Source of the DNA: Variovorax boronicumulans
Lineage (GTDB): Bacteria; Pseudomonadota; Gammaproteobacteria; Burkholderiales; Burkholderiaceae_C
Direction of reading: 5' to 3'
Assembly (NCBI RefSeq): GCF_019352895.1
Contig: NZ_JAAAFX010000009.1
Span: 576,764-640,763 of the forward strand
Length of the DNA: 64,000 nt
Below are positions 1-64,000 of this stretch, one piece after another. Numbering within the stretch: the stretch's first letter is position 1; each line of letters opens with the position of its first letter. The notes beneath the pieces were generated by a model, which saw nothing but the letters and a program-made list of their open reading frames with translations, searched no databases and had not been told where the DNA came from. The position numbers were made by a program, and so were the translations under genes.

Positions 1-57
1 GGTGGGCTCGGCTTGCCACAGGGGAGCCACGGCGTGCGACAGGGGCGATGACGATGG

Positions 58-74
58 CTAGGGATAGTCCCTAG
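58..74. repeat. Perfect inverted repeat in the aldehyde dehydrogenase promoter region
   Basis: CTAGGGA-TAG-TCCCTAG is a perfect 7-bp inverted repeat with a 3-base spacer. It sits 8 bases upstream of the likely sigma-54 promoter of the aldehyde dehydrogenase operon. It could be a regulator binding site, but classic enhancer-binding-protein sites lie about 100 bp further upstream, which would be outside this window. Role inferred from position only. Confidence 0.4.
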
Positions 75-80
75 AAGAGC

Positions 81-97
81 CGGTACAGGCTTTGCAA
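81..97 (+). promoter_or_regulatory. Likely sigma-54 (-24/-12) promoter
   Basis: GG at 82-83 and GC at 94-95 are separated by exactly 10 bases (CGGTAC...TTTGCAA), which fits the sigma-54 pattern TGGCAC-N5-TTGCA at its invariant GG and GC. Transcription would start near position 107, about 60 bases before the ATG at 167. AcoD/ExaC-type aldehyde dehydrogenase genes are often controlled by AcoR-like sigma-54 activators, so the context agrees. The activator gene would have to lie to the left of the window. Confidence 0.5.
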
Positions 98-166
98 GTG
101 CTGCTTCACCGCGACGGCGCGGTGAATCCCAACCACTCGGCAACCACTCGATTTGGAGACACAGAC

Positions 167-1687
<1,521 letters not shown>

Positions 1688-1689
1688 CC

Positions 1690-2055
1690 ATGGACCTGCG
1701 CCGCGTCATCTGCACGCCGGCCGCCGAGGCGCTGATTGACGTGGTGCGGGCCAAGCACGGGCCGGTGATGTTCCATCAGTCGGGTGGCTGCTGCGACGGC
1801 AGCGCGCCCATGTGCTACCCGCAAGGGGAGTTCCAGGTGGGGGACTACGACAAGCTGCTGGGCGAGATCCACGGCGCGCCCTTCTACATCAGCGGGCCGC
1901 AGTTCGAGTACTGGCAGCACACGCAGCTGATCATCGACGTGGTGCCGGGGCGCGGCGGGATGTTCTCGCTGGAAGGCCCCGAGGGCCTGCGCTTTCTCAC
2001 GCGCTCGCGGCTCTTCAGCGATGAAGAGGACACGCGGCTGCAGGCCGCACGCTGA
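1690..2055 (+). CDS. DUF779 family protein, partner of the aldehyde dehydrogenase
   Basis: This protein of 121 residues belongs to the DUF779 family, which is repeatedly found directly downstream of AcoD/ExaC-type aldehyde dehydrogenases; no biochemical role is established. The sequence has the cysteine-rich motif HQSGGCCDGSAPMC near residues 28-41, which could bind a metal, followed by GPQFEYWQHTQLIIDV. The ATG at 1690 is two bases after the dehydrogenase stop, so translation is very likely coupled. The length is normal for the family. A longer in-frame reading from 1528 lies inside the dehydrogenase gene and is not credible. Confidence 0.8.
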   Translation: MDLRRVICTPAAEALIDVVRAKHGPVMFHQSGGCCDGSAPMCYPQGEFQVGDYDKLLGEIHGAPFYISGPQFEYWQHTQLIIDVVPGRGGMFSLEGPEGLRFLTRSRLFSDEEDTRLQAAR

Positions 2056-2068
2056 AGGCAGACATGAC

Positions 2069-2101
2069 GAGGGCCGGCCGATCGGGGATCTGCCGGTCCT
2101 C
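2069..2101. terminator. Possible bidirectional hairpin terminator
   Basis: GAGGGCCGG (2069-2077) pairs with CCGGTCCTC (2093-2101), 8 of 9 positions, across a 15-base loop. It lies between the convergent DUF779 and Mop genes. There is no T-tract, so factor-independent termination is doubtful. Confidence 0.3.
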
Positions 2102-2116
2102 TGCCGTGCGAGACGC

Positions 2117-2326
2117 TCAGTCCACCCCGATCATCACGCTCGAGGCCTTGATCAGCCCATAGGCCGGGCCGCCCTCGACCAGGCCCAGCGAATCGGCCGA
2201 GGTCGAGGTGATCGTCGAGACGATCTGCACGCCTGACGCGATCTCGAGCGTGACCTCGGTGGTCACCGGGCCTCGCACGATCTTGACGACCTTGCCGGGC
2301 AGAACGTTGCGGGCGCTGATTTTCAT
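2117..2326 (-). CDS. Molybdopterin-binding (TOBE/Mop) small protein
   Basis: The 69-residue protein is a single TOBE/Mop domain. It starts MKISARNVLPGKV and continues KIVRGPVTTEVTLEI and ITSTSADSLGL, the pattern of molbindins, which assemble into hexamers that store or buffer molybdate or tungstate in the cytosol. No DNA-binding or ATPase part is attached, so this is the free-standing form rather than ModE or ModC. It reads leftward, 60 bases after the alcohol dehydrogenase start side, and is not obviously in an operon with molybdate transport genes in this window. A molybdenum enzyme may be encoded nearby outside the window; that is only inference. Confidence 0.85.
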   Translation of the reverse strand: MKISARNVLPGKVVKIVRGPVTTEVTLEIASGVQIVSTITSTSADSLGLVEGGPAYGLIKASSVMIGVD

Positions 2327-2386
2327 GGGGGGCTCCAGATGAAAGCTAAATCGACATTCTGAGGGCAGCGCACCCTAACGCCTGTG

Positions 2387-3454
2387 TCAGGCGGGCACGG
2401 CGTCCTGCACCGTCGCCATGTCGATCACGAAGCGGTACTTGACGTCGCTCCTGAGCATGCGCTCGTAGGCCTCGTTGATCTGCGGCATCGCGATGGCCTC
2501 GATGTCCGAGACGATCCCGTGCTGGGCGCAGAAGTCGAGCATCTCCTGCGTCTCGGGAATGCCACCGATCATCGAGCCGGCGATGCTGCGGCGCTTGCCG
2601 ATCAGGCCGAACACGCCCGGCGAGGGGTGCGGCGTGCTGGGCGCGCCTACCAGCGTCAGCGTGCCGTCCATCTTGAGCAGTGCGATGAAGGGGTCGAGGT
2701 CGTGCGGGACGGCGACGGTGTTGAGGATGAAGTCGAAGCTGTTGCGGTGCGCCTTCATCTCGTCTGCATTCTTCGACACCACCACCTCCTTCGCGCCCAG
2801 GCGCAGGGCGTCGGCCGACTTGCCCGGCGAGGTGGTGAACAGCACCACGTGCGCGCCCAGCGCGGCGGCGATCTTCACGCCCATGTGGCCCAGCCCGCCC
2901 AGGCCGACGATGCCCACCTTCTGGCCCGGGCCGACCTTCCAGTGGCGCAGCGGCGAGTAGGTGGTGATGCCGGCGCACAGCAGCGGCGCCACGGCGGCGA
3001 GGTCCTTCTCGTCGTGGGTGATCTTGAGCACGAACTTCTCGAACACCACGATGTGGTCGGAGTAGCCGCCCAGCGTGTTGGCGCGCGACACCTGCTCGGG
3101 GCTGTTGTAGGTGCCGGTCATGCCGTTGTCGCAGTACTGCTCCAGGCCTTCGGCGCAGGGCTGGCAATGCTGGCAGCTGTCGACCATGCAGCCCACGCCG
3201 ACGATGTCGCCGACCTTGAACTTCGAGACGTCGGGGCCGACGGCGCTCACGCGGCCGACGATCTCGTGGCCCGGCACGCAGGGGAAGATCGAAGGGCCCC
3301 ATTCGCTCTTGGCGGTGTGCAGGTCGGAGTGGCAGACGCCGCAGTGCAGGATGTCGATCGCGACGTCCCGGGCGGCCGGCGTGCGGCGCTCGAAGGTGAA
3401 GGGGGAGAGGGGCGTGGTGGCCGAGCGGGCCGCGTAGGCGTGGGCGAGGGTCAT
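2387..3454 (-). CDS. Zinc-dependent NAD(P) alcohol dehydrogenase, cinnamyl-alcohol-dehydrogenase/YahK type
   Basis: This medium-chain zinc dehydrogenase (355 residues) interconverts primary alcohols and aldehydes. The catalytic zinc site is seen in CGVCHSDLHTAKSEWG near residue 38 with PGHEIVG about residue 63. Structural-zinc cysteines lie in CQHCQPCAEGLEQYC, and the nucleotide-binding loop is GLGGLGHMGVK. The arrangement is that of the CAD/YahK/AdhA branch, which is usually NADPH-dependent with broad aldehyde specificity. It may act with the nearby aldehyde dehydrogenase to move between alcohol, aldehyde and acid, but it lies on the opposite strand and has its own promoter region. Length is typical. 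Confidence 0.88.
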   Translation of the reverse strand: MTLAHAYAARSATTPLSPFTFERRTPAARDVAIDILHCGVCHSDLHTAKSEWGPSIFPCVPGHEIVGRVSAVGPDVSKFKVGDIVGVGCMVDSCQHCQPCAEGLEQYCDNGMTGTYNSPEQVSRANTLGGYSDHIVVFEKFVLKITHDEKDLAAVAPLLCAGITTYSPLRHWKVGPGQKVGIVGLGGLGHMGVKIAAALGAHVVLFTTSPGKSADALRLGAKEVVVSKNADEMKAHRNSFDFILNTVAVPHDLDPFIALLKMDGTLTLVGAPSTPHPSPGVFGLIGKRRSIAGSMIGGIPETQEMLDFCAQHGIVSDIEAIAMPQINEAYERMLRSDVKYRFVIDMATVQDAVPA

Positions 3455-3513
3455 GTCGGGGTTCCTGGGAAGGCGCGAGCCGGGGAAAACCGGCCCACCT
3501 TACACAGCCGCGC

Positions 3514-3534
3514 GCGGGCGCGCTGAGCGCCCGC
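3514..3534. terminator. GC-rich hairpin downstream of msrA
   Basis: GCGGGCGC (3514-3521) and GCGCCCGC (3527-3534) form a perfect 8-bp stem with a 5-base loop, about 30 bases past the msrA stop in the leftward direction. No T-tract follows, so it may only be a weak or Rho-assisted terminator. Confidence 0.35.
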
Positions 3535-3564
3535 TCAAAGGCCCCGGGGCGCCCTCGGCTGCCT

Positions 3565-4317
3565 TCAGCCGGTCACACGGCGGCCGACCAGCACCGGATC
3601 GGCGCGGTAGCGATCGGGGAACACCTTCTTGAGGTTGGCGACCTTGGGCAGGTCGTTGATCACGATGTAGGGCTGGTTCGGGTTCAGCGTCAGGTAGTCC
3701 TGGTGGTAGCCCTCGGCCGGGAAGAAGCGCTTCTGCAGTTCGATGGTGGTCGCGATCGGCGCGCCGAAGCTGCCGGCCTTGCCGAGCTGGTCGATGTAGG
3801 CCTTGGCGATGCGGGCCTGCTCGTCGTTCTGCGCGAACACCGTCGAGCGGTACTGCGTGCCGCGGTCGGGGCCCTGGCGGTTTAGCTCGGTCGGGTTGTG
3901 GGCCACCGAGAAATAGATCTGCAGGATGCGGCCGTAGCTGATCTGCTTCGGGTCGTAGGTGATCGCGACCGCCTCGGCATGGCCGGTGCGGCCCGAGCCC
4001 ACGGTTTCGTAGCGGGCGGTCTTCTCGTCGCCGCCCGCGTAGCCCGAGACCGCGTTGGTCACGCCCTTGACGTGCTGGAACACGCCCTGCACGCCCCAGA
4101 AACAGCCGCCGGCGAGCACCGCGGTCTCGGTGGCCGCGGCCGTGGCGAGGTCGTCGGCGGGCGCCGGGATGACGACGGCGTTCTCCGCCGCCATCGAGGG
4201 CACGATCTTGAAGGCGGCCGCGGCAGCCAGCAGCGCCACGGCACCGAGCGCCATGCGGCGCGAGAAGCGCTGGCGGGGGGCGAGCGCGGCGGCAGGAGGG
4301 GTCGAGGGCTTGTTCAT
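3565..4317 (-). CDS. msrA: Exported peptide-methionine (S)-S-oxide reductase MsrA
   Basis: MsrA reduces the S-epimer of methionine sulfoxide in damaged proteins. The catalytic motif GGCFWGVQ is present (C72), and the later stretches YDPKQISYGRILQIYF and GTQYRSTVF are standard for the family. Upstream of the domain is an N-terminal export signal, FSRRMALGAVALLAAAAAF (residues 18-36), with a twin-arginine look. That places the enzyme in or facing the periplasm instead of the usual cytosol. The start at 4317 has a clear AAGGAAG ribosome site; a longer reading from 4431 lacks one. It is divergent from msrB-dipZ and presumably shares their control. Length (250) is above a bare MsrA domain because of the signal region. 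Confidence 0.92.
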   Translation of the reverse strand: MNKPSTPPAAALAPRQRFSRRMALGAVALLAAAAAFKIVPSMAAENAVVIPAPADDLATAAATETAVLAGGCFWGVQGVFQHVKGVTNAVSGYAGGDEKTARYETVGSGRTGHAEAVAITYDPKQISYGRILQIYFSVAHNPTELNRQGPDRGTQYRSTVFAQNDEQARIAKAYIDQLGKAGSFGAPIATTIELQKRFFPAEGYHQDYLTLNPNQPYIVINDLPKVANLKKVFPDRYRADPVLVGRRVTG

Positions 4318-4655
4318 CTCAGGTCTTCCTTCGGTGCAGGGTGGATCGGACGGCGTCCGTGTTCCTGAGTTCGGGGGAAGGGCGCCCTCGGTTACGCGAT
4401 GCGCGTCGAAATTTCCGCCGCATCGATGCAAGCCGGTTGTAACCCCTGGGCGACGCGGGCCGAACTACCCGGTGGAAGCCATGCCGCGCGCCCACGATCA
4501 GGCATCGTTATGCCCATTGGGATATAACGGGTTTCGAGCCTGCCTGAGTCCAAGGTGCCGCGCGCTGCGTACAGCGTCCCAGGAGCCCCCGGTCGTCCCG
4601 TGCCGGTGGCCACCTGTTCACCCAGACCCCACAGGACCCTTTTGAAGGATTTGCC
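4318..4655. promoter_or_regulatory. Divergent msrA/msrB control region (338 bases, no gene)
   Basis: No open frame here has coding support. A TATAAC hexamer at 4523-4528 looks like the rightward -10 box for msrB, within an imperfect dyad (4507-4528, GTTAT...ATAAC ends) that could hold a redox-sensing regulator serving both directions. The -35 side is unclear. Confidence 0.35.
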
Positions 4656-5165
4656 ATGACCCCCCAAGGAAGACGTTCGGCATTGGTCGCAGGCGGCTCG
4701 ACGCTCGGCCTGGCCATTGCCTACGCACTGGGCTGGAGCCCACGTCCGGCGCTGGCCGCCACCGCAGGCACCTTCGAGCTGACCCGTACCGAGGCCGAAT
4801 GGCGCAAGCTGCTCAGCGCCAACCAGTACGCAGTGATGCGCGAGGAGGGCACCGAGCGGCCCTACACCAGTCCGCTCAACGACGAGCACCGCGAAGGCGT
4901 CTTCGCCTGCGCGGGCTGCAGCCTCGACGCCTTCTCCTCGAAGACCAAGTTCGACAGCAGGACCGGCTGGCCCAGCTTCTGGCAGCCCTTGCCCAACGCG
5001 GTCGGCGAGAACGTGGACAAGACCTTCGGCATGGTGCGCACCGAGGTGCACTGCCGGCGCTGCGGCAGCCACTTCGGCCATGTGTTCCCCGACGGCCCCA
5101 AGCCCACCGGCCTGCGCTACTGCATGAACGGCCTGTCGCTCAAGTTCACGCCGCGCGCGGCCTGA
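4656..5165 (+). CDS. msrB: Exported peptide-methionine (R)-S-oxide reductase MsrB
   Basis: MsrB reduces the R-epimer of methionine sulfoxide, complementing MsrA. The protein (169 residues) has four zinc cysteines in two pairs, CAGC (C85, C88) and CRRC (C133, C136), the substrate motif RTGWPSFW, and the catalytic cysteine in GLRYCMN (C156). It begins with a twin-arginine-like signal, GRRSALVAGG, and a hydrophobic stretch to about residue 35, so it is exported like its MsrA neighbour. The dipZ gene follows after 30 bases in the same direction and probably in the same transcript. The serine usual after GLRYCxN is a glycine here, which is a mild deviation. Confidence 0.92.
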   Translation: MTPQGRRSALVAGGSTLGLAIAYALGWSPRPALAATAGTFELTRTEAEWRKLLSANQYAVMREEGTERPYTSPLNDEHREGVFACAGCSLDAFSSKTKFDSRTGWPSFWQPLPNAVGENVDKTFGMVRTEVHCRRCGSHFGHVFPDGPKPTGLRYCMNGLSLKFTPRAA

Positions 5166-5195
5166 TCCACGCAACCCCACGCCTCCCACGCCCGC

Positions 5196-6977
5196 ATGCT
5201 GCTCTTTCTCGTCGCCTACCTGGGGGGTGTGCTGACCATCCTCAGCCCCTGCATCCTGCCGGTGCTGCCCTTCGTGTTCGCGCGGGGTGAGCAGCCCTTC
5301 CTGCGAAGCGGGCAGCCGCTGCTGGTGGGCATGGCGCTGACCTTCGCGGCGGTGGCCTCGCTGGCGGCGGTCGGCGGCGGCTGGGCGGTGCAGGCCAACC
5401 AGTACGGCCGCTGGGCGGCGCTGGTGCTGATGGCGGTGTTCGGGTTGATGCTGCTGTTTCCGCAGCTGGCAGAACACGCCACGCGGCCGCTGGTGGCCTG
5501 GGGCGCACGCCTGTCGGCCTCGGCCACGGGGGGCGCCTCCGGGCGCGGCGCCTCGTCGCTCGTGCCTTCGCTGCTGCTGGGGTTGGCGACCGGGCTGCTG
5601 TGGGCGCCCTGCGCGGGCCCGATCCTGGGCCTGGTGCTGACCGGCGCGGCGCTCAACGGCGCGAGCGCACAGACCTCGCTGCTGCTGCTGGCCTATTCGG
5701 CCGGCGCCGCGACCTCGCTGGCCGCGGCGCTGCTGATCGGCGGGCGGGTGTTCCAGGCCATGAAGCGTTCGCTCGGCGCGGGCGAGTGGATCCGTCGCGG
5801 CATCGGCGCGGCCCTGCTGTGCGGCGTGGCCGCGATCGCGCTGGGGCTGGACACCGGCGTGCTGGCACAGTTGTCGCTGTCGAGCACGGCCAGGGTCGAG
5901 CAGGCATTGGTCGACCGGGCGGGCGCGGGTTCGAAGGCCGAATCCGCGGCCTCCGACCGGGTGGTGGCCAGCGGCTCGAACGCGATGCGGCCCGCCGGTG
6001 AGGCCGGGCTGCCCATCGAAGGCGCCATGCCCGCGCTGGCCGGCGCGGTGCAGTGGCTCAATTCCGAGCCGCTGACCACCGCGCAGCTGCGCGGCAAGGT
6101 GGTGCTGGTCGACTTCTGGACCTACTCCTGCATCAACTGCCTGCGCGCGCTGCCCTACGTGCGTGCCTGGGCGGAGAAGTACAAGGACCAGGGCCTGGTC
6201 GTGATCGGCGTGCACTCGCCGGAATTCGCCTTCGAGAAGGACGTGGGCAACGTCCGCAAGGCGGTCAAGGACCTGAAGCTCGACTACCCCGTGGCGATCG
6301 ACAACGACTTCACCGTCTGGCGTGCCTTCAAGAACCAGTACTGGCCCGCCCACTACTTCATCGATGCCAAGGGCAACATCCGCTACCACCACTACGGCGA
6401 GGGCGAGTACGACAAGTCGGAACAGGTCATCCAGCAACTGCTGGCCGAAGCCGGCCAGGGCCGCGTGCCGGGCGATCTGGTGAAGGTCGAGGCCAGCGGC
6501 GCGCAGGCCGCGGCCGACGGCGCCAACGTCAAGTCGCCCGAGACCTACGTGGGCTACCAGCGGGCCGAGCATTTCGTGTCCGCCGGCGGTTTTGCGAAGA
6601 ACCAGCCGCACCGCTACGCCGGCCCGGCCGCGCTCCAGCTCAACCAGTGGGCGCTGGCCGGCGACTGGCGCGTGGGCGCCCAGAGCGCCGTGCTGGACCG
6701 CAGCGGCGGGCGCATCAGCTTCCAGTTCCATGCACGCGACCTGCACCTGGTGCTGGGACCGGGCGCCGATGGCAAGCCGGTGCGCTTCCGGGTGCTGATC
6801 GACGGCAAGGCGCCGGGCGCCGACCAGGGCATGGACGTCGACGCCCAGGGCCATGGCGTGGTGACCGGGCAGCGGCTCTACCAGCTGGTGCGGCAGAAGG
6901 GCGGCGTGGCCGAGCACCGCTTCGACATCGAGTTCCTCGACCCGGGGGCCGAGGCTTTCGCCTTCACCTTCGGCTAG
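5196..6977 (+). CDS. dipZ: DipZ-type thiol transporter: CcdA membrane domain fused to periplasmic thioredoxin domain
   Basis: The 593-residue protein carries reducing power across the inner membrane. Residues 1 to about 230 form a CcdA/DsbD-beta-like membrane domain with the paired redox cysteines LSPCILP (C19) and WAPCAGP (C139). A periplasmic thioredoxin/AhpC-like domain follows with CxxC in YSCINC (C312, C315), then a C-terminal beta-sandwich region (about 430-593) as in mycobacterial DipZ. Directly downstream of exported MsrB and divergent from exported MsrA, it is the obvious electron donor for periplasmic methionine-sulfoxide repair. It overlaps the next, convergent gene by 4 bases: a single CTAG supplies both stop codons. 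Confidence 0.88.
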   Translation: MLLFLVAYLGGVLTILSPCILPVLPFVFARGEQPFLRSGQPLLVGMALTFAAVASLAAVGGGWAVQANQYGRWAALVLMAVFGLMLLFPQLAEHATRPLVAWGARLSASATGGASGRGASSLVPSLLLGLATGLLWAPCAGPILGLVLTGAALNGASAQTSLLLLAYSAGAATSLAAALLIGGRVFQAMKRSLGAGEWIRRGIGAALLCGVAAIALGLDTGVLAQLSLSSTARVEQALVDRAGAGSKAESAASDRVVASGSNAMRPAGEAGLPIEGAMPALAGAVQWLNSEPLTTAQLRGKVVLVDFWTYSCINCLRALPYVRAWAEKYKDQGLVVIGVHSPEFAFEKDVGNVRKAVKDLKLDYPVAIDNDFTVWRAFKNQYWPAHYFIDAKGNIRYHHYGEGEYDKSEQVIQQLLAEAGQGRVPGDLVKVEASGAQAAADGANVKSPETYVGYQRAEHFVSAGGFAKNQPHRYAGPAALQLNQWALAGDWRVGAQSAVLDRSGGRISFQFHARDLHLVLGPGADGKPVRFRVLIDGKAPGADQGMDVDAQGHGVVTGQRLYQLVRQKGGVAEHRFDIEFLDPGAEAFAFTFG

Positions 6978-7885
6978 GTCAGGATGAACACGTCGGGGTC
7001 GAGCCTGGGCGCCTGCTGCGGCTCGCCCATCATCTCGCGCAGCGTCGACTCGATGCCGGCCGACATCGCATCCAGCGCGAGGTCGTTGGCCGCCATGCCG
7101 AAGGGCTCCTCGATCTCCGCGCCCAGGGCCTCGAGCGCGAAGAAGGTGTAGGCGATGAAGGCCACGATCACCGGCGTGGTCGGCCCGATCGAATCGACCA
7201 GGCCGAAGGGCAGCAGCACGCAGTAGAGGTAGATCGTGCGGTGGATGATCACCGAGTAGGTGAAGGGGATCGGCGTGCTCGCGATGCGCTCGCAGCCGCC
7301 CAGCGCCTCGTTGAGGTGGCTCAGCGGCGCGTCCATGGCCGGCACGATGGCCGGCGCGATCTCGCCCGCCTGCCGCCGGTCGCGCAGCCATTCGCCGGCC
7401 ATCAGCAGCAGCATCGAGGGCTTGTACAGCACCGGCTGGAGTCGTGCGCGGTCGTCCGGCGTCAGCAGGCGCTCGAAATCGGCCGCGGGATCGGTGCGGC
7501 GCAACTGGTGGCGCAGCGCATGCACGAAGGCGATCAGCCGCGCGGCCAGCGGTTGCACCTCGGCCGGCGCGTCGGCCAGCGTGAGCGCCTGGCGCAGCAG
7601 GGTGCGGGTGTTGTTGAGCACGCTGCCCCAGAGCGTGCGCGCCTCCCAGTAGCGCGCATAGCTGGTGCCGTTGCGAAAGCCCAGGAAGATGGCCAGCGTC
7701 AGGCCGATCAGCGAGAAGGGCACGAAGGTCAGCGGGATCTTCCACTGGAACAGGCGCCCGTGGAGCACGGTGACGAGGATGGCGAAGGCCGTGGTGGCGA
7801 GCAGCTGCGGTGCGATGTCGCGCAGCACGGAGCCGCGCCAGACGAACAACATGCGCAGCCAATGGAGGCGGGGTCGGATGATCAT
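6974..7885 (-). CDS. Bestrophin-like (UPF0187/YneE) membrane channel protein
   Basis: This 303-residue membrane protein belongs to the bacterial bestrophin family, which form pentameric ion channels. The family pattern is visible: an amphipathic start MIIRPRLHWLRMLFVWRGS, the hydrophobic helix LLATTAFAILVTVL, LIGLTLAIFLGFRNGTSYARYWEAR (a hallmark block, near residues 60-85), two further C-terminal hydrophobic stretches, and FALEALGAEIEEPFG, typical of the calcium-clasp end. I chose the ATG at 7885; an upstream in-frame ATG at 8068 would add 61 residues with no membrane or family similarity. Ion selectivity cannot be inferred. It is convergent with dipZ and probably unrelated to it. Confidence 0.85.
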   Translation of the reverse strand: MIIRPRLHWLRMLFVWRGSVLRDIAPQLLATTAFAILVTVLHGRLFQWKIPLTFVPFSLIGLTLAIFLGFRNGTSYARYWEARTLWGSVLNNTRTLLRQALTLADAPAEVQPLAARLIAFVHALRHQLRRTDPAADFERLLTPDDRARLQPVLYKPSMLLLMAGEWLRDRRQAGEIAPAIVPAMDAPLSHLNEALGGCERIASTPIPFTYSVIIHRTIYLYCVLLPFGLVDSIGPTTPVIVAFIAYTFFALEALGAEIEEPFGMAANDLALDAMSAGIESTLREMMGEPQQAPRLDPDVFILT

Positions 7886-8141
7886 GGGTCCCCGATCATC
7901 CCAGGGACAGGCTCGGTGCTCGCCTGGGTCGGGTAAGGGCGCTGTCGGGAAGCGGCCCGGGATCGCGTGCGGCGCGATCCGACGTGGAAAAAATGCATGG
8001 CTGGCCGGAGAACCGATGGCTAGCAAAAAACGACCTTGGAGACTTTTGAGGGTCCCGGGTCGCCCCACGATGAAACCGAATCCTGGAGAAGGGCGGCAGC
8101 TGCTTCCAGCTGCTTTCTTTCGATGCCGCGATCCTACCTTA

Positions 8142-8160
8142 AATGCAAACGCTTCTCATT
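8142..8160 (-). promoter_or_regulatory. Fur-box-like 19-mer
   Basis: Read on the minus strand the site is AATGAGAAGCGTTTGCATT, matching 13 of the 16 defined positions of the pattern AATGANAATNATTNTCATT. No iron-uptake gene is adjacent, so it may be a relic of a lost gene or control a small RNA. Chance similarity is possible. Confidence 0.3.
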
Positions 8161-8317
8161 TGATTGGATGGCGCGATACAAATTATTTCCATCAGCCCGA
8201 CGCCGGGGCCGACGCCTGTTGTGCCCGCAGCAGCCTTCGATCTCGGGCCGCTGCGGGTCGCGAAGGTGGCCTGCACTCTGGCGATGATGGCCTGCCTCCC
8301 AGGCCAGCAGCCAGCCA

Positions 8318-8335
8318 TTCGTCGCTTCCGACGAT
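8318..8335 (+). promoter_or_regulatory. Acyl-CoA operon site 1 (repeated 18-bp dyad)
   Basis: TTCGTCGCTTCCGACGAT, with arms TCGTCG/CGACGA, is one of four near-identical copies in the window. It ends 22 bases before AACACT (8358-8363), a weak -10-like hexamer, and 63 bases before the ATG of the acyl-CoA dehydrogenase pair. Role as activator site is inferred from recurrence and constant spacing. Confidence 0.65.
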
Positions 8336-8398
8336 GGTCTGCAGGGCCGTGCCGCAGAACACTTCATCGCTTCGATCCAGTGGGAAAAGAGGCGAGCG

Positions 8399-9589
8399 AT
8401 GGCTTGGAAACTCGACGCGGCCGAGGCCGGGTTCAGGCAGGAGGTCCGGGACTTCCTGGCGGAGGCCCTGACGCCCGAACTGCGCACCGCGGGCCGGCGC
8501 TGCGCGGGCATCTTCAGCGACTACGACGACGGCATCCGCTGGCACCGCATCCTCGCGCAGCGCGGCTGGAGCGTGCCCAGCTGGCCGGTCGCGCATGGCG
8601 GCACCGGCTGGACGCCGATGCAGCACTACATCTTCGCCAGCGAACTCGCGCAGGCCGACGCGCCGCCGCTCGCGCCCAACAGCACGCGCATGGTGGCGCC
8701 AGTGATCATCGCCTTCGGCACCGAGGAGCAGAAGCAGCGCTGGCTGCCCGGCATCCGCAACGGCGACGACTACTGGGCCCAGGGCTACTCCGAACCGCAG
8801 GCGGGCTCCGACCTCGCATCGCTGCAGTGCCGCGCGGTGCGCGACGGCGAGCACTACGTGATCAACGGCACCAAGATCTGGACCACGCATGCGCACTGGT
8901 CCAACCGCATGTTCTGCCTGGTGCGCACGGCCAGCGGCGGCAAGGCGCAGCAGGGCATCAGCTTCCTGTGCTTCGACCTCGACCTGCCCGGCATCACGGT
9001 GCGCCCCATCGTCAGCATCTCGGGCGACCACGAACTCAACCAGGTGTTCTTCGACGACGTGCGCGTGCCGGTGTCCTCTTTGCTGGGCGAGGAGAACCAA
9101 GGTTGGGCCATCGCGAAATACCTGCTTGCGCACGAGCGTGGCCATGCCTGGGCGCCGCTGCTGCGCGCCCGGCTGCGGCGCCTGCGCGAGGCGGCGCGCA
9201 CCGCATGGCCGCACAGCGGGGCCGACGAAGCCCGCGACATGGTGCTGCGCCTGGCCGAGGCCGATTGCGCGATCGATGCGGTCGAGGCGCTCGAACTGCA
9301 GGCCCTGCGCGCGCAGGTGCAGGGCGAGCCGCCGGGCATCCGGCCCTCGATGGGCAAGGTGCTGGGTTCCGAGCTGCGCCAGCGGCTGACCGAGCTGGGC
9401 ATCGAGATCGCCGGCCGCTATGCCGCGGTGAACCTGCCGCTGGCCGACGGCCTGCAGGGCGCGCTGCCCGTGCCCGAGGAGGCGGTGTTCTCGATGTCGG
9501 CCTACCTCAACGACCGCGCGGCCTCGATCTACGCGGGCTCCAACGAAGTCCAGCGCAACCTCATCGCCGCGCACCTGCTGCGCGGCTGA
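8399..9589 (+). CDS. Acyl-CoA dehydrogenase, PimC-like large subunit
   Basis: A 396-residue flavoprotein that introduces the 2,3-double bond into an acyl-CoA. It has the acyl-CoA dehydrogenase N-terminal helical, middle (WAQGYSEPQAGSDLA) and C-terminal domains, ending YAGSNEVQRNLIAAHLL. The short-chain-type glutamate near the C-terminus is absent (YAGS), but a glutamate in LLAHERGHAW (E246) falls where isovaleryl- and long-chain enzymes keep theirs. With the gene 6 bases downstream it forms a large/small pair like pimeloyl-CoA dehydrogenase PimC/PimD and the heteromeric FadE pairs of steroid degraders, so an alpha2-beta2 enzyme is likely. The ATG has AGAGG just upstream, and a copy of the shared 18-bp operator precedes it. 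Confidence 0.85.
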   Translation: MAWKLDAAEAGFRQEVRDFLAEALTPELRTAGRRCAGIFSDYDDGIRWHRILAQRGWSVPSWPVAHGGTGWTPMQHYIFASELAQADAPPLAPNSTRMVAPVIIAFGTEEQKQRWLPGIRNGDDYWAQGYSEPQAGSDLASLQCRAVRDGEHYVINGTKIWTTHAHWSNRMFCLVRTASGGKAQQGISFLCFDLDLPGITVRPIVSISGDHELNQVFFDDVRVPVSSLLGEENQGWAIAKYLLAHERGHAWAPLLRARLRRLREAARTAWPHSGADEARDMVLRLAEADCAIDAVEALELQALRAQVQGEPPGIRPSMGKVLGSELRQRLTELGIEIAGRYAAVNLPLADGLQGALPVPEEAVFSMSAYLNDRAASIYAGSNEVQRNLIAAHLLRG

Positions 9590-9595
9590 ACGCCC

Positions 9596-10765
9596 ATGAC
9601 CATCGACACCCTTCAAGCCGAGCGCGAGCACACGCTCGCGATGCTGGTCGACAGCCTCTCGCGCTACCTCGGCGAACGCTTCGACCTCGACCAACGGCTG
9701 CGTTCGCTGGCCGAGGCCACCGACGCGCCGCCGGCCTTCTGGTCCGGCCTGTCGCGCGAGCTCGGCCTGCTGGGCGCGGCCCTGCCCGAGGCGCAGGGCG
9801 GCCTCGGCGGCGGCATGGCCGTGCACCTGGCCGTGATGCAGACGCTGGGTGGCGCGCTCGCGGGCGAGCCCTACCTGTCGAGCATCGTGATCGGCGCAGG
9901 CCTGCTGCAGCGCCAGCCGGGCGCGTTCAGCGACGCCTTGCTGGCCGATGCTGTCGAGGGCCGCGCGGTGCTGGCCTTCGCCCATGCCGAACCCGAGGGC
10001 CGCGACGAACGCGCCGAGGTGCGCACGCGACTGGTACGCGATGCCGAAGGCTACGAGCTCGACGGCCACAAGGCGGTGGTGCATGCGGCGCCCTGGGCTA
10101 CGCACCTGATCGTCTCGGCGCGCAGCAGCGGCCGGCCGGGCGATGCCGAGGGCCTGTCGCTGATCGTGGTCGCGCGCGATGCACCCGGCGTGCAGTTGCG
10201 CCCCTATGCGCTGCGCGACGGCACCCGCGCCGCCGAGCTGCGGCTCGAGCGTGTGCGCGTGCCGGCCGAGGCCCTGCTGGGACGCGAGGGCGAGGCGCTG
10301 CCGCAGATCGAACAGGCGCTCGACGAAGCCACGCTCGCGGTCTGCGCCGAAGCCGTGGGCGTGATGCGCCGGCTGCTGGCCGACACGCTCGACTACGTGC
10401 GCCAGCGCAAGCAGTTCGGCGTGCCCATCGCGAGCTTCCAGGTCTTGCAGCACCGGTTGGCCGACATGCACATGGCGCTGGCCCAGGCCGAAGCGCTGAC
10501 CCAGGCCGTGCTCGAGGCGATGGACGGCACCGCCGACGAACGCGCGCGGGCGGTGTCCTCGGCCAAGGTCGCGGTCGCGCGCGCCTGCAAGGCCGTGGGG
10601 CAGGGCGCGGTGCAGCTGCACGGCGGCATGGGCATGACCGAGGAGCTGGCCATCGGCCACTATTTCCGGCGCGCGACGCTGATCGAATCGCAGTTCGGCC
10701 CGGCCGCATGGCACGTGCGGCGGGTCGCGCGGCTCGAGGCGCAGCGCGATCCGACGCAGGCCTGA
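9596..10765 (+). CDS. Acyl-CoA dehydrogenase, PimD-like small subunit
   Basis: This 389-residue acyl-CoA dehydrogenase family protein is the probable second half of a heteromeric enzyme with the preceding gene. The C-terminal domain has YVRQRKQFGVPIASFQVLQHRLADM and QLHGGMGMTEELAIGHYF, typical of the PimD-like small subunit. The middle domain is reduced and carries FAHAEPEGRD where the usual flavin-binding TEP/GSD block would be. It starts 6 bases after the previous stop. Pairs of this kind act on dicarboxylyl-, cyclic or branched acyl-CoAs in known pathways; the substrate here is open. A rightward hairpin is not evident after the stop. Confidence 0.82.
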   Translation: MTIDTLQAEREHTLAMLVDSLSRYLGERFDLDQRLRSLAEATDAPPAFWSGLSRELGLLGAALPEAQGGLGGGMAVHLAVMQTLGGALAGEPYLSSIVIGAGLLQRQPGAFSDALLADAVEGRAVLAFAHAEPEGRDERAEVRTRLVRDAEGYELDGHKAVVHAAPWATHLIVSARSSGRPGDAEGLSLIVVARDAPGVQLRPYALRDGTRAAELRLERVRVPAEALLGREGEALPQIEQALDEATLAVCAEAVGVMRRLLADTLDYVRQRKQFGVPIASFQVLQHRLADMHMALAQAEALTQAVLEAMDGTADERARAVSSAKVAVARACKAVGQGAVQLHGGMGMTEELAIGHYFRRATLIESQFGPAAWHVRRVARLEAQRDPTQA

Positions 10766-10830
10766 GGCCTCGAGTCTGGCCCACCGGCCACGCCATGTTC
10801 CTGATGGACATGACGTGACTGGAAAAAGCC

Positions 10831-11814
10831 TCAGTCCGGCCGCAACACGACGCGCCCCACCGCATCGCCACCCTGCATCGCCGCCAGTGCCGCGTGGTGG
10901 TCCGACAGCCCCCACACGCCCGCGATGGCCGGGCGCAGATCGCCACGGGCATGCAACGCCATCACGCCGCGCAGGTTGGCCGCCGCCTGGACTGGCTCAC
11001 GCTGCGAGAACTGGCGGATGTCCACGCCCACCAGTGCCGCGCCCTTGAGCAGCGGCAGGTTGGCCGGCAAGGACGCGATACCGCCGCCCGCGAAGCCGAG
11101 CACCAGGTGGCGCCCGCCCCAGCCCAGCGAACGGAAGGCGGGTTCGGTGAAGGCGCCGCCGACCGGGTCGACCACCACGTCCAAGCCTCGTGCTTGCGTC
11201 ATCGCCTTGAGCGCGCTGCGCCAGTCGATGGCCGAGGTGTCGATGGTGGCGTTGGCACCGGCCGCGCGTGCCAGCGCGCGTTTCTCGGACGTCGAGCCGC
11301 CCGCGATCACGCGGGCACCGAAAGCGCGAGCGAGCTGCACCGCGGCCAGGCCGACGCTGCCCGCCGCGCCGAGCACGAACACCGTCTCGCCCGGCCGCAG
11401 CGCGCCGCGGTCGACCAGCGCGTGCCACATCGTGCCGTAGGGCACGGCCAGCGCCGCCGCCTCGGTGAAGAGGGCGGCTTCGCCGATGCGCTGCACCGCG
11501 ACGGCAGGCACGCACACGGCCTCGGCCCAGGCGCCGCCGGCCGTGGCGGAACCGCAGACGCGTTCGCCCAGATGCCAGTCGGCCTCGGTGCCGTCGCCGA
11601 TCGCTTCGACCGTGCCCGCGAACTCGCTGCCCGGGATGTAGGGCACGGGCGGCTGCAGCTGGTAGCGGCCCTGGGCCAGCAGCAGGTCGGCATGCGAGAT
11701 CGCGCTGGCCTCGACGCGGATGCGCAGTTCACCGGCCCCGGCCTCGGGACGTGGCACCTCGCAAAGCGTCAAGGCGTCGAGCGGCCCCAGACGGGCCATC
11801 TGCAGCGCCTTCAT
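10831..11814 (-). CDS. NADPH:quinone oxidoreductase-like zinc-free medium-chain dehydrogenase
   Basis: The 327-residue protein is a medium-chain dehydrogenase/reductase of the quinone oxidoreductase branch: MKALQMARLGPLDALTL start, GSEFAGTVEAIG, a nucleotide-binding loop GAAGSVGLAAVQLARAFGARVI (near residues 145-166), and no structural-zinc cysteine block. Such enzymes reduce quinones or enoyl compounds with NADPH; in a fatty-acid cluster an enoyl-CoA/thioester reductase role is also possible. The ATG at 11814 overlaps the upstream NMO stop as ATGA, so the two are translationally coupled. That overlap works only with the C-terminal reading frame of the NMO, which matters for judging its frameshift. 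Confidence 0.82.
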   Translation of the reverse strand: MKALQMARLGPLDALTLCEVPRPEAGAGELRIRVEASAISHADLLLAQGRYQLQPPVPYIPGSEFAGTVEAIGDGTEADWHLGERVCGSATAGGAWAEAVCVPAVAVQRIGEAALFTEAAALAVPYGTMWHALVDRGALRPGETVFVLGAAGSVGLAAVQLARAFGARVIAGGSTSEKRALARAAGANATIDTSAIDWRSALKAMTQARGLDVVVDPVGGAFTEPAFRSLGWGGRHLVLGFAGGGIASLPANLPLLKGAALVGVDIRQFSQREPVQAAANLRGVMALHARGDLRPAIAGVWGLSDHHAALAAMQGGDAVGRVVLRPD

Positions 11815-12937
11815 GCGACCAGCCCCTGCATGCGATCGAGCGCGTCGCTGAACTCCTGCATGAAGTCCTGCACCACCGCGCGGCTCGACTGGGTGCCGGT
11901 CACCAGGCCGATGCCCTGGCCGACGAAATAGGTGGCGAGTTCGCGCGCCTGTGCGTTGCCGCCGTCGGCCGCCTGCTCGACCGCGCGCAGCGCCGGGCTG
12001 CTGAGCATGGCTGCAGCGGCATCGGCAGGCAGCCCGGGCTGCCCGGTGCTTCCCAGGCTTCGGTCCAGGCCGAACGCAGCTGGCGCGCGGGCTTGCCGGT
12101 GCGGCTGCGCGAGCGCACGGTGTCGCGCGAGCCGGCCGCGACCAGCTTCTCGCGCACCGTCTCGCTGCATTCGGATTCGCGCGTCGGCAGCCAGACCGAG
12201 CCGGTCCAGGCGCCTGCCGCACCCATCGCCATGCAGGCCGCCATCTGCTCGCCGGTCATGATGCCGCCCGCGGCGAGCACCGGCACCTCGCGGCCGCCGC
12301 GCAGCGCGCGCACCACCTCCGGAATCAGCACCATCGTCGAGACCTCGCCGCAATGGCCGCCGGCCTCGCCGCCCTGCGCCACGATGATGTCGACGCCGGC
12401 CTCGACCTGGCGCAGCGCATGTTCCTTCGCGCCGACCAGCGCCGCGACCGGAATGCCGTGGCGGCGCGCGCGCTCGATCATCGAGGGCGGCGGCACGCCC
12501 AGTGCATTGGCGATCAGCCGGATCGGATGGCGAAACGCGACGTCCATCTGGCGCTCGGCGTTCTCCGGCAGGAAGGGCGTGGGCCGCTCCATGCGCAGTT
12601 CGGTGCCGCCCTGCACGCCGTGGCGCTGCAGCAGTTCGCGCACGAAGGCGCTGTGCTGTTCAGGAATGCGCCGCGCCATGGCTTCCATGCCGGTGTCGGC
12701 GCCGGCCGCGCCGGGCAGGTTCTCGGGGATCAGCACGTCGAGGCCGTAGGGGCGGCCGTCGATGTGCGCGTCGATCCAGTTGAGTTCGGCTTCGAGTTCC
12801 TCGGGCGTGTGGCCGACCGCGCCCAACACGCCGAAGCCGCCGGCCTTGCTGACCTCGACCACCACATCGCGGCAATGGGTGAAGGCGAACAGCGGAAAGT
12901 CGATGCCGAGCGTGCGGCACAAGGGGCTCTGTATCAC
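11811..12937 (-). pseudogene. Nitronate monooxygenase family (NMO/2-nitropropane dioxygenase) gene with a frameshift
   Basis: The gene encodes an FMN-dependent NMO-family protein (TIM barrel; PLCRTLGIDFPLFAFTHCRDV start, GGEAGGHCGEVSTMVLIPEV, AAGGIMTGEQMAACMAMGAAGAWTG). The frame from 12937 runs normally to about residue 310 (LPMPLQ, near position 12010) and then turns into low-complexity arginine-rich sequence, stopping at 11900. The genuine C-terminal family end (MLSSPALRAVEQ ... YFVGQGIGLVTG) continues in the next frame to 11811. Restoring one base at about 12010-12011 (CTGCAG-GCCATG instead of CTGCAGCCATG) joins them into about 375 residues. It may be a real mutation, a sequencing error, or less likely recoding. 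The intact ATGA coupling to the downstream gene favours a recent or artefactual break. Confidence 0.75.
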
Positions 12938-13000
12938 GGGGGTGTCTCCTCGGGGGCCTGGGTGGAGCAGGCACCTTAGGGAGGGCAGGGCGCACCGGCA

Positions 13001-13018
13001 ATCGTCCCTTTCGACGAT
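13001..13018 (+). promoter_or_regulatory. Acyl-CoA operon site 2 (repeated 18-bp dyad)
   Basis: ATCGTCCCTTTCGACGAT has perfect ATCGTC/GACGAT arms. It ends 22 bases before a good -10 box, TATGAT (13041-13046), so it would overlap the -35 position, the usual place for a class II activator. The divergent NMO gene starts 64 bases to the left, so the site could serve both directions. Confidence 0.7.
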
Positions 13019-13094
13019 GCCCCGGGCCGGTGGCGCTTCCTATGATCGATGGCAGAGACCGGCATTGGGCCCGGTCGCGCAGGAGACACGACGC

Positions 13095-14600
13095 ATGACC
13101 GCCATCGACGACCGCACCCCGATCATCGTGGGTGTGGGTGAGATCACCCACCGCAACAAGGAACCCGAGGCCGGGCTCGAGCCGATTGAGCTCATGGCGC
13201 GCGCGCTGCGCGCGGCCGAAGAGGACGCCGGTGCCGCGCTGCTGGCCGACATCGATTCGCTCGACATCGTCTGCGAATACTCCTGGCCCTACACCGACGC
13301 GACCGCGCTGCTGGGCGAACGGCTCGGCCACCTGCCGGCGCGCCGCGTCTACGGCGAGGCCGGCGGCGAGTCGCCGGTGCGCTTCATCCACGAGGCCGCG
13401 CTGCGCATCGCGCGCGGCGAGAGCCGGATCGCGGCCATCACCGGCGCCGAATCGCGCTACACCGTCGACGCCGCGGCCAAGCGCGGCATCGACCTGGGCT
13501 GGACGCCCAGGGACGACACGGTGAAGCTGGTGCGCGGCACCGACCTGTGCCACCCGGTGGCGGTGAAGCATGGCGCCGCGATGCCGATCACGATCTACCC
13601 GCTCTACGAGAACGCCGCGCTGGCGCACTGGGGCCAGACCCCGCGCGAGGCGCAGCAGGAATCGGCCGCGCTCTGGTCGCGCTATTCGGAAGTGGCCGCG
13701 GCGAATCCGCATGCCTGGCTGCGCCAGGGCTTCAGCGCCGAGGAGGTGGCGGAGCCACGCGCCGCCAACCGGCTGATCGCCTGGCCCTACACCAAGCACA
13801 TGGTGGCCAACCCGGTGGTCAACATGGGTGCGGGCGTGCTGCTGACCAGCGTGGGCCATGCGCGCGCGCTGGGCATCGCGCCCGAGAAATGGGTCTACGT
13901 GTGGGATGGTGCCGCGGCGCGCGAGCCGCGCGACTACCTGCAGCGCGACCAGTTCCACCGCTCGCATGCGCAGGACCTGGTGATGGAGACCGTGCTCGCG
14001 CAGGTGGGCGGCGATGCGTCGGCCTTCGAGATGCTCGAGCTCTACAGCTGCTTCCCCATCGTGCCCAAGATGGCGCGCCGCACGCTGGGCCTGGCGCCCG
14101 ACGCGCAGATGACCTCGACCGGCGGCCTGAGCTTCTTCGGCGCGCCGCTCAACGACTACATGACGCACGCGGCCGCGGGCCTGGTGCGCGCGCTGCGCAA
14201 CGCACCGGGCAAGACCGCGCTGCTCTACGGCCAGGGCGAGTACGTGACCAAGCACCATGCGCTGGTGCTGGGTTCGAGCCCGCCGCCGAACGGCCTGCCC
14301 CCGGCCGACTACAGCGTGCAGGCCGCGGCCGATGCGCGGCGCGGCCCGGTGCCGGCCTTCGTCGAAAGCTACAACGGCAGCGCCACGCTCGAGACCTTCA
14401 CCATCATTTACGGCCGTGACGGCCTGCCCACGCACGGCATCGTGATCGCGCGCACGCCGGCCGGCGAACGGCTGATGGCGCGCGTCGAGCCCGACGATGC
14501 AGCGGCGCTGGCGGTGCTCACCGATCTCGACCGTTCCCCGGTGGGCAGCACCGGCCACGTCACGGCAGGCACCGACAGCCTGCGCTGGAGCCTCGCATGA
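13095..14600 (+). CDS. Thiolase-superfamily protein (acetyl-CoA acetyltransferase/SCP2-thiolase-like) lacking the usual nucleophile
   Basis: This 501-residue protein has the two-half thiolase fold of the large acetyl-CoA acetyltransferase-like branch: IIVGVGEIT start, EMLELYSCFPIVPKMA near residue 320, GGLSFFGAPLNDYMTHAAAGLVRAL, and a C-terminal OB-like extension (GPVPAFVESYNGSATLETFTI). The position that holds the acyl-accepting cysteine in true thiolases reads GEAGGESPV (around residue 92) here, with no cysteine, so classical thiolysis by this protein is doubtful. Related sequences include SCP-x/Ltp2-like lipid-transfer or aldolase proteins. AGGAGAC at 13081 supports the start. Its stop overlaps the next gene by ATGA. 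Operator site 2 precedes it. Confidence 0.75.
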   Translation: MTAIDDRTPIIVGVGEITHRNKEPEAGLEPIELMARALRAAEEDAGAALLADIDSLDIVCEYSWPYTDATALLGERLGHLPARRVYGEAGGESPVRFIHEAALRIARGESRIAAITGAESRYTVDAAAKRGIDLGWTPRDDTVKLVRGTDLCHPVAVKHGAAMPITIYPLYENAALAHWGQTPREAQQESAALWSRYSEVAAANPHAWLRQGFSAEEVAEPRAANRLIAWPYTKHMVANPVVNMGAGVLLTSVGHARALGIAPEKWVYVWDGAAAREPRDYLQRDQFHRSHAQDLVMETVLAQVGGDASAFEMLELYSCFPIVPKMARRTLGLAPDAQMTSTGGLSFFGAPLNDYMTHAAAGLVRALRNAPGKTALLYGQGEYVTKHHALVLGSSPPPNGLPPADYSVQAAADARRGPVPAFVESYNGSATLETFTIIYGRDGLPTHGIVIARTPAGERLMARVEPDDAAALAVLTDLDRSPVGSTGHVTAGTDSLRWSLA

Positions 14601-15388
14601 GCACCGAACAAAAGAACGACGCGGTGCGCGTCGAGAAACTCCCGGGCCACATCGCGGTCGTCACCATCGACCGGCCCGAGGCGCGCAATGCCGTCAACGG
14701 CGCGGTCGCGGCCGGCCTCGAGGCCGCGGTCGACGCGACCGAGGCCGACGACGACATCTGGGTCGTGGTGCTGACCGGCGCGGGCCCGGACGCCTTCTGC
14801 GCGGGCGCCGACCTCAAGGAAGTGTCGGCCGGCCGCGGCAGCGCGCTGAGCACCGAGCGTGGCGGCTTCGCGGGCTTCGTCTACCGCGAGCGCAGCAAGC
14901 CCTGGATCGCGGCCGTCAACGGCAAGGCACTCGCGGGCGGCACCGAACTCACGCTGGCCTGCGACCTGGTGGTCGCGGCCGAGCATGCGGCCTTCGGCCT
15001 GCCCGAAGTGCTGCGCGGCCTGATCGCCGCGGCGGGCGGGCTGTACCGGCTGCCGCGCGCCATCCCGCCCAACATCGCGCTGGAACTGATCCTGACCGCC
15101 GGCCAGCTCGACGCGCAGCGCGCACATCAGCTGGGCTGGGTCAACCGCGTGGTGCCGGCCGCGGAGCTGCGCGACGCGGCGCTGGCGCTGGCGGCCCAGA
15201 TCACGCGCAACGCGCCCACGGCCGTGCGCGAGAGCCTGCAGGTGGCACGCATGGCCAACGAGCTCGACGAGGCCGCGCTGCGCACGCTGACCCGCGCGGC
15301 CTTCCAGCGCGTGGCGGCCAGCGAGGATTTCCGCGAAGGCCCGCGGGCCTTCATCGAGAAACGGGCGCCGCAGTGGACCGGCCGTTGA
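14597..15388 (+). CDS. Enoyl-CoA hydratase (crotonase family, both catalytic glutamates present)
   Basis: The 263-residue protein hydrates trans-2-enoyl-CoA to 3-hydroxyacyl-CoA, the second step of beta-oxidation. The oxyanion-hole segment FCAGADLKE (residues 68-75) is present. Both catalytic glutamates of active hydratases are visible, in AGGTELTL (E117) and FGLPEVLRG (E137). It overlaps the thiolase-like gene by 4 bases (ATGA) and is followed after 13 bases by a second crotonase. Of the four free-standing crotonases in this window it is the only one with the full catalytic pair, so it is the best candidate for the main hydratase of the cluster. Confidence 0.87.
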   Translation: MSTEQKNDAVRVEKLPGHIAVVTIDRPEARNAVNGAVAAGLEAAVDATEADDDIWVVVLTGAGPDAFCAGADLKEVSAGRGSALSTERGGFAGFVYRERSKPWIAAVNGKALAGGTELTLACDLVVAAEHAAFGLPEVLRGLIAAAGGLYRLPRAIPPNIALELILTAGQLDAQRAHQLGWVNRVVPAAELRDAALALAAQITRNAPTAVRESLQVARMANELDEAALRTLTRAAFQRVAASEDFREGPRAFIEKRAPQWTGR

Positions 15389-15401
15389 ACCGGGACCCGC
15401 G

Positions 15402-16226
15402 ATGAACGCCACCGACGACATCCAGCTCGACCGCAGCCACGCCGGCATCGCGGTCGTCACGCTGAACCGCCCCGAGCGCCTCAACGCGCTGAGCCAGATG
15501 ACGGTGCGCCGCCTGTGCGCATTGCTCGATGCCCTGGCGACCGACGACGCCGTGCGCGTGGTCGTGCTCACCGGCGCGGGTCGCGGCTTCTGCGCGGGCT
15601 GGGACCTGGCCAGCCCACTGACCGATGCCACCGGCGCGGAACGGGCAGGGCCACCCACGGTGGCCGACTACTGCACCGGCCAGGAACTGTTCGCGGGCAT
15701 GGTGCGCCGGCTGCGGTCGCTGGGCAAGGTGGTGATCGCGGCGGTCAACGGCGTGGCCGTGGGCGCGGGCTTCGCGCTCACGCTGGGCGCGGACATGCGC
15801 ATCGCGAGCCGCGCCGCGTCCTTCCACGTCGGCGCGGTGCGCATTGGCCTCACGGCCGGCGAATGCGGCATCAGCTACCACCTGCCGCGGCTGATCGGCG
15901 CGTCGCGCGCCTTCGAAGTCATGCTGACCGGCCGGCCGATCCCGGCCGAGGAGGCCGAGCGCATCGGGCTGGTCTCCAGGCTGGTCGACGATGCCGCCGA
16001 ACTGCTTCCTCAAGCGATGGCGCTGGCCGAACAGGTGCTGCGCAACAGCCCTTACGCCACGCGTCACACCAAGCAGATCATGTGGGCCAACCTCGATGCG
16101 GGCGGGCTCGACGCCGCGATCGAGCTCGAGAACCGTGCCCAGGTGCTGGCACTCATGACCGAGGATTTCAAGGAGGCTTCGGCGGCCTTCGTGCAGAAGC
16201 GGGCGCCGGTGTTCAGCGGGCGCTGA
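15402..16226 (+). CDS. Crotonase-family protein (enoyl-CoA hydratase/isomerase) without the catalytic glutamate pair
   Basis: A 274-residue crotonase-fold protein: FCAGWDLASPL oxyanion-hole segment, GVAVGAGFALTLGADMRIA, then FHVGAVRIGLTAGECGISYHLPRLIG. The two glutamates of active hydratases are replaced by A125 and A145; an acidic residue instead sits at E154 (TAGECG). This pattern belongs to a subgroup more likely to act as isomerase, or on unusual acyl-CoAs, than as a straight hydratase. It is last in the operon that begins at 13095. A perfect 10-bp hairpin follows the stop. Sequence features resemble the crotonase at 34.5 kb, suggesting duplicated specialised functions across the clusters. 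Confidence 0.8.
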   Translation: MNATDDIQLDRSHAGIAVVTLNRPERLNALSQMTVRRLCALLDALATDDAVRVVVLTGAGRGFCAGWDLASPLTDATGAERAGPPTVADYCTGQELFAGMVRRLRSLGKVVIAAVNGVAVGAGFALTLGADMRIASRAASFHVGAVRIGLTAGECGISYHLPRLIGASRAFEVMLTGRPIPAEEAERIGLVSRLVDDAAELLPQAMALAEQVLRNSPYATRHTKQIMWANLDAGGLDAAIELENRAQVLALMTEDFKEASAAFVQKRAPVFSGR

Positions 16227-16230
16227 AGGC

Positions 16231-16265
16231 GAGGGCGGCGGCATGCTGCGACAATCGCCGCCCTC
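16231..16265. terminator. Hairpin after acyl-CoA cluster 1
   Basis: GAGGGCGGCG (16231-16240) and CGCCGCCCTC (16256-16265) form a perfect 10-bp stem with a 15-base loop, directly after the last crotonase and before the glxA-type regulator. There is no T-tract, so termination may need Rho. Confidence 0.45.
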
Positions 16266-16283
16266 AGCCGCAACGCCCGAATC

Positions 16284-17279
16284 ATGAAGCTGGTCATCGT
16301 CGTCCTCGAAGGGGTGCAGTCGCTCGACGTCGCGGCGCCGATGGACGTGTTCACCGAAGCCAACCAATACCTCGCGGCCGACCGGCAGTACGAGATCACG
16401 CTGGTGGGCCTGCAGGCCGGCACCGTGCGCTGCGCGAACGGCATGGAGCTGCATGTCGCCACCGACTACCTCCACTACACCGCGCAGCCCGACCTGCTGC
16501 TGGTGGCCGGCGGGCCGAAGCTGCCGGACCGGGATGTGTTCCCCGCGAGCTTCCTCGACTGGCTGAGCGCCAAGGCCGAGGGGGCGCTGCGCTACGGCTC
16601 GGTGTGCAACGGCGCCTTTCCTTTGGGCCACGCCGGCCTGCTCAATGGCAAGCAGGTCACGGCGCACTGGCATGACGTGGACCGGCTCATCGCGCGCTTT
16701 CCCAGGGCGCGCGTCAGGCCCGACAAGATCTTCATGCGCGACGGCCGGCTGTTCACCTCGGCCGGCGTGACGGCCGGCGTCGACCTGTGCCTGGCCCTGG
16801 TCGCCGAGGACTGGGGCCACGAGCTGGCCCTGCGCATCGCCAAGCGGCTGATCGTCTACATCCGGCGCGACGGCGGGCAGTCGCAGTACAGCCCCTATCT
16901 GGCGGTCGGCCCCAAGGAGGAGACCGTGGTGGCGAAGGTGCTGCGCCATGTGACGGAGCACCTGAGCGAGCCGCTGTCCATCGAGCAACTGGCCGATGCG
17001 GTGGCGGTCAGCCGGCGCACCTTCTCGCGCGTCTTCGCCAAGGATGCCGGCATGACGCCATCGGCCTTCGTGGCGCAGGTGCGCCTCGACTCCTGCCGCA
17101 AGCTGCTGGAGGAGACCGACCTGCCGCTCAAGACCGTGGCTTTCCGCTGCGGCTTCCACAACGCGAACCAGATGCGCACCGTGTTCGCGAAGCGGCTCGA
17201 CACCACGCCGCGGGACTATCGCCAGCGCTTCCGTGACGCGGCGCCGGCAGTGGCCGGAAACCAGCCTTCATTGGCCTGA
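16284..17279 (+). CDS. GlxA-family transcriptional regulator (DJ-1/PfpI domain plus AraC helix-turn-helix)
   Basis: In this 331-residue regulator, residues 1 to about 185 form a DJ-1/PfpI-like sensor domain with the elbow cysteine in YGSVCNGAF (C108), and about 225-325 form the double AraC/XylS helix-turn-helix (IEQLADAVAVSRRTFSRVFAKDAGMTPSAFV). The GlxA group senses small metabolites and usually activates neighbouring catabolic or transport genes. The SLAC1-type transporter 101 bases downstream in the same direction is a candidate target. The ATG at 16284 immediately precedes the conserved LVIVVLEGVQSLDVAAPMDVF start of the family. No ligand can be assigned. Confidence 0.85.
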   Translation: MKLVIVVLEGVQSLDVAAPMDVFTEANQYLAADRQYEITLVGLQAGTVRCANGMELHVATDYLHYTAQPDLLLVAGGPKLPDRDVFPASFLDWLSAKAEGALRYGSVCNGAFPLGHAGLLNGKQVTAHWHDVDRLIARFPRARVRPDKIFMRDGRLFTSAGVTAGVDLCLALVAEDWGHELALRIAKRLIVYIRRDGGQSQYSPYLAVGPKEETVVAKVLRHVTEHLSEPLSIEQLADAVAVSRRTFSRVFAKDAGMTPSAFVAQVRLDSCRKLLEETDLPLKTVAFRCGFHNANQMRTVFAKRLDTTPRDYRQRFRDAAPAVAGNQPSLA

Positions 17280-17380
17280 AGCCAGCCGCCACCGCGGGCT
17301 CGGCGCAGGGGGCCGGCCATAGACTTTTTCTCCTGCGGATCCATCGCAGCCCTTCAGGAGAAATCATCAACACCACGCAC

Positions 17381-18460
17381 ATGCCGAGCCCCGCGCAAGA
17401 CCCGCGGCAGGCCTCCCTCCGGCACCTTCCGGTCAATCTCTTCGCCTCCGTCATGGGCATCGCGGGCCTGGCCGCGGCCTGGGGCCAGGTCAGCCACCGG
17501 TTCGGCGCCAGCCCGCGGGTCCACCAGACCCTCGGCGGCATCGCCGTCGCGCTGTTCGTCGTGCTGTGCCTTGCCTACGCCGCCAAGGCCCTGCGCTTTC
17601 CGCAGGCCGTGCGCGACGAGTTCAGGCACCCCATCGCGGGCAACTTCTTCGGCACCATCGCCATCGCCACGCTGCTCATCTCTTCGGTGATCGCGCCCCT
17701 CGGCGCGCTGGCGTCGCAGCTCCTGTGGAGCCTCGGGGCGGCGATGACGATCGCGCTGTGCTTCGCGATCGTCAGCCGCATGCTGCGGGGCAAGGTCGAT
17801 GCCGGCCATGCCGTGCCGGCCTGGCTGATCCCGGGCGTGGCCACGCTCGACATCACGGTCGCCGGCGGCGCGCTGCCGATGGTCTGGGCCCGGGAGCTCA
17901 ACCTGTTCTCGATGGCGGTCGGCACCATGGTCGCGCTGGTGTTCTTCACGATGATCGTCTCGCGCCTGATCCACCATCACGAGAAGCTCGCCAGCGAGAT
18001 GGTGCCCTCGCTGATGATCCTGGTCGCGCCCTTCGCGGTCGGCTTCCTCGCGTACACCAGCTTCTTCCAGCGCGTCGATGCCTTCGCCGCCACGCTGTTC
18101 TATTTCGGCCTGTTCGTGTTCGTCGTGCTGGTGGTGAAGGTGTTCAGCCGCGGCGTGCCCTTCGGGGCCGGATGGTGGGCCTTGAGCTTTCCGATCGCGG
18201 CGCTCAGCAATGCGGCGCTGCGCTATGCGGCCGAGGTCGACCTGGGGATGGTGACGGCGCTGGCCTTCGCGCTGCTGGCCTTCCTGAGCGGCCTGATCGC
18301 GGTGCTCACGGTCCGCACGCTGCAGTTCCTGGCCAGCGGCGAACTGCTGCGGCCCAAGGCGCAGCCGAAGGCGGCCCTCGTGCCCACGGCGGAAGCGCCG
18401 CGCTCGGGCTGGGACGAGGTCGGCAATTGCAGCGGGCTGGACCGCATCAGGGCGGCGTAG
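17381..18460 (+). CDS. SLAC1/TehA (TDT) family anion channel or C4-dicarboxylate transporter
   Basis: This very hydrophobic 359-residue inner-membrane protein has about ten predicted helices and the TDT-family opening LPVNLFASVMGIAGLAAAW (residues 16-34). The family includes TehA, malate transporters and SLAC1 anion channels. The first ATG is at 17381, but the only good ribosome site (AGGAG, 17356-17360) is 20 bases upstream. That site is properly spaced for an in-frame ATC at 17366, giving five extra residues. Either initiation occurs at an unusual codon, an ATG was changed to ATC here, or the ATG is used inefficiently. The hydrophilic tail after residue 325 (PKAALVPTAEAPRSG) is unremarkable. 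Confidence 0.82.
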   Translation: MPSPAQDPRQASLRHLPVNLFASVMGIAGLAAAWGQVSHRFGASPRVHQTLGGIAVALFVVLCLAYAAKALRFPQAVRDEFRHPIAGNFFGTIAIATLLISSVIAPLGALASQLLWSLGAAMTIALCFAIVSRMLRGKVDAGHAVPAWLIPGVATLDITVAGGALPMVWARELNLFSMAVGTMVALVFFTMIVSRLIHHHEKLASEMVPSLMILVAPFAVGFLAYTSFFQRVDAFAATLFYFGLFVFVVLVVKVFSRGVPFGAGWWALSFPIAALSNAALRYAAEVDLGMVTALAFALLAFLSGLIAVLTVRTLQFLASGELLRPKAQPKAALVPTAEAPRSGWDEVGNCSGLDRIRAA

Positions 18461-18481
18461 GCGGCGAGCTGCGACGAGCCC

Positions 18482-19018
18482 TCAACGGCGCCCGATCAGC
18501 GCCTCGATCTCCCGGATCACCGCTTCCTTCTCGCGGTTGTAGACCTGCGGGTCAACGGGGTCGATGGCGTGCGCCCGGTCCTTGGCCGCTTCGTACTTCA
18601 GCCGCAGGTCGGGCCGGCTGTCCAGCATGGCCATGAAGGCCAGCGAATCCGCGTGCACCGGATCGCCGCGGTGGCAGATGTGCACGTTGACGTTGAAGCG
18701 CCGGCCGGCGAGCACCACCGAGGCGCAGACATAGGGCTTCTCGTCGGTGTCGACCCAGACCGGCCGGCGGTGGAAGCCCAGGCCTTCAAAGGCGGGATGC
18801 TCGGCGCGCAGGTCCGGCCGTGTGGTGATCGCCACCGCATCGATCATGGGTTTGCCGCGCAGGCCCACGATCGCCGTGCTGCCGATGTGCACCAGTTCCA
18901 CGCCCGCTAGGGCCGCGTGCACCTCGTCGCGCACCCGGGCAAAGACCTGGGAATAGATGGGGTCGTAGGCCACGATGTGGCGGTGCTGCAGTCCTTCGTC
19001 GAAGCGTTCGAGTTCCAT
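18482..19018 (-). CDS. GrpB family protein (UPF0157, nucleotidyltransferase fold)
   Basis: The 178-residue protein matches the GrpB/UPF0157 family, a nucleotidyltransferase-like fold of unknown biochemical role. The family blocks ELVHIGSTAIVGLRGKPMIDAVA (residues 41-63; H-I-G-S-T-A and P-M-I-D), RFNVNVHIC and LAFMAMLDSRPDLRLKYEAAK are seen. It is convergent with the transporter gene (21-base gap) and divergent from the peptide ABC operon. Nothing ties it functionally to its neighbours. Confidence 0.82.
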   Translation of the reverse strand: MELERFDEGLQHRHIVAYDPIYSQVFARVRDEVHAALAGVELVHIGSTAIVGLRGKPMIDAVAITTRPDLRAEHPAFEGLGFHRRPVWVDTDEKPYVCASVVLAGRRFNVNVHICHRGDPVHADSLAFMAMLDSRPDLRLKYEAAKDRAHAIDPVDPQVYNREKEAVIREIEALIGRR

Positions 19019-19281
19019 CGTGCGTCCTTTCGATCCGGGCGGATTCGCGCCGCCGCACGGCGTGCGCGCTCGGCGCCGGCCGGACAGGACTCTACAAAAA
19101 CGCCGTCAGAAGCGTGCCTATACGCGACCGGCTTACTCGAATTCCGCATGAGCAGGCGCGCAATGCTTCTTTCACGCGCGACATGCCCGCTTCAATACTG
19201 CGGCCCGGCATGCCTTCGCGTTCCAGCCATGGGACGGGGGAGCGGCTTCTTCTCCACATCTCCTGTTCACCGAGGCTTCAC

Positions 19282-20871
19282 TTGATTCGTCACACCCTGC
19301 TCGCAATGATGTTGGCTGCCGGCCTGATGCCGGCCGTCGTGGCCCAGGCCGAAACCGTGCGCTGGGCGCGCAGCGCCGACCCGGCCACGCTCGATCCCCA
19401 TGCGGTGAACACCGGCACCAACTTCAACCTGCTGCACCAGGTCTACGAACCGCTGATCATCCGGCTGCCCGACGGCAAGCTGCAGGGCGCCATCGCCACC
19501 TCGTGGGGGCTCACCGACGACCCCAGCGTCTGGGAGTTCAAGCTGCGCCCCGGCGTGAAGTTCCACGACGGTTCGCTGCTCACGGCCGACGACGTGGTGT
19601 TCTCGCTCAAGCGGGCCCAGGCGCCGACCTCGCAGCTGAAGTCGCTGCTGTCCTCGGTCGACACCATCACCAAGGTCGATGCGCTCACGGTGCGGGTCAA
19701 AACCAAGGGCCCGAACCTGATCTTCGCCAACAACCTGAGCAACATCTTCATCCTGAGCGAGGCCTGGGCCAAGGCCAACAAATCGGAGACCGCGCAGGAC
19801 GTGGCCAGCAAGACCGAGAACTTCGCCACCCGCAACGAGAACGGCACCGGGCCGTACACGCTGGTCTCGCGCGAGGTCGACAGCCGCACCGTGCTCAAGC
19901 AGTTTCCGCAGTACTGGGGCCGGGGCCAGTTCCCGCTCGAGGTGACCGAACTGGTCTACCTGCCGATCAAGTCGCCCGCGACCCGCGTCGCGGCCCTGCT
20001 TTCGGGCGAGGTCGACTTCCTGCAGGACCTGCCGGCGCAGGACGTGGCCCGGCTCAAGGCCGACAAGAGCCTGCGCGTGACCGAAGGGCCGGAAAACCGC
20101 TCGATCTTCCTGGGCCTCAACGTGGGCGCCAAGGAGCTCAAGTATTCGGACGTGAAGGGCAAGAACCCGCTGGCCGATCCCAGGGTGCGCGAGGCCATCG
20201 GCCTGGCCATCGATCGCGATGCGATCAAGACCGCGGTGATGCGCGGCCTGTCGATTCCCTCGAACATCATCGCGCCGCGCTTCGTCAACGGCTACGAGAA
20301 GGCCTTCGCGGCCTACCCGAAGGCCAATGTCGCGCAGGCCAAGAAGCTGCTGGCGGAGGCGGGCTATCCCAACGGCTTCGGCATCACCCTGCACACGCCG
20401 AACGACCGCTATGTCAACGACGAGGCGATCAGCACCGCGGTCTCGGGCTTCCTGGGCCGCATCGGCATCAAGACCACGGTGGCCGCGCGCCCCATCGCGC
20501 TGCACAGCACGGCCATCAACCAGGCCGACACCGACTTCTACCTGTTCGGCTGGGGCGTGCCCACCTACGATTCGGCCTACATCTTCGATTACCTGGTCCA
20601 CACCCGCGGCAAGGACGGCCGCGGCCCGACCAATGCCACCGGCTACAGCAATGCCGACATCGACGCGAAGATCGTCTCGCTCGCCTCCGAGAGCGACAAG
20701 GCCAAGCGCGACGCGACCATCCAGAGCATCTGGCAGACGGTGCAGGCCGAGCGCTTCTACATCGCGCTGCACGACCAGGTGCTGAACTACGCGTCGAACC
20801 CCAGACTCGACATCCCGGTGAGCCCGGAAAACATACCCTTCTTCAAGTTCGTGAAGGTGGCGAAGAAGTAG
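19282..20871 (+). CDS. Periplasmic peptide/nickel-type ABC transporter solute-binding protein (SBP family 5)
   Basis: An exported binding protein of 529 residues for a Dpp/Opp-like importer. A Sec signal peptide (RHTLLAMMLAAGLMPAVVAQA) ends near residue 25, followed by the family-5 start ETVRWARSADPATLDPHAVNTG, then FKLRPGVKFHDGSLLTADDVVFSLKRA. I chose TTG at 19282 because GAGG lies 6 bases upstream and the signal peptide begins there; an earlier frame opening at 19114 adds an unlikely hydrophilic leader. It is first of four tightly packed genes forming a complete importer. The ligand may be a peptide, glutathione, opine or similar compound; not decidable from sequence. Confidence 0.88.
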   Translation: MIRHTLLAMMLAAGLMPAVVAQAETVRWARSADPATLDPHAVNTGTNFNLLHQVYEPLIIRLPDGKLQGAIATSWGLTDDPSVWEFKLRPGVKFHDGSLLTADDVVFSLKRAQAPTSQLKSLLSSVDTITKVDALTVRVKTKGPNLIFANNLSNIFILSEAWAKANKSETAQDVASKTENFATRNENGTGPYTLVSREVDSRTVLKQFPQYWGRGQFPLEVTELVYLPIKSPATRVAALLSGEVDFLQDLPAQDVARLKADKSLRVTEGPENRSIFLGLNVGAKELKYSDVKGKNPLADPRVREAIGLAIDRDAIKTAVMRGLSIPSNIIAPRFVNGYEKAFAAYPKANVAQAKKLLAEAGYPNGFGITLHTPNDRYVNDEAISTAVSGFLGRIGIKTTVAARPIALHSTAINQADTDFYLFGWGVPTYDSAYIFDYLVHTRGKDGRGPTNATGYSNADIDAKIVSLASESDKAKRDATIQSIWQTVQAERFYIALHDQVLNYASNPRLDIPVSPENIPFFKFVKVAKK

Positions 20872-20878
20872 GCGTCGC

Positions 20879-21844
20879 ATGCTGGTCCATCTGCTGCGCC
20901 GGCTCGGCCAGTCCGTGCTGGTGCTGCTGGCCGTCTCGCTGATCTCCTTTCTTGTCTTCCGGCACATCGGCGATCCGACGATCAGCCTGCTGGGCGAGGA
21001 CGCCACGCTCGAGGAGCGCGCCGAACTCACGGCCCGGCTGGGCTTCGACCGGCCGGTGCCGGTGCAGTACCTGCGCTACCTCGGCGAGGTGCTGCAGGGC
21101 GACCTGGGCGTCTCGTACCGCTTCAAGCGCCCGGTCGCGGAGCTGATCGCCGAGCGCCTGCCGGCCACGCTGGAACTGGCGCTGGTCGCCGCGGTCTTCG
21201 CGATCGTGGGCGGCATCGCCCTGGGCGTGTACACCGCGATCCATCGCGACGGCGCGCTGAGCCGCGCGATCATGACGGTGTCGCTGGTGGGCGTTTCGCT
21301 GCCCACCTTCCTGATCGGCATCGGGCTGATCTACCTGTTCGCGGTCGAGCTGCGCTGGCTGCCGTCCTTCGGCCGCGGCGAGACGGTGAAGATCGGCGCC
21401 TGGAGCACCGGGCTGCTCACGGCCTCGGGCTGGAGCGCGCTGCTGCTGCCGGCCTTCACGCTGGGTTTCTACAAGCTCACGCTGATCATGCGGCTGGTGC
21501 GCGCCGAGATGCTGGAGGTGCTGCGCTCGGACTACATCCGCTTCGGCCGGGCGCGCGGCCTGCGCACGCGCGACCTGCACTACGGCCATGCCTTGCGCAA
21601 CACGCTGATCCCCGTGATCACCATCACCGGGCTGCAGATCGGCTCGCTCATCGCCTTCGCCATCGTCACCGAGACGGTGTTCCAGTGGCCGGGCGTGGGC
21701 CTGCTGTTCATCTCTTCGATCCAGGGCGTGGACGTGCCGGTGGTCGCGGCCTACCTGCTGCTGATCGCGCTGCTCTATGTGCTGATCAACGGGGTGGTGG
21801 ACCTGCTGTATGTCGCTGTGGACCCGCGCCTGCGCGTCGCCTGA
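20879..21844 (+). CDS. ABC transporter permease, DppB type
   Basis: Inner-membrane permease (321 residues) of a peptide-type importer, with the DppB N-terminal helix MLVHLLRRLGQSVLVLLAVSLISFLVF and the DDRxRLG-like periplasmic loop (AELTARLGFDRPVPVQYLRYLGEVLQGDLG). The cytoplasmic coupling loop is RAEMLEVLRSDYIRFGRARGL, which docks on the ATPase, and six helices are predicted. It starts 7 bases after the binding-protein stop and is followed after 15 bases by the DppC-type partner. Confidence 0.9.
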   Translation: MLVHLLRRLGQSVLVLLAVSLISFLVFRHIGDPTISLLGEDATLEERAELTARLGFDRPVPVQYLRYLGEVLQGDLGVSYRFKRPVAELIAERLPATLELALVAAVFAIVGGIALGVYTAIHRDGALSRAIMTVSLVGVSLPTFLIGIGLIYLFAVELRWLPSFGRGETVKIGAWSTGLLTASGWSALLLPAFTLGFYKLTLIMRLVRAEMLEVLRSDYIRFGRARGLRTRDLHYGHALRNTLIPVITITGLQIGSLIAFAIVTETVFQWPGVGLLFISSIQGVDVPVVAAYLLLIALLYVLINGVVDLLYVAVDPRLRVA

Positions 21845-21859
21845 TTGCTTCCGTTCACC

Positions 21860-22803
21860 ATGTTCTTTTCCCGAACTTCCACGGCCGCCGCGGCCCCGCG
21901 CCGGCGCTGGCGCCAATCCGATTCGCCGGTGCTGCGCGCCTTCGCGCGCTCGCGCACCGTGCAGGTGGCGGCCGTGCTGCTGCTGCTGATCGCCATCGCC
22001 TCGCTGTTCGCGCCGCTGATCGCGCGGCAGGACCCCTTCGACCCGGCCCACCTCGACCTCATCGATGCCTTCACGCCCCCGTGGCAGCAGGGCATCACGG
22101 GTGCCTTCTATCCGCTGGGCGCCGACGACCAGGGCCGCGACGTCTTCTCGGCCATCCTCTACGGCCTGCGCATGTCGCTGCTGGTGGGGGTGTCCGCGGT
22201 GGCACTGTCGCTGGCCATCGGCGTGCCGCTGGGCCTGGCCGCAGGCTATGCGGGCGGCTGGTTCGACACGCTGGTGATGCGGGTGGCCGATGTGCAGCTG
22301 ACCTTCCCGGTGCTGCTGGTGGCACTCTTGATCTTCGGCATCGCGCGCGGCCTGCTGCCCGAGGGCTACCGCGACGACATGGCGGTGTACGTGATCGTCG
22401 CGGCGATCGGACTCTCTGACTGGGTGCAGTACGCGCGCACGGTGCGCGGCGCGGTGCTGGTCGAGAAGCACAAGGACTATGTGGCGGCCGCGCGCATCAT
22501 CGGCCGCTCGCCCGGCGGGATCCTGCTGCACCACATCCTGCCAAACCTGCTGGCGCCGGTGCTGGTCATCGCGGCCATCAGCTTCGCGCTGGCCATCGTG
22601 GCCGAGTCCACGCTCTCCTACCTGGGCGTCGGGCTGCCGCCCACCCAGCCCTCGCTGGGCACGCTGATCCGCATCGGCCAGGGCTTCCTGTTCTCCGGCG
22701 AATGGTGGATCCTGCTGTTCCCGGGGCTGGTGCTGCTGGCCCTGGCGCTGTCCGTCAACCTGGTCGCCGACTGGCTGCGCGACGCGCTCAACCCCAAACT
22801 CCA

Positions 22804-22807
<4 letters not shown>
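21860..22807 (+). CDS. ABC transporter permease, DppC type
   Basis: Second permease of the importer (315 residues). It has the DppC arrangement: arginine-rich cytoplasmic start, first helix VAAVLLLLIAIASLFAPLIA, the LGADDQGRDVFSAILYGLRMSLLVG block, and the coupling loop VEKHKDYVAAARIIGRSPGGILLHHILPN. The ATG at 21860 is preferred over an in-frame TTG at 21845. Its stop overlaps the ATPase start as ATGA, so the ATPase is translated in step with it. Confidence 0.9.
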
Positions 22808-24519
<1,712 letters not shown>

Positions 24520-24521
24520 AG

Positions 24522-24551
24522 GATCGGCTTCACTCCAGGGTGAAGCCGATC
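24522..24551. terminator. Bidirectional hairpin between ABC operon and dodecin gene
   Basis: GATCGGCTTCAC (24522-24533) and GTGAAGCCGATC (24540-24551) form a perfect 12-bp stem with the 6-base loop TCCAGG. It starts 3 bases after the ATPase stop and overlaps the last codons of the dodecin gene, so it can serve both converging transcripts. T-tracts are short. Confidence 0.6.
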
Positions 24552-24736
24552 TTCAGGCTGACCTGCCAATGCGCCACCTTGCCCTCGACCACGTGGCCGC
24601 GGGTCTCGGTGACCGTGAACCACTGGATGTTGCGCACGGTCTCGTGGGCCTTGGCGATGGCGGTCTGCACTGCGTCCTCGATGCTGGTGGGCGAGGAGCC
24701 GGTCAGCTCGAGGGACTTGTAGACGTGGTTGGACAT
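24530..24736 (-). CDS. Dodecin (flavin-storage protein)
   Basis: The 68-residue protein is a dodecin, which forms a hollow 12-mer that binds riboflavin/FMN and buffers free flavin. The sequence shows [11 protein letters not shown], the [16 protein letters not shown] helix and the flavin-stacking tryptophan in [14 protein letters not shown] (W39). The sheet ending [10 protein letters not shown] is also typical. The start at 24736 follows a good AGGAGA site. The stop and last codons lie inside the hairpin shared with the neighbouring operon. Confidence 0.92.
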
Positions 24737-24801
24737 GGGATGTCTCCTGGTGGGCTCGATGAAAAAGAACACGCGCCTGCATGCTCCACCCGCGGGCGGG
24801 T

Positions 24802-25830
24802 TCAGGCAAGCACATCCAGCGCGACGTGCGAGGCGAAGCGCGCCGGGTCGGTGCTCTTCTTGAGGATGCCGGCGTTGTGGAAGTCCTGGGCAAAGACCTG
24901 AACCTCGTCGCGCAGCGCCTTGCCGGCCGGATGGTGCTTGTAGGTGAGCTGGGCCAGCAGCTTCTGCAGGTCCGCCACGGGCACGGCGGGCGCGTACTTG
25001 GCGTAGATCTTCGCGGCTTCGTTGGGGTTCTCGCTCACATAGTCCGAGGCCTGCGCCAGCGCGCGCACGACCGCGGCCGCGCGCGCCTTGTCCTGGCGCG
25101 CGAACTGTCCGCGCGCGCCGACGATGCAGCACAGGCGCTCGGCGTACTCGCCCTTGGCGCTGTTGGCCACTTCGGTGAACAGGCCGGGGTTGCGCTTCTC
25201 GATCAGGTAGACGTTCGGGTCGCCGTCGGCGATGGCCTGCACCTCGCCCTTCCTCACGGCCACGTCGAGCAGGTCGGCCGGGTAGACGCGCCACTCGACG
25301 TCCTTCTCGATGTCGATGCCCTTCTTGGCCAGGTGGATCGAATAGAACTGCTTGGCGGGGCTGTTGAGGTCGGACACCCCGATGGTCTTGCCCTTGAGGC
25401 TCGCCAGGTCGACGGTGACGCCGGAGGCCTTGGCACCGATCAGGCGCAGGCAGCCGCCGTGCACGCTGCCCACGATCTTGACGTCGAAGCCGGCCTCGAG
25501 CGGCTTGACCCAGCGGTGGATCAGCCCGACGCCGACGTCCGCCTTGCCCGTGGCCAGCGCTTCGAGCAGCTGGTCGGAGGAGCCGGCCCAGTTCAGCAAC
25601 TCCACATCGAGACCGTTCTTCTCGAACAGGCCGCGTTCCAGCGCGACCGGCACCGGTGCCAGGCAGAAGCCGGCCTGGCTCCAGGCGAAGGTCAGCTTCT
25701 TCGGTTGCGAGAGCGCCGGGGTGCCGAGCAGGCTCGTGGTGCCGACCACGGCGGCCGCAGCACCGGCGCGCAGGACGTCGCGGCGCGACGCGCCGGATGG
25801 ATGAAAGGTATCAGGGAGGAGGGCGGACAT
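24802..25830 (-). CDS. Tat-exported ABC solute-binding protein (NMT1/SsuA/TauA-like), orphan
   Basis: A 342-residue periplasmic binding protein of the NMT1/aliphatic-sulfonate group. It has a twin-arginine signal ([16 protein letters not shown], residues 15-30) ending near LSQPKK. Family blocks follow: [46 protein letters not shown] and [14 protein letters not shown]. Relatives bind sulfonates, nitrate, thiamine precursors or aromatic acids. No permease or ATPase gene accompanies it here, so it must use a transporter encoded elsewhere or act as a sensor. Twin-arginine export suggests folding before secretion. Confidence 0.83.
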
Positions 25831-25939
25831 GAGAGCCTCTGGTGGGACGAGGCCGCCAAATTAACAACGCGGGCGCTGCGCGCCAAGGAATGAAAAACGT
25901 TATGGATATGCGTTGTGCAGCCCGCCGACCGAAGCACCG

Positions 25940-26599
25940 CTACCGGATGTCCTCGATGCGCACGCCGAGGCGTTGGGCATAGAGCGCGAGCGCGCGCTCG
26001 AAGGCCGTGCGCGCGCGGCAGCGCTCGTAGAAGGCCTGGACCCGCGGGTGCGGTGCCAGCAGATCGGAATGGCGGATGCCGCGCAGCACGCTGGCCATCA
26101 TCAGGTCGGCCACGGTGAACCCGGTGCCGGCGAGCCAGTCGCGGCCTTGCAGGTGCCGATCGAGTTCGCCCAGCCAGCGGCCGGCGAGCTGCGGCAGTTC
26201 GGCGTGCAGCCGGGGGGCGGCCTTGTCGCTGTCGAACATCCCGATCAGGTCCATGCAGACCAGCGTGGTGCCCACGGTGGCGACGGCGGCGAAGCACCAC
26301 TGGACGACGCGCGTGCGCCCCTGGAGGTCGCCGGGGATCAGCCTGCCGGACTTCTCGGCCAGGTAGAGCGCGATGGCCGCCGATTCGGCCACCACGAAAC
26401 CGTCGTCGTCGATCACCGGCGCCTGGCGGAAGGGGCTGATCCGGCGGTAGGCGTCGCCGTCGAGCTCGCCGCCGGTGTGGTCGAGCGCGTGGACGCGGTA
26501 GGGCAGGCCGGTCTCCTCGAGCGCCCACTGCACCCAGAGGTCCTTGGTCTCGCCATGGCCCTCGGGAAAGATGCGGCCGAATCCGTAGAGCGTGATCAT
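25940..26599 (-). CDS. Glutathione S-transferase family protein
   Basis: This 219-residue cytosolic protein has an N-terminal thioredoxin-like GST domain (ITLYGFGRIFPEGHG; FRQAPVIDDDGFVVAESAAIALYLAEKSG with the conserved cis-Pro and ES glutathione-binding pair). A helical C-terminal domain follows (WLAGTGFTVADLMMASVLRGI, the N-capping box). AGGAGG precedes the ATG at 26599. A longer in-frame opening from 26734 would add a hydrophobic leader, but it overlaps the promoter of the divergent ParD-like gene and lacks a ribosome site. Substrate unknown. Confidence 0.87.
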   Translation of the reverse strand: MITLYGFGRIFPEGHGETKDLWVQWALEETGLPYRVHALDHTGGELDGDAYRRISPFRQAPVIDDDGFVVAESAAIALYLAEKSGRLIPGDLQGRTRVVQWCFAAVATVGTTLVCMDLIGMFDSDKAAPRLHAELPQLAGRWLGELDRHLQGRDWLAGTGFTVADLMMASVLRGIRHSDLLAPHPRVQAFYERCRARTAFERALALYAQRLGVRIEDIR

Positions 26600-26732
26600 G
26601 CTGTGGACCTCCTGCGGCGATCGGTTCGCCGGCACCAGGGCAGCGTACACGTCGGCGCCCACCGCCACAACCACTGTTGCGGCGCAGGCGAGGGCGGCGC
26701 CAGGCGCCACGCCCCGTGCATCACGGAACCAC

Positions 26733-26763
26733 ATGAAACGTATATAATTCGCATACGTTTCAT
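26733..26763. promoter_or_regulatory. Perfect 11-bp inverted repeat enclosing the -10 box of the ParD-like/map operon
   Basis: ATGAAACGTAT (26733-26743) and ATACGTTTCAT (26753-26763) are perfect inverted repeats flanking a 9-base centre. A consensus -10 box, TATAAT (26743-26748), lies across the left arm and the centre. The site is 14 bases before the ParD-like start codon. This is where self-repressing ribbon-helix-helix antitoxins bind, so it is very likely the autoregulatory operator and core promoter. Confidence 0.72.
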
Positions 26764-26776
26764 ATAGAGGTGGCCG

Positions 26777-27031
26777 ATGGGTATCGTCAAGATTTCAGAC
26801 CTGATGCACGAGAACCTGCGGGTCGCGGGCAATGCACTCAGCAGGTCCATCAACGCACAGGCGGAGCACTGGATGCGCGTCGGCATGCTGACCGAGATGC
26901 ATCCGGAGCTGGACCACCGGGAGATCTGCCAGCTGCTGATCCGGGCCGAGCTCGCGGGCGGGCTGGACATCACGATGGCGGCGACGCCCTCGGCCGGCAA
27001 ACCGGTCGCGGCGCGCGCCGGCAAGCACTGA
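26777..27031 (+). CDS. ParD-like antitoxin-family protein (ribbon-helix-helix type)
   Basis: An 84-residue protein of the ParD-like family, related to the DNA-binding antitoxins of type II toxin-antitoxin modules: MGIVKISDLMHENLRVAGNALSRSINAQAEHWMRVGMLTE. The first third would form the ribbon-helix-helix that binds the inverted repeat directly upstream. The stop overlaps the methionine aminopeptidase start by one base (TGATG), so the two are translationally coupled. No ParE-, RelE- or PIN-type toxin is next to it; the coupled partner is MetAP instead. Whether this is a toxin-antitoxin system at all is unproven. Confidence 0.75.
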   Translation: MGIVKISDLMHENLRVAGNALSRSINAQAEHWMRVGMLTEMHPELDHREICQLLIRAELAGGLDITMAATPSAGKPVAARAGKH

Positions 27032-27822
27032 TGGCGCGCACCGTTCCCATCCACGGCGCCGAAGGCCTCGCGATGTCGCGCCGGGCCGCGGGCCTGGCCG
27101 CCGAGGTGCTGGCCATGATCGAGCCCCATGTGGTGCCGGGCGTGAGCACCGAGGCGCTCGACTGGATCTGCCACGAGCACATCGTCAAGGTCCAGGGCGC
27201 GATTCCGGCCAACGTGGGCTACCAGGGCTATCCCAAGACCATCCTCACCTCCGTCAACCAGGTGGTGTGCCACGGCATTCCCTCGCCCGACAAGATCCTC
27301 AAGAAGGGCGACATCGTCAACATCGACGTGGCGGTGATCAAGGACGGCTGGTTCGGCGACACCAGCCGGATGTTCTTCGTCGGCGAACCCGGCGTGCTGG
27401 CGCGGCGCCTGGTGGAGACCACCTACGAAGCGCTGCGGGCCGGCATCCGGCAGGTCCGGCCGGGCGCGACGCTGGGCGACATCGGCCATGCGATCCAGTC
27501 GGTCGCGCAGCGCGAGCATTTCAGCGTGGTGCGCGAATACTGCGGGCACGGCATCGGCCAGATCTACCACGACGAGCCCAACGTGCTGCACTACGGCCGG
27601 CGCGGCGAGGGCCTGAAGCTCGAAGCGGGGATGGTCTTCACCATCGAGCCGATGCTCAACGCCGGCCAGGCCGGCACGCGGCAACTGCCCGACGGGTGGA
27701 CCGTGGTCACGAAGGACCGGTCGCTGTCCGCCCAGTGGGAGCACATGGTGGCCGTCACGCCCGAAGGCTACGAGGTGCTCACGGCCTGGCCGGGCGGCAC
27801 CGGCGCCTACCCGCCGATCTGA
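27031..27822 (+). CDS. map: Type I methionine aminopeptidase (second-copy, ParD-linked)
   Basis: A 263-residue cytosolic enzyme that removes the initiator methionine from nascent proteins. All metal ligands of the family are present: D99 and D110 (NIDVAVIKDGWFGDTS), H173 (YCGHGIG), E206 (FTIEPML) and E237 (QWEHMV), spaced exactly as in E. coli MetAP. The catalytic histidine lies in VVCHGIPS (H81). It is not beside rpsB, where the housekeeping map normally lies, but fused by overlap to the ParD-like gene, so it is probably an accessory copy. Its expression should follow that of the ParD-like protein and its operator. Confidence 0.9.
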   Translation: MARTVPIHGAEGLAMSRRAAGLAAEVLAMIEPHVVPGVSTEALDWICHEHIVKVQGAIPANVGYQGYPKTILTSVNQVVCHGIPSPDKILKKGDIVNIDVAVIKDGWFGDTSRMFFVGEPGVLARRLVETTYEALRAGIRQVRPGATLGDIGHAIQSVAQREHFSVVREYCGHGIGQIYHDEPNVLHYGRRGEGLKLEAGMVFTIEPMLNAGQAGTRQLPDGWTVVTKDRSLSAQWEHMVAVTPEGYEVLTAWPGGTGAYPPI

Positions 27823-27825
27823 GGC

Positions 27826-28827
27826 TCAGCGCATGGCCTGCAGCCGGAGGATCTCCTGCTGCAGCAGCGCGATGAAATGGCCCTTGAGCGCGGCGTCGGC
27901 GTGCGCGGGCAGCGTCAGGGTCGCCTCCACGTTGTTCAACAGCTGGTCGCCTTTCTCCGACAGGCGCAGCGAGCGCGCATCGAGTCGCGCCAGCGCGATG
28001 TGGACCGGCGCCTCCATCAGGTCCTTGCTGTGCAGCGCCTGGGCGGTCAGCGCGAGGCCGTAAGGGCCGCCGAACAGCGGGAAATCCACCAGCGCGAACT
28101 GCAGCGCTTCCGCATTCGGGATCTGGAACTTGTCGATCACCTTGCCGAGCTTCTTGGCCAGCTTGGGGTTGGCCGGGTCCAGCAGCGTGTCGACTGCGCC
28201 GTGGTCGGCGATCAGGCCGCCGAGGGTCCAGCTGCGCTCCGGGGCCTGGCGCTGGCTCTGGTGCTGCGCGTGGTAGTCCAGCACCGTCCGGACCACCGAG
28301 GTCAGCAGCACGTCGAGCCGGCTGGTCAGGGCGGCCTCCGGGCGCTCGGCCAGCGCGCTCCAGTCCTTCCAGGCCTTGTAGCGCGCGAGCAGCAGCGCGA
28401 CGAAGGCGCCGGCGTCGTCGGCGCGCGCGGGCAGGGCGTGGCCCTCGGCCGGCGGCGGCGCGGACGAGAGCACCGTGAAATCGTCCTGCACGTAGATCGC
28501 CTGGTCGCTCAGCAGCAGGCCCTGCGCGGTGCGGCGGCCGCTCAGCCGGTTCATCGCGTGGTAGCCGACGAAGAGCAGCGGGATCTCGTCGCCGATCCAG
28601 GGCTTGGGGCCGAACATCTGCTCGACCGCCTGGGCGAAGACCTGCGCCGCATCCTCATGGTCCGGGTGATCGGCCTGGTCGGGCAGGAACAGGAAGGCCG
28701 AGAGATCGGCATTCGAGGGCCTGCGCACCGCCTGCTCGACGGCCGCCCGCAGGGCGGCGCCGTGGCGCGCGGGCTCGGCCGGCAGGGTGGCCAGATGGTC
28801 GTTGAAGGACGAATAGACGAATGCCAT
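27826..28827 (-). CDS. Uncharacterised protein, 333 residues
   Basis: I do not recognise this family. The protein is soluble, without signal peptide or membrane helix, starting [34 protein letters not shown]. It has an acidic segment around [13 protein letters not shown], a block [20 protein letters not shown], and a regular helical C-terminal half. The codon use matches the neighbourhood and the coding frame is intact, so it is probably a real gene. It converges on map with a 3-base gap and is divergent from the racemase-led acyl-CoA operon, with operator site 3 between them. A start at 28827 is preceded only by a moderate ribosome site (GGAGAC further upstream). Confidence 0.65.
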
Positions 28828-28913
28828 GGGGGAATGTCTCCGGTGGGCCGATGGAAAGCGTGGACTCGGGGCCATCTTAGGGGAGGGCGCGCCCGGGCCC
28901 TTCGCCCCGCAAC

Positions 28914-28931
28914 TTCGTCGCTTTCGACGAT
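28914..28931 (+). promoter_or_regulatory. Acyl-CoA operon site 3 (repeated 18-bp dyad)
   Basis: TTCGTCGCTTTCGACGAT ends 22 bases before CAAGAT (28954-28959), a -10-like hexamer, and 77 bases before the racemase ATG. Same orientation and spacing as the other three copies. Confidence 0.68.
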
Positions 28932-29008
28932 GCAAGCCGCGCCACCGTGGCGCCAAGATGCCTTCCATACCAACAGGCCGCCCGCGGGGGCCACAGGAGA
29001 CATCAAAC

Positions 29009-30118
29009 ATGGCAGGTCCGCTCCAGGGGCTTCGGGTGATCGAGATGGCCGGCATCGGCCCGGGTCCGTTCTGCGCGATGCTGTTCGCCGACATGGGCGC
29101 CGAGGTGATCCGCATCACGCGGCCCGGCACGGCCGCCGACCCGAACGACATCCTCACGCGCAGCCGCGGCACGGTGGCCATCGACCTGCGCGCCGAGGGC
29201 GCGGCGCAGCAGGTGCTGGACATCGTGGCCGGCGCCGACGTGCTGATCGAGGGTTTCCGCCCCGGCGTGATGGAGCGCCTGGGGCTCGGGCCCGAGGCCT
29301 GCCACGCGCGCAACCCGCGGCTGGTCTACGGCCGCATGACGGGCTGGGGCCAGCACGGGCCGCTGGCGCAGGCCGCGGGGCACGACATCAACTACATCGC
29401 GATCAGCGGCGCGCTGCACGCCATCGGCCGCTCGGGCGAGGCGCCGGTGGCGCCGCTCAACTACGTGGGCGACTTCGGCGGCGGCGCGATGCTGCTGGCC
29501 GTCGGCGTGCTGAGCGCGCTCTACGAATCGCAGCGCTCGGGCCGCGGCCAGGTGATCGATGCCGCCATGACCGACGGCGCGGCGCTGCTCTCGGCCATGT
29601 TCTACGGCTTCAAGGCGGCGGGCCAGTGGAGCAACCAGCGCGGCGAGAACCTGCTCGACGGCGGCGCGCACTTCTACGACACCTATGCCTGTGCCGACGG
29701 CAAGTATGTGGCGGTCGGCGCCATCGAGCCGCAGTTCTACGCCTTGCTGCGCGAGCGCTGCGGCATCGCCGACGACCCGGCCTTCGACGCCCAGATGGAC
29801 GCGGCCCGCTGGCCGCTGCTCAAGCTGCGCATGGCCGACATGTTCCGCACCCGCACGCGCGACGAATGGTGCGTGCTGCTCGAGGGCAGCGACGCCTGCT
29901 TCGCGCCGGTGCTCGACTGGGACGAGGCGCCCGCGCATGCGCACAACGTGGCGCGCGGCACCTTCGTCGACGTGGGCGGCGTCGCGCACCCGGCCCCCGC
30001 GCCGCGCTTCAGCCGCACGCCGCCGGCCACGCCCCGCGCCGCGGGCGACACCGGCCTCGAGGACGGTGCCGCGCTGCTGCGCCGCTGGGCCGAAGACCGT
30101 CGCCCGTCTGCGACCTGA
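29009..30118 (+). CDS. Alpha-methylacyl-CoA racemase (CoA-transferase family III)
   Basis: The 369-residue protein belongs to the CaiB/BaiF family, and its catalytic residues identify the racemase branch. H125 in GHDINYIA, D155 in [11 protein letters not shown] and E240 in GAIEPQFY match the His/Asp/Glu set of the M. tuberculosis racemase in both position and context. The enzyme epimerises 2-methyl-branched acyl-CoAs from the R to the S form needed by acyl-CoA dehydrogenases. It therefore points to methyl-branched substrates (isoprenoid, sterol/bile side-chain or similar). AGGAGA precedes the ATG. It heads an operon with two acyl-CoA ligases 12 bases downstream. Confidence 0.87.
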
Positions 30119-30130
30119 GGGCGCCTGGAC

Positions 30131-31693
30131 ATGAATCTCTACCTGACGCAGGCCCTGCACCGCGCGGTGCAGCTCCGACCCGAGGCCACGGCCACGCTGT
30201 TCCAGGGCCGCAGCCGTACCTACGGCGAACTGGGCTACCGCGTGGCCCGCCTGGCGGGCGCGCTGCAGCGCCTGGGCCTGCAGGCCGGTGACCGCGTGGG
30301 CATGCTCGCGCTCAACTCGGACCGCACGCTCGAGTACTACCTGGCCGTGTGGTGGGCCGGCGGCGTGGTCAACCCGGTCAACACGCGCTGGAGCGCGACC
30401 GAGATGGTGCATTCGCTGGACGACTGCGGCACTGCGATCCTGTGCGCCGACGACGCCTTCGTGCCCCTGCTCGGCAGCTTGCGCGCGCAATCGAAGGCGC
30501 TGCGGACCTGCATCTACATGGGCGAGGGCACGGCGCCCGAAGGCCTGCACGACTGGGAAACCCTGCTGCGCGAGAGCGAAGCGGTGCCCGATGCGCTGCG
30601 CAACGGCGAGGACCTGGCGGGCGTGTTCTACACCGGCGGCACCACGGGCCGGCCCAAGGGTGTGATGCTCAGCCATTCGGCGCTGGCGCTGAACTCGCAG
30701 ATCTCGCTGCTCGGCGCTTACTTCGATGAGAGCGCACGGCTCTTGCAGGTGGCGCCGCTGTTCCACCTGGCCGGGCTGTCCTTCCTGCTGCGCGGCGTGG
30801 TCGCGGGCTGCACACAGGTCATCGTGCCGGGCTTCTCGGTCGACGCCATGCTGGCCGCCATCGCGCGCGACCGCAGCTCGCACCTGATGGCGGTGCCCGC
30901 GATGCTGCAGGTGCTGGTGGACGACCCGCGCACCGCCCAGGCCGACCTGTCGAGCGTGCAGTTCGTGGGTTACGGCGCCTCGCCGATCACCGAGGCGCTG
31001 CTCGAACGCGCCTTCGCGATGTTCCCGCAGGCCGAGTTCGCGCAGGGCTACGGCATGACCGAGCTCTCGGCCGGCGTGAGCTACCTCACGAGCCGCTACC
31101 ACACGCCCGAGGGCCGCAAGCTGGGCAAGCTGTCGTCGGCGGGCCAGGCGCTCGCGGGCGTCGACCTGCGCATCGGCGACGCCGACGGCCGCGAGCTGCC
31201 GCGCGGCGAGGTCGGCGAACTGATGGTGCGCAGCCCCTGCGTGATGCAGGGCTACTGGAACCTGCCCGCGCAGACCGCCGCCGCGCTGCGCGACGGCTGG
31301 ATGCACACCGGCGACGCCGGCCGCATGGATGCGCAGGGTTTCGTCTTCATCGTCGACCGCTTCAAGGACATGATCGTGAGTGGCGGCGAGAACGTCTACT
31401 GCGCCGAGGTCGAGGGCGCGCTCGCGGGCCACCCCGGCGTGGCGGCGGTGGCAGTGATCGGCGTGCCCAGTGCGACCTGGGGCGAGGGCGTGCACGCGGT
31501 GGTGGTGCGCAAGCCCGGCGCCAGCGACGAGGCCGAGGCGCTGATCGCCCACTGTCGCACGCTGATCGCGGGCTACAAGTGCCCGCGCAGCATCGAGTTC
31601 GTCGATGCGCTGCCGATCTCGGGCGCGGGCAAGGTCATGAAGTACAAGTTGCGCGAGCCGCATTGGGCCGGGCACGACCGAAGAGTCGGCTGA
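30131..31693 (+). CDS. Acyl-CoA synthetase (AMP-forming) A
   Basis: This 520-residue ligase activates a carboxylic acid to its CoA thioester via an acyl-adenylate. The P-loop-like motif FYTGGTTGRPKGVMLSH (about residues 163-179), QGYGMTELS adenylate motif, the hinge HTGDAGRMDAQGFVFIVDRFKDMIVSGGENVY and the catalytic lysine region SGAGKVMKYKLRE are all present. It is second in the racemase operon and followed after 39 bases by a paralogue with the same architecture. Chain length or ring preference cannot be read. The pair may split substrate classes or act on successive intermediates. Confidence 0.88.
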   Translation: MNLYLTQALHRAVQLRPEATATLFQGRSRTYGELGYRVARLAGALQRLGLQAGDRVGMLALNSDRTLEYYLAVWWAGGVVNPVNTRWSATEMVHSLDDCGTAILCADDAFVPLLGSLRAQSKALRTCIYMGEGTAPEGLHDWETLLRESEAVPDALRNGEDLAGVFYTGGTTGRPKGVMLSHSALALNSQISLLGAYFDESARLLQVAPLFHLAGLSFLLRGVVAGCTQVIVPGFSVDAMLAAIARDRSSHLMAVPAMLQVLVDDPRTAQADLSSVQFVGYGASPITEALLERAFAMFPQAEFAQGYGMTELSAGVSYLTSRYHTPEGRKLGKLSSAGQALAGVDLRIGDADGRELPRGEVGELMVRSPCVMQGYWNLPAQTAAALRDGWMHTGDAGRMDAQGFVFIVDRFKDMIVSGGENVYCAEVEGALAGHPGVAAVAVIGVPSATWGEGVHAVVVRKPGASDEAEALIAHCRTLIAGYKCPRSIEFVDALPISGAGKVMKYKLREPHWAGHDRRVG

Positions 31694-31732
31694 CGCACCC
31701 GTAGAAACACAACGAAAGAGGAGACAAGCGAC

Positions 31733-33292
31733 ATGATCCTGACCCAACCCCTGCACAAGGGCCGGCGCGAGAAGCCCGAAGCCATGGCCGTGGTCTTCGG
31801 CGAGCACCGGCTGAGCTTCAGCCGTTTCACCGACCGCGTGGCCCGCCTGGGCGCCGCGCTGCGCGCGCTCGACATGGGGCCGGGCGACCGCGTCGGCATG
31901 ATGAGCTTCAACTCGCATCGCTTCGTCGAGTTCTTCTTCGGCACCTGGTGGGGCGGCGGCGTGATCAACCCGGTCAACATCCGCTGGAACCCGAAGGAGG
32001 TCGCGTACTCGCTCGACGACTGCGACACCCGCATCCTGCTGGTCGACGACGCCTTCGCGCCGCTGGCGGCCGAGCTGCGCGCGCTGTCGAGCTCGCTGCG
32101 CACCGTGGTCTATTGCGGCGACGGCCCGGTGCCCGAGGGCATGCTGGGCTACGAGGCGCTGCTCGAGAAGAGCGCGCCCTGCGAGGATGCGCCGCACAGC
32201 GCCGACGAGCTGGCCGCCATCATGTACACCGGCGGCACCACCGGCCGGCCCAAGGGCGTGATGCTCACGCACGGCAACCTCTACATCGACGCGCTGGGCT
32301 CGATCGCGGCGCTGCCGCGCACCGCGCAGAAGCCCGCGATCGTGATCACCACGCCGATGTTCCACGTGGCCGGCTGCGGCCTGTCGATCCAGGCGATGCT
32401 GCGGCTCGCGCCCCAGCACGTGCTGCCGATGTTCGACGAGGTGGGCATCCTGCAGGCCATCGAATCGGCCCGCGCGACCGAAACCTTCCTGGTGCCGACC
32501 ATGATCAAGCGGCTGATCGAGCATCCGCGCTTTGCCGAGTTCGACCTCTCGAGCCTGGACCTGATGCTCTACGGCGCCGCGCCGATCGATGTGCCGCTGC
32601 TCGAGAAGGCCATGCTGGCGCTGCCGCGCGCGGGATTCTCGCAGGCCTACGGCATGACCGAGCTCTCGCCCACGGTGGCGGTGCTGCAGCCGCACTGCCA
32701 CCTGTCGGGCCCCGACCGCGAACGCCTGCTGCGCTCGACCGGCACGCCGCTGCCCATGGCCGAGATCCGCATCGTCGACGGCGAGGACAACGAGGTGCCC
32801 ACCGGCCAGATCGGCGAAATCGTGGCGCGCGGGCCGATGGTCATGCGCGGCTACTGGAACAAGCCCAGGGAAACCGAAGAGGCGCTGCGCGGCGGCTGGA
32901 TGCACACCGGCGACGGCGGCTATGTCGATGCACACGGCTTCCTGTTCGTGGTCGATCGCATCAAGGACATGATCGTGAGCGGCGGCGAGAACGTCTACTC
33001 GGCCGAGGTCGAGAACGCCATCGCGCAATTGCCCCAGGTGCTGATGTCGGCCGTGATCGGCGTGCCCGACGACAAGTGGGGCGAGCGGGTGCACGCGGTG
33101 GTGGTGCTGCGCCCGGGCGCGACGCTCGAGGCGGATGCACTGATCGCCCATTGCCGCAGCCAGATCGCGGGCTACAAGTCGCCGCGCAGCGTGGAGTTCC
33201 GCGATGCGCTGCCGCTGTCGGCCGCCGGCAAGCTGCAGAAATTCCAGTTGCGCGAGCCCTTCTGGGCCGGCCGCGAGCGCCGCGTCGCGTGA
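31733..33292 (+). CDS. Acyl-CoA synthetase (AMP-forming) B
   Basis: A second ligase of 519 residues, clearly paralogous to the preceding one: MYTGGTTGRPKGVMLTHGN, QAYGMTELSPTVA, HTGDGGYVDAHGFLFVVDRIKDMIVSGGENVYSAEVE and the catalytic lysine segment SAAGKLQKFQLREPFW. The closely similar length and layout indicate a tandem duplication with divergence. GAGGAGA lies upstream of the ATG. It precedes the acyl-CoA dehydrogenase of the same operon by 30 bases. It converts a free acid to acyl-CoA at the cost of ATP, feeding the enzymes encoded downstream. Confidence 0.88.
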   Translation: MILTQPLHKGRREKPEAMAVVFGEHRLSFSRFTDRVARLGAALRALDMGPGDRVGMMSFNSHRFVEFFFGTWWGGGVINPVNIRWNPKEVAYSLDDCDTRILLVDDAFAPLAAELRALSSSLRTVVYCGDGPVPEGMLGYEALLEKSAPCEDAPHSADELAAIMYTGGTTGRPKGVMLTHGNLYIDALGSIAALPRTAQKPAIVITTPMFHVAGCGLSIQAMLRLAPQHVLPMFDEVGILQAIESARATETFLVPTMIKRLIEHPRFAEFDLSSLDLMLYGAAPIDVPLLEKAMLALPRAGFSQAYGMTELSPTVAVLQPHCHLSGPDRERLLRSTGTPLPMAEIRIVDGEDNEVPTGQIGEIVARGPMVMRGYWNKPRETEEALRGGWMHTGDGGYVDAHGFLFVVDRIKDMIVSGGENVYSAEVENAIAQLPQVLMSAVIGVPDDKWGERVHAVVVLRPGATLEADALIAHCRSQIAGYKSPRSVEFRDALPLSAAGKLQKFQLREPFWAGRERRVA

Positions 33293-33322
33293 ACTGAACC
33301 ACTCAGAAAACAAGGAAAAGAC

Positions 33323-34471
33323 ATGCCCATCGACTTCCGCCGCTCCTGGAGCGACGAGGACCTGGAGCTCTACCGCGACAACGTGGTGCGCTTCATCGAC
33401 ACCGAGATGCTCCCGCACGACGAAGCGGCGCGCAAACGCGGCCACGTCGGCCATGAGATCTGGCACAAGGCCGGCGCGCTGGGCCTGCTGTGCGCGGACA
33501 TCCCCGAGCAATATGGCGGCGGCGGTGGCGACTTCCGCCACGAGGCGGTGTTCTACGAGGAGATGTCGCGCCGCGGCCTGACCGGCATGAGCACCTCGGT
33601 GCACGCCATCGTCGCGCACTACTTCCTCAACCACGGCACCGAGGCGCAGAAGCAGAAGTACCTGCCGCGCATGGCGCGCGGCGAGCTGGTCGGCGCCATC
33701 GCCATGACCGAGCCCGGTGCGGGCTCCGACCTGCAGGGCATCCGCACGCGCGCGCAGAAGGACGGCGAGGGCTACCTCATCAACGGCTCGAAGACCTTCA
33801 TCACCAACGGCTTCCTGGCCGGCGTGGTGCTGGTGGTGGTCAAGACCGATCCGACCCAGGGCGCCAAGGGCACCTCGATCCTGATCGTCGAAACAGAGGG
33901 CTGCAAGGGCTACCGCGTGGGCCGCGTGCTCGACAAGATCGGCATGAAGGCGCAGGACACCTCCGAACTCTTCTTCGACGACGTGCGCGTGCCGGCCGAG
34001 GCGCTGCTGGGCGGCACCGAAGGACAGGGCTTCTTCCAGCTCATGGGCGACCTGCCCTACGAGCGCACCATCATCGGCGTGACCGCGCTGGCGACGATGG
34101 AAGGCGCCTTCCAGGCCACGCTCGACTACGTGCGCGAGCGCAAGGCTTTCGGCAAGCCGATCGCCGAGTTCCAGAACACCAAGTTCAAGCTGGCCGAGAT
34201 CGCGACCCAGATCAAGGTCGGCCGGGCCTTCATCGACCGCTGCGTGGAAGACCTGGTGGCCGGAAAACTCGACACCGCCACCGCCTCGATGGCCAAGCTC
34301 TGGGGCTCGGAGACCCAGGGCCGGGTGGTCGACGAATGCCTGCAGCTGTTCGGCGGCTACGGCTTCATGAACGAGTACATGGTCGCGCGCATGTACGCCG
34401 ACGGACGCATCCAGCGCATCTACGGCGGCACCAACGAGATCATGAAAGAGGTGATCTCCCGTGCGCTTTGA
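33323..34471 (+). CDS. Acyl-CoA dehydrogenase
   Basis: A 382-residue FAD enzyme for the first oxidation of the acyl-CoA. The flavin block AMTEPGAGSDLQGIRT and C-terminal block LQLFGGYGFMNEYMVARMYADGRIQRIYGGTNEIMKE are complete. The usual catalytic glutamate of short-chain enzymes is replaced by glycine (YGGT), while E247 in LPYERTIIG occupies the alternative site used by isovaleryl- and long-chain acyl-CoA dehydrogenases. The latter accept branched or long substrates, which fits the racemase in the same operon. AAGGAAAAG precedes the start. Confidence 0.88.
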   Translation: MPIDFRRSWSDEDLELYRDNVVRFIDTEMLPHDEAARKRGHVGHEIWHKAGALGLLCADIPEQYGGGGGDFRHEAVFYEEMSRRGLTGMSTSVHAIVAHYFLNHGTEAQKQKYLPRMARGELVGAIAMTEPGAGSDLQGIRTRAQKDGEGYLINGSKTFITNGFLAGVVLVVVKTDPTQGAKGTSILIVETEGCKGYRVGRVLDKIGMKAQDTSELFFDDVRVPAEALLGGTEGQGFFQLMGDLPYERTIIGVTALATMEGAFQATLDYVRERKAFGKPIAEFQNTKFKLAEIATQIKVGRAFIDRCVEDLVAGKLDTATASMAKLWGSETQGRVVDECLQLFGGYGFMNEYMVARMYADGRIQRIYGGTNEIMKEVISRAL

Positions 34472-34495
34472 CACCGTGACGCGGGAGCTGCTGCG

Positions 34496-35287
34496 ATGAG
34501 CGTGCTCGAACTGCGCGAGGAGGGTGGCATCGCCTGGCTCACGATGAACCGGCCCGAGCGGCTCAACGCGATGAACCCGGAACTGGTGCAGGCGCTGCGC
34601 GACTACTTCGAGGGCCTGAACGCCCGCAGCAGCGCGCGCGTCGTCGTGCTGCAGGGCGCGGGCCGCGCCTTCTGCGCCGGGCTCGACCTCAAGGACCAGG
34701 TCGGCGGCCCCGAGAAGCCCTCGGTGCCCGAGGTGCTCGACCAGCAGAAGAGCATCCGCGACATCATGCTGGCGATGCGCGGCTGCCCGCAGCCCATCGT
34801 GAGCGTGGTGCAGGGCTCGGCCAGCGGCGGCGGCTTCGCGCTGGCCCTGGCATCCGACGTGCGGCTGGCCACGCCCGAGGCGCGCATGAACGCGGCCTTC
34901 ATCCGCATCGGCCTGTCGGCCTGCGACGTGGGCGTGAGCTATTTCCTGCCGCGCATGGTGGGCAGTTCGGTCGCGGCCGAGTACCTGCTCACCGGCCGCT
35001 TCATGGACGCGCAGCGCGCCTACGCGCTGGGCTTGGTGAGCCGCGTCGCGCCGCTGGCCGAACTGCAGGCCGAGGCGCAGGCGCTGGCCGAGGACATGCT
35101 GCATGCCACGCCGCTGGCGTTGCGCCTGACCAAGGACGCGCTCAACTTCGCGATCGACGCGCCCAGCATGGAGGCGGTGATCGCGATGGAAGACCGCAAC
35201 CAGGTGCTGTGCACCCAGACCGCCGATTTCCGCGAAGGCATGCAGGCCTTTCTCGAGAAACGCGCACCCAACTACGCCGGCCGTTGA
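34496..35287 (+). CDS. Crotonase-family protein lacking the catalytic glutamate pair
   Basis: The 263-residue crotonase-fold protein has the oxyanion-hole segment FCAGLDLKDQVG (residues 59-70) and SGGGFALALASDVRLAT. The two hydratase glutamates are replaced by A115 and F135 (MNAAFIRIGLSACDVGVSYFLPRMVG), with an aspartate at D144. The crotonase at 15.4 kb has the same layout, so the two belong to one subgroup, likely isomerases or hydratases for atypical acyl-CoAs. It lies 24 bases after the acyl-CoA dehydrogenase and 22 bases before the dienoyl-CoA reductase-like SDR, so an enoyl-CoA isomerase role would be logical. Confidence 0.8.
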   Translation: MSVLELREEGGIAWLTMNRPERLNAMNPELVQALRDYFEGLNARSSARVVVLQGAGRAFCAGLDLKDQVGGPEKPSVPEVLDQQKSIRDIMLAMRGCPQPIVSVVQGSASGGGFALALASDVRLATPEARMNAAFIRIGLSACDVGVSYFLPRMVGSSVAAEYLLTGRFMDAQRAYALGLVSRVAPLAELQAEAQALAEDMLHATPLALRLTKDALNFAIDAPSMEAVIAMEDRNQVLCTQTADFREGMQAFLEKRAPNYAGR

Positions 35288-35309
35288 ACGGCCCCAAGGA
35301 TTCCACGAC

Positions 35310-36206
35310 ATGACCCTCGACGACCTGATGTACAAGCCCGGCCTGCTGGCCGGCAAGCGCTACCTCGTGACCGGTGGCGGCAGCGGCCTGGGCCGCGTGA
35401 TGAGCGAGGCGCTGCTGCTGCTGGGCGCCGAGGTCTACATCTGCGGCCGGCGCGAGCCCCTGCTCGAACAGACCGCGGCCGAACTCATGGCCGCGCACGG
35501 CGGGCGCGTGATCCCCAAGGCCTGCGACATCCGCCACGAGGCGCAGATCGGCACGATGCTCGACGAGATCTGGGCCGACGGCGGCGCGCTCGACGGCCTG
35601 ATCAACAACGCGGCCGGCAACTTCGTGAGCCGCACCGAGGACCTGTCGCCGCGCGCCTTCGACGCCATCTCCAGCATCGTGTTCCGCGGCAGCTTCTGCA
35701 TGACGCTGGACTGCGGCAAGCGCTGGCTGGCGGAGGGCAAGTCGGCCTCGGTGCTGTCGATCCTCACGACCTGGGTCTGGAACGGCTCGCCCTTCACCGT
35801 GCCCTCGGCGATGTCGAAGGCCGGCCTGCATGCGATGACGCAATCGCTGGCGGTCGAATGGGCCGGCCGCGGCATCCGCTTCAACGCGATCGCGCCGGGC
35901 CTGTTCCCGACCGAGGGCATGAGCGCGCGCCTGAATCCCGGCGGCGGCGAGCACAAGGCCGACCGCAACCCCATGGACCGCAACGGCCGCATGCCCGAAC
36001 TGGCCAACCTCGCGGCCTTCCTCATGGGCCCGGGCTCCGAATACGTCAACGGCCAGACCATCGCCATCGACGGCGGCCAGTACCAGGCCACGGGCGGCAA
36101 TTTCTCGCGCATGGCCGAATGGACCGACGGCGATTGGCGGCGCGCGCGCGAGAATATCGCCGAACGTGACGCCAAGGACCGGAGACAACGCCATGCCAAC
36201 GACTGA
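35310..36206 (+). CDS. Short-chain dehydrogenase of the 2,4-dienoyl-CoA reductase (DECR) type
   Basis: This 298-residue SDR has the NADPH-binding TGGGSGLG (residues 21-28) and NNAAGNF (99-105). The usual catalytic YxxxK is replaced by SxxxK (S166, K170 in PSAMSK), followed by AGLHAMTQSLAVEWAGRGIRFNAIAPG. That substitution together with NNAAGNF is diagnostic of 2,4-dienoyl-CoA reductases of the eukaryotic/peroxisomal type, which remove double bonds at even positions during beta-oxidation. Bacteria more often use the unrelated flavoprotein FadH. Its presence indicates unsaturated acyl chains as substrates or intermediates. The end overlaps the next gene by 14 bases. Confidence 0.83.
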   Translation: MTLDDLMYKPGLLAGKRYLVTGGGSGLGRVMSEALLLLGAEVYICGRREPLLEQTAAELMAAHGGRVIPKACDIRHEAQIGTMLDEIWADGGALDGLINNAAGNFVSRTEDLSPRAFDAISSIVFRGSFCMTLDCGKRWLAEGKSASVLSILTTWVWNGSPFTVPSAMSKAGLHAMTQSLAVEWAGRGIRFNAIAPGLFPTEGMSARLNPGGGEHKADRNPMDRNGRMPELANLAAFLMGPGSEYVNGQTIAIDGGQYQATGGNFSRMAEWTDGDWRRARENIAERDAKDRRQRHAND

Positions 36207-37023
36207 GACCCAGAGATTCCACGACCGCGTGCAACTGCAGCTGGACGGCGACGGCGTCGCCCAGCTGCGGCTGTCGCGCCCCGACAAGATGAACGCCATC
36301 GACGCCGGCATGTTCGCCGGCCTGGTGGCAGCCGCCGAGCATCTGGCCGGCGTCCGCGGCCTGCGTGCGGTGGTGTTGCACGGCGAGGGCCGGGCCTTCT
36401 GCGCCGGCCTCGACATGGCGAGCTTCGACCGCATGAGCGAAGGCGGCGTGGTGGCCGACGGCCTGACCGACCTGCTGGCGCGCACCCACGGCCTGGCCAA
36501 CGCGCCGCAGCAGGTGGCCTGGGCCTGGCGCGAGCTGGCGGTGCCGGTGATCGCCGCGGTGCATGGCGTGGCCTTCGGCGGCGGCCTGCAGATCGCGCTG
36601 GGCGCCGATGTGCGCTACCTCGCGGCCGACACGCGCATGTCGGTGATGGAGATGCAGTGGGGCCTGGTGCCCGACATGGCCGGCATCCCGCTGATGCGCG
36701 AACTGCTGCGCGCCGACGTGGCACGCGAACTGGTGTTCAGCGCGCGCATCGTCGAGGCCGAGGAAGCCTGCCGCATCGGCCTGGGCACGCGCGTCTGCGC
36801 CGACCCGCTGGCCGAGGCGCTGGCCTTCGCGCGCGGCATCGCGGGCCGCAACCCCGACGCGGTGCGCGGGGCCAAGCGGCTGCTCAACCAGTCGGCCGAT
36901 GGCGATGCGGCCTCGCTTCTGATGGCCGAGTCGGTGGAGCAGGCCAAGCTCATCGGCAGCGCGAACCAGCGCGAGGCGGTCAAGGCGGCGATGGAGAAGC
37001 GGGTGCCGCGCTTCCAGGACTAG
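36193..37023 (+). CDS. Crotonase-family enoyl-CoA hydratase/isomerase
   Basis: The 276-residue crotonase has FCAGLDMASFDRM (oxyanion hole) and FGGGLQIALGADVRYLA. The first catalytic glutamate is replaced by Q133, while the second is kept as E153 in SVMEMQWGLVPD. A single retained acid fits isomerase-like chemistry better than full hydration. The start at 36193 has GGAG 8 bases upstream; an in-frame ATG at 36166 would lie deeper in the SDR gene and lacks a site. Last gene of the racemase operon. Its TAG stop and the stop of the convergent AraC gene share a single CTAG. Confidence 0.8.
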   Translation: MPTTETQRFHDRVQLQLDGDGVAQLRLSRPDKMNAIDAGMFAGLVAAAEHLAGVRGLRAVVLHGEGRAFCAGLDMASFDRMSEGGVVADGLTDLLARTHGLANAPQQVAWAWRELAVPVIAAVHGVAFGGGLQIALGADVRYLAADTRMSVMEMQWGLVPDMAGIPLMRELLRADVARELVFSARIVEAEEACRIGLGTRVCADPLAEALAFARGIAGRNPDAVRGAKRLLNQSADGDAASLLMAESVEQAKLIGSANQREAVKAAMEKRVPRFQD

Positions 37024-37787
37024 GCACGTTCCAGGAACGACGACGGCGCGCGCCCCAGCCGCTTGCGGAACATGGTCGAGAAGGCGCCCGGGCTGTCGTA
37101 GCCCAGCTCCAGCGCCACCGTGGTCACGGGCGTGCCCGAGGCCAGCCGCGACAGCGCGGCCAGCAGGCAGGCCTGCTGGCGCCATTCGCCGAAGGCCATG
37201 CCGGTCTGCTGCCGGAACAGGCGGCTGAAGCTGCGCTCGCTCTTGTGCAGCTGGCGCGCCCAGTCGCCGGGCGCGGCGTGGATCAGCGGCTGGTGCAGGA
37301 AAGCGATGCACAGCGCGGCCAGGCCCGGGTCGCGCGGCAGCGGCGCGAAGAAGGGCAGCGTCTCAGCGCGCGCCAGCTCGTGCAGCAGCAGCTGCATCAG
37401 CACGCCGTCGCGCGTGTGTTCCTGGTAGTCGGCCCGCGTGTCGGTGGCTTCCAGCAGCAGCTGGTGCAGCAGCGCCGAGACCTTGAGCACCGCGCACTGC
37501 GTGCCGGCGCGCGGCGCCGCGGCCGGTTCGATGTAGAGGCTGCGCGTGCTCACGCCCACCATGCGCACCCGGTGCGGCTGGCCGGCCGGAATCCAGACGC
37601 CGCTGTAGGGCGGCACGACCCAGGCGCCGTCGTCGGTGCCCACCTCCATCAGGCCGGTCGCGCCGTAGAGGAACTGCGCGCGGCGGTGGCTGTGGGTCTC
37701 GAGCATCACGCCTTTCGCATAGTCGGTGCCGATGGCCAGCACGGCCTGGGGCAGGGCGTCGACATCGGCGAGGGGCACGTTGCGCAT
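37020..37787 (-). CDS. AraC-family transcriptional regulator with cupin sensor domain
   Basis: A 255-residue regulator. The N-terminal cupin region (HSHRRAQFLYGATGLMEVGTDDGAWVVPP, GVWIPAGQPHRVRM; residues about 25-75) is of the AraC_binding type that senses small ligands. The C-terminal double helix-turn-helix (WARQLHKSERSFSRLFRQQTGMAFGEWRQQ ... VALELGYDSPGAFSTMFRKRLG) binds DNA. It is divergent from the TauE-type exporter, with a 21-bp-period direct repeat between them, so that exporter is its likely target. The divergent AraC-plus-exporter pairing is common in proteobacteria. Confidence 0.87.
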   Translation of the reverse strand: MRNVPLADVDALPQAVLAIGTDYAKGVMLETHSHRRAQFLYGATGLMEVGTDDGAWVVPPYSGVWIPAGQPHRVRMVGVSTRSLYIEPAAAPRAGTQCAVLKVSALLHQLLLEATDTRADYQEHTRDGVLMQLLLHELARAETLPFFAPLPRDPGLAALCIAFLHQPLIHAAPGDWARQLHKSERSFSRLFRQQTGMAFGEWRQQACLLAALSRLASGTPVTTVALELGYDSPGAFSTMFRKRLGRAPSSFLERA

Positions 37788-37799
37788 GGGTGGACGAGT

Positions 37800-37834
37800 T
37801 TGGCTGAACGGCGAACATTATTGGCGAATCGGCG
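37800..37834. promoter_or_regulatory. Direct-repeat operator for the AraC-type regulator
   Basis: TTGGCTGAACGGCG (37800-37813) and TTGGCGAATCGGCG (37821-37834) match at 11 of 14 positions and are exactly 21 bases apart, two helical turns. AraC proteins with two helix-turn-helix units typically bind such repeats. The pair lies 13-47 bases upstream of the araC-type start and upstream of the divergent exporter. Confidence 0.5.
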
Positions 37835-37890
37835 CAGGCGGGCCGGGCGTCGGGTCCGGACACTCGGTCTCTTTAGCGAAGAGGTTGCCC

Positions 37891-38706
37891 GTGTCCTTCT
37901 ATGTCCTGCTCGGCGCGTTCGGTCTTCTGGCCGGCGTCACCACCGTGTTGTTCGGCTTCGGCGGCGGTTTCGTCGTCGTGCCCTTGCTCTACCGGATGCT
38001 GCTGATGGCCAACGGCGAGCAGAGCGCGGTCGGCCGCTCGGCCATGCAGATCGCGGTCGCGACCTCGACCTGCGTGATGGTCTTCGGCGCCGCGCTGGCC
38101 ACGCGTCGGCACCAGCGCGCGGGCACGCTCGACTGGGCCCAGGTGCGGCCGCTGCTCGCGCCCATCGCCGTGGGCGCGGCGCTCGGTGCCTTGGCCGCGA
38201 GCGCGGCGCAGGGCGAGTGGCTGCGCTGGGCCTTCGTGGGTTACCTGGTGCTGACCATCCTCGACAGCGTGTTCCGCCCGGGCTTTCTCTCGCGCCGGCC
38301 CGCGCTGGCGCCCGAGCCCTCGGGGCTCGCGACCGCCGCATCGGGCCTGGGCATCGGCACCGTGGCCGCCTTGCTGGGCGTGGGCGGCAGCGTGATGACG
38401 GTGCCGCTGATGCGTCGGCGCGGCGTGGCCATGACCCAGGCCACGGCGATGGCCAACCCGCTGTCGCTGCCGGTCGCGCTGGCGGGCGCCGCGACCTACG
38501 TCGCGCTGGGCTGGCATGCGAGCGCCTCGCTGGGCACGGGCTACATCGGCCTGGTGGACCTGCGCGCGCTGGCCGTGCTGGTCGCGGGCTCGTGGGGGGG
38601 CATCCGGCTGGCCGCGCCGCTGATCGGGCGCATTCCCGACGCGGTGCACGCCCGGGTCTACCTGGGCCTGCTCACGGCCGTGCTGCTGGCGATGGTGCTG
38701 CGCTGA
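37891..38706 (+). CDS. TauE/SafE-family membrane exporter (sulfite exporter-like)
   Basis: An inner-membrane protein of 271 residues and about eight hydrophobic segments in two repeat halves. The family pattern GLLAGVTTVLFGFGGGFVVVPLLY (residues 10-33) is repeated as GIGTVAALLGVGGSVMTVPLMRRRG. Members export sulfite, sulfoacetate or other small anions. The GTG at 37891 is chosen because AGAGG lies 6 bases upstream and the family start follows at once; no ATG in frame suits better. Divergent from the AraC-type gene and convergent with the LuxR gene (7-base gap). Confidence 0.82.
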   Translation: MSFYVLLGAFGLLAGVTTVLFGFGGGFVVVPLLYRMLLMANGEQSAVGRSAMQIAVATSTCVMVFGAALATRRHQRAGTLDWAQVRPLLAPIAVGAALGALAASAAQGEWLRWAFVGYLVLTILDSVFRPGFLSRRPALAPEPSGLATAASGLGIGTVAALLGVGGSVMTVPLMRRRGVAMTQATAMANPLSLPVALAGAATYVALGWHASASLGTGYIGLVDLRALAVLVAGSWGGIRLAAPLIGRIPDAVHARVYLGLLTAVLLAMVLR

Positions 38707-38713
38707 CGAAGCT

Positions 38714-41380
38714 TCAGCGGATCACGCCCAGCTTGCGCGCGATGGCCACCGCCTGCGTGCGGCTCTTGGCGTCGAGCTTCATGTTGATGTTGCGCAGGTG
38801 GGTGCGCACCGTGCTGTCGGACACGAAGAGCTTCTCGGCCATCGCGTTGTTCGAGTAGCCCTCGGCCAGCAGTTGCAGCACCCGGATCTCCTTGCGCGTG
38901 AGCGGCTCCTTGTTGCCGTCGGCGCTGGGCGCCTCGACATTCGGCGCGACCATCGGGCCCAGCACCTGCAGCAGGCGCTGCAGGTACTCGGCCAGGATCG
39001 GGTCGCTGCGCCCGTCGGCCGCGCTGCGTTCCTGCGCCGCGGTGGCGTAGCGCTGCACCAGCAGGCCCACGGCCGGACCCTCGTCGAGGATCAGGCGCAT
39101 GAAGCCTTCCTGGCTCGCGGTCTGCAGCACGGCGCCGATCTCCTCCAGGGCCGCGGCCACGTCGCCCGCGCGCTGCAGGGCCAGCGCTCGCAGCACGCGC
39201 AGCTTGAGCGCGCGGCGGCTGCGCGCGGCGGCGATGGCGGCGTGCAGTTCGGCGTCGAGCGCGGTGAGCGCGACGCGCGGGTCGCCGAAGCTGATCTCCC
39301 AGCGCGCCCGCGCCAGCGCGAGGTAGTCGAGGTCGTGCGCGGGCAGGCGCTGGCGGCGCTCGCGGTCCCACAGGGCCGGGTCGTCGGCGCGCGCCAGCTC
39401 GTCGCGCGAGGCCGGGCCGTTGCCCTGCAGCAGCAGCATGCGCGAGCGTTCGAGCTTGGCGCCCGCCACCACGCGCGGCAGCTGGCGGTGGTGGCCCAGG
39501 TACTCGAGCTCGGTCAGCGCCTGGAAGGCGGCGTCGATGTCGCCGGTGTAGAAGGCGATGCGCGAGCGCATCACATGGCTCAGGATCATGTGGTCGGGCA
39601 GGCCCACGTCGCGCGCCAGCGGCAGGTAGACGTTGAGCAGGTGGTCGGCCTGCGGCAGCTGGTTGGCCTCGTAGACCACGCCCGCGTACAGCACGCCGGC
39701 CCAGGCGTTGCCGTGGCTGTGGTTGTACGAGACCGCATGGGTGGAGTCGACCGCCATGCGGAAGCGCGCCGTGGCCTGGCGCAGCCGGCCGCCGTGCAGG
39801 TCGAGCATGCCCTCGAGCGACTCGGTGTACATGCGGTTGAAGGTGCTGTTGCCCTGGCGGCTGCGCGCCGCGTCGAGCAGGCGCTGCGACTCGTGCTGGT
39901 CGCCCACCACCGAGATGATGTTGGCCATCGCGTTGAGCAGCGCGCTGTCGGCGAAGGGCAGGCCGGTGGGCAGCCGGGCCAGGCTCTCGCGGCCGGCCTC
40001 GTAGGCCTCGTCGTAGCGGTCCTGCATGGCCAGCAGCAGCGGGGTCAGCGTGTGGGCGCTGGCGCGCACCTCGGGGATGCCACTCTCGGCGCAGCCCGAC
40101 TGCTCGAGCTTCTTCATCGCGTCCCAGGGGCCGTAGGTGAAGCAGGCGGCCCACAGCGCGATCAGCTGCAGGAAAGGGTGGGCGCGCAGCTGGTGCTCGG
40201 GGATGGCCGAGAACCAGCGCGAGAGCATGCGCATGCGGCCCTGCTCGAGGAATTCCTCGGCGTAGCTGTCGAGCAGCGTGAGCGCATGCGGATGGTCGCC
40301 GCCCTCGATCGCGTGGTCGATCGCGGGCACCGGCCGGCCCTGCGATTCGTACCAGCCCGAGGCCGCGAGGTGCAGCCGCGCGAGTTCGTCGGGCCGCTCG
40401 CGCGCCAGCTGCGCGCGCAGGAAATCGGCGAACAGGCTGTGGTAGCGCCAGGCCGGCGTGTCGCTGGCCACCGGCGTGAGGAACAGGTTGGACGCGGCCA
40501 GCTGGTCGAGGATGGCGGCGCAGTCGACGCGCGGGTTCAAGGTCTGGCAGACCGAGGCGTCGAGCTGGCGCAGGATGCTGGTGCGCAGCAGGAAGTCGCG
40601 GATCTCGCGTGGCTGGTGCGCGAGCACGTCCTCGGCCAGGTAGTCGGCCACCGCGCGGTCCGAGCCCGAGAAGCGCTCGACGAAGCCGGTCTCGAGGCCG
40701 TGCCGCTCCAGCGCCATCGAGGCCAGCCAGATGGCCGCCACCCAGCCCTCGGTCTTGCGGTGCAGCTGCGACAGCATGTCGGCCGGCAGCGCCTGGCCCG
40801 CGCGCTGGCCGAAGAAGGCGCTGGTCTCGTCGATGTTGAAGCGCAGGCGGTCGGTGTCGATCTCCATCAGCTGGCCGCGCGCGCGCAGCCGGCCCACGCC
40901 CAGGTCGGGCAGGCTGCGCGAGCCGATCACGATGCGGCCGCGGCGCGGCAGGTGGTCGATGACCTCGCGCACCAGGCCCAGCACCGCGGGCTCCTGCACC
41001 ACCTCGAAGTCGTCGAGGAACAGCGTGAAGGGCGAGTCGTGCGCGGCCAGCGCGGCCACCGCGTCGAAGGGCGCGTTGGCCGGCGGCTCGTCCACGCCCA
41101 GGCGCTGCACCGCTTCGCCCAGGCAGATCAGGAAGCGCGAGACGTCGTTGTCGGCCCGGTCGAGCGTGAGCCAGGCGGTGGCCACGCCGTCGGCCTCCAT
41201 GCGCTGGCGGCTCTGCGCCATGGCCGTGGTCTTGCCGAAGCCCGCGGGCGCGCGCACCAGGACCAGCTTCACCGCCGCCGCCGCGATCTGTTCGCTGATC
41301 GCGGTGCGCAGCACCTGCGTGACGACCACGGCCGGCGGGTTGAGCTTGGTTTCCAGGATGCGGGGCGAGGTGGGGGGCAT
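38714..41380 (-). CDS. Large ATP-dependent LuxR regulator, MalT/AlkS (LAL) type
   Basis: This regulator of 888 residues has the MalT/AlkS layout. The N-terminal STAND ATPase has Walker A APAGFGKT (residues 44-51) and Walker B LFLDD (120-124). A winged-helix and helical-repeat sensor middle (about 250-800) follows, and the C-terminal LuxR helix-turn-helix (LTRKEIRVLQLLAEGYSNNAMAEKLFVSDSTVRTHL, about 827-862). Relatives such as AlkS of alkane-degrading pseudomonads switch on hydrocarbon or fatty-acid catabolism when ligand and ATP are bound. It is divergent from the thiolase operon, with operator site 4 between, so I propose it as activator of the dispersed 18-bp-site regulon. The start at 41380 has only a weak ribosome site. 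Confidence 0.87.
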   Translation of the reverse strand: MPPTSPRILETKLNPPAVVVTQVLRTAISEQIAAAAVKLVLVRAPAGFGKTTAMAQSRQRMEADGVATAWLTLDRADNDVSRFLICLGEAVQRLGVDEPPANAPFDAVAALAAHDSPFTLFLDDFEVVQEPAVLGLVREVIDHLPRRGRIVIGSRSLPDLGVGRLRARGQLMEIDTDRLRFNIDETSAFFGQRAGQALPADMLSQLHRKTEGWVAAIWLASMALERHGLETGFVERFSGSDRAVADYLAEDVLAHQPREIRDFLLRTSILRQLDASVCQTLNPRVDCAAILDQLAASNLFLTPVASDTPAWRYHSLFADFLRAQLARERPDELARLHLAASGWYESQGRPVPAIDHAIEGGDHPHALTLLDSYAEEFLEQGRMRMLSRWFSAIPEHQLRAHPFLQLIALWAACFTYGPWDAMKKLEQSGCAESGIPEVRASAHTLTPLLLAMQDRYDEAYEAGRESLARLPTGLPFADSALLNAMANIISVVGDQHESQRLLDAARSRQGNSTFNRMYTESLEGMLDLHGGRLRQATARFRMAVDSTHAVSYNHSHGNAWAGVLYAGVVYEANQLPQADHLLNVYLPLARDVGLPDHMILSHVMRSRIAFYTGDIDAAFQALTELEYLGHHRQLPRVVAGAKLERSRMLLLQGNGPASRDELARADDPALWDRERRQRLPAHDLDYLALARARWEISFGDPRVALTALDAELHAAIAAARSRRALKLRVLRALALQRAGDVAAALEEIGAVLQTASQEGFMRLILDEGPAVGLLVQRYATAAQERSAADGRSDPILAEYLQRLLQVLGPMVAPNVEAPSADGNKEPLTRKEIRVLQLLAEGYSNNAMAEKLFVSDSTVRTHLRNINMKLDAKSRTQAVAIARKLGVIR

Positions 41381-41554
41381 TGCGGGTGGTTGGAAGAAGA
41401 AGGAAAAAGGCGGATCGGGGCCGCGCGCCAGGGCGCGGCGGGCAGGGCAGCGGTGTTGTAGCGGGCTATCGCCTCGGGTCTTGTCTCCTTGGGCGCAGCG
41501 CTTCGGGCCAGGCACCGCGAGGGACCCATTGTGGGGGTCGCCCGGGCGGGGATT

Positions 41555-41572
41555 TCCGTCGCTTCCGACGAT
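41555..41572 (+). promoter_or_regulatory. Acyl-CoA operon site 4 (repeated 18-bp dyad)
   Basis: TCCGTCGCTTCCGACGAT ends 22 bases before TAGACT (41595-41600), a -10-like hexamer, and 89 bases before the thiolase ATG. It lies in the 281-base divergent region between the LuxR-type regulator gene and the thiolase operon, so it might also serve autoregulation. Confidence 0.68.
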
Positions 41573-41661
41573 TTCGCGCTTCGATTCTGCTTTCTAGACT
41601 GGCCGCCGACCCACTGAAAAACCCTTGCAGACCGAGGCGATCCGGGCTGCAGCGCACCGAC

Positions 41662-42867
41662 ATGACCGACGTATTCCTCTATGACCACGTGCGCACGCCG
41701 CGCGGCAAGGGCCGCCCCGACGGCGCCCTGCATCCCATCACGCCCGTCCAGCTCGCCGCCCAGGTGCTGCAGGCCCTGCGCGAGCGCAACGGGCTGGACC
41801 CGACGCAGATCGAGGACGTGGGCCTGGGCGTCGTGATGCCGGTGGGCGAGCAGGGCGCCGACATCGCGCGCTTCGCGCTGCTGGCCGCGGGCTACGGCGA
41901 CAGCGTGGGCGGCTACCAGCTCAACCGCTTCTGCACCTCGGCGCTGGACACGCTCAAGATGGGCTTCGGGCTCGTGGCCTCGGGCCAGGCCGACGCGGTG
42001 ATCGGCGGCGGCGTGGAGTCGATGTCGCGCGTGCCCATCGGCAGCGACGGCGGCGCGGTCTACACCGACCCGGCCATCGGCCGGCGCTTTCCCTACATCC
42101 CCAACGGCGTCGCGGCCGACCTGATGGCCGCGCTCGACGGCGTGGGGCGTGAGGCGGTCGACGCCTATGCGGTCGAGAGCCAGCGCCGCGCGGCCCAGGC
42201 CCAGGCCGAAGGCCGCTTCGACCGCTCGCTGGTCCCGGTGCGCGACGTGCTCGGGCGCACCGTGCTGGCACGCGACGAGGCCAACCGGCCCGGCACCACC
42301 ATGGCCGACCTCGCCAAGCTCAAGCCGGCCTTCACCGCCGCGGGCGAGCAGGGCTTCGACGCGATCGTGCTGCAGCGCTACCCGCAGCTCGAGCGCGTGC
42401 CCCACATCCACACCGGCGGCAATTCCAGCGGCATCGTCGACGGCGCCTGCGCGGTGCTGCTGGGCAACCGCGCCTACGGCGAGCGCAACGGCCTGAAGCC
42501 GCGCGCCCGGCTGGTGGCCGCGGCCTCCTGCGCCGACGAACCACTGCTGAGCCTGGGCGGTCCGTTGCCCGTGACCGAGCGCGTGCTCGCGCGCTGCGGC
42601 ATGGCCATCGGCGACATCGACCTGTTCGAGGTCAACGAGGCCTTCTCGGTGGTGCCGATGCGCTATGCGCGCCATTTCGGCATCGACCCGGCGCGCATCA
42701 ACCCCAACGGCGGCGCGATCGCGCTGGGCCATCCGCTGGGCGCGACCGGCGCCATCCTGGTCGGCACGCTGCTCGACGAGCTCGAACGCAGCGGCCAAGC
42801 GACCGGCCTGGTCACGCTGTGCGCCGCCGCGGGCCAGTCGACCGCGCTGGTGATCGAACGGGTCTGA
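41662..42867 (+). CDS. Acetyl-CoA C-acyltransferase (thiolase, FadA-like)
   Basis: A 401-residue thiolase that cleaves 3-ketoacyl-CoA to acetyl-CoA and a shortened acyl-CoA. The active-site cysteine is in [10 protein letters not shown] (C91), the histidine in [10 protein letters not shown], and the second cysteine in LCAAAGQ near the end. All three catalytic elements are present, unlike the thiolase-like protein at 13.1 kb. It starts the third acyl-CoA operon and is followed after 24 bases by the FadB-like fusion, the normal thiolase/multifunctional-enzyme pairing. The ribosome site before the ATG is weak. A copy of the repeated operator lies upstream. Confidence 0.9.
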
Positions 42868-42891
42868 CCCTCTCCTGAAGCCTTCCTCCCC

Positions 42892-46894
<4,003 letters not shown>

Positions 46895-46902
46895 AGCCGC
46901 AC

Positions 46903-47520
46903 TCAGGCCGTCATGGGCTGGCGCGCGAGGAAGGGCGCGATGTTGCGCATCGCGCGCTCGACATAGGCTTCCTTCTCGCCCACCGGCGCCACGTAGTGCA
47001 GGGCGCCGCGGGCCGCTTCGTCGCCCTCCAGCCGCGCGATCATCCAGGCGGCCAGGTACTGCGCCGCCAGGCAGCCGCCCGCGGTCGCCACGTTGCCCTT
47101 GGCCACGAAGGGCCGGTCCAGCACCTCGATGCCCGCATCCTGGACCCAGGGCCTGGTCGTCAGGTCGGTGCAGGCCGGCAGGCCGTCGAGCAGGCCCAGC
47201 CTGGCCAGCACCAGCGTGCCCGAGCACTGCGCGCCCAGCAGCTGCCGGGCCGGGTCGAGCTGCAGCTGCGCCATCAGGGCCGGGTCGGCGACGACGTCGC
47301 GCGTGAGCCGGCCGCTGCCGACGATCACCGCATCGGCCGCGCAGGCCTCGCGCAGCGTGGACTGGGCCTCGACCACGACGCCGTTCATCGAGCGGACATG
47401 GCTGGCGGGGCTGGCGAGCGACACGCGCCAGCCGGGCTTCTGGACGCGGCGCAGGATGTTCAGCGCGATGAAGGAGTCGAGTTCGTTGAAGCCTTCGAAG
47501 GTGAGGATGGCGATGTGCAT
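46903..47520 (-). CDS. DJ-1/PfpI family protein
   Basis: A 205-residue protein of the DJ-1/PfpI superfamily: MHIAILTFEGFNELDSFIALNIL start and the nucleophile-elbow cysteine in LGAQCSGTLVLARLGLLDG (C99), with TTRPWVQDAGIEV and GGCLAAQYLAAWMIARL further on. It is a lone domain, without the AraC part seen at 16.3 kb. Relatives act as isocyanide hydratases, glyoxalases or oxidative-stress proteins; no specific activity can be assigned. Divergent from the MocR-type regulator, which may control it. Confidence 0.83.
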   Translation of the reverse strand: MHIAILTFEGFNELDSFIALNILRRVQKPGWRVSLASPASHVRSMNGVVVEAQSTLREACAADAVIVGSGRLTRDVVADPALMAQLQLDPARQLLGAQCSGTLVLARLGLLDGLPACTDLTTRPWVQDAGIEVLDRPFVAKGNVATAGGCLAAQYLAAWMIARLEGDEAARGALHYVAPVGEKEAYVERAMRNIAPFLARQPMTA

Positions 47521-47582
47521 GAGGGTGTTCCGGCGAGCGGTCGTGGGTGGAGGGTTCCGGCATCGTAGGAAGTGCGTTCAAT

Positions 47583-47598
47583 ACAATCAAATAATTGT
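47583..47598. promoter_or_regulatory. Small dyad in the PfpI/MocR divergent promoter
   Basis: ACAAT (47583-47587) and ATTGT (47594-47598) form a 5-bp inverted repeat with a 6-base AT-rich spacer, in the only AT-rich part of the 95-base divergent region. It could be the MocR binding site, but it is too short to be convincing alone. Confidence 0.3.
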
Positions 47599-47615
47599 CA
47601 TGAATACACTGGTCC

Positions 47616-48950
47616 ATGGCCCACGCCCGCTACAAGTCGCTGGTCGACACCCTCGCCGCCGAGATCCGTGAGGGCCGCCTCGTGCCCGGCACCCGGTTGC
47701 CTACGCACCGCAAGCTGGCGGCGCGCGAGGGCGTGGCGCTGGTCACCGCCACCCGCGTGTACGCCGAACTCGAGGCCATGGGCCTGGTCAGCGGCGAGAC
47801 CGGCCGCGGCACCTTCGTGCGCGAAACCCTGCTGCCGCGCCACCTGGAGATCGACCCGTACGTCGTGGCGGCCGACACCACGGACCTGAACTTCAACTAC
47901 CCCGCGCTGCCCGCCCAGGCCGGCATGCTGCGCGCCGCGCTGCGCCAACTGGCGGCCACGGGCGACCTGGAATCCCTGTTGCGCTACCAGCCGCACGGCG
48001 GTCGCATGTCGGAGCGGTCCGCCGTCGCTCAGCACCTCGCGGACCGAGGCCTGGCGGTGGATGCGGCCCAGGTCGCGATCGTGGGCGGCGCGCAGCACGG
48101 CCTGGCGACGACGGCCATGGCGCTGCTCCAGCCCGGCGACGTGGTGGCGGTCGATGCCTTGACCTACCCGGGCTTCAAGCTGCTGGCGCAGGCGCAGCAC
48201 CTCGAACTGGCGCCGCTGCCCGCGGCCGGCGCGGGCCCGGACCTCGATGCGCTGGAGGCGCTGTGCCGGCGCCGGCGCGTGCGCGCCGTGTACGTCATGC
48301 CCACGCTGCACAACCCGCTGGGCTGGGTGGTGAGCGCCAGCCGCCGCCGGCAGCTGGTGGCGCTGGCGCGCCGGCACGGCCTGCTGCTCATCGAGGACGC
48401 GGCCTATGCCTTCCTCGCCGCCGATCCGCCGCCGCCGCTGGCCGCGCTGGCACCGGAGACCACCGTCTACGTCTCGGGCCTGTCGAAGAGCGTGGCCACC
48501 GGGCTGCGCGTGGGCTTCGTCGCGGCGCCGACCGCTTGGATGCCCAGGATCGAGCGCGCCATCCGCACCACGACCTGGAACACGCCCGCCGTGATGACGG
48601 CCATCGCCTGCGGCTGGCTGGAGGATGGCACGGTCGCGCGGCTCGAGGCCGAGAAGCGCGCGGACGCGATGCGCCGGCAGGCGATCGCCACGGACGCGTT
48701 GGCCGGGCTGCGTTGCTTGCGCCATCCCGCGTCGTACTTCCTGTGGCTCACGCTGGCCGAGGAGGTGCGGGCCGACCGTGTGGCCAAGGCGCTGCTGGCC
48801 GAACGCATCGCGGTCTCGACAGCCGAGCCCTTCGCGACCACGGCGCACGTGCCACATGCCTTGCGCCTGGCGCTGGGGTCCGTCCCGCTGGAAGGCCTGG
48901 GGGCGGTGCTGCGGACGGTCCGACAAGTGATCGAGGCGCAGACATTCTGA
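47616..48950 (+). CDS. MocR-type regulator (GntR helix-turn-helix fused to PLP aminotransferase-like domain)
   Basis: The 444-residue protein has a GntR winged helix at the N-terminus (YKSLVDTLAAEIREGRLVPGTRLPTHRKLAAREGVALVTATRVYAELEAMGLV, residues 5-57). A fold-type I aminotransferase-like domain follows, with the PLP-binding lysine in SGLSKSVATG (K291). MocR proteins sense amino-acid-type effectors through PLP and regulate adjacent genes, often transporters, PLP synthesis or taurine/GABA use. The only divergent neighbour is the DJ-1/PfpI gene 95 bases away. Complete, normal length. Confidence 0.88.
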   Translation: MAHARYKSLVDTLAAEIREGRLVPGTRLPTHRKLAAREGVALVTATRVYAELEAMGLVSGETGRGTFVRETLLPRHLEIDPYVVAADTTDLNFNYPALPAQAGMLRAALRQLAATGDLESLLRYQPHGGRMSERSAVAQHLADRGLAVDAAQVAIVGGAQHGLATTAMALLQPGDVVAVDALTYPGFKLLAQAQHLELAPLPAAGAGPDLDALEALCRRRRVRAVYVMPTLHNPLGWVVSASRRRQLVALARRHGLLLIEDAAYAFLAADPPPPLAALAPETTVYVSGLSKSVATGLRVGFVAAPTAWMPRIERAIRTTTWNTPAVMTAIACGWLEDGTVARLEAEKRADAMRRQAIATDALAGLRCLRHPASYFLWLTLAEEVRADRVAKALLAERIAVSTAEPFATTAHVPHALRLALGSVPLEGLGAVLRTVRQVIEAQTF

Positions 48951-49078
48951 GGGTGTTCGGAGTCTTGAGCGCCCGCGAGTTCAAGCCCCTTTTTTCCGTG
49001 GTGACGGCGGGTGCGTGTGCGAGCCGCCCAGAGGCACGACAACAGGTGTCAGCGTCGAGATAACAGAAAAGTAACACG

Positions 49079-49092
49079 ATAACAGCTGTTAT
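49079..49092. promoter_or_regulatory. Palindromic operator of the AbiE-like module
   Basis: ATAACAGCTGTTAT is a perfect 14-bp palindrome 36 bases before the GTG of the first gene. The half-site ATAACAG also occurs at 49060-49066, 19 bases upstream. Together they resemble the multi-site operators through which AbiEi-type antitoxins repress their own promoter. The region is AT-rich compared with its surroundings. Confidence 0.55.
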
Positions 49093-49128
49093 GTTATTGT
49101 GCGGAATTCGAGTTACCAAGGAGGGGAT

Positions 49129-50124
49129 GTGAGCACCCTCGCAACTGGCGTTCTACGCTACTTTGAAGAGGTCCTGGGTGTCGAAGCCTCAGGTTTCAGG
49201 CCGTGGGCGCATTCGAACGAACTGCCGTACTTCCTGCGCGACGCTTTCGCGTTTCATGAGCTGGCGTTGCTGGGCCAGCCCATCCTCCTCGCGACCGGGC
49301 GCGTCGAAGCGAAGCAGTCGCTCAAGGACGTTCGGATCTGGCTGGACAAGGTCAAGTCCTTGACAGGATTGCCGGTGGTCTATGTGACCGATGCGCTGGC
49401 CTCGTATGACCGTCGGCGCCTGATCGCGCAAAAAGTCCCCTTCGTCGTTCCGGGCAACCAACTCTATCTGCCGGACCTGGGTTTGGACCTGCGCGAGTAC
49501 TTTCGGAAACGCGCGCCAGCCGCGGACACGGCGCTGAGCCCGTCCGCCCAGGCGATGCTGATCACGGCCTTGCTCCGCCAGCCGTGGCAAGCCGATTGGC
49601 AGCCCTCCGCGGTCGCGGTCGCCTTGGGCTACACGCCCATGACGCTGTCGCGCGCCGTCAAGGAGCTGACGGCGACCGGACTGGCCACTGCCTACACGGT
49701 CGGCCGCGCGCGTTGGCTGCGCATGGAACTTCCGCCCGCACAGACCTGGGAGCGTGCGAAGCCTGCGTTGCGCACGCCGGTCAAACGCACGGTCTGGGTG
49801 GCAGGCCATGGGCATGACGCGGAGCGGACTCGCCGGGTGGCCGGGCTGAGTGCACTGGCGCTCGGCTCCATGCTGGCCGAGCCGAGATGGCCGGTGTATG
49901 CAGTGACGTCTGCCGAATGGAAGGCAGCGACGAATGCCGGTGTTCGGGCATTGCCTGAGCCCGAAGCGGGCGCACAGGAATGGCAGCTGTGGCGCTACAG
50001 CCCGGCGCTGATCCCTGACGTCACCACGGTGGATCCGCTCTCGCTGATGCTCAGCCTGGAAGACAACGCCGATGACCGCGTCCAGCTCGCACTGGACGAA
50101 TTGAAGGCGCAGCTCCCATGGTGA
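49129..50124 (+). CDS. AbiEi-like antitoxin/regulator with winged helix (putative)
   Basis: The 331-residue protein is not strongly diagnostic by sequence. Its middle (about residues 138-200) looks like a winged helix-turn-helix (AMLITALLRQPWQADWQPSAVAVALGYTPMTLSRAVKELTATGLATAY). The gene overlaps by 7 bases a clear AbiEii-type nucleotidyltransferase, the order of type IV AbiE modules. The N-terminal 130 residues (RPWAHSNELPYFLRDAFAFHELALLGQPILLA...) I do not recognise. The GTG at 49129 follows AAGGAGG at 49118-49124; an in-frame GTG at 49099 precedes that site and is rejected. Autoregulation through the upstream palindrome is likely. It could instead be a dedicated regulator of the NTase and helicase. 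Confidence 0.6.
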   Translation: MSTLATGVLRYFEEVLGVEASGFRPWAHSNELPYFLRDAFAFHELALLGQPILLATGRVEAKQSLKDVRIWLDKVKSLTGLPVVYVTDALASYDRRRLIAQKVPFVVPGNQLYLPDLGLDLREYFRKRAPAADTALSPSAQAMLITALLRQPWQADWQPSAVAVALGYTPMTLSRAVKELTATGLATAYTVGRARWLRMELPPAQTWERAKPALRTPVKRTVWVAGHGHDAERTRRVAGLSALALGSMLAEPRWPVYAVTSAEWKAATNAGVRALPEPEAGAQEWQLWRYSPALIPDVTTVDPLSLMLSLEDNADDRVQLALDELKAQLPW

Positions 50125-50903
50125 GAGGGCTGCGTGTTTTCCAGGAGAGGTTTGCGCCTTACGTCGACCAGTACGTGCTGATCGGGGGCACGGCAGCGAG
50201 CCTGACGATGGAGGAGGCCGGGCTGGAGTTCCGGGCCACCAAAGACCTGGACATCGTGTTGCACGTGGAGGTGCTGACGCCGGCATTTGGCGAGGCCTTC
50301 TGGCAATTCGTCGAGGACGGCGGCTATGAGATCCGCCAGGCCAGCGACACGGGACGCCCGATCTTCTATCGCTTTCAGAAGCCTGTTGACGATCGCTACC
50401 CGGCGATGGTCGAACTGTTCGCCAGAGCGCCCGACGGACTGCGGCCCGCTGAAGGCAGTCGACTGACACCGATACCCCTGGACGAGGCCGTCTCCAGCTT
50501 GTCCGCCATCCTGCTGGACGAGGGCTACTATGCTTTCGTCATGGCCGGGCGCCGTGAAGTCCTGGGCCTGCCCTGCATCGCAGAGGATCGACTCATCCCG
50601 CTCAAGGCCATCGCCTGGCTGGAACTGACGGCGCGGAAAACGCAAGGCGCCCAGGTGGATGCCAAGGACGTCCGCAAGCACCTGAACGACGTGCTGCGAC
50701 TCTCTCAACTGCTGACGCCCGTCACACGCATTCCGCTCGATCCAAAGATCAGCAGCGACATGAAGCGCTTTCTGGTCGCGGTGGCAGCCGATACGTCCAT
50801 CGACCTCAGGGCGCTCCAGCTTGGGAAGCTCGCAATGGGCGATGTGGTGACCCGTCTCGCACAGGCCTATGGCATTGAACTGCCACCGCAAGGGGGCGGA
50901 TGA
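50118..50903 (+). CDS. AbiEii-like nucleotidyltransferase (putative toxin)
   Basis: A 261-residue nucleotidyltransferase. The glycine pair in VLIGGTAASL (G23, G24) is followed by RATKDLDIVL with D43 and D45 as metal ligands, the R-x-T-x-D-x-D form seen in AbiEii. The C-terminal helical part (RLIPLKAIAWLELTARKTQGAQVDAKDVRKHLNDV) gives the lysine and the Lys-Asp/His-x-x-Asp elements of that family. AbiEii-type toxins transfer nucleotides and arrest growth during phage infection. The start overlaps the AbiEi-like gene by 7 bases. The large helicase gene begins 59 bases downstream in the same direction and may be co-transcribed. Confidence 0.72.
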   Translation: MVRGLRVFQERFAPYVDQYVLIGGTAASLTMEEAGLEFRATKDLDIVLHVEVLTPAFGEAFWQFVEDGGYEIRQASDTGRPIFYRFQKPVDDRYPAMVELFARAPDGLRPAEGSRLTPIPLDEAVSSLSAILLDEGYYAFVMAGRREVLGLPCIAEDRLIPLKAIAWLELTARKTQGAQVDAKDVRKHLNDVLRLSQLLTPVTRIPLDPKISSDMKRFLVAVAADTSIDLRALQLGKLAMGDVVTRLAQAYGIELPPQGGG

Positions 50904-50952
50904 CAAGCGATCGGGCGCAGGGACTGTCGACTCGTCGCTGACCTCGCACGCA

Positions 50953-50984
50953 TCCATGCAAAATGACCCGCATCAATGCATGGA
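50953..50984. repeat. 8-bp inverted repeat across the helicase start
   Basis: TCCATGCA (50953-50960) and TGCATGGA (50977-50984) are perfect inverted repeats 16 bases apart, enclosing the proposed ATG at 50963. In RNA this would form a hairpin that masks the start codon; in DNA it could be an operator between the NTase and helicase genes. Confidence 0.4.
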
Positions 50985-53900
50985 ACGAGCGAATGAACGG
51001 CCCCGACAACGAAGCGCGAGAAGAAGACGGAAGCAACCCGAATACCGCCTCTGAACCGGGCCAGCCGATCCCCTCGACCGGGCCGGTGGCCGTCGAGATC
51101 GAAGCCGACCCCACGCTCGGCTACGCCTCCATCCAGAACGCCGTGCCCGTGGTGCGGGCCCTTCGGATCAGGAACAGTGGCGCCCACGCGCTGGAACACA
51201 TCGAAGTCGTCGTGAGCTGCAACCCGCGCTTCGCCGAGGGCATCATGCTGCGCTTCGAGCGCCTGGCGCCCGGCGAATCGCGCCGCATCTCGCCGCTCGA
51301 CCTCCAGCCGGACCATGCCTACCTGGCGCAATTGCAGGAGGCTGTGACGGCCACGATCGGCGTCACCGTGCGCTCCGGTACGACGGAACTGGGCCAAGCC
51401 AGCCAGGCGGTCCAGGTGCTGGCCTACGACCAGTGGGCCGGCACCCGTGCCTTGCCCGAACTGCTGGCGGCCTTCTGCATGCCCAACAATCCGGCGGTCG
51501 ACGTGTGGGTCGGCAAGGCCTCGGCGCTGCTGCGCGGTGCGCACCACGAGCTCTTGATGAACGGCTACCAGTCGAAGAGCCGCGAGGTGGTGTGGAAGCA
51601 GGTCTCGGCCGTCTACAGCACGCTGGCCGCGGCGGGCTTGCACTATGCCGAGCCGCCGGCCTCCTTCGGCAGCGACGGCCAGAAGATCCGCACGCCCGAC
51701 CGCATCCTGGACGCCGGCGTGGCCACCTGCCTGGACCTGGCCATGCTCTTCGCCTCCTGCTTCGAGCAGGCCGGCCTGCGGCCGGTGGTGCTGATCAAGG
51801 AAGGCCATGCCTGGGTCGGCGTCTGGCTGCACCCCACGAGCTTCCCCGATCCGCTGACCGACGATCTGCTGGCCGTGCGCAAGCGGGTCGACAGCGGCGA
51901 GCTGCTGGTCTTCGAGACCACCGGCATCGCGCGCCACCACAGCCAGCGGCCCAGCCTCCGGATCGCGATGGAATCCGGCGGCGAGCATCTGCGGGACGAG
52001 GAGGGCTTCCGCTATGCCATCGACATTCATCGGGCGCGTGAAGTGCAGATCAAGCCGCTGCCCTCGCGCGCGGTGCCGGTCGCGCCCGGCGACGGTGCCA
52101 CCGAGGTGCAGCCGGGCGCGGTCATCGAACCGATGCCGCATCTGCCCGAACTCGACGCGGCCAACGCCGTCATCGACTTCCCGGTCGACGACACGCCCGA
52201 AGGGCGCCTTGCCAAGTGGAAGGCGCGCCTGCTCGACCTCACGCTGCGCAACAAGCTGCTGAACTTCAAGGTCACGAAGACCACGCTCAAGTTCGTCGCG
52301 CCCGAGCTGGCCCGGCTGGAAGACGTGCTGGCCGAGGGCAAGGACTTCAAGCTGCGCGCCGTGCCCGCGCTCATGGAAGGCGCCGACCCGCGCATGGCGC
52401 AGGTGCATGCGAACCGCGGCGGGCGTTCGCCGCTGGACGACATGGCGCTGCAGGCCCTGGACAACCGCGAGCTGCTGGCGGAGGTCAAGGCCGAGGAGCT
52501 CGACGCGCGGCTGCTGGCGATCCACACCGCCGCGCGCACCGGCCTCGAGGAAGGCGGCGCCAACACGCTGTACCTGGCGATCGGCCTGCTGCGCTGGACA
52601 GAGGACGAGAAGTCCGAGCGCCGGAACATGGCCCCCATCCTGCTGGTGCCGGTCACGCTGCAGCGCCAGTCGGTGCGTTCGGGTTTCCGTCTCACGCGGC
52701 ACGACGACGAGACCATCGTCAACCCGACCCTGCTGCAGTTCCTCAAGAGCAGCTTCGAGCTGCGCATTCCGGGGCTCGATGCGCTGCCCAGCGACGAGAA
52801 GGGGGTGGACGTCGAGCGCGTGTTGCAGGCCTTCCGCCTGGCCGTGGCCGAGATCAAGCATTGGGAGGTGCGCGAGGAGGCCTGCCTGGGCCTGTTCTCC
52901 TTCACCAAGTACCTGATGTGGAAGGACCTGCAGGACCGCACCGCGCAGCTCAAGGCCAACCGCGTGGTCCGGCACCTGATCGAGAACCCCGGCCAGCCCT
53001 TCGAACGCGACGGCGAGGCCGGCGAGTTCGACCGGCTCGACCAGAGCTTCAAGCCGCAGGACATCCTGGCGCCGCTGCTGTCGGATTCGTCGCAGCTGAA
53101 AGCGCTGTGCGCCGTCGACACCGGCCGCGACCTGGTGCTCGAAGGCCCGCCGGGCACGGGGAAGAGCCAGACCATCACCAACATCATTGCGCACAGCCTG
53201 GGCAAGGGAAAGACCGTGCTGTTCGTGTCCGAGAAGATGGCCGCGCTGTCGGTGGTGCATCGGCGGCTGGAGGCCATCGGGCTCGGGCCCTTCTGCCTGG
53301 AACTGCACTCGTCGAAATCGAAGAAGTCGGAGGTGCTGCAACAGCTGGGCATCGCGCTCGACGTGGCGGGCCAGCGCAGCACCGAGGACTGGTCGCGCGA
53401 GGCCGAGCGCCTGGCGCAGCTGCGCCAGGAACTCAACGGCCTGGTCGACGCGCTGCACCGGGCCTATCCCAACGGCCTGACGGTCTTCGACGCGATCGGC
53501 ACCTGTATCGGCTCGCCCAGCAAAGAAGCTTCGGCCATGCCCTGGTCGGACGCGCTGACGCACCAGCGCGCAGAGCTCGACCAGCTGCGCGAGATCGCGC
53601 GCAGCATGGCGACGCTGGCCGGCTCGATCGGCGGCCTCGATGCCCATCCGCTGCGCCTGATCGGCATGACCGAGTGGAGCCCAACCTGGAGCGACACGCT
53701 GCTGGCGGCCGGCCAGCAGTTGGTGACGCGGGTCGACGCGCTGCAGGCACGGTCGGCGGCGCTGGAGCCCGTGCTGGGCTTGCCGCTGACCGGCCTGAGC
53801 ATGGAAGGTTTCGCGCATCTCGATGCACTGGCCGACGAACTGCTCGGCGCTCCGAAGGTGCCGGTGAGCCTGGCGCGGCAGGCGCACGACAGCGGCGCGC

Positions 53901-56338
53901 GGGCGCGCGTGAACGCGCTGGTGCGCCATGGCACGGCGCGGGCAGGACATTGGGCGCGCATCGGCGCGGGATGGACGCCGACCCTCGCCAAACTGAACGG
54001 CACCGAACTGCTCGCCGAATGGTCGGCGGCCCGCGCGGCCTGGTGGTTGAGCGCCTTGCTCAGGAAGCGCGCCGTGACCGGCAAGCTCGCGGCCTTCCGC
54101 ACCGACGGCCAGCGGCCCACGGCCGCGCAGGTCGAGGCCATGCTGCAGCCGCTGGTCGACCTCAACGAAGAAGACCAGGTGCTGCGCGCGATGCAGGCCG
54201 AGGCGCAGAGCCTGCTCGAAGAGGTCTACCATGGCACCGGCACTGACTGGAACACCTTGGCTTCGCACGAGGCCTGGACCCACCGGTTCGCGGACGCCGT
54301 CGTGCGCCTGGCGGCCGGCGACGATCCGCGGGCCGCCGCGCTGCGCGCTTCGCTGCAGCCCCTGGTGGCCGAGAGCCGGGCCCTGCTCGAACCCGGCGCA
54401 CGCATTGGCCGCGATCTGCTGGCCTATCGCGCGGCCTGGCGCGAGATGCGCGAAGGCCTGGCCGAGGTCGAGGCACTGGCCCGGCCCGCCGCGCCGATCG
54501 TCGGCGATGGCCATGCCGATGGCGCGCTGGAACGCGTGCGCGGCGTGCTGGCCGGATGGCAGTCGGCCAGGCCGCGCCTGCAGACCTGGTGCCTGTGGCG
54601 CAATGCGCGGGACCGCGCCATTGCCGGCGGGCTGCAGGGACTGGTCGCCGACCTCGAGGCCGGCAAGGTCGCCCTGCAGGACATCGAAGCGCACTTCGAG
54701 TTCAGCTACCGGAACTGGTGGGCCAAGAAGGCCATCGACGTGGACCCGATCCTGCGCAACTTCGCGAGCGCGGAGCACGAGCGCAAGATCCGCGAATTCC
54801 GTGCCGCGGATGCCAACTTCCAGAAGCTCACCGAGCAATACCTGGCGGCCACGCTCGCGGCCAAGGTGCCGTCGTCGGCCGGCGTGGCCGCCAAGCCCAC
54901 CAGCGAGATGGGCCGGCTGCTGCGCGAACGGCAGAAGCAGCGCGCCCACATGCCGGTGCGCCAGCTGGTGCAGGCCATGCCGACACTGCTGCCGCAGCTC
55001 AAGCCCTGCCTGCTGATGTCGCCGCTGTCGGTGTCGCAGTACCTCGATGCAGGCTTCTCGCAGTTCGACCTGGTGATCTTCGACGAGGCCTCGCAGATCC
55101 CGGTCTGGGATGCCGTGGGGGTGATCGCGCGCGGCAAGCAGGTGGTGGTGGTGGGCGACCCCAAGCAGCTGCCGCCGACCAACTTCTTCAACAAGTCCTC
55201 GGACAGCGACGAAGCCAGCGCGGCCGACGACGAGCGCGTGGAGGACCTGGAGAGCATCCTCGACGAATGCATGGGCGCGGGCATGAACAAGCTGAGCCTG
55301 CAATGGCACTACCGCAGCCGACACGAGAGCCTGATCACCTTCAGCAACCACCGCTACTACGACGACTCGCTGATCACCTTCCCGTCGCCGGTCACGGACG
55401 ACCTGGCGGTGAAATTCCAGCGCGTGGCGGGCGTCTACGACCGCGGCGGCAGCCGCACCAACCGGGCCGAAGCCGAGGCGATCGTCGAAGGCATCGAGGC
55501 GCACTACCTCGATCCGAAGAAGCGCGAGCTGACGCTCGGTGTCGTGACCTTCAACCAGACCCAGCAGGCGTTGATCGACACCTTGCTGGATGCGCGCCGG
55601 CACGCCAACCCCGAACTCGACCGCGCCATCGCGGCCCAGGTGCGCGAGAAGCTCTTCGTCAAGAACCTGGAGAACGTGCAGGGTGACGAGCGCGACATCA
55701 TCTTCTTCTCGATCACCTACGGCCCCGACGCCGCGGGCAAGACGACCATGAACTTCGGGCCGCTGAACGGGGAGGGCGGCCATCGCCGGCTCAACGTGGC
55801 GATCTCGCGGGCGCGCGAAGGCGTGGTCATCTACAGCAGCCTGATGCCCGAGCAGATCGACCTGGCACGCGTGCGCGCGGCCGGCGTGCGCGACCTCAAG
55901 CACTACCTGGAATTCGCCATCCGCGGTGCACGCGCATTGGTGGAGCAGAAGGTGCCGACCGGGGTCGACCCGGAGAGCCCCTTCGAGGTGGCCGTGATCA
56001 AGGTGTTGCGCGAAGCCGGCTGGACGGTGCATCCGCAGGTGGGCTGCTCGGGCTACCGCATCGACCTGGCGGTGGTCGATCCACGGGCGCCGGGCCGCTA
56101 CCTGGTCGGCATCGAATGCGACGGCCGCGCCTATCACTCCGGCGCCACCGCACGCGACCGCGACCGGCTGCGCCAGCACGTGCTCGAAGGGCTGGGCTGG
56201 CAGATCCATCGCATCTGGTCGACGGACTGGTGGCTCGATCCGGAAGCGGAGGTGCGCAAGCTCAGGCTGTTGCTGGAGGGCTTGACGGCCGACGCAGCGG
56301 AGCCAGCACCGGCGGCCGAGGTGGCGGCCGCGCCCTGA
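50963..56338 (+). CDS. Giant DUF4011 superfamily 1 helicase with C-terminal Vsr-like nuclease domain (defence candidate)
   Basis: This 1791-residue protein has, in order: a transglutaminase-like region near 250-290 (GVATCLDLAMLFASCF, GHAWVGVWL), and a DUF4011 domain (about 413-540; RLAKWKARLLDLTLRNKLLNF). The split SF1 helicase core has Walker A EGPPGTGKSQT (about 726), Walker B VIFDEASQIP (about 1371), GDPKQLPPT, VQGDERDIIFFS (about 1572) and NVAISRAREGVVIYSS (about 1610). A restriction-like nuclease ends the chain (SPFEVAVIKVLREAG about 1671, IDLAVV, GIECDGRAYH about 1714). The DUF4011-helicase-Vsr layout is that of the single-gene anti-phage systems known as Hhe. It follows the AbiE-like pair on the same strand. 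The ATG at 50963 lacks a strong ribosome site; ATG 50993 is an alternative. Confidence 0.82.
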   Translation: MTRINAWNERMNGPDNEAREEDGSNPNTASEPGQPIPSTGPVAVEIEADPTLGYASIQNAVPVVRALRIRNSGAHALEHIEVVVSCNPRFAEGIMLRFERLAPGESRRISPLDLQPDHAYLAQLQEAVTATIGVTVRSGTTELGQASQAVQVLAYDQWAGTRALPELLAAFCMPNNPAVDVWVGKASALLRGAHHELLMNGYQSKSREVVWKQVSAVYSTLAAAGLHYAEPPASFGSDGQKIRTPDRILDAGVATCLDLAMLFASCFEQAGLRPVVLIKEGHAWVGVWLHPTSFPDPLTDDLLAVRKRVDSGELLVFETTGIARHHSQRPSLRIAMESGGEHLRDEEGFRYAIDIHRAREVQIKPLPSRAVPVAPGDGATEVQPGAVIEPMPHLPELDAANAVIDFPVDDTPEGRLAKWKARLLDLTLRNKLLNFKVTKTTLKFVAPELARLEDVLAEGKDFKLRAVPALMEGADPRMAQVHANRGGRSPLDDMALQALDNRELLAEVKAEELDARLLAIHTAARTGLEEGGANTLYLAIGLLRWTEDEKSERRNMAPILLVPVTLQRQSVRSGFRLTRHDDETIVNPTLLQFLKSSFELRIPGLDALPSDEKGVDVERVLQAFRLAVAEIKHWEVREEACLGLFSFTKYLMWKDLQDRTAQLKANRVVRHLIENPGQPFERDGEAGEFDRLDQSFKPQDILAPLLSDSSQLKALCAVDTGRDLVLEGPPGTGKSQTITNIIAHSLGKGKTVLFVSEKMAALSVVHRRLEAIGLGPFCLELHSSKSKKSEVLQQLGIALDVAGQRSTEDWSREAERLAQLRQELNGLVDALHRAYPNGLTVFDAIGTCIGSPSKEASAMPWSDALTHQRAELDQLREIARSMATLAGSIGGLDAHPLRLIGMTEWSPTWSDTLLAAGQQLVTRVDALQARSAALEPVLGLPLTGLSMEGFAHLDALADELLGAPKVPVSLARQAHDSGARARVNALVRHGTARAGHWARIGAGWTPTLAKLNGTELLAEWSAARAAWWLSALLRKRAVTGKLAAFRTDGQRPTAAQVEAMLQPLVDLNEEDQVLRAMQAEAQSLLEEVYHGTGTDWNTLASHEAWTHRFADAVVRLAAGDDPRAAALRASLQPLVAESRALLEPGARIGRDLLAYRAAWREMREGLAEVEALARPAAPIVGDGHADGALERVRGVLAGWQSARPRLQTWCLWRNARDRAIAGGLQGLVADLEAGKVALQDIEAHFEFSYRNWWAKKAIDVDPILRNFASAEHERKIREFRAADANFQKLTEQYLAATLAAKVPSSAGVAAKPTSEMGRLLRERQKQRAHMPVRQLVQAMPTLLPQLKPCLLMSPLSVSQYLDAGFSQFDLVIFDEASQIPVWDAVGVIARGKQVVVVGDPKQLPPTNFFNKSSDSDEASAADDERVEDLESILDECMGAGMNKLSLQWHYRSRHESLITFSNHRYYDDSLITFPSPVTDDLAVKFQRVAGVYDRGGSRTNRAEAEAIVEGIEAHYLDPKKRELTLGVVTFNQTQQALIDTLLDARRHANPELDRAIAAQVREKLFVKNLENVQGDERDIIFFSITYGPDAAGKTTMNFGPLNGEGGHRRLNVAISRAREGVVIYSSLMPEQIDLARVRAAGVRDLKHYLEFAIRGARALVEQKVPTGVDPESPFEVAVIKVLREAGWTVHPQVGCSGYRIDLAVVDPRAPGRYLVGIECDGRAYHSGATARDRDRLRQHVLEGLGWQIHRIWSTDWWLDPEAEVRKLRLLLEGLTADAAEPAPAAEVAAAP

Positions 56339-56360
56339 GCCCTGAGCGAGGGCGCGGCCG
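56325..56360. terminator. Strong bidirectional hairpin after the helicase gene
   Basis: CGGCCGCGCCCT (56325-56336) and AGGGCGCGGCCG (56349-56360) form a perfect 12-bp GC-only-rich stem with a 12-base loop containing the helicase stop codon. It separates the helicase from the convergent small gene. No T-tract. Confidence 0.5.
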
Positions 56361-56375
56361 GCGGTCCGAAGCGCG

Positions 56376-56912
56376 CTACGGTCGCTTCGGGTCCCGATGC
56401 GGATTCGGCCACCGGTCCTGCGGCCCCTCGGTGCGCAGCAGCGCGTCGGCAGGTTGCCGGTAGTCCTCGTCCTTCCATTCGGGCGGCCTGCGCCAGATGG
56501 CGTGCCAGAGGGCGACATGGAGCGGAAGCGCGTCAGCCTTGACGCGTTCCCAGTCGTGCTTGAGCAGCAGGGCGATGCGCTCGATGAACACGTCCATGTC
56601 GGTCGCGTCCTGGAAAAACAGGCGGTCGAAGTGCTCGAGGATCTCGACGTCGAGCGGGTCCTTGGGATTGAGCGAGGTCGCCAGCTTCGCGCGGAGCTTC
56701 CAGATCCGCCCGGGCATCGACGCCTGGACCGGAAGCAGCTGGAACTCTGCGATCTCCGCGGCGAGCGCGCGCATGTCGCTGCGCCACTTCGCTCGTTCGC
56801 CGCTCACGCTGGCGATCTGGATCGCATGCGCGTCCTTGCGGAAGGCGATGAAACCGACGGCCACGCCAGCCAGCGCGGGCCAGAGGGTGGCCGCCTTGAA
56901 GAGTTCGATCAT
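56376..56912 (-). CDS. Small single-pass membrane protein of unknown function
   Basis: I do not recognise this protein of 178 residues. It starts MIELFKAATLWPALAGVAVGFIAF, one membrane-spanning helix at about residues 6-24. A basic linker follows and then a soluble, helix-rich cytoplasmic part (GERAKWRSDMRALAAEIAEFQLLP; DVEILEHFDRLFFQDATDMDVFIERIALLLKHDWERVK). A proline-rich, charged tail ends it. The start at 56912 is set by the membrane helix; a frame open from 57164 has no support. It converges on the helicase gene. Position at the edge of a defence-like island makes a membrane-effector or anchoring role conceivable, but nothing proves it. Confidence 0.6.
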   Translation of the reverse strand: MIELFKAATLWPALAGVAVGFIAFRKDAHAIQIASVSGERAKWRSDMRALAAEIAEFQLLPVQASMPGRIWKLRAKLATSLNPKDPLDVEILEHFDRLFFQDATDMDVFIERIALLLKHDWERVKADALPLHVALWHAIWRRPPEWKDEDYRQPADALLRTEGPQDRWPNPHRDPKRP

Positions 56913-57162
56913 GTTCGATGCCAGGGCGAGGCAGATGCCTGGCCCATTCTGCCGCTTTAGTCCGCGGTCCGTGGAGACGCGCTGCGCGGCGCATCGTGGC
57001 GCGACGGCAGGTGCCCGAATCCCCGGGACAAGGCGGCGCCCCTGGCTGCGGGCAAGAGTCCGGGCGCGTTGAGACAAGAAGCGCACGGTCGATCCGCTTA
57101 GCCTTTCCCGGCAGGCCGGCGCCCCGGCCGCGATCCCCTGTCCCCCGGAGAAAAGCACCGCC

Positions 57163-58206
57163 ATGACCTACATCGCCGCCGCCGAGCGCTACCAACAAAT
57201 GCACTACCGTCACACCGGCCGCAGCGGGCTCAAGCTGCCCGTGCTGTCGCTGGGCCTGTGGCACAACTTCGGCGACAGCACGCCCTTCGAGCGCCAGCGC
57301 GACATGCTGCGCACCGCCTTCGACCTGGGCATCACGCACTTCGACCTGGCCAACAACTACGGCCCGCCCTTCGGCAGCGCCGAGAGCAACTTCGGCCGCC
57401 ACCTGAAGGAAGACTTCCGCACGCACCGCGACGAGCTGGTGATTTCCACCAAGGCCGGCTGGAGCATGTGGCCCGGGCCCTACGGGCGCGGCGGTGGCTC
57501 GCGCAAGCACGTCCTCGCCAGCCTCGACCAGTCGCTCGGGCGCATGGGCCTGGACCACGTCGACATCTTCTACTCGCACCGTTTCGATGCCGACACGCCG
57601 CTCGAGGAGACGGCCGCCGCCTATGCGAGCGCGGTGCGGCAGGGCAAGGCACTGTATGTGGGCATCTCCTCGTACTCGGCCCACAAGACGCGCGAGTTCG
57701 CGGCGCTGCTGGCCTCGCATCAGGTGCCGCTGCTGATCCATCAGCCGGCCTACAACATGCTCAACCGCTGGATCGAGCCGGAGCTCACCGGCACGCTCGA
57801 GACGCTGGGCGCGGGCTGCATCGCCTTCACGCCGCTGGCACAGGGCCTGCTCACGGACAAGTACCTGAACGGCATCCCGGCCGATGCGCGCATCAACCAG
57901 CCGGGCGGCGATTCGCTGCCGGCCTCGCACCTGAGCGAACGCAACCTGGCGGCCGTCCGCATGCTCGACGAACTGGCCCGGGGCCGCGGCCAGACGCTGG
58001 CTCAGATGGCGGTGGCCTGGATCCTGCGGGATCGGCGCATGACCTCGGTGCTCATCGGTGCCAGCAGCGCCCGCCAGATCCGGGAGAACGTGAAGGCGCT
58101 CGAACGCCTGGACTTCACCGCCGCCGAATTGGCGGAGATCGATCGGCACCTGATCGATGGCGGCGTGAACCTCTGGGAAAAGCCTTCGACCGACCAGCGG
58201 ATCTGA
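57163..58206 (+). CDS. Aldo/keto reductase, YghZ (L-glyceraldehyde-3-phosphate reductase) type
   Basis: This 347-residue NADPH enzyme reduces aldehydes. It is of the YghZ/Gpr group: MHYRHTGRSGLKLPVLSLGLWHNFGD start, the catalytic Asp-Tyr pair in HFDLANNYGPPFGSAE, lysine in ISTKAGW, histidine in FYSHRFD, and LYVGISSYSAHKTREFAALL. The C-terminus VLIGASSARQIRENV contacts the NADP phosphate. GGAGAAAA lies upstream of the ATG. It stands alone, with a 250-base promoter-like gap to the porin. Probable role in detoxifying reactive aldehydes such as methylglyoxal. Confidence 0.9.
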   Translation: MTYIAAAERYQQMHYRHTGRSGLKLPVLSLGLWHNFGDSTPFERQRDMLRTAFDLGITHFDLANNYGPPFGSAESNFGRHLKEDFRTHRDELVISTKAGWSMWPGPYGRGGGSRKHVLASLDQSLGRMGLDHVDIFYSHRFDADTPLEETAAAYASAVRQGKALYVGISSYSAHKTREFAALLASHQVPLLIHQPAYNMLNRWIEPELTGTLETLGAGCIAFTPLAQGLLTDKYLNGIPADARINQPGGDSLPASHLSERNLAAVRMLDELARGRGQTLAQMAVAWILRDRRMTSVLIGASSARQIRENVKALERLDFTAAELAEIDRHLIDGGVNLWEKPSTDQRI

Positions 58207-58456
58207 TGCATGTCCGTGTGTCGCATCGATGTCCGACTTGATTGCAAATGAACGGAAAACCGCCAAAAGAAGCCGATGCGGCAATTTGCAAGTTGTTGAA
58301 CGTATTGGAACAAGAGGGAGCGCGGTGGCCTGAAATAACCTGAAAGCACCGGCATGACACGAGAGGAGGAATCAATTCCATGTGCGTGCCGGAGCTGCGT
58401 TTTTCCCACGTTGAAAACGCATGGTTCTTTCATCTCGGAACACTGAAGGTATTGAA

Positions 58457-59584
58457 ATGATCAAGCGTTGTATTTTGGGTGCTGTCGCTGCCATCTCCTT
58501 TTCTGCGCACGCCCAGAGTTCGGTCACCATCTACGGGATCATCGATGCCGGCCTGACCTACATCGACAATGAACGCGGCTACAGCGAATACCGGTTTGCG
58601 GACGGCGCCAATTACGGCAACCGCCTCGGATTCCGCGGCGCGGAGGATCTGGGCGGCGGACTGCGCGCGCTGTTCAACCTGGAAATGGGCTTCAACCTGA
58701 AGAACGGTACCTTGGCGCAGGGCGGCCGCGGCTTCGGCCGGCAGGCCTGGGTCGGCCTCGAGAGTGCGTCGCTGGGCACCCTCACCGCCGGCCGCCAGTA
58801 CGACTTCGTGCGGGAGTACCTGACCCAGTTCAACTACGGCGGCTTCGCCAGCGTCTACGCGGGCCACCAGGGCGACTACGACCGCATTTCCGGCAAGCAG
58901 ATGGACAACTCGGTGAAGTACCTGAGCCCGAATTTCGGCGGCTTCACCTTCGGCGCCATGTTCGCTTTCGGCGAGCAGATCGACGCCTTCAAGAAGAAGA
59001 GCCAGTTCAGCCTGGGCAGCGGCTACCGGAACGGCGCGCTCACCATCGGCGCGGCCTACGTGCGCATCAACGACACCACGGTCTTCCCGTACGCCCAGAC
59101 CGGCGTGTACTCGTTCATGGGCCTGCCCTCGGCGGCGCAGGGCCCGACGCCCAACAGCGTGGTCGACTTCTACCCGGTCACGGGCGCCGGCTTCACCGTC
59201 GACAAGCAGGAGGTGGCCGGCATCGGCGCGAGCTACAAGTTCGAGAAGTTCCTGCTGGCGGCGAACACCACGGCCACCCGTTTCACCAAGGGCGCCAACA
59301 GCACCACGCAGAACGTCTACGAGATCGGCGGCATGTACTTCCTCGACGGCCCGTGGGCGCTGGTCGGCGGCTACCAGCACGTGACCATGGAAGACGACAA
59401 GTGGAACCAGTACACCGGGGCGGTGCGCTACAGCTTCTCGAAGCGCACCACGGTCTACGCCTCGGTGTCGTACCTGCGCAGTTCGTCGAAGGTCAACGCC
59501 TCGCAGGGAGCGGCCTTCTACATGCAGCCATCGAGCGACAACGCGCAGACGACCTACCGCGTCGCGCTCGTGCACTCGTTCTGA
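58457..59584 (+). CDS. Gram-negative trimeric porin (Burkholderiales OmpC-like)
   Basis: A 375-residue outer-membrane porin with a Sec signal peptide (MIKRCILGAVAAISFSAHAQ, cleaved before SSVTIYG). The mature chain is the 16-strand pattern of betaproteobacterial porins: SSVTIYGIIDAGLTYIDNE, NRLGFRGAEDLGGGLRALFNLEMGFN, RQAWVGLESASLGTLTAGRQYDF, and the terminal strand TTYRVALVHSF ending in phenylalanine for BAM insertion. The start at 58457 is chosen for the signal peptide; AAGG lies 8 bases upstream. A more distal start at 58421 is excluded. It allows passive entry of small hydrophilic solutes, and could serve the transport and oxygenase genes that follow. Confidence 0.92.
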   Translation: MIKRCILGAVAAISFSAHAQSSVTIYGIIDAGLTYIDNERGYSEYRFADGANYGNRLGFRGAEDLGGGLRALFNLEMGFNLKNGTLAQGGRGFGRQAWVGLESASLGTLTAGRQYDFVREYLTQFNYGGFASVYAGHQGDYDRISGKQMDNSVKYLSPNFGGFTFGAMFAFGEQIDAFKKKSQFSLGSGYRNGALTIGAAYVRINDTTVFPYAQTGVYSFMGLPSAAQGPTPNSVVDFYPVTGAGFTVDKQEVAGIGASYKFEKFLLAANTTATRFTKGANSTTQNVYEIGGMYFLDGPWALVGGYQHVTMEDDKWNQYTGAVRYSFSKRTTVYASVSYLRSSSKVNASQGAAFYMQPSSDNAQTTYRVALVHSF

Positions 59585-59755
59585 AAGAAGGGTGGGGCGC
59601 ATGAATCCGACCATGCCATTGCGCTACTGGTGGCTGTGCATCTTCAGAACGCGGCCAGCCTTTCTCGCCACGGCCGGCATGTGACTTGCTCGCCCGCATG
59701 ACATGCGGCATTCCGATTGCCGCCCCCCTTTGAACGCTCCGTCCGAAAGAACCCC

Positions 59756-60610
59756 ATGACCACCGTCGACACCCTTTCCATCCGCAAGCTCAAGGACAAC
59801 TACGGCGCCGAAGTGCTCGGCATCGACGTGTCCGCCGGCGACGCCGAGACCCTGCAGGAGGTGGTCAACACCTTCAACCTGCACGGCGCGGTGCTGCTGC
59901 GCGGCCAGTCGCTCACGCCGGCGCAACTGGTGAACTTCGCGCGCGCCTTCGGCGAACCCGAGGGCCACACCATCAAGGAGCACACGATGCCGGGCTTCCC
60001 GGAGATCTACATGCTTTCGAACCGCGAGGTCGGCGGCAAGCCGATCGGCAGCCACCGCGACGGCGTGGGCTGGCACACCGACTACTCCTACAAGGAGCAA
60101 CCCGTGATGTGCACCATGCTCTATGCGGTCGAGGTGCCGGCCGAGGGCGGTGACACGCTGCTGGCCGACATGTGCGCCGCCTACGACGCGCTGACCGAGG
60201 AGAAGCGCGCCGAGCTCGACGGCCTGAAGGTGCACCACAGCTACGAGCACCTGATGACCACGCGGCTCTATGCCAAGCGCGAGCTCTCGGCCGAGCTCAA
60301 GGCCGAGAACCCCGACGTGATCCATCCGCTGATCCGCACCCATCCGGCCAACGGCCGCAAGGCGCTGTGGCCCAGCAGCGGCACGGTGAAGGGCGTGGTC
60401 GGCATGGACAACCCCGAGGGCGTGGACCTGGTCGAGTCGCTGGTCGAGTACGCGACGCAGCCGGAGTTCGTCTACCGCCATCGGTGGCAGGTCGGCGACC
60501 TGCTGGTCTGGGACAACCGCTGCTCGCTGCACACCGGCTCCCTGTTCGACGACAAGAAGTACATCCGCGAGGCCCATCGGCTCTGGGTCAAGGGCGACAA
60601 GCCTTACTGA
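59756..60610 (+). CDS. TauD/TfdA-family alpha-ketoglutarate-dependent dioxygenase
   Basis: The 284-residue Fe(II)/2-oxoglutarate oxygenase has the facial triad H107-x-D109 (GWHTDYSY) and H259 (CSLHTGS), and the 2-oxoglutarate-binding arginine R271 (IREAHRLW). The family includes taurine, 2,4-D and carnitine-related dioxygenases that hydroxylate carbon next to a heteroatom. The substrate here is unknown. It precedes a peptide-type solute-binding protein by 66 bases, and then a Rieske oxygenase. I read the set as an uptake-plus-oxygenation pathway. The ATG at 59756 is better than an in-frame ATG at 59717 because family similarity begins at TTVDTLSIRKL. Confidence 0.87.
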   Translation: MTTVDTLSIRKLKDNYGAEVLGIDVSAGDAETLQEVVNTFNLHGAVLLRGQSLTPAQLVNFARAFGEPEGHTIKEHTMPGFPEIYMLSNREVGGKPIGSHRDGVGWHTDYSYKEQPVMCTMLYAVEVPAEGGDTLLADMCAAYDALTEEKRAELDGLKVHHSYEHLMTTRLYAKRELSAELKAENPDVIHPLIRTHPANGRKALWPSSGTVKGVVGMDNPEGVDLVESLVEYATQPEFVYRHRWQVGDLLVWDNRCSLHTGSLFDDKKYIREAHRLWVKGDKPY

Positions 60611-60676
60611 TCCGCTGCACCGACCTCCGCCGCACCCGTCGCGCCGGAGGTTTTCTTTCCCCGCTGAGGAACCGCC

Positions 60677-62203
60677 ATGATCCATCGCCGCCAATTCACG
60701 CAGTCCGTTTCCACCGGCCTCGCCGGCCTGCTGCTCGCGCAATGGGGCCTCGACGCCAGCGCGGCGACCGAGCAGGTGCGCATCGCCTATCCGATCGACG
60801 TGCCGAGCTGGGACCCGAGCCGCAGCGCCGCGCCCAACCCCACCGCGCTGTTCAAGTGCGTGTTCGACCAGCCGCTGGAATACACGGCCGATTCGACACT
60901 CCAGCCCGGCGTGGTCACCGCCTGGGAGTGGCTCGACAAGGAAGGCCTGGTGCTGCAGCTGGACCTGCGCGACGACGTGTACTTCCACAACGGCGACAAG
61001 CTGACGTCGGCGGATTTCAAGTTCACCTTCTTCGAGCGGCTGCGCGCCGAGAAGGGGCTGCAGCTGAGCTTCATCTGGAGCGGCATCACCGCCATCGACA
61101 CGCCGACGCCCAAGCGGGCGATCGTCCGCTTCGCCAAGCCGATGGTCACGGCGCCGCAGTTCCTGGGCTACAGCGCGGCCTTCATCCTGCCCAAGGCTTA
61201 CTTCGAGAAGGTCGGGCTCGACGGCTTCCTCGCCAAGCCCATCGGCTCGGGCCCGTACCGGCTGGTCGACCATCAGCGCGATGCGAGCATCACGCTCGAG
61301 GCCTTCGACAAATACTGGCGCGGGCCGGCGAAGATCAAGCGGTTGGTGTTCCAGGTCGTGAAGGACCCGACCACGCGCGTCTCGGCCGTGCAGTCGGGGC
61401 AGGTGCAGGTGGCCGTCGCGCTGCCGATGCGCGAGGCGCTGCGCCTGGGCCAGAGCAAGGGCCTGGCCAACAGCCTCACGCCCACGGTCGACACCTACCT
61501 GATCCAGATGGTCAACAGCGGCCCGCTGGTCGACAGGAACGTGCGGCTCGCGATGCACCACGCGATCGACAAGCAGGCGATCTCCAAGGCCTTCTTCAAC
61601 GGCATCGCGGCGCCGCTGTCGACCGCGGCAGCGCCGGGCACGCCGGCCTATGCGCCCGACTACCGCTTCGCCTTCGATACCGCCCAGGCGCAGGCCCTGC
61701 TCAAGGCCGCGGGCTACGGGCCGCAGAAGCCGGTGCAGTTCCGCTTCTTCGCGACCAACGGCATCTACCCGAACGACTTCGAGATCGCGCGGGCCATCGT
61801 GCAGATGTGGAAGAAGGTGGGCATCGAGGCGGCGCTGGAAGTCATCGAGACCGCGCAGTACTACCCCAAGGTGCAGGCCGGCAAGCTCGAGGGCCCGACG
61901 CTCTGGTTCTGGACCAATGCCACCGGCGACCCGGAGCTCTCGGCCGGCTACTACCTCGATCCCAAGAAGAGCTTCTCGGTCTGGCGCAGCGCCGACGTGT
62001 CGACGCAGCTCGATCCGCTGCTGGTCGAGCTCGACGACCGGAAGCGCATCGAGGGCTACCGGAAATTCCACGTCTGGGCGGTGGAACAGGGCTATTCGTT
62101 GCCGCTGGTACAGGGTGTCTCGACGGTGGCCTATGCGAAGGCCGAGGCCGCCTACAGGCCCTTCAAGAACGGCTGGATCCTGCCGTATTACTGGCAGGCC
62201 TGA
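60677..62203 (+). CDS. Periplasmic ABC solute-binding protein (SBP family 5), Tat-type signal
   Basis: An exported binding protein of 508 residues in the peptide/opine/nickel family: signal MIHRRQFTQSVSTGLAGLLLAQWGLDASAA with a twin-arginine motif, then EQVRIAYPIDVPSWDPSRSAAPN, LDLRDDVYFHNGDKLTSADFKF and KPIGSGPYRLVDH. The permease beginning at 63742 is probably part of its transporter, interrupted by the Rieske gene. The TauD-like enzyme upstream suggests the imported compound is oxidised. A strong T-rich terminator follows its stop, so the Rieske gene has its own promoter. Confidence 0.87.
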   Translation: MIHRRQFTQSVSTGLAGLLLAQWGLDASAATEQVRIAYPIDVPSWDPSRSAAPNPTALFKCVFDQPLEYTADSTLQPGVVTAWEWLDKEGLVLQLDLRDDVYFHNGDKLTSADFKFTFFERLRAEKGLQLSFIWSGITAIDTPTPKRAIVRFAKPMVTAPQFLGYSAAFILPKAYFEKVGLDGFLAKPIGSGPYRLVDHQRDASITLEAFDKYWRGPAKIKRLVFQVVKDPTTRVSAVQSGQVQVAVALPMREALRLGQSKGLANSLTPTVDTYLIQMVNSGPLVDRNVRLAMHHAIDKQAISKAFFNGIAAPLSTAAAPGTPAYAPDYRFAFDTAQAQALLKAAGYGPQKPVQFRFFATNGIYPNDFEIARAIVQMWKKVGIEAALEVIETAQYYPKVQAGKLEGPTLWFWTNATGDPELSAGYYLDPKKSFSVWRSADVSTQLDPLLVELDDRKRIEGYRKFHVWAVEQGYSLPLVQGVSTVAYAKAEAAYRPFKNGWILPYYWQA

Positions 62204-62223
62204 CAGCCGACGCCGATCCTGCA

Positions 62224-62258
62224 AAAGCCGCGGCACCGCAATGCCGCGGCTTTTTTTG
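62224..62258 (+). terminator. Rho-independent terminator
   Basis: AAAAGCCGCGGCA (62224-62236) pairs perfectly with TGCCGCGGCTTTT (62243-62255) across a 6-base loop and is followed by a run of seven T (62252-62258). This is the clearest intrinsic terminator in the window, 20 bases after the binding-protein stop. Confidence 0.88.
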
Positions 62259-62485
62259 CGTCTGTATTCAGGCGGTGGCGCGGTTCTCGCTATGGGTCGA
62301 AACCGATGTCTCGCTGCACGCCGCTCTCGATCGCCCACGGCCCAAGATGGTGCGCACCCAGGCCATTGCCCGTGCGCCTGACGCCAAGACCCATTCGGGG
62401 GCGACTCCTAAGATCATTGCATCCAAAAGCCTTTCTTTTCGGAAATTCCAATTCCTCCAAAAGAATTCATTCTGAAAGCGCAGCA

Positions 62486-63718
62486 ATGACTTTTCATCCC
62501 ACGGACCAATTCTTCGAAGAACTCGACAGCTCGGTCCTGTCCGTTCAAAAAGCGCGGGCATTGCCCCCGGTCTGCTATACCGATCGGAATTTCTACGAAT
62601 TCGAGAAGGAAGCCGTTTTCAACCATGAATGGCTGTGCGTCGGCCGCGAATCGTGGGTGGCGAAGGCCGGCGACTATTTCACGACGAAGATCATCGGCGA
62701 GCCGCTGGTGATCGCGCGCAACCGGCTGGGCGAGATCAAGGCCATGTCCTCGGTCTGCCAGCACCGCGCCATGCTGGTGGCCGAGGGCCACGGCAACGCC
62801 AAGGCCTTCCTGTGCCCGTACCACCACTGGGCCTACTCGCTCGACGGCGAACTGATCGGTGCGCCGGCCATGGAGCAGACCGTGGGCTTCGACAAGAAGG
62901 CCTTCTGCCTGCCGACGCTCCAGGTCGAGGTCTGGCAGGGCTTCGTGTTCGTGAACTTCGATCCGGCGGCCGCGCCGCTCGCGCCGCGCCTCGCGGAAGT
63001 GACCGAGGCGCTGGCGAACTTCGACTTGGCCAACCTCGATGGCCCGCGGCCTGACAAGCCGGCGCATTTCGCCTGGAACTGGAAGGTCATGTTCGAGAAC
63101 AACAACGACGGCTACCACGCCAACCGGCTGCACCACGGCCCGCTGCACGACTTCGTGCCGAGCGCGATGGCGAGCTTCCCGGAGCTGCCCGAGACCACCG
63201 CCGGCTACTACCGCTTCAACGGCACGCTGCACCAGGATGCGAGCTTCAACGCCACGCAGAAGGCGATCCTGCCGGTGTTCCCGAAGCTCACGCTCGAGGA
63301 GCGCAACCGCATGATGTTCGCCAACATCCCGCCCACGCTGTCGCTGGTGATGATGAGCGACATGGTGATCTACATGATCCTGCGCGCCGACGGCCCCGAG
63401 ACGCACGAGATGGACACCGGCCTGCTGTTCGCGCCCGGTGCCATGCAGGACCCGCTGTTCCAGCAGCGCATGGCGATGAACATGCACGCGGCCAACGAGA
63501 TCATCGCGCAGGACCTGCATGTCGACGAGCTGGTGCAGGTCGGCCTGCGCTCGCGCTTCGCGACCCGCGGTCGCTACTCCTGGCAGGAGCAGGCGCAGCG
63601 CGAGTTCAACAACTGGCTGGTGCCGCGCTACCAGTCGACCTGGAAGGCCGGCGGGAAGAAGGGCGTGCGCATTCCCATCCGACCCGTCGCCGACACGGCA
63701 GCGGCGCACAGTTGCTGA
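62486..63718 (+). CDS. Rieske non-haem iron oxygenase, alpha subunit
   Basis: The 410-residue oxygenase has an N-terminal Rieske [2Fe-2S] domain with C91-x-H93 (CQHRAM) and C110-x2-H113 (CPYHHW), and a C-terminal catalytic domain. The mononuclear iron ligands are D208, H211 and H216 in NNNDGYHANRLHHG. Such enzymes hydroxylate or demethylate aromatic or N-alkyl compounds (phthalate-, vanillate- or carnitine-oxygenase types). No reductase, ferredoxin or beta subunit is in view; they may lie to the right. It is preceded by a 282-base gap holding a terminator and an AT-rich promoter zone, and followed after 23 bases by an ABC permease. Substrate unknown. Confidence 0.88.
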   Translation: MTFHPTDQFFEELDSSVLSVQKARALPPVCYTDRNFYEFEKEAVFNHEWLCVGRESWVAKAGDYFTTKIIGEPLVIARNRLGEIKAMSSVCQHRAMLVAEGHGNAKAFLCPYHHWAYSLDGELIGAPAMEQTVGFDKKAFCLPTLQVEVWQGFVFVNFDPAAAPLAPRLAEVTEALANFDLANLDGPRPDKPAHFAWNWKVMFENNNDGYHANRLHHGPLHDFVPSAMASFPELPETTAGYYRFNGTLHQDASFNATQKAILPVFPKLTLEERNRMMFANIPPTLSLVMMSDMVIYMILRADGPETHEMDTGLLFAPGAMQDPLFQQRMAMNMHAANEIIAQDLHVDELVQVGLRSRFATRGRYSWQEQAQREFNNWLVPRYQSTWKAGGKKGVRIPIRPVADTAAAHSC

Positions 63719-63741
63719 GCGCTACCGCGGAACGCCTCGCC

Positions 63742-64000
63742 ATGTCCACTTCCTCTGCGCTTCCCCGCCCGGTGCCGGCCGGTCGCCCGGGTGCCATTGC
63801 AGGCCGCGCCCTCGGTGCCCTGCCGACGCTGTGGCGCATCCTCTGGCGCATCCCGATGCTGCTGTTCCTCGCGGCGCTGGTATTCTTCGTGCTGCGCGTG
63901 CTGCCGGCCGACCCGATGGGCATGCTGCTGCCGCCCAGCGCCACGCCGGCCGACGTGCAGGCGCTGACCGCGGCGCTCGGCCTCGACAAGCCGATCCCGG
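63742..64000 (+). CDS. ABC transporter permease, DppB type (5' part only)
   Basis: The reading frame starts at 63742 and runs off the window after 86 codons. It gives an arginine- and proline-rich cytoplasmic start, then the hydrophobic helix IPMLLFLAALVFFVLRVLPA and the loop DPMGMLLPPSATPADVQALTAALGLDKPIP. That matches the N-terminus of DppB/GsiC-type permeases (helix, then a ...LGLDKP... segment). It is the likely membrane partner of the binding protein at 60.7 kb. The rest, and probably a second permease and ATPases, lie beyond the window. Confidence 0.75.
   Translation, partial: MSTSSALPRPVPAGRPGAIAGRALGALPTLWRILWRIPMLLFLAALVFFVLRVLPADPMGMLLPPSATPADVQALTAALGLDKPIP

What the first reader, a model, noticed from the sequence alone, without database searches (positions are those of the whole stretch)
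8318..41600. A dispersed regulon: four copies of an 18-bp dyad at the acyl-CoA operons, all with identical spacing to the -10 box
Seen: TTCGTCGCTTCCGACGAT (8318-8335), ATCGTCCCTTTCGACGAT (13001-13018), TTCGTCGCTTTCGACGAT (28914-28931) and TCCGTCGCTTCCGACGAT (41555-41572). All are in the same orientation and intergenic, and each precedes an acyl-CoA catabolic gene set (PimC/PimD-like pair, thiolase-like operon, racemase operon, thiolase-FadB operon). In every case a hexamer with A at position 2 and T at position 6 (AACACT, TATGAT, CAAGAT, TAGACT) starts after exactly 22 bases. The dyad would abut the -35 position, the class II activator geometry. I saw no copy elsewhere in the window. Inference: one activator controls three physically separate clusters as a single pathway.
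Basis: partly seen in the sequence, partly recalled or inferred. Interest (0 to 1): 0.88.

Follow-up and report, generated by a model that had tools for sequence, protein, structure and literature searches.

The report
One switch for an acyl-CoA island
In a Variovorax-like bacterium, twelve copies of one short DNA signal sit at a fixed distance before the predicted start points of fatty-acid-type breakdown and uptake genes over 145 kb, and comparison with relatives points to one MalT-like protein as the switch that reads them.

Summary
All four dyads are where stated, each followed after 22 bases by a hexamer with A2 and T6. The genome (6.53 Mb; Variovorax by its relatives) has eight more, all in C3:585,082-730,285; all 12 are intergenic by my gene calls, 34-90 nt before a start codon. 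Dyad plus -10 occurs 11 times genome-wide, all in this island, against 0 for the reversed control. The adjacent MalT/LuxR-type (LAL) gene is the best regulator candidate: of 299 family genomes, 27 of 29 with it have the architecture against 15 of 270 without; the control pattern hits 13 of 299. Two amendments: spacing is 21 or 22 across relatives, and the dyad is polar (central TT on the transcribed strand). No -35 consensus is seen, as expected for class II activation. Target genes (alpha-methylacyl-CoA racemase, HSD10-like and LCAD-like enzymes, branched-chain-type importer) suggest catabolism of methyl-branched acids. Binding, activation, inducer and substrate are untested. A new, well-supported regulon of a known kind.

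The parts
8318..8335 (+). dyad 1, TTCGTCGCTTCCGACGAT
8358..8363 (+). predicted -10 of promoter 1 (AACACT), 22 nt after the 18-mer
   Evidence: position-specific conservation in relatives
8399..10765 (+). target 1: two acyl-CoA dehydrogenase genes (8399-9589, 9596-10765), nearest NCBIfam models PimC/PimD but far below their cut-offs
13001..13018 (+). dyad 2, ATCGTCCCTTTCGACGAT
13041..13046 (+). predicted -10 of promoter 2 (TATGAT)
13095..16226 (+). target 2: thiolase-like protein (13095-14600) and two enoyl-CoA hydratases (14597-15388, 15402-16226)
28914..28931 (+). dyad 3, TTCGTCGCTTTCGACGAT
28954..28959 (+). predicted -10 of promoter 3 (CAAGAT)
29009..37023 (+). target 3: alpha-methylacyl-CoA racemase, two acyl-CoA ligases, acyl-CoA dehydrogenase, two enoyl-CoA hydratases, an SDR nearest to 2,4-dienoyl-CoA reductase (below that model's cut-off)
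38714..41380 (-). candidate regulator: LAL/MalT-type protein (888 aa; an earlier start would give 933 aa) with Walker A APAGFGKT, MalT TPR region and C-terminal LuxR-type HTH
41555..41572 (+). dyad 4, TCCGTCGCTTCCGACGAT, in the divergent gap between the LAL gene and the thiolase operon; its TT strand points away from the LAL gene
   Evidence: a dyad beside many LAL orthologues
41595..41600 (+). predicted -10 of promoter 4 (TAGACT)
41662..46894 (+). target 4: thiolase, FadB/FadJ-like protein (below those models' cut-offs), nitronate monooxygenase-like protein, acyl-CoA thioesterase

Best explanation
The sites are operators of one regulon read by the LAL/MalT-type protein at 38714-41380 (-). Proposed mechanism: an inducer, probably a substrate acid or its CoA ester, plus ATP turns the STAND/TPR protein into its active form; its LuxR-type HTH domains bind the TCGTC-N6-GACGA dyad, which lies at about -52 to -35, just before the place of a -35 element, and stand in for the missing -35 (class II activation). 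A non-symmetric centre (TT on the transcribed strand) sets the direction, so divergent gene pairs carry one dyad each. The targets are beta-oxidation enzymes and importers, most likely for alpha-methyl-branched or otherwise substituted carboxylic acids. Shown by sequence: sites, polarity, spacing, lack of a -35 consensus, confinement to the island, co-occurrence with and closeness to the LAL gene in other genomes. Inferred: binding, activation, inducer, substrate class.
For: Architecture 11 times genome-wide, all in the island; 0 in the reversed control. In 53 LAL-orthologue loci (1.04 Mb), 127 TCGTC-N6-GACGA dyads against at most 5 for any of the 29 other orders of the half-site letters; TT/AA-centred 94 against at most 1. 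A .A...T hexamer at offset 39 or 40 in 90 of 97 non-redundant TT-centred dyads; the best other adjacent pair among offsets 18-37 and 44-60 has 19 of 97; on the AA side 11 of 97. In 61 genomes (own included) the strict motif is in 13 of 14 with a LAL protein of 54% identity or more and in 4 of 47 others; the 5 sites in those 4 lie in long open frames and lack the -10. In 299 family genomes (own included) 27 of 29 against 15 of 270, Fisher p 2e-25 without correction for kinship; 80 of 95 architecture hits of the 27 genomes lie within 120 kb of the LAL gene. The HTH segment SDSTVRTHLR is the same in the window protein and in the 14 orthologues aligned (of 53), down to 54% identity; two paralogues with SETTVKAHLR and three with (S/A)EATVKWHLH have no TCGTC-N6-GACGA in the stretch fetched around them. 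Match to MalT over residues 9-404 and MalT TPR region.
Against: No binding or expression data. Co-occurrence is not corrected for shared ancestry, and another regulator inherited with the LAL gene is not excluded. The 54% line was drawn after seeing the results; with every genome that has any LAL match at E 1e-60 the first count is 14 of 20 against 3 of 41. Two of 29 LAL-positive family genomes (G203, G263) lack the architecture, and in G086 the only hit is far from the gene. Five of 53 orthologue loci show no centred dyad: four whole contigs of 3.8-9.2 kb and one locus of 15.7 kb. The bare dyad is not enriched genome-wide (67 against 60 in the control). In the Bradyrhizobium locus the -10 fits worse: of its 2 TT-centred dyads one fits at offset 39, the other only at 38 (read), and 2 of the 6 TT-centred dyads of that genome lie elsewhere.
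Confidence: 0.85

Rival explanations
1. Same dyad, different protein: a response regulator with a LuxR-type HTH, or a TetR-type protein encoded elsewhere, binds the sites, and the LAL gene is only linked to them.
For: LuxR-family response regulators use inverted repeats in the same place: the CrbR-dependent ACTU repeat lies at -52 to -36 (PMC5715377, passages). The island has at least one other regulator gene, AraC-type at 16284-17279, and not all of its genes were annotated.
Against: Presence and place of the sites follow the LAL gene, and dyads near LAL genes go with the HTH residues in the proteins compared. In the 17 loci the recurring neighbours that I had annotated are enzymes and transporters; some recurring neighbours were not annotated.
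Confidence: 0.1
2. The sites are operators of a repressor that an acyl-CoA releases, as for FadR-, PsrA- or LiuR-type regulators (recalled).
For: A 16-bp dyad before acyl-CoA genes is typical of such repressors (recalled).
Against: The dyad ends before the -35 position with spacing of 21 or 22 to the -10, has a polar centre, and no TTGACA-like element appears in any register tested; a repressor needs none of these.
Confidence: 0.04
3. Chance matches in a GC-rich genome.
For: Relaxed searches are noisy: 206 matches at up to 2 mismatches against 186 in the control, and 67 bare dyads against 60.
Against: At full stringency and with the -10 included the matches fall in the island only, and the control gives none; enrichment in other genomes.
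Confidence: 0.01

Closest known systems
MalT / LAL (large ATP-binding LuxR-type) activators
   Same: N-terminal part with Walker A that matches MalT (8bob chain C, residues 9-404, 4e-41), MalT TPR region, C-terminal LuxR-type HTH; lies among the catabolic genes it would control.
   Different: MalT reads short non-palindromic boxes in several copies and controls maltodextrin genes (recalled); here one 16-bp dyad per promoter at a fixed place, before acyl-CoA genes.
CrbS/CrbR regulon and its ACTU repeat (Pseudomonas fluorescens, PMC5715377)
   Same: LuxR-family regulator, imperfect inverted repeat at -52 to -36 immediately before the promoter, required for activation (passages read).
   Different: Two-component response regulator, acetate genes, a different repeat sequence (their Table 4, seen in the passages).
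TeiR of Comamonas testosteroni
   Same: LuxR-type regulator of a catabolic pathway in a related bacterium (recalled; papers seen as search listing and starts of abstracts only).
   Different: No steroid-ring genes among the targets that I annotated; sequence relation to TeiR not tested.

Membership tests
LAL / MalT-type regulators | C-terminal LuxR-type (GerE) HTH | tested here: met
   PF00196, 1e-17, above its cut-off
LAL / MalT-type regulators | N-terminal ATP-binding STAND module with Walker A | tested here: met
   APAGFGKT at residue 44; MalT 8bob match over residues 9-404; the Pfam NTPase model itself stays below its cut-off
LAL / MalT-type regulators | MalT-like TPR sensor region | tested here: met
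   PF17874, 2e-25, above its cut-off
LAL / MalT-type regulators | ATP- and inducer-dependent DNA binding and activation | not testable with these tools
   needs biochemistry
Class II activator-dependent promoter | operator at a fixed distance, abutting the -35 position | tested here: met
   hexamer at offset 39 or 40 in 90 of 97 dyads of relatives and in 12 of 12 own sites
Class II activator-dependent promoter | no good -35 hexamer | tested here: met
   mean matches to TTGACA at most 2.3 of 6 at offsets 14-23 over 97 dyads
Class II activator-dependent promoter | mapped transcription start and contact with sigma | not testable with these tools
   no expression or contact data
Alpha-methylacyl-CoA racemase (target operon 3) | match to the mycobacterial enzyme with its AGHDINYI and VGDFGGG segments (that these hold active-site His and Asp is recalled) | tested here: met
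   9e-123 to 1x74; both segments aligned with His and Asp kept
PimC/PimD pimeloyl-CoA dehydrogenase (target operon 1) | curated model cut-offs | tested here: not met
   330 against 624 bits and 297 against 653 bits

The most novel reading that the evidence does not exclude
A mobile, self-contained regulon module: one LAL activator plus a polar single-dyad promoter (21- or 22-nt phase, TT centre as direction mark) that keeps its promoters while the operons are reshuffled, present in about 20 genera of the family and carried into Bradyrhizobium, governing catabolism of methyl-branched (isoprenoid-type) acids; with a sister LAL lineage (46-47% identity) that reads the same half-sites with an AT centre.
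Probability: 0.5. Interest if true: 0.6.

Novelty: new member of a known kind. Interest (0 to 1): 0.55.

Why it matters
It gives a widespread MalT-type regulator for which I found no description a predicted binding site, promoter geometry and target list at once, so that binding, inducer and substrate can be tested directly. The paired differences in HTH residues and site centre between two LAL lineages would be a natural test of how LuxR-type HTH domains read DNA. It also ties many unassigned acyl-CoA enzymes and importers into one set.

Tried and rejected
Relaxed genome searches are mostly background and were used only for the island. The 4 genomes with the strict motif but no LAL protein of 54% identity or more (G003, G013, G024, G059; 5 sites) were checked: each site lies in open frames of more than 150 codons and lacks the -10, so I take them as chance; G024 has a more distant LAL protein (33%). 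Literature: nine searches, seen as listings and starts of abstracts, several of them capped (15 of 673, 15 of 26, 15 of 16, 10 of 143, 10 of 11, 8 of 13); none of the titles listed names this protein or dyad. One paper, PMC5715377, was read in passages. Pfam, NCBIfam and PDB comparison did not fix the substrate. Steroid-ring catabolism was considered; the annotated targets do not show it, but not every gene of the island was annotated. My gene caller worked poorly on the Bradyrhizobium locus L137 (it missed the LAL gene), so I used the plain ORF list there. Gene starts in the island are from my own caller, not from a curated annotation.

Rows dropped or moved: of the 55 loci, L148 (40% identity) was put with the paralogues and L151 (32% over 88 residues) left out, giving 53; AT-centred dyads and dyads more than 85% identical over 126 nt to one already kept were removed (172 to 97); of 53 orthologues only 14, and of 15 paralogues only 8, were put in the HTH alignment; two nested duplicate hits (G086, G282) were counted once, and second LAL copies (e.g. 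G255 C15) were not used for distances. Searches scored only 3 candidates per genome, so LAL copies may be missed.

Full report
The observation. With up to 3 mismatches the window holds one more match, with 3, and 0 of 100 shuffles give as many as 5. Each is followed after 22 bases by a .A...T hexamer. By my own gene calls all four are intergenic, 64-90 nt before a start codon.

The whole genome. The window is C3:576764-640763 of a 6.53-Mb genome in 15 contigs. The named loci with the closest relatives of the adjacent LAL gene are Variovorax, and another genome of the same genus has the protein at 100% identity. The strict pattern NTCGTCNCTTNCGACGAN has 5 matches, all in C3:585-730 kb; allowing C at the first T gives 6, all in the same stretch. 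Reading C3:540-780 kb gave 12 sites: 585082+, 589765+, 605678+, 618319+, 675189-, 675220+, 677859+, 682979-, 692747+, 707164-, 707227+, 730270+. All 12 are intergenic, 34-90 nt before a start codon. Ten have the hexamer 22 nt after the 18-mer, two (675189, 692747) have 21. The bare dyad TCGTC-N6-GACGA is not enriched genome-wide (67 against 60 in the control), so half-sites alone mean little; but dyad with WT centre plus -10 occurs 11 times, all in the island, and 0 times in the reversed control. The twelfth site (618319, window site 4) begins with CCGTC and so falls outside that pattern.

Polarity. The central dinucleotide is TT on the transcribed strand in 11 of 12 sites and AT in one, 675220. 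Two divergent gene pairs (675189-/675220+ and 707164-/707227+) have one dyad for each direction. In LAL loci of relatives, orienting dyads by TT puts a .A...T hexamer at offset 39 or 40 in 90 of 97 non-redundant dyads from 44 loci, and in 11 of 97 on the AA side. Information per position is low outside the dyad (with an A/T-rich stretch before it and TGC after it) and the -10. No register at offsets 14-23 resembles TTGACA (mean at most 2.3 of 6). This is how a class II activator-dependent promoter should look.

Who reads it. The protein divergent from site 4 has a Walker A motif, a MalT TPR region and a LuxR-type HTH, and matches MalT over residues 9-404. Four tests tie it to the sites. (1) In 61 genomes (own included) a LAL protein of 54% identity or more is in 14; the strict motif is in 13 of these and in 4 of the other 47 (Fisher p 5e-9). 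I drew the 54% line after seeing the result; with all 20 genomes that have any match at E 1e-60 the count is 14 of 20 against 3 of 41. The 5 sites in the 4 exceptions are inside long open frames and lack the -10; the one LAL-bearing genome without a strict hit (G028) has CCGTCGCTTCCGACGA beside the gene (L186). (2) In 299 genomes of the family (own included) the gene at E 1e-150 is in 29 and the full architecture in 42, with 27 shared; 15 of the 270 others have it, and the reversed control pattern is in 13 of 299 by my count of the table. Of 95 hits in the 27 genomes, 80 lie within 120 kb of the gene on its contig, 10 of these in the window's own genome; in G086 the only hit does not, and in G184 the gene lies on another contig than its four hits. 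(3) In 53 orthologue loci the half-site gives 127 dyads; the best of 29 other letter orders gives 5. In the 17 loci compared gene by gene the operon order differs strongly, and in many of them a dyad stands directly before a block of the same target genes; there are exceptions, e.g. no dyad in L126 and none beside the LAL gene in L118, L132 and L134. In the genome with the Bradyrhizobium oropedii locus (protein 54%), 6 TT-centred dyads occur in 9 Mb (control 1), 4 of them in one 21-kb stretch that contains the LAL gene; in that locus the -10 fits worse. (4) The HTH segment SDSTVRTHLR is the same in the window protein and the 14 orthologues aligned. Of 15 paralogue loci (at most 47% identity) 13 have no TCGTC-N6-GACGA; the two of 46-47% (segment AETTVRTHLR) have two AT-centred TCGTCGCATCCGACGA copies each (8 of the 15 paralogues were aligned, and one of the 13 loci is only 3.9 kb). 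None of these tests corrects for shared ancestry.

What it controls. Genes after the dyads: acyl-CoA dehydrogenase pair (site 1); thiolase-like protein and two hydratases (2); alpha-methylacyl-CoA racemase, two ligases, dehydrogenase, two hydratases and an SDR (3); thiolase and FadB/FadJ-like protein (4); an acyl-CoA ligase (673610); TctC-type binding protein, thiolase-like protein and OB-fold protein (675298-677848); FadB and an HSD10-like SDR (677947-680930); ABC-type binding protein (681705); thiolase and branched-chain-amino-acid-type ABC transporter (692825 on); ligase (705520); TctC and two CoA-ligase-type proteins (707319-710459); two ABC-type binding proteins and a ligase (730363-734508). 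Several recur beside LAL orthologues elsewhere: HSD10-like SDR, thiolase, FadB, racemase, LCAD-like dehydrogenase, importer. The racemase matches mycobacterial alpha-methylacyl-CoA racemase at 9e-123, the SDR type II 3-hydroxyacyl-CoA dehydrogenases, the dehydrogenase mitochondrial LCAD. That set suggests alpha-methyl-branched or isoprenoid-type acids; this is inference. The pair at 8399-10765 is not PimC/PimD by the curated cut-offs.

Mechanism and rivals. I hold LAL-dependent class II activation at 0.85. The main rival is another protein that uses the same dyad; the CrbR-dependent ACTU repeat at -52 to -36 (PMC5715377, passages) shows that the geometry is not peculiar to LAL proteins. A repressor does not explain spacing, polarity and the lack of a -35. 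The TT strand of site 4 points away from the LAL gene, so self-activation through this site is not predicted. In orthologue loci with a dyad directly upstream of the gene it lies from 14 to about 195 nt before the first aligned residue, so negative autoregulation is possible but untested.

Novelty. Nine literature searches of the held library (listings, several capped) showed no title on this protein or its site; papers outside the library were not seen. The kind of system, a LAL activator with its own operator among catabolic genes, is known; the member, its polar single dyad and its reach are new as far as I could see.

Noticed in passing
L173 (4377, 8825) and L174 (6652, 9477): Two copies of TCGTCGCATCCGACGA lie near each of two LAL paralogues of 46-47% identity: same half-sites, AT centre, HTH segment AETTVRTHLR. 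A sister regulon with a different centre is possible.
   Followed up: partly
G000:C3:565906-568623 (L179), just upstream of the window: A second LAL protein (31% identity, HTH segment AEATVKWHLH) lies near the island; no TCGTC-N6-GACGA dyad in the 20 kb fetched around it.
   Followed up: partly
G086:C1:5399859, G298:C4:133059, G195:C1:2815304, G245:C17:42871, G198:C108:3297: A look-alike, TCGTCC(C/T)TTT(G)GACGA followed by a recurring stretch (e.g. GGGGTAAACC in G245), appears in several family genomes, three of them without the LAL gene and two away from it; it may belong to another regulator.
   Followed up: no
L137 (Bradyrhizobium oropedii contig): LAL gene at 54% identity in a stretch of 56-59% G+C, with stretches of 64-67% in the same locus, as after transfer between classes; contamination of the assembly was not excluded.
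   Followed up: partly
window 16284-17279 +: AraC-type regulator with a DJ-1/PfpI domain directly after the target-2 genes; a possible second layer of control.
   Followed up: no
window 50963-56338 +: Very long open frame (1791 aa) with strong coding bias, not annotated here.
   Followed up: no
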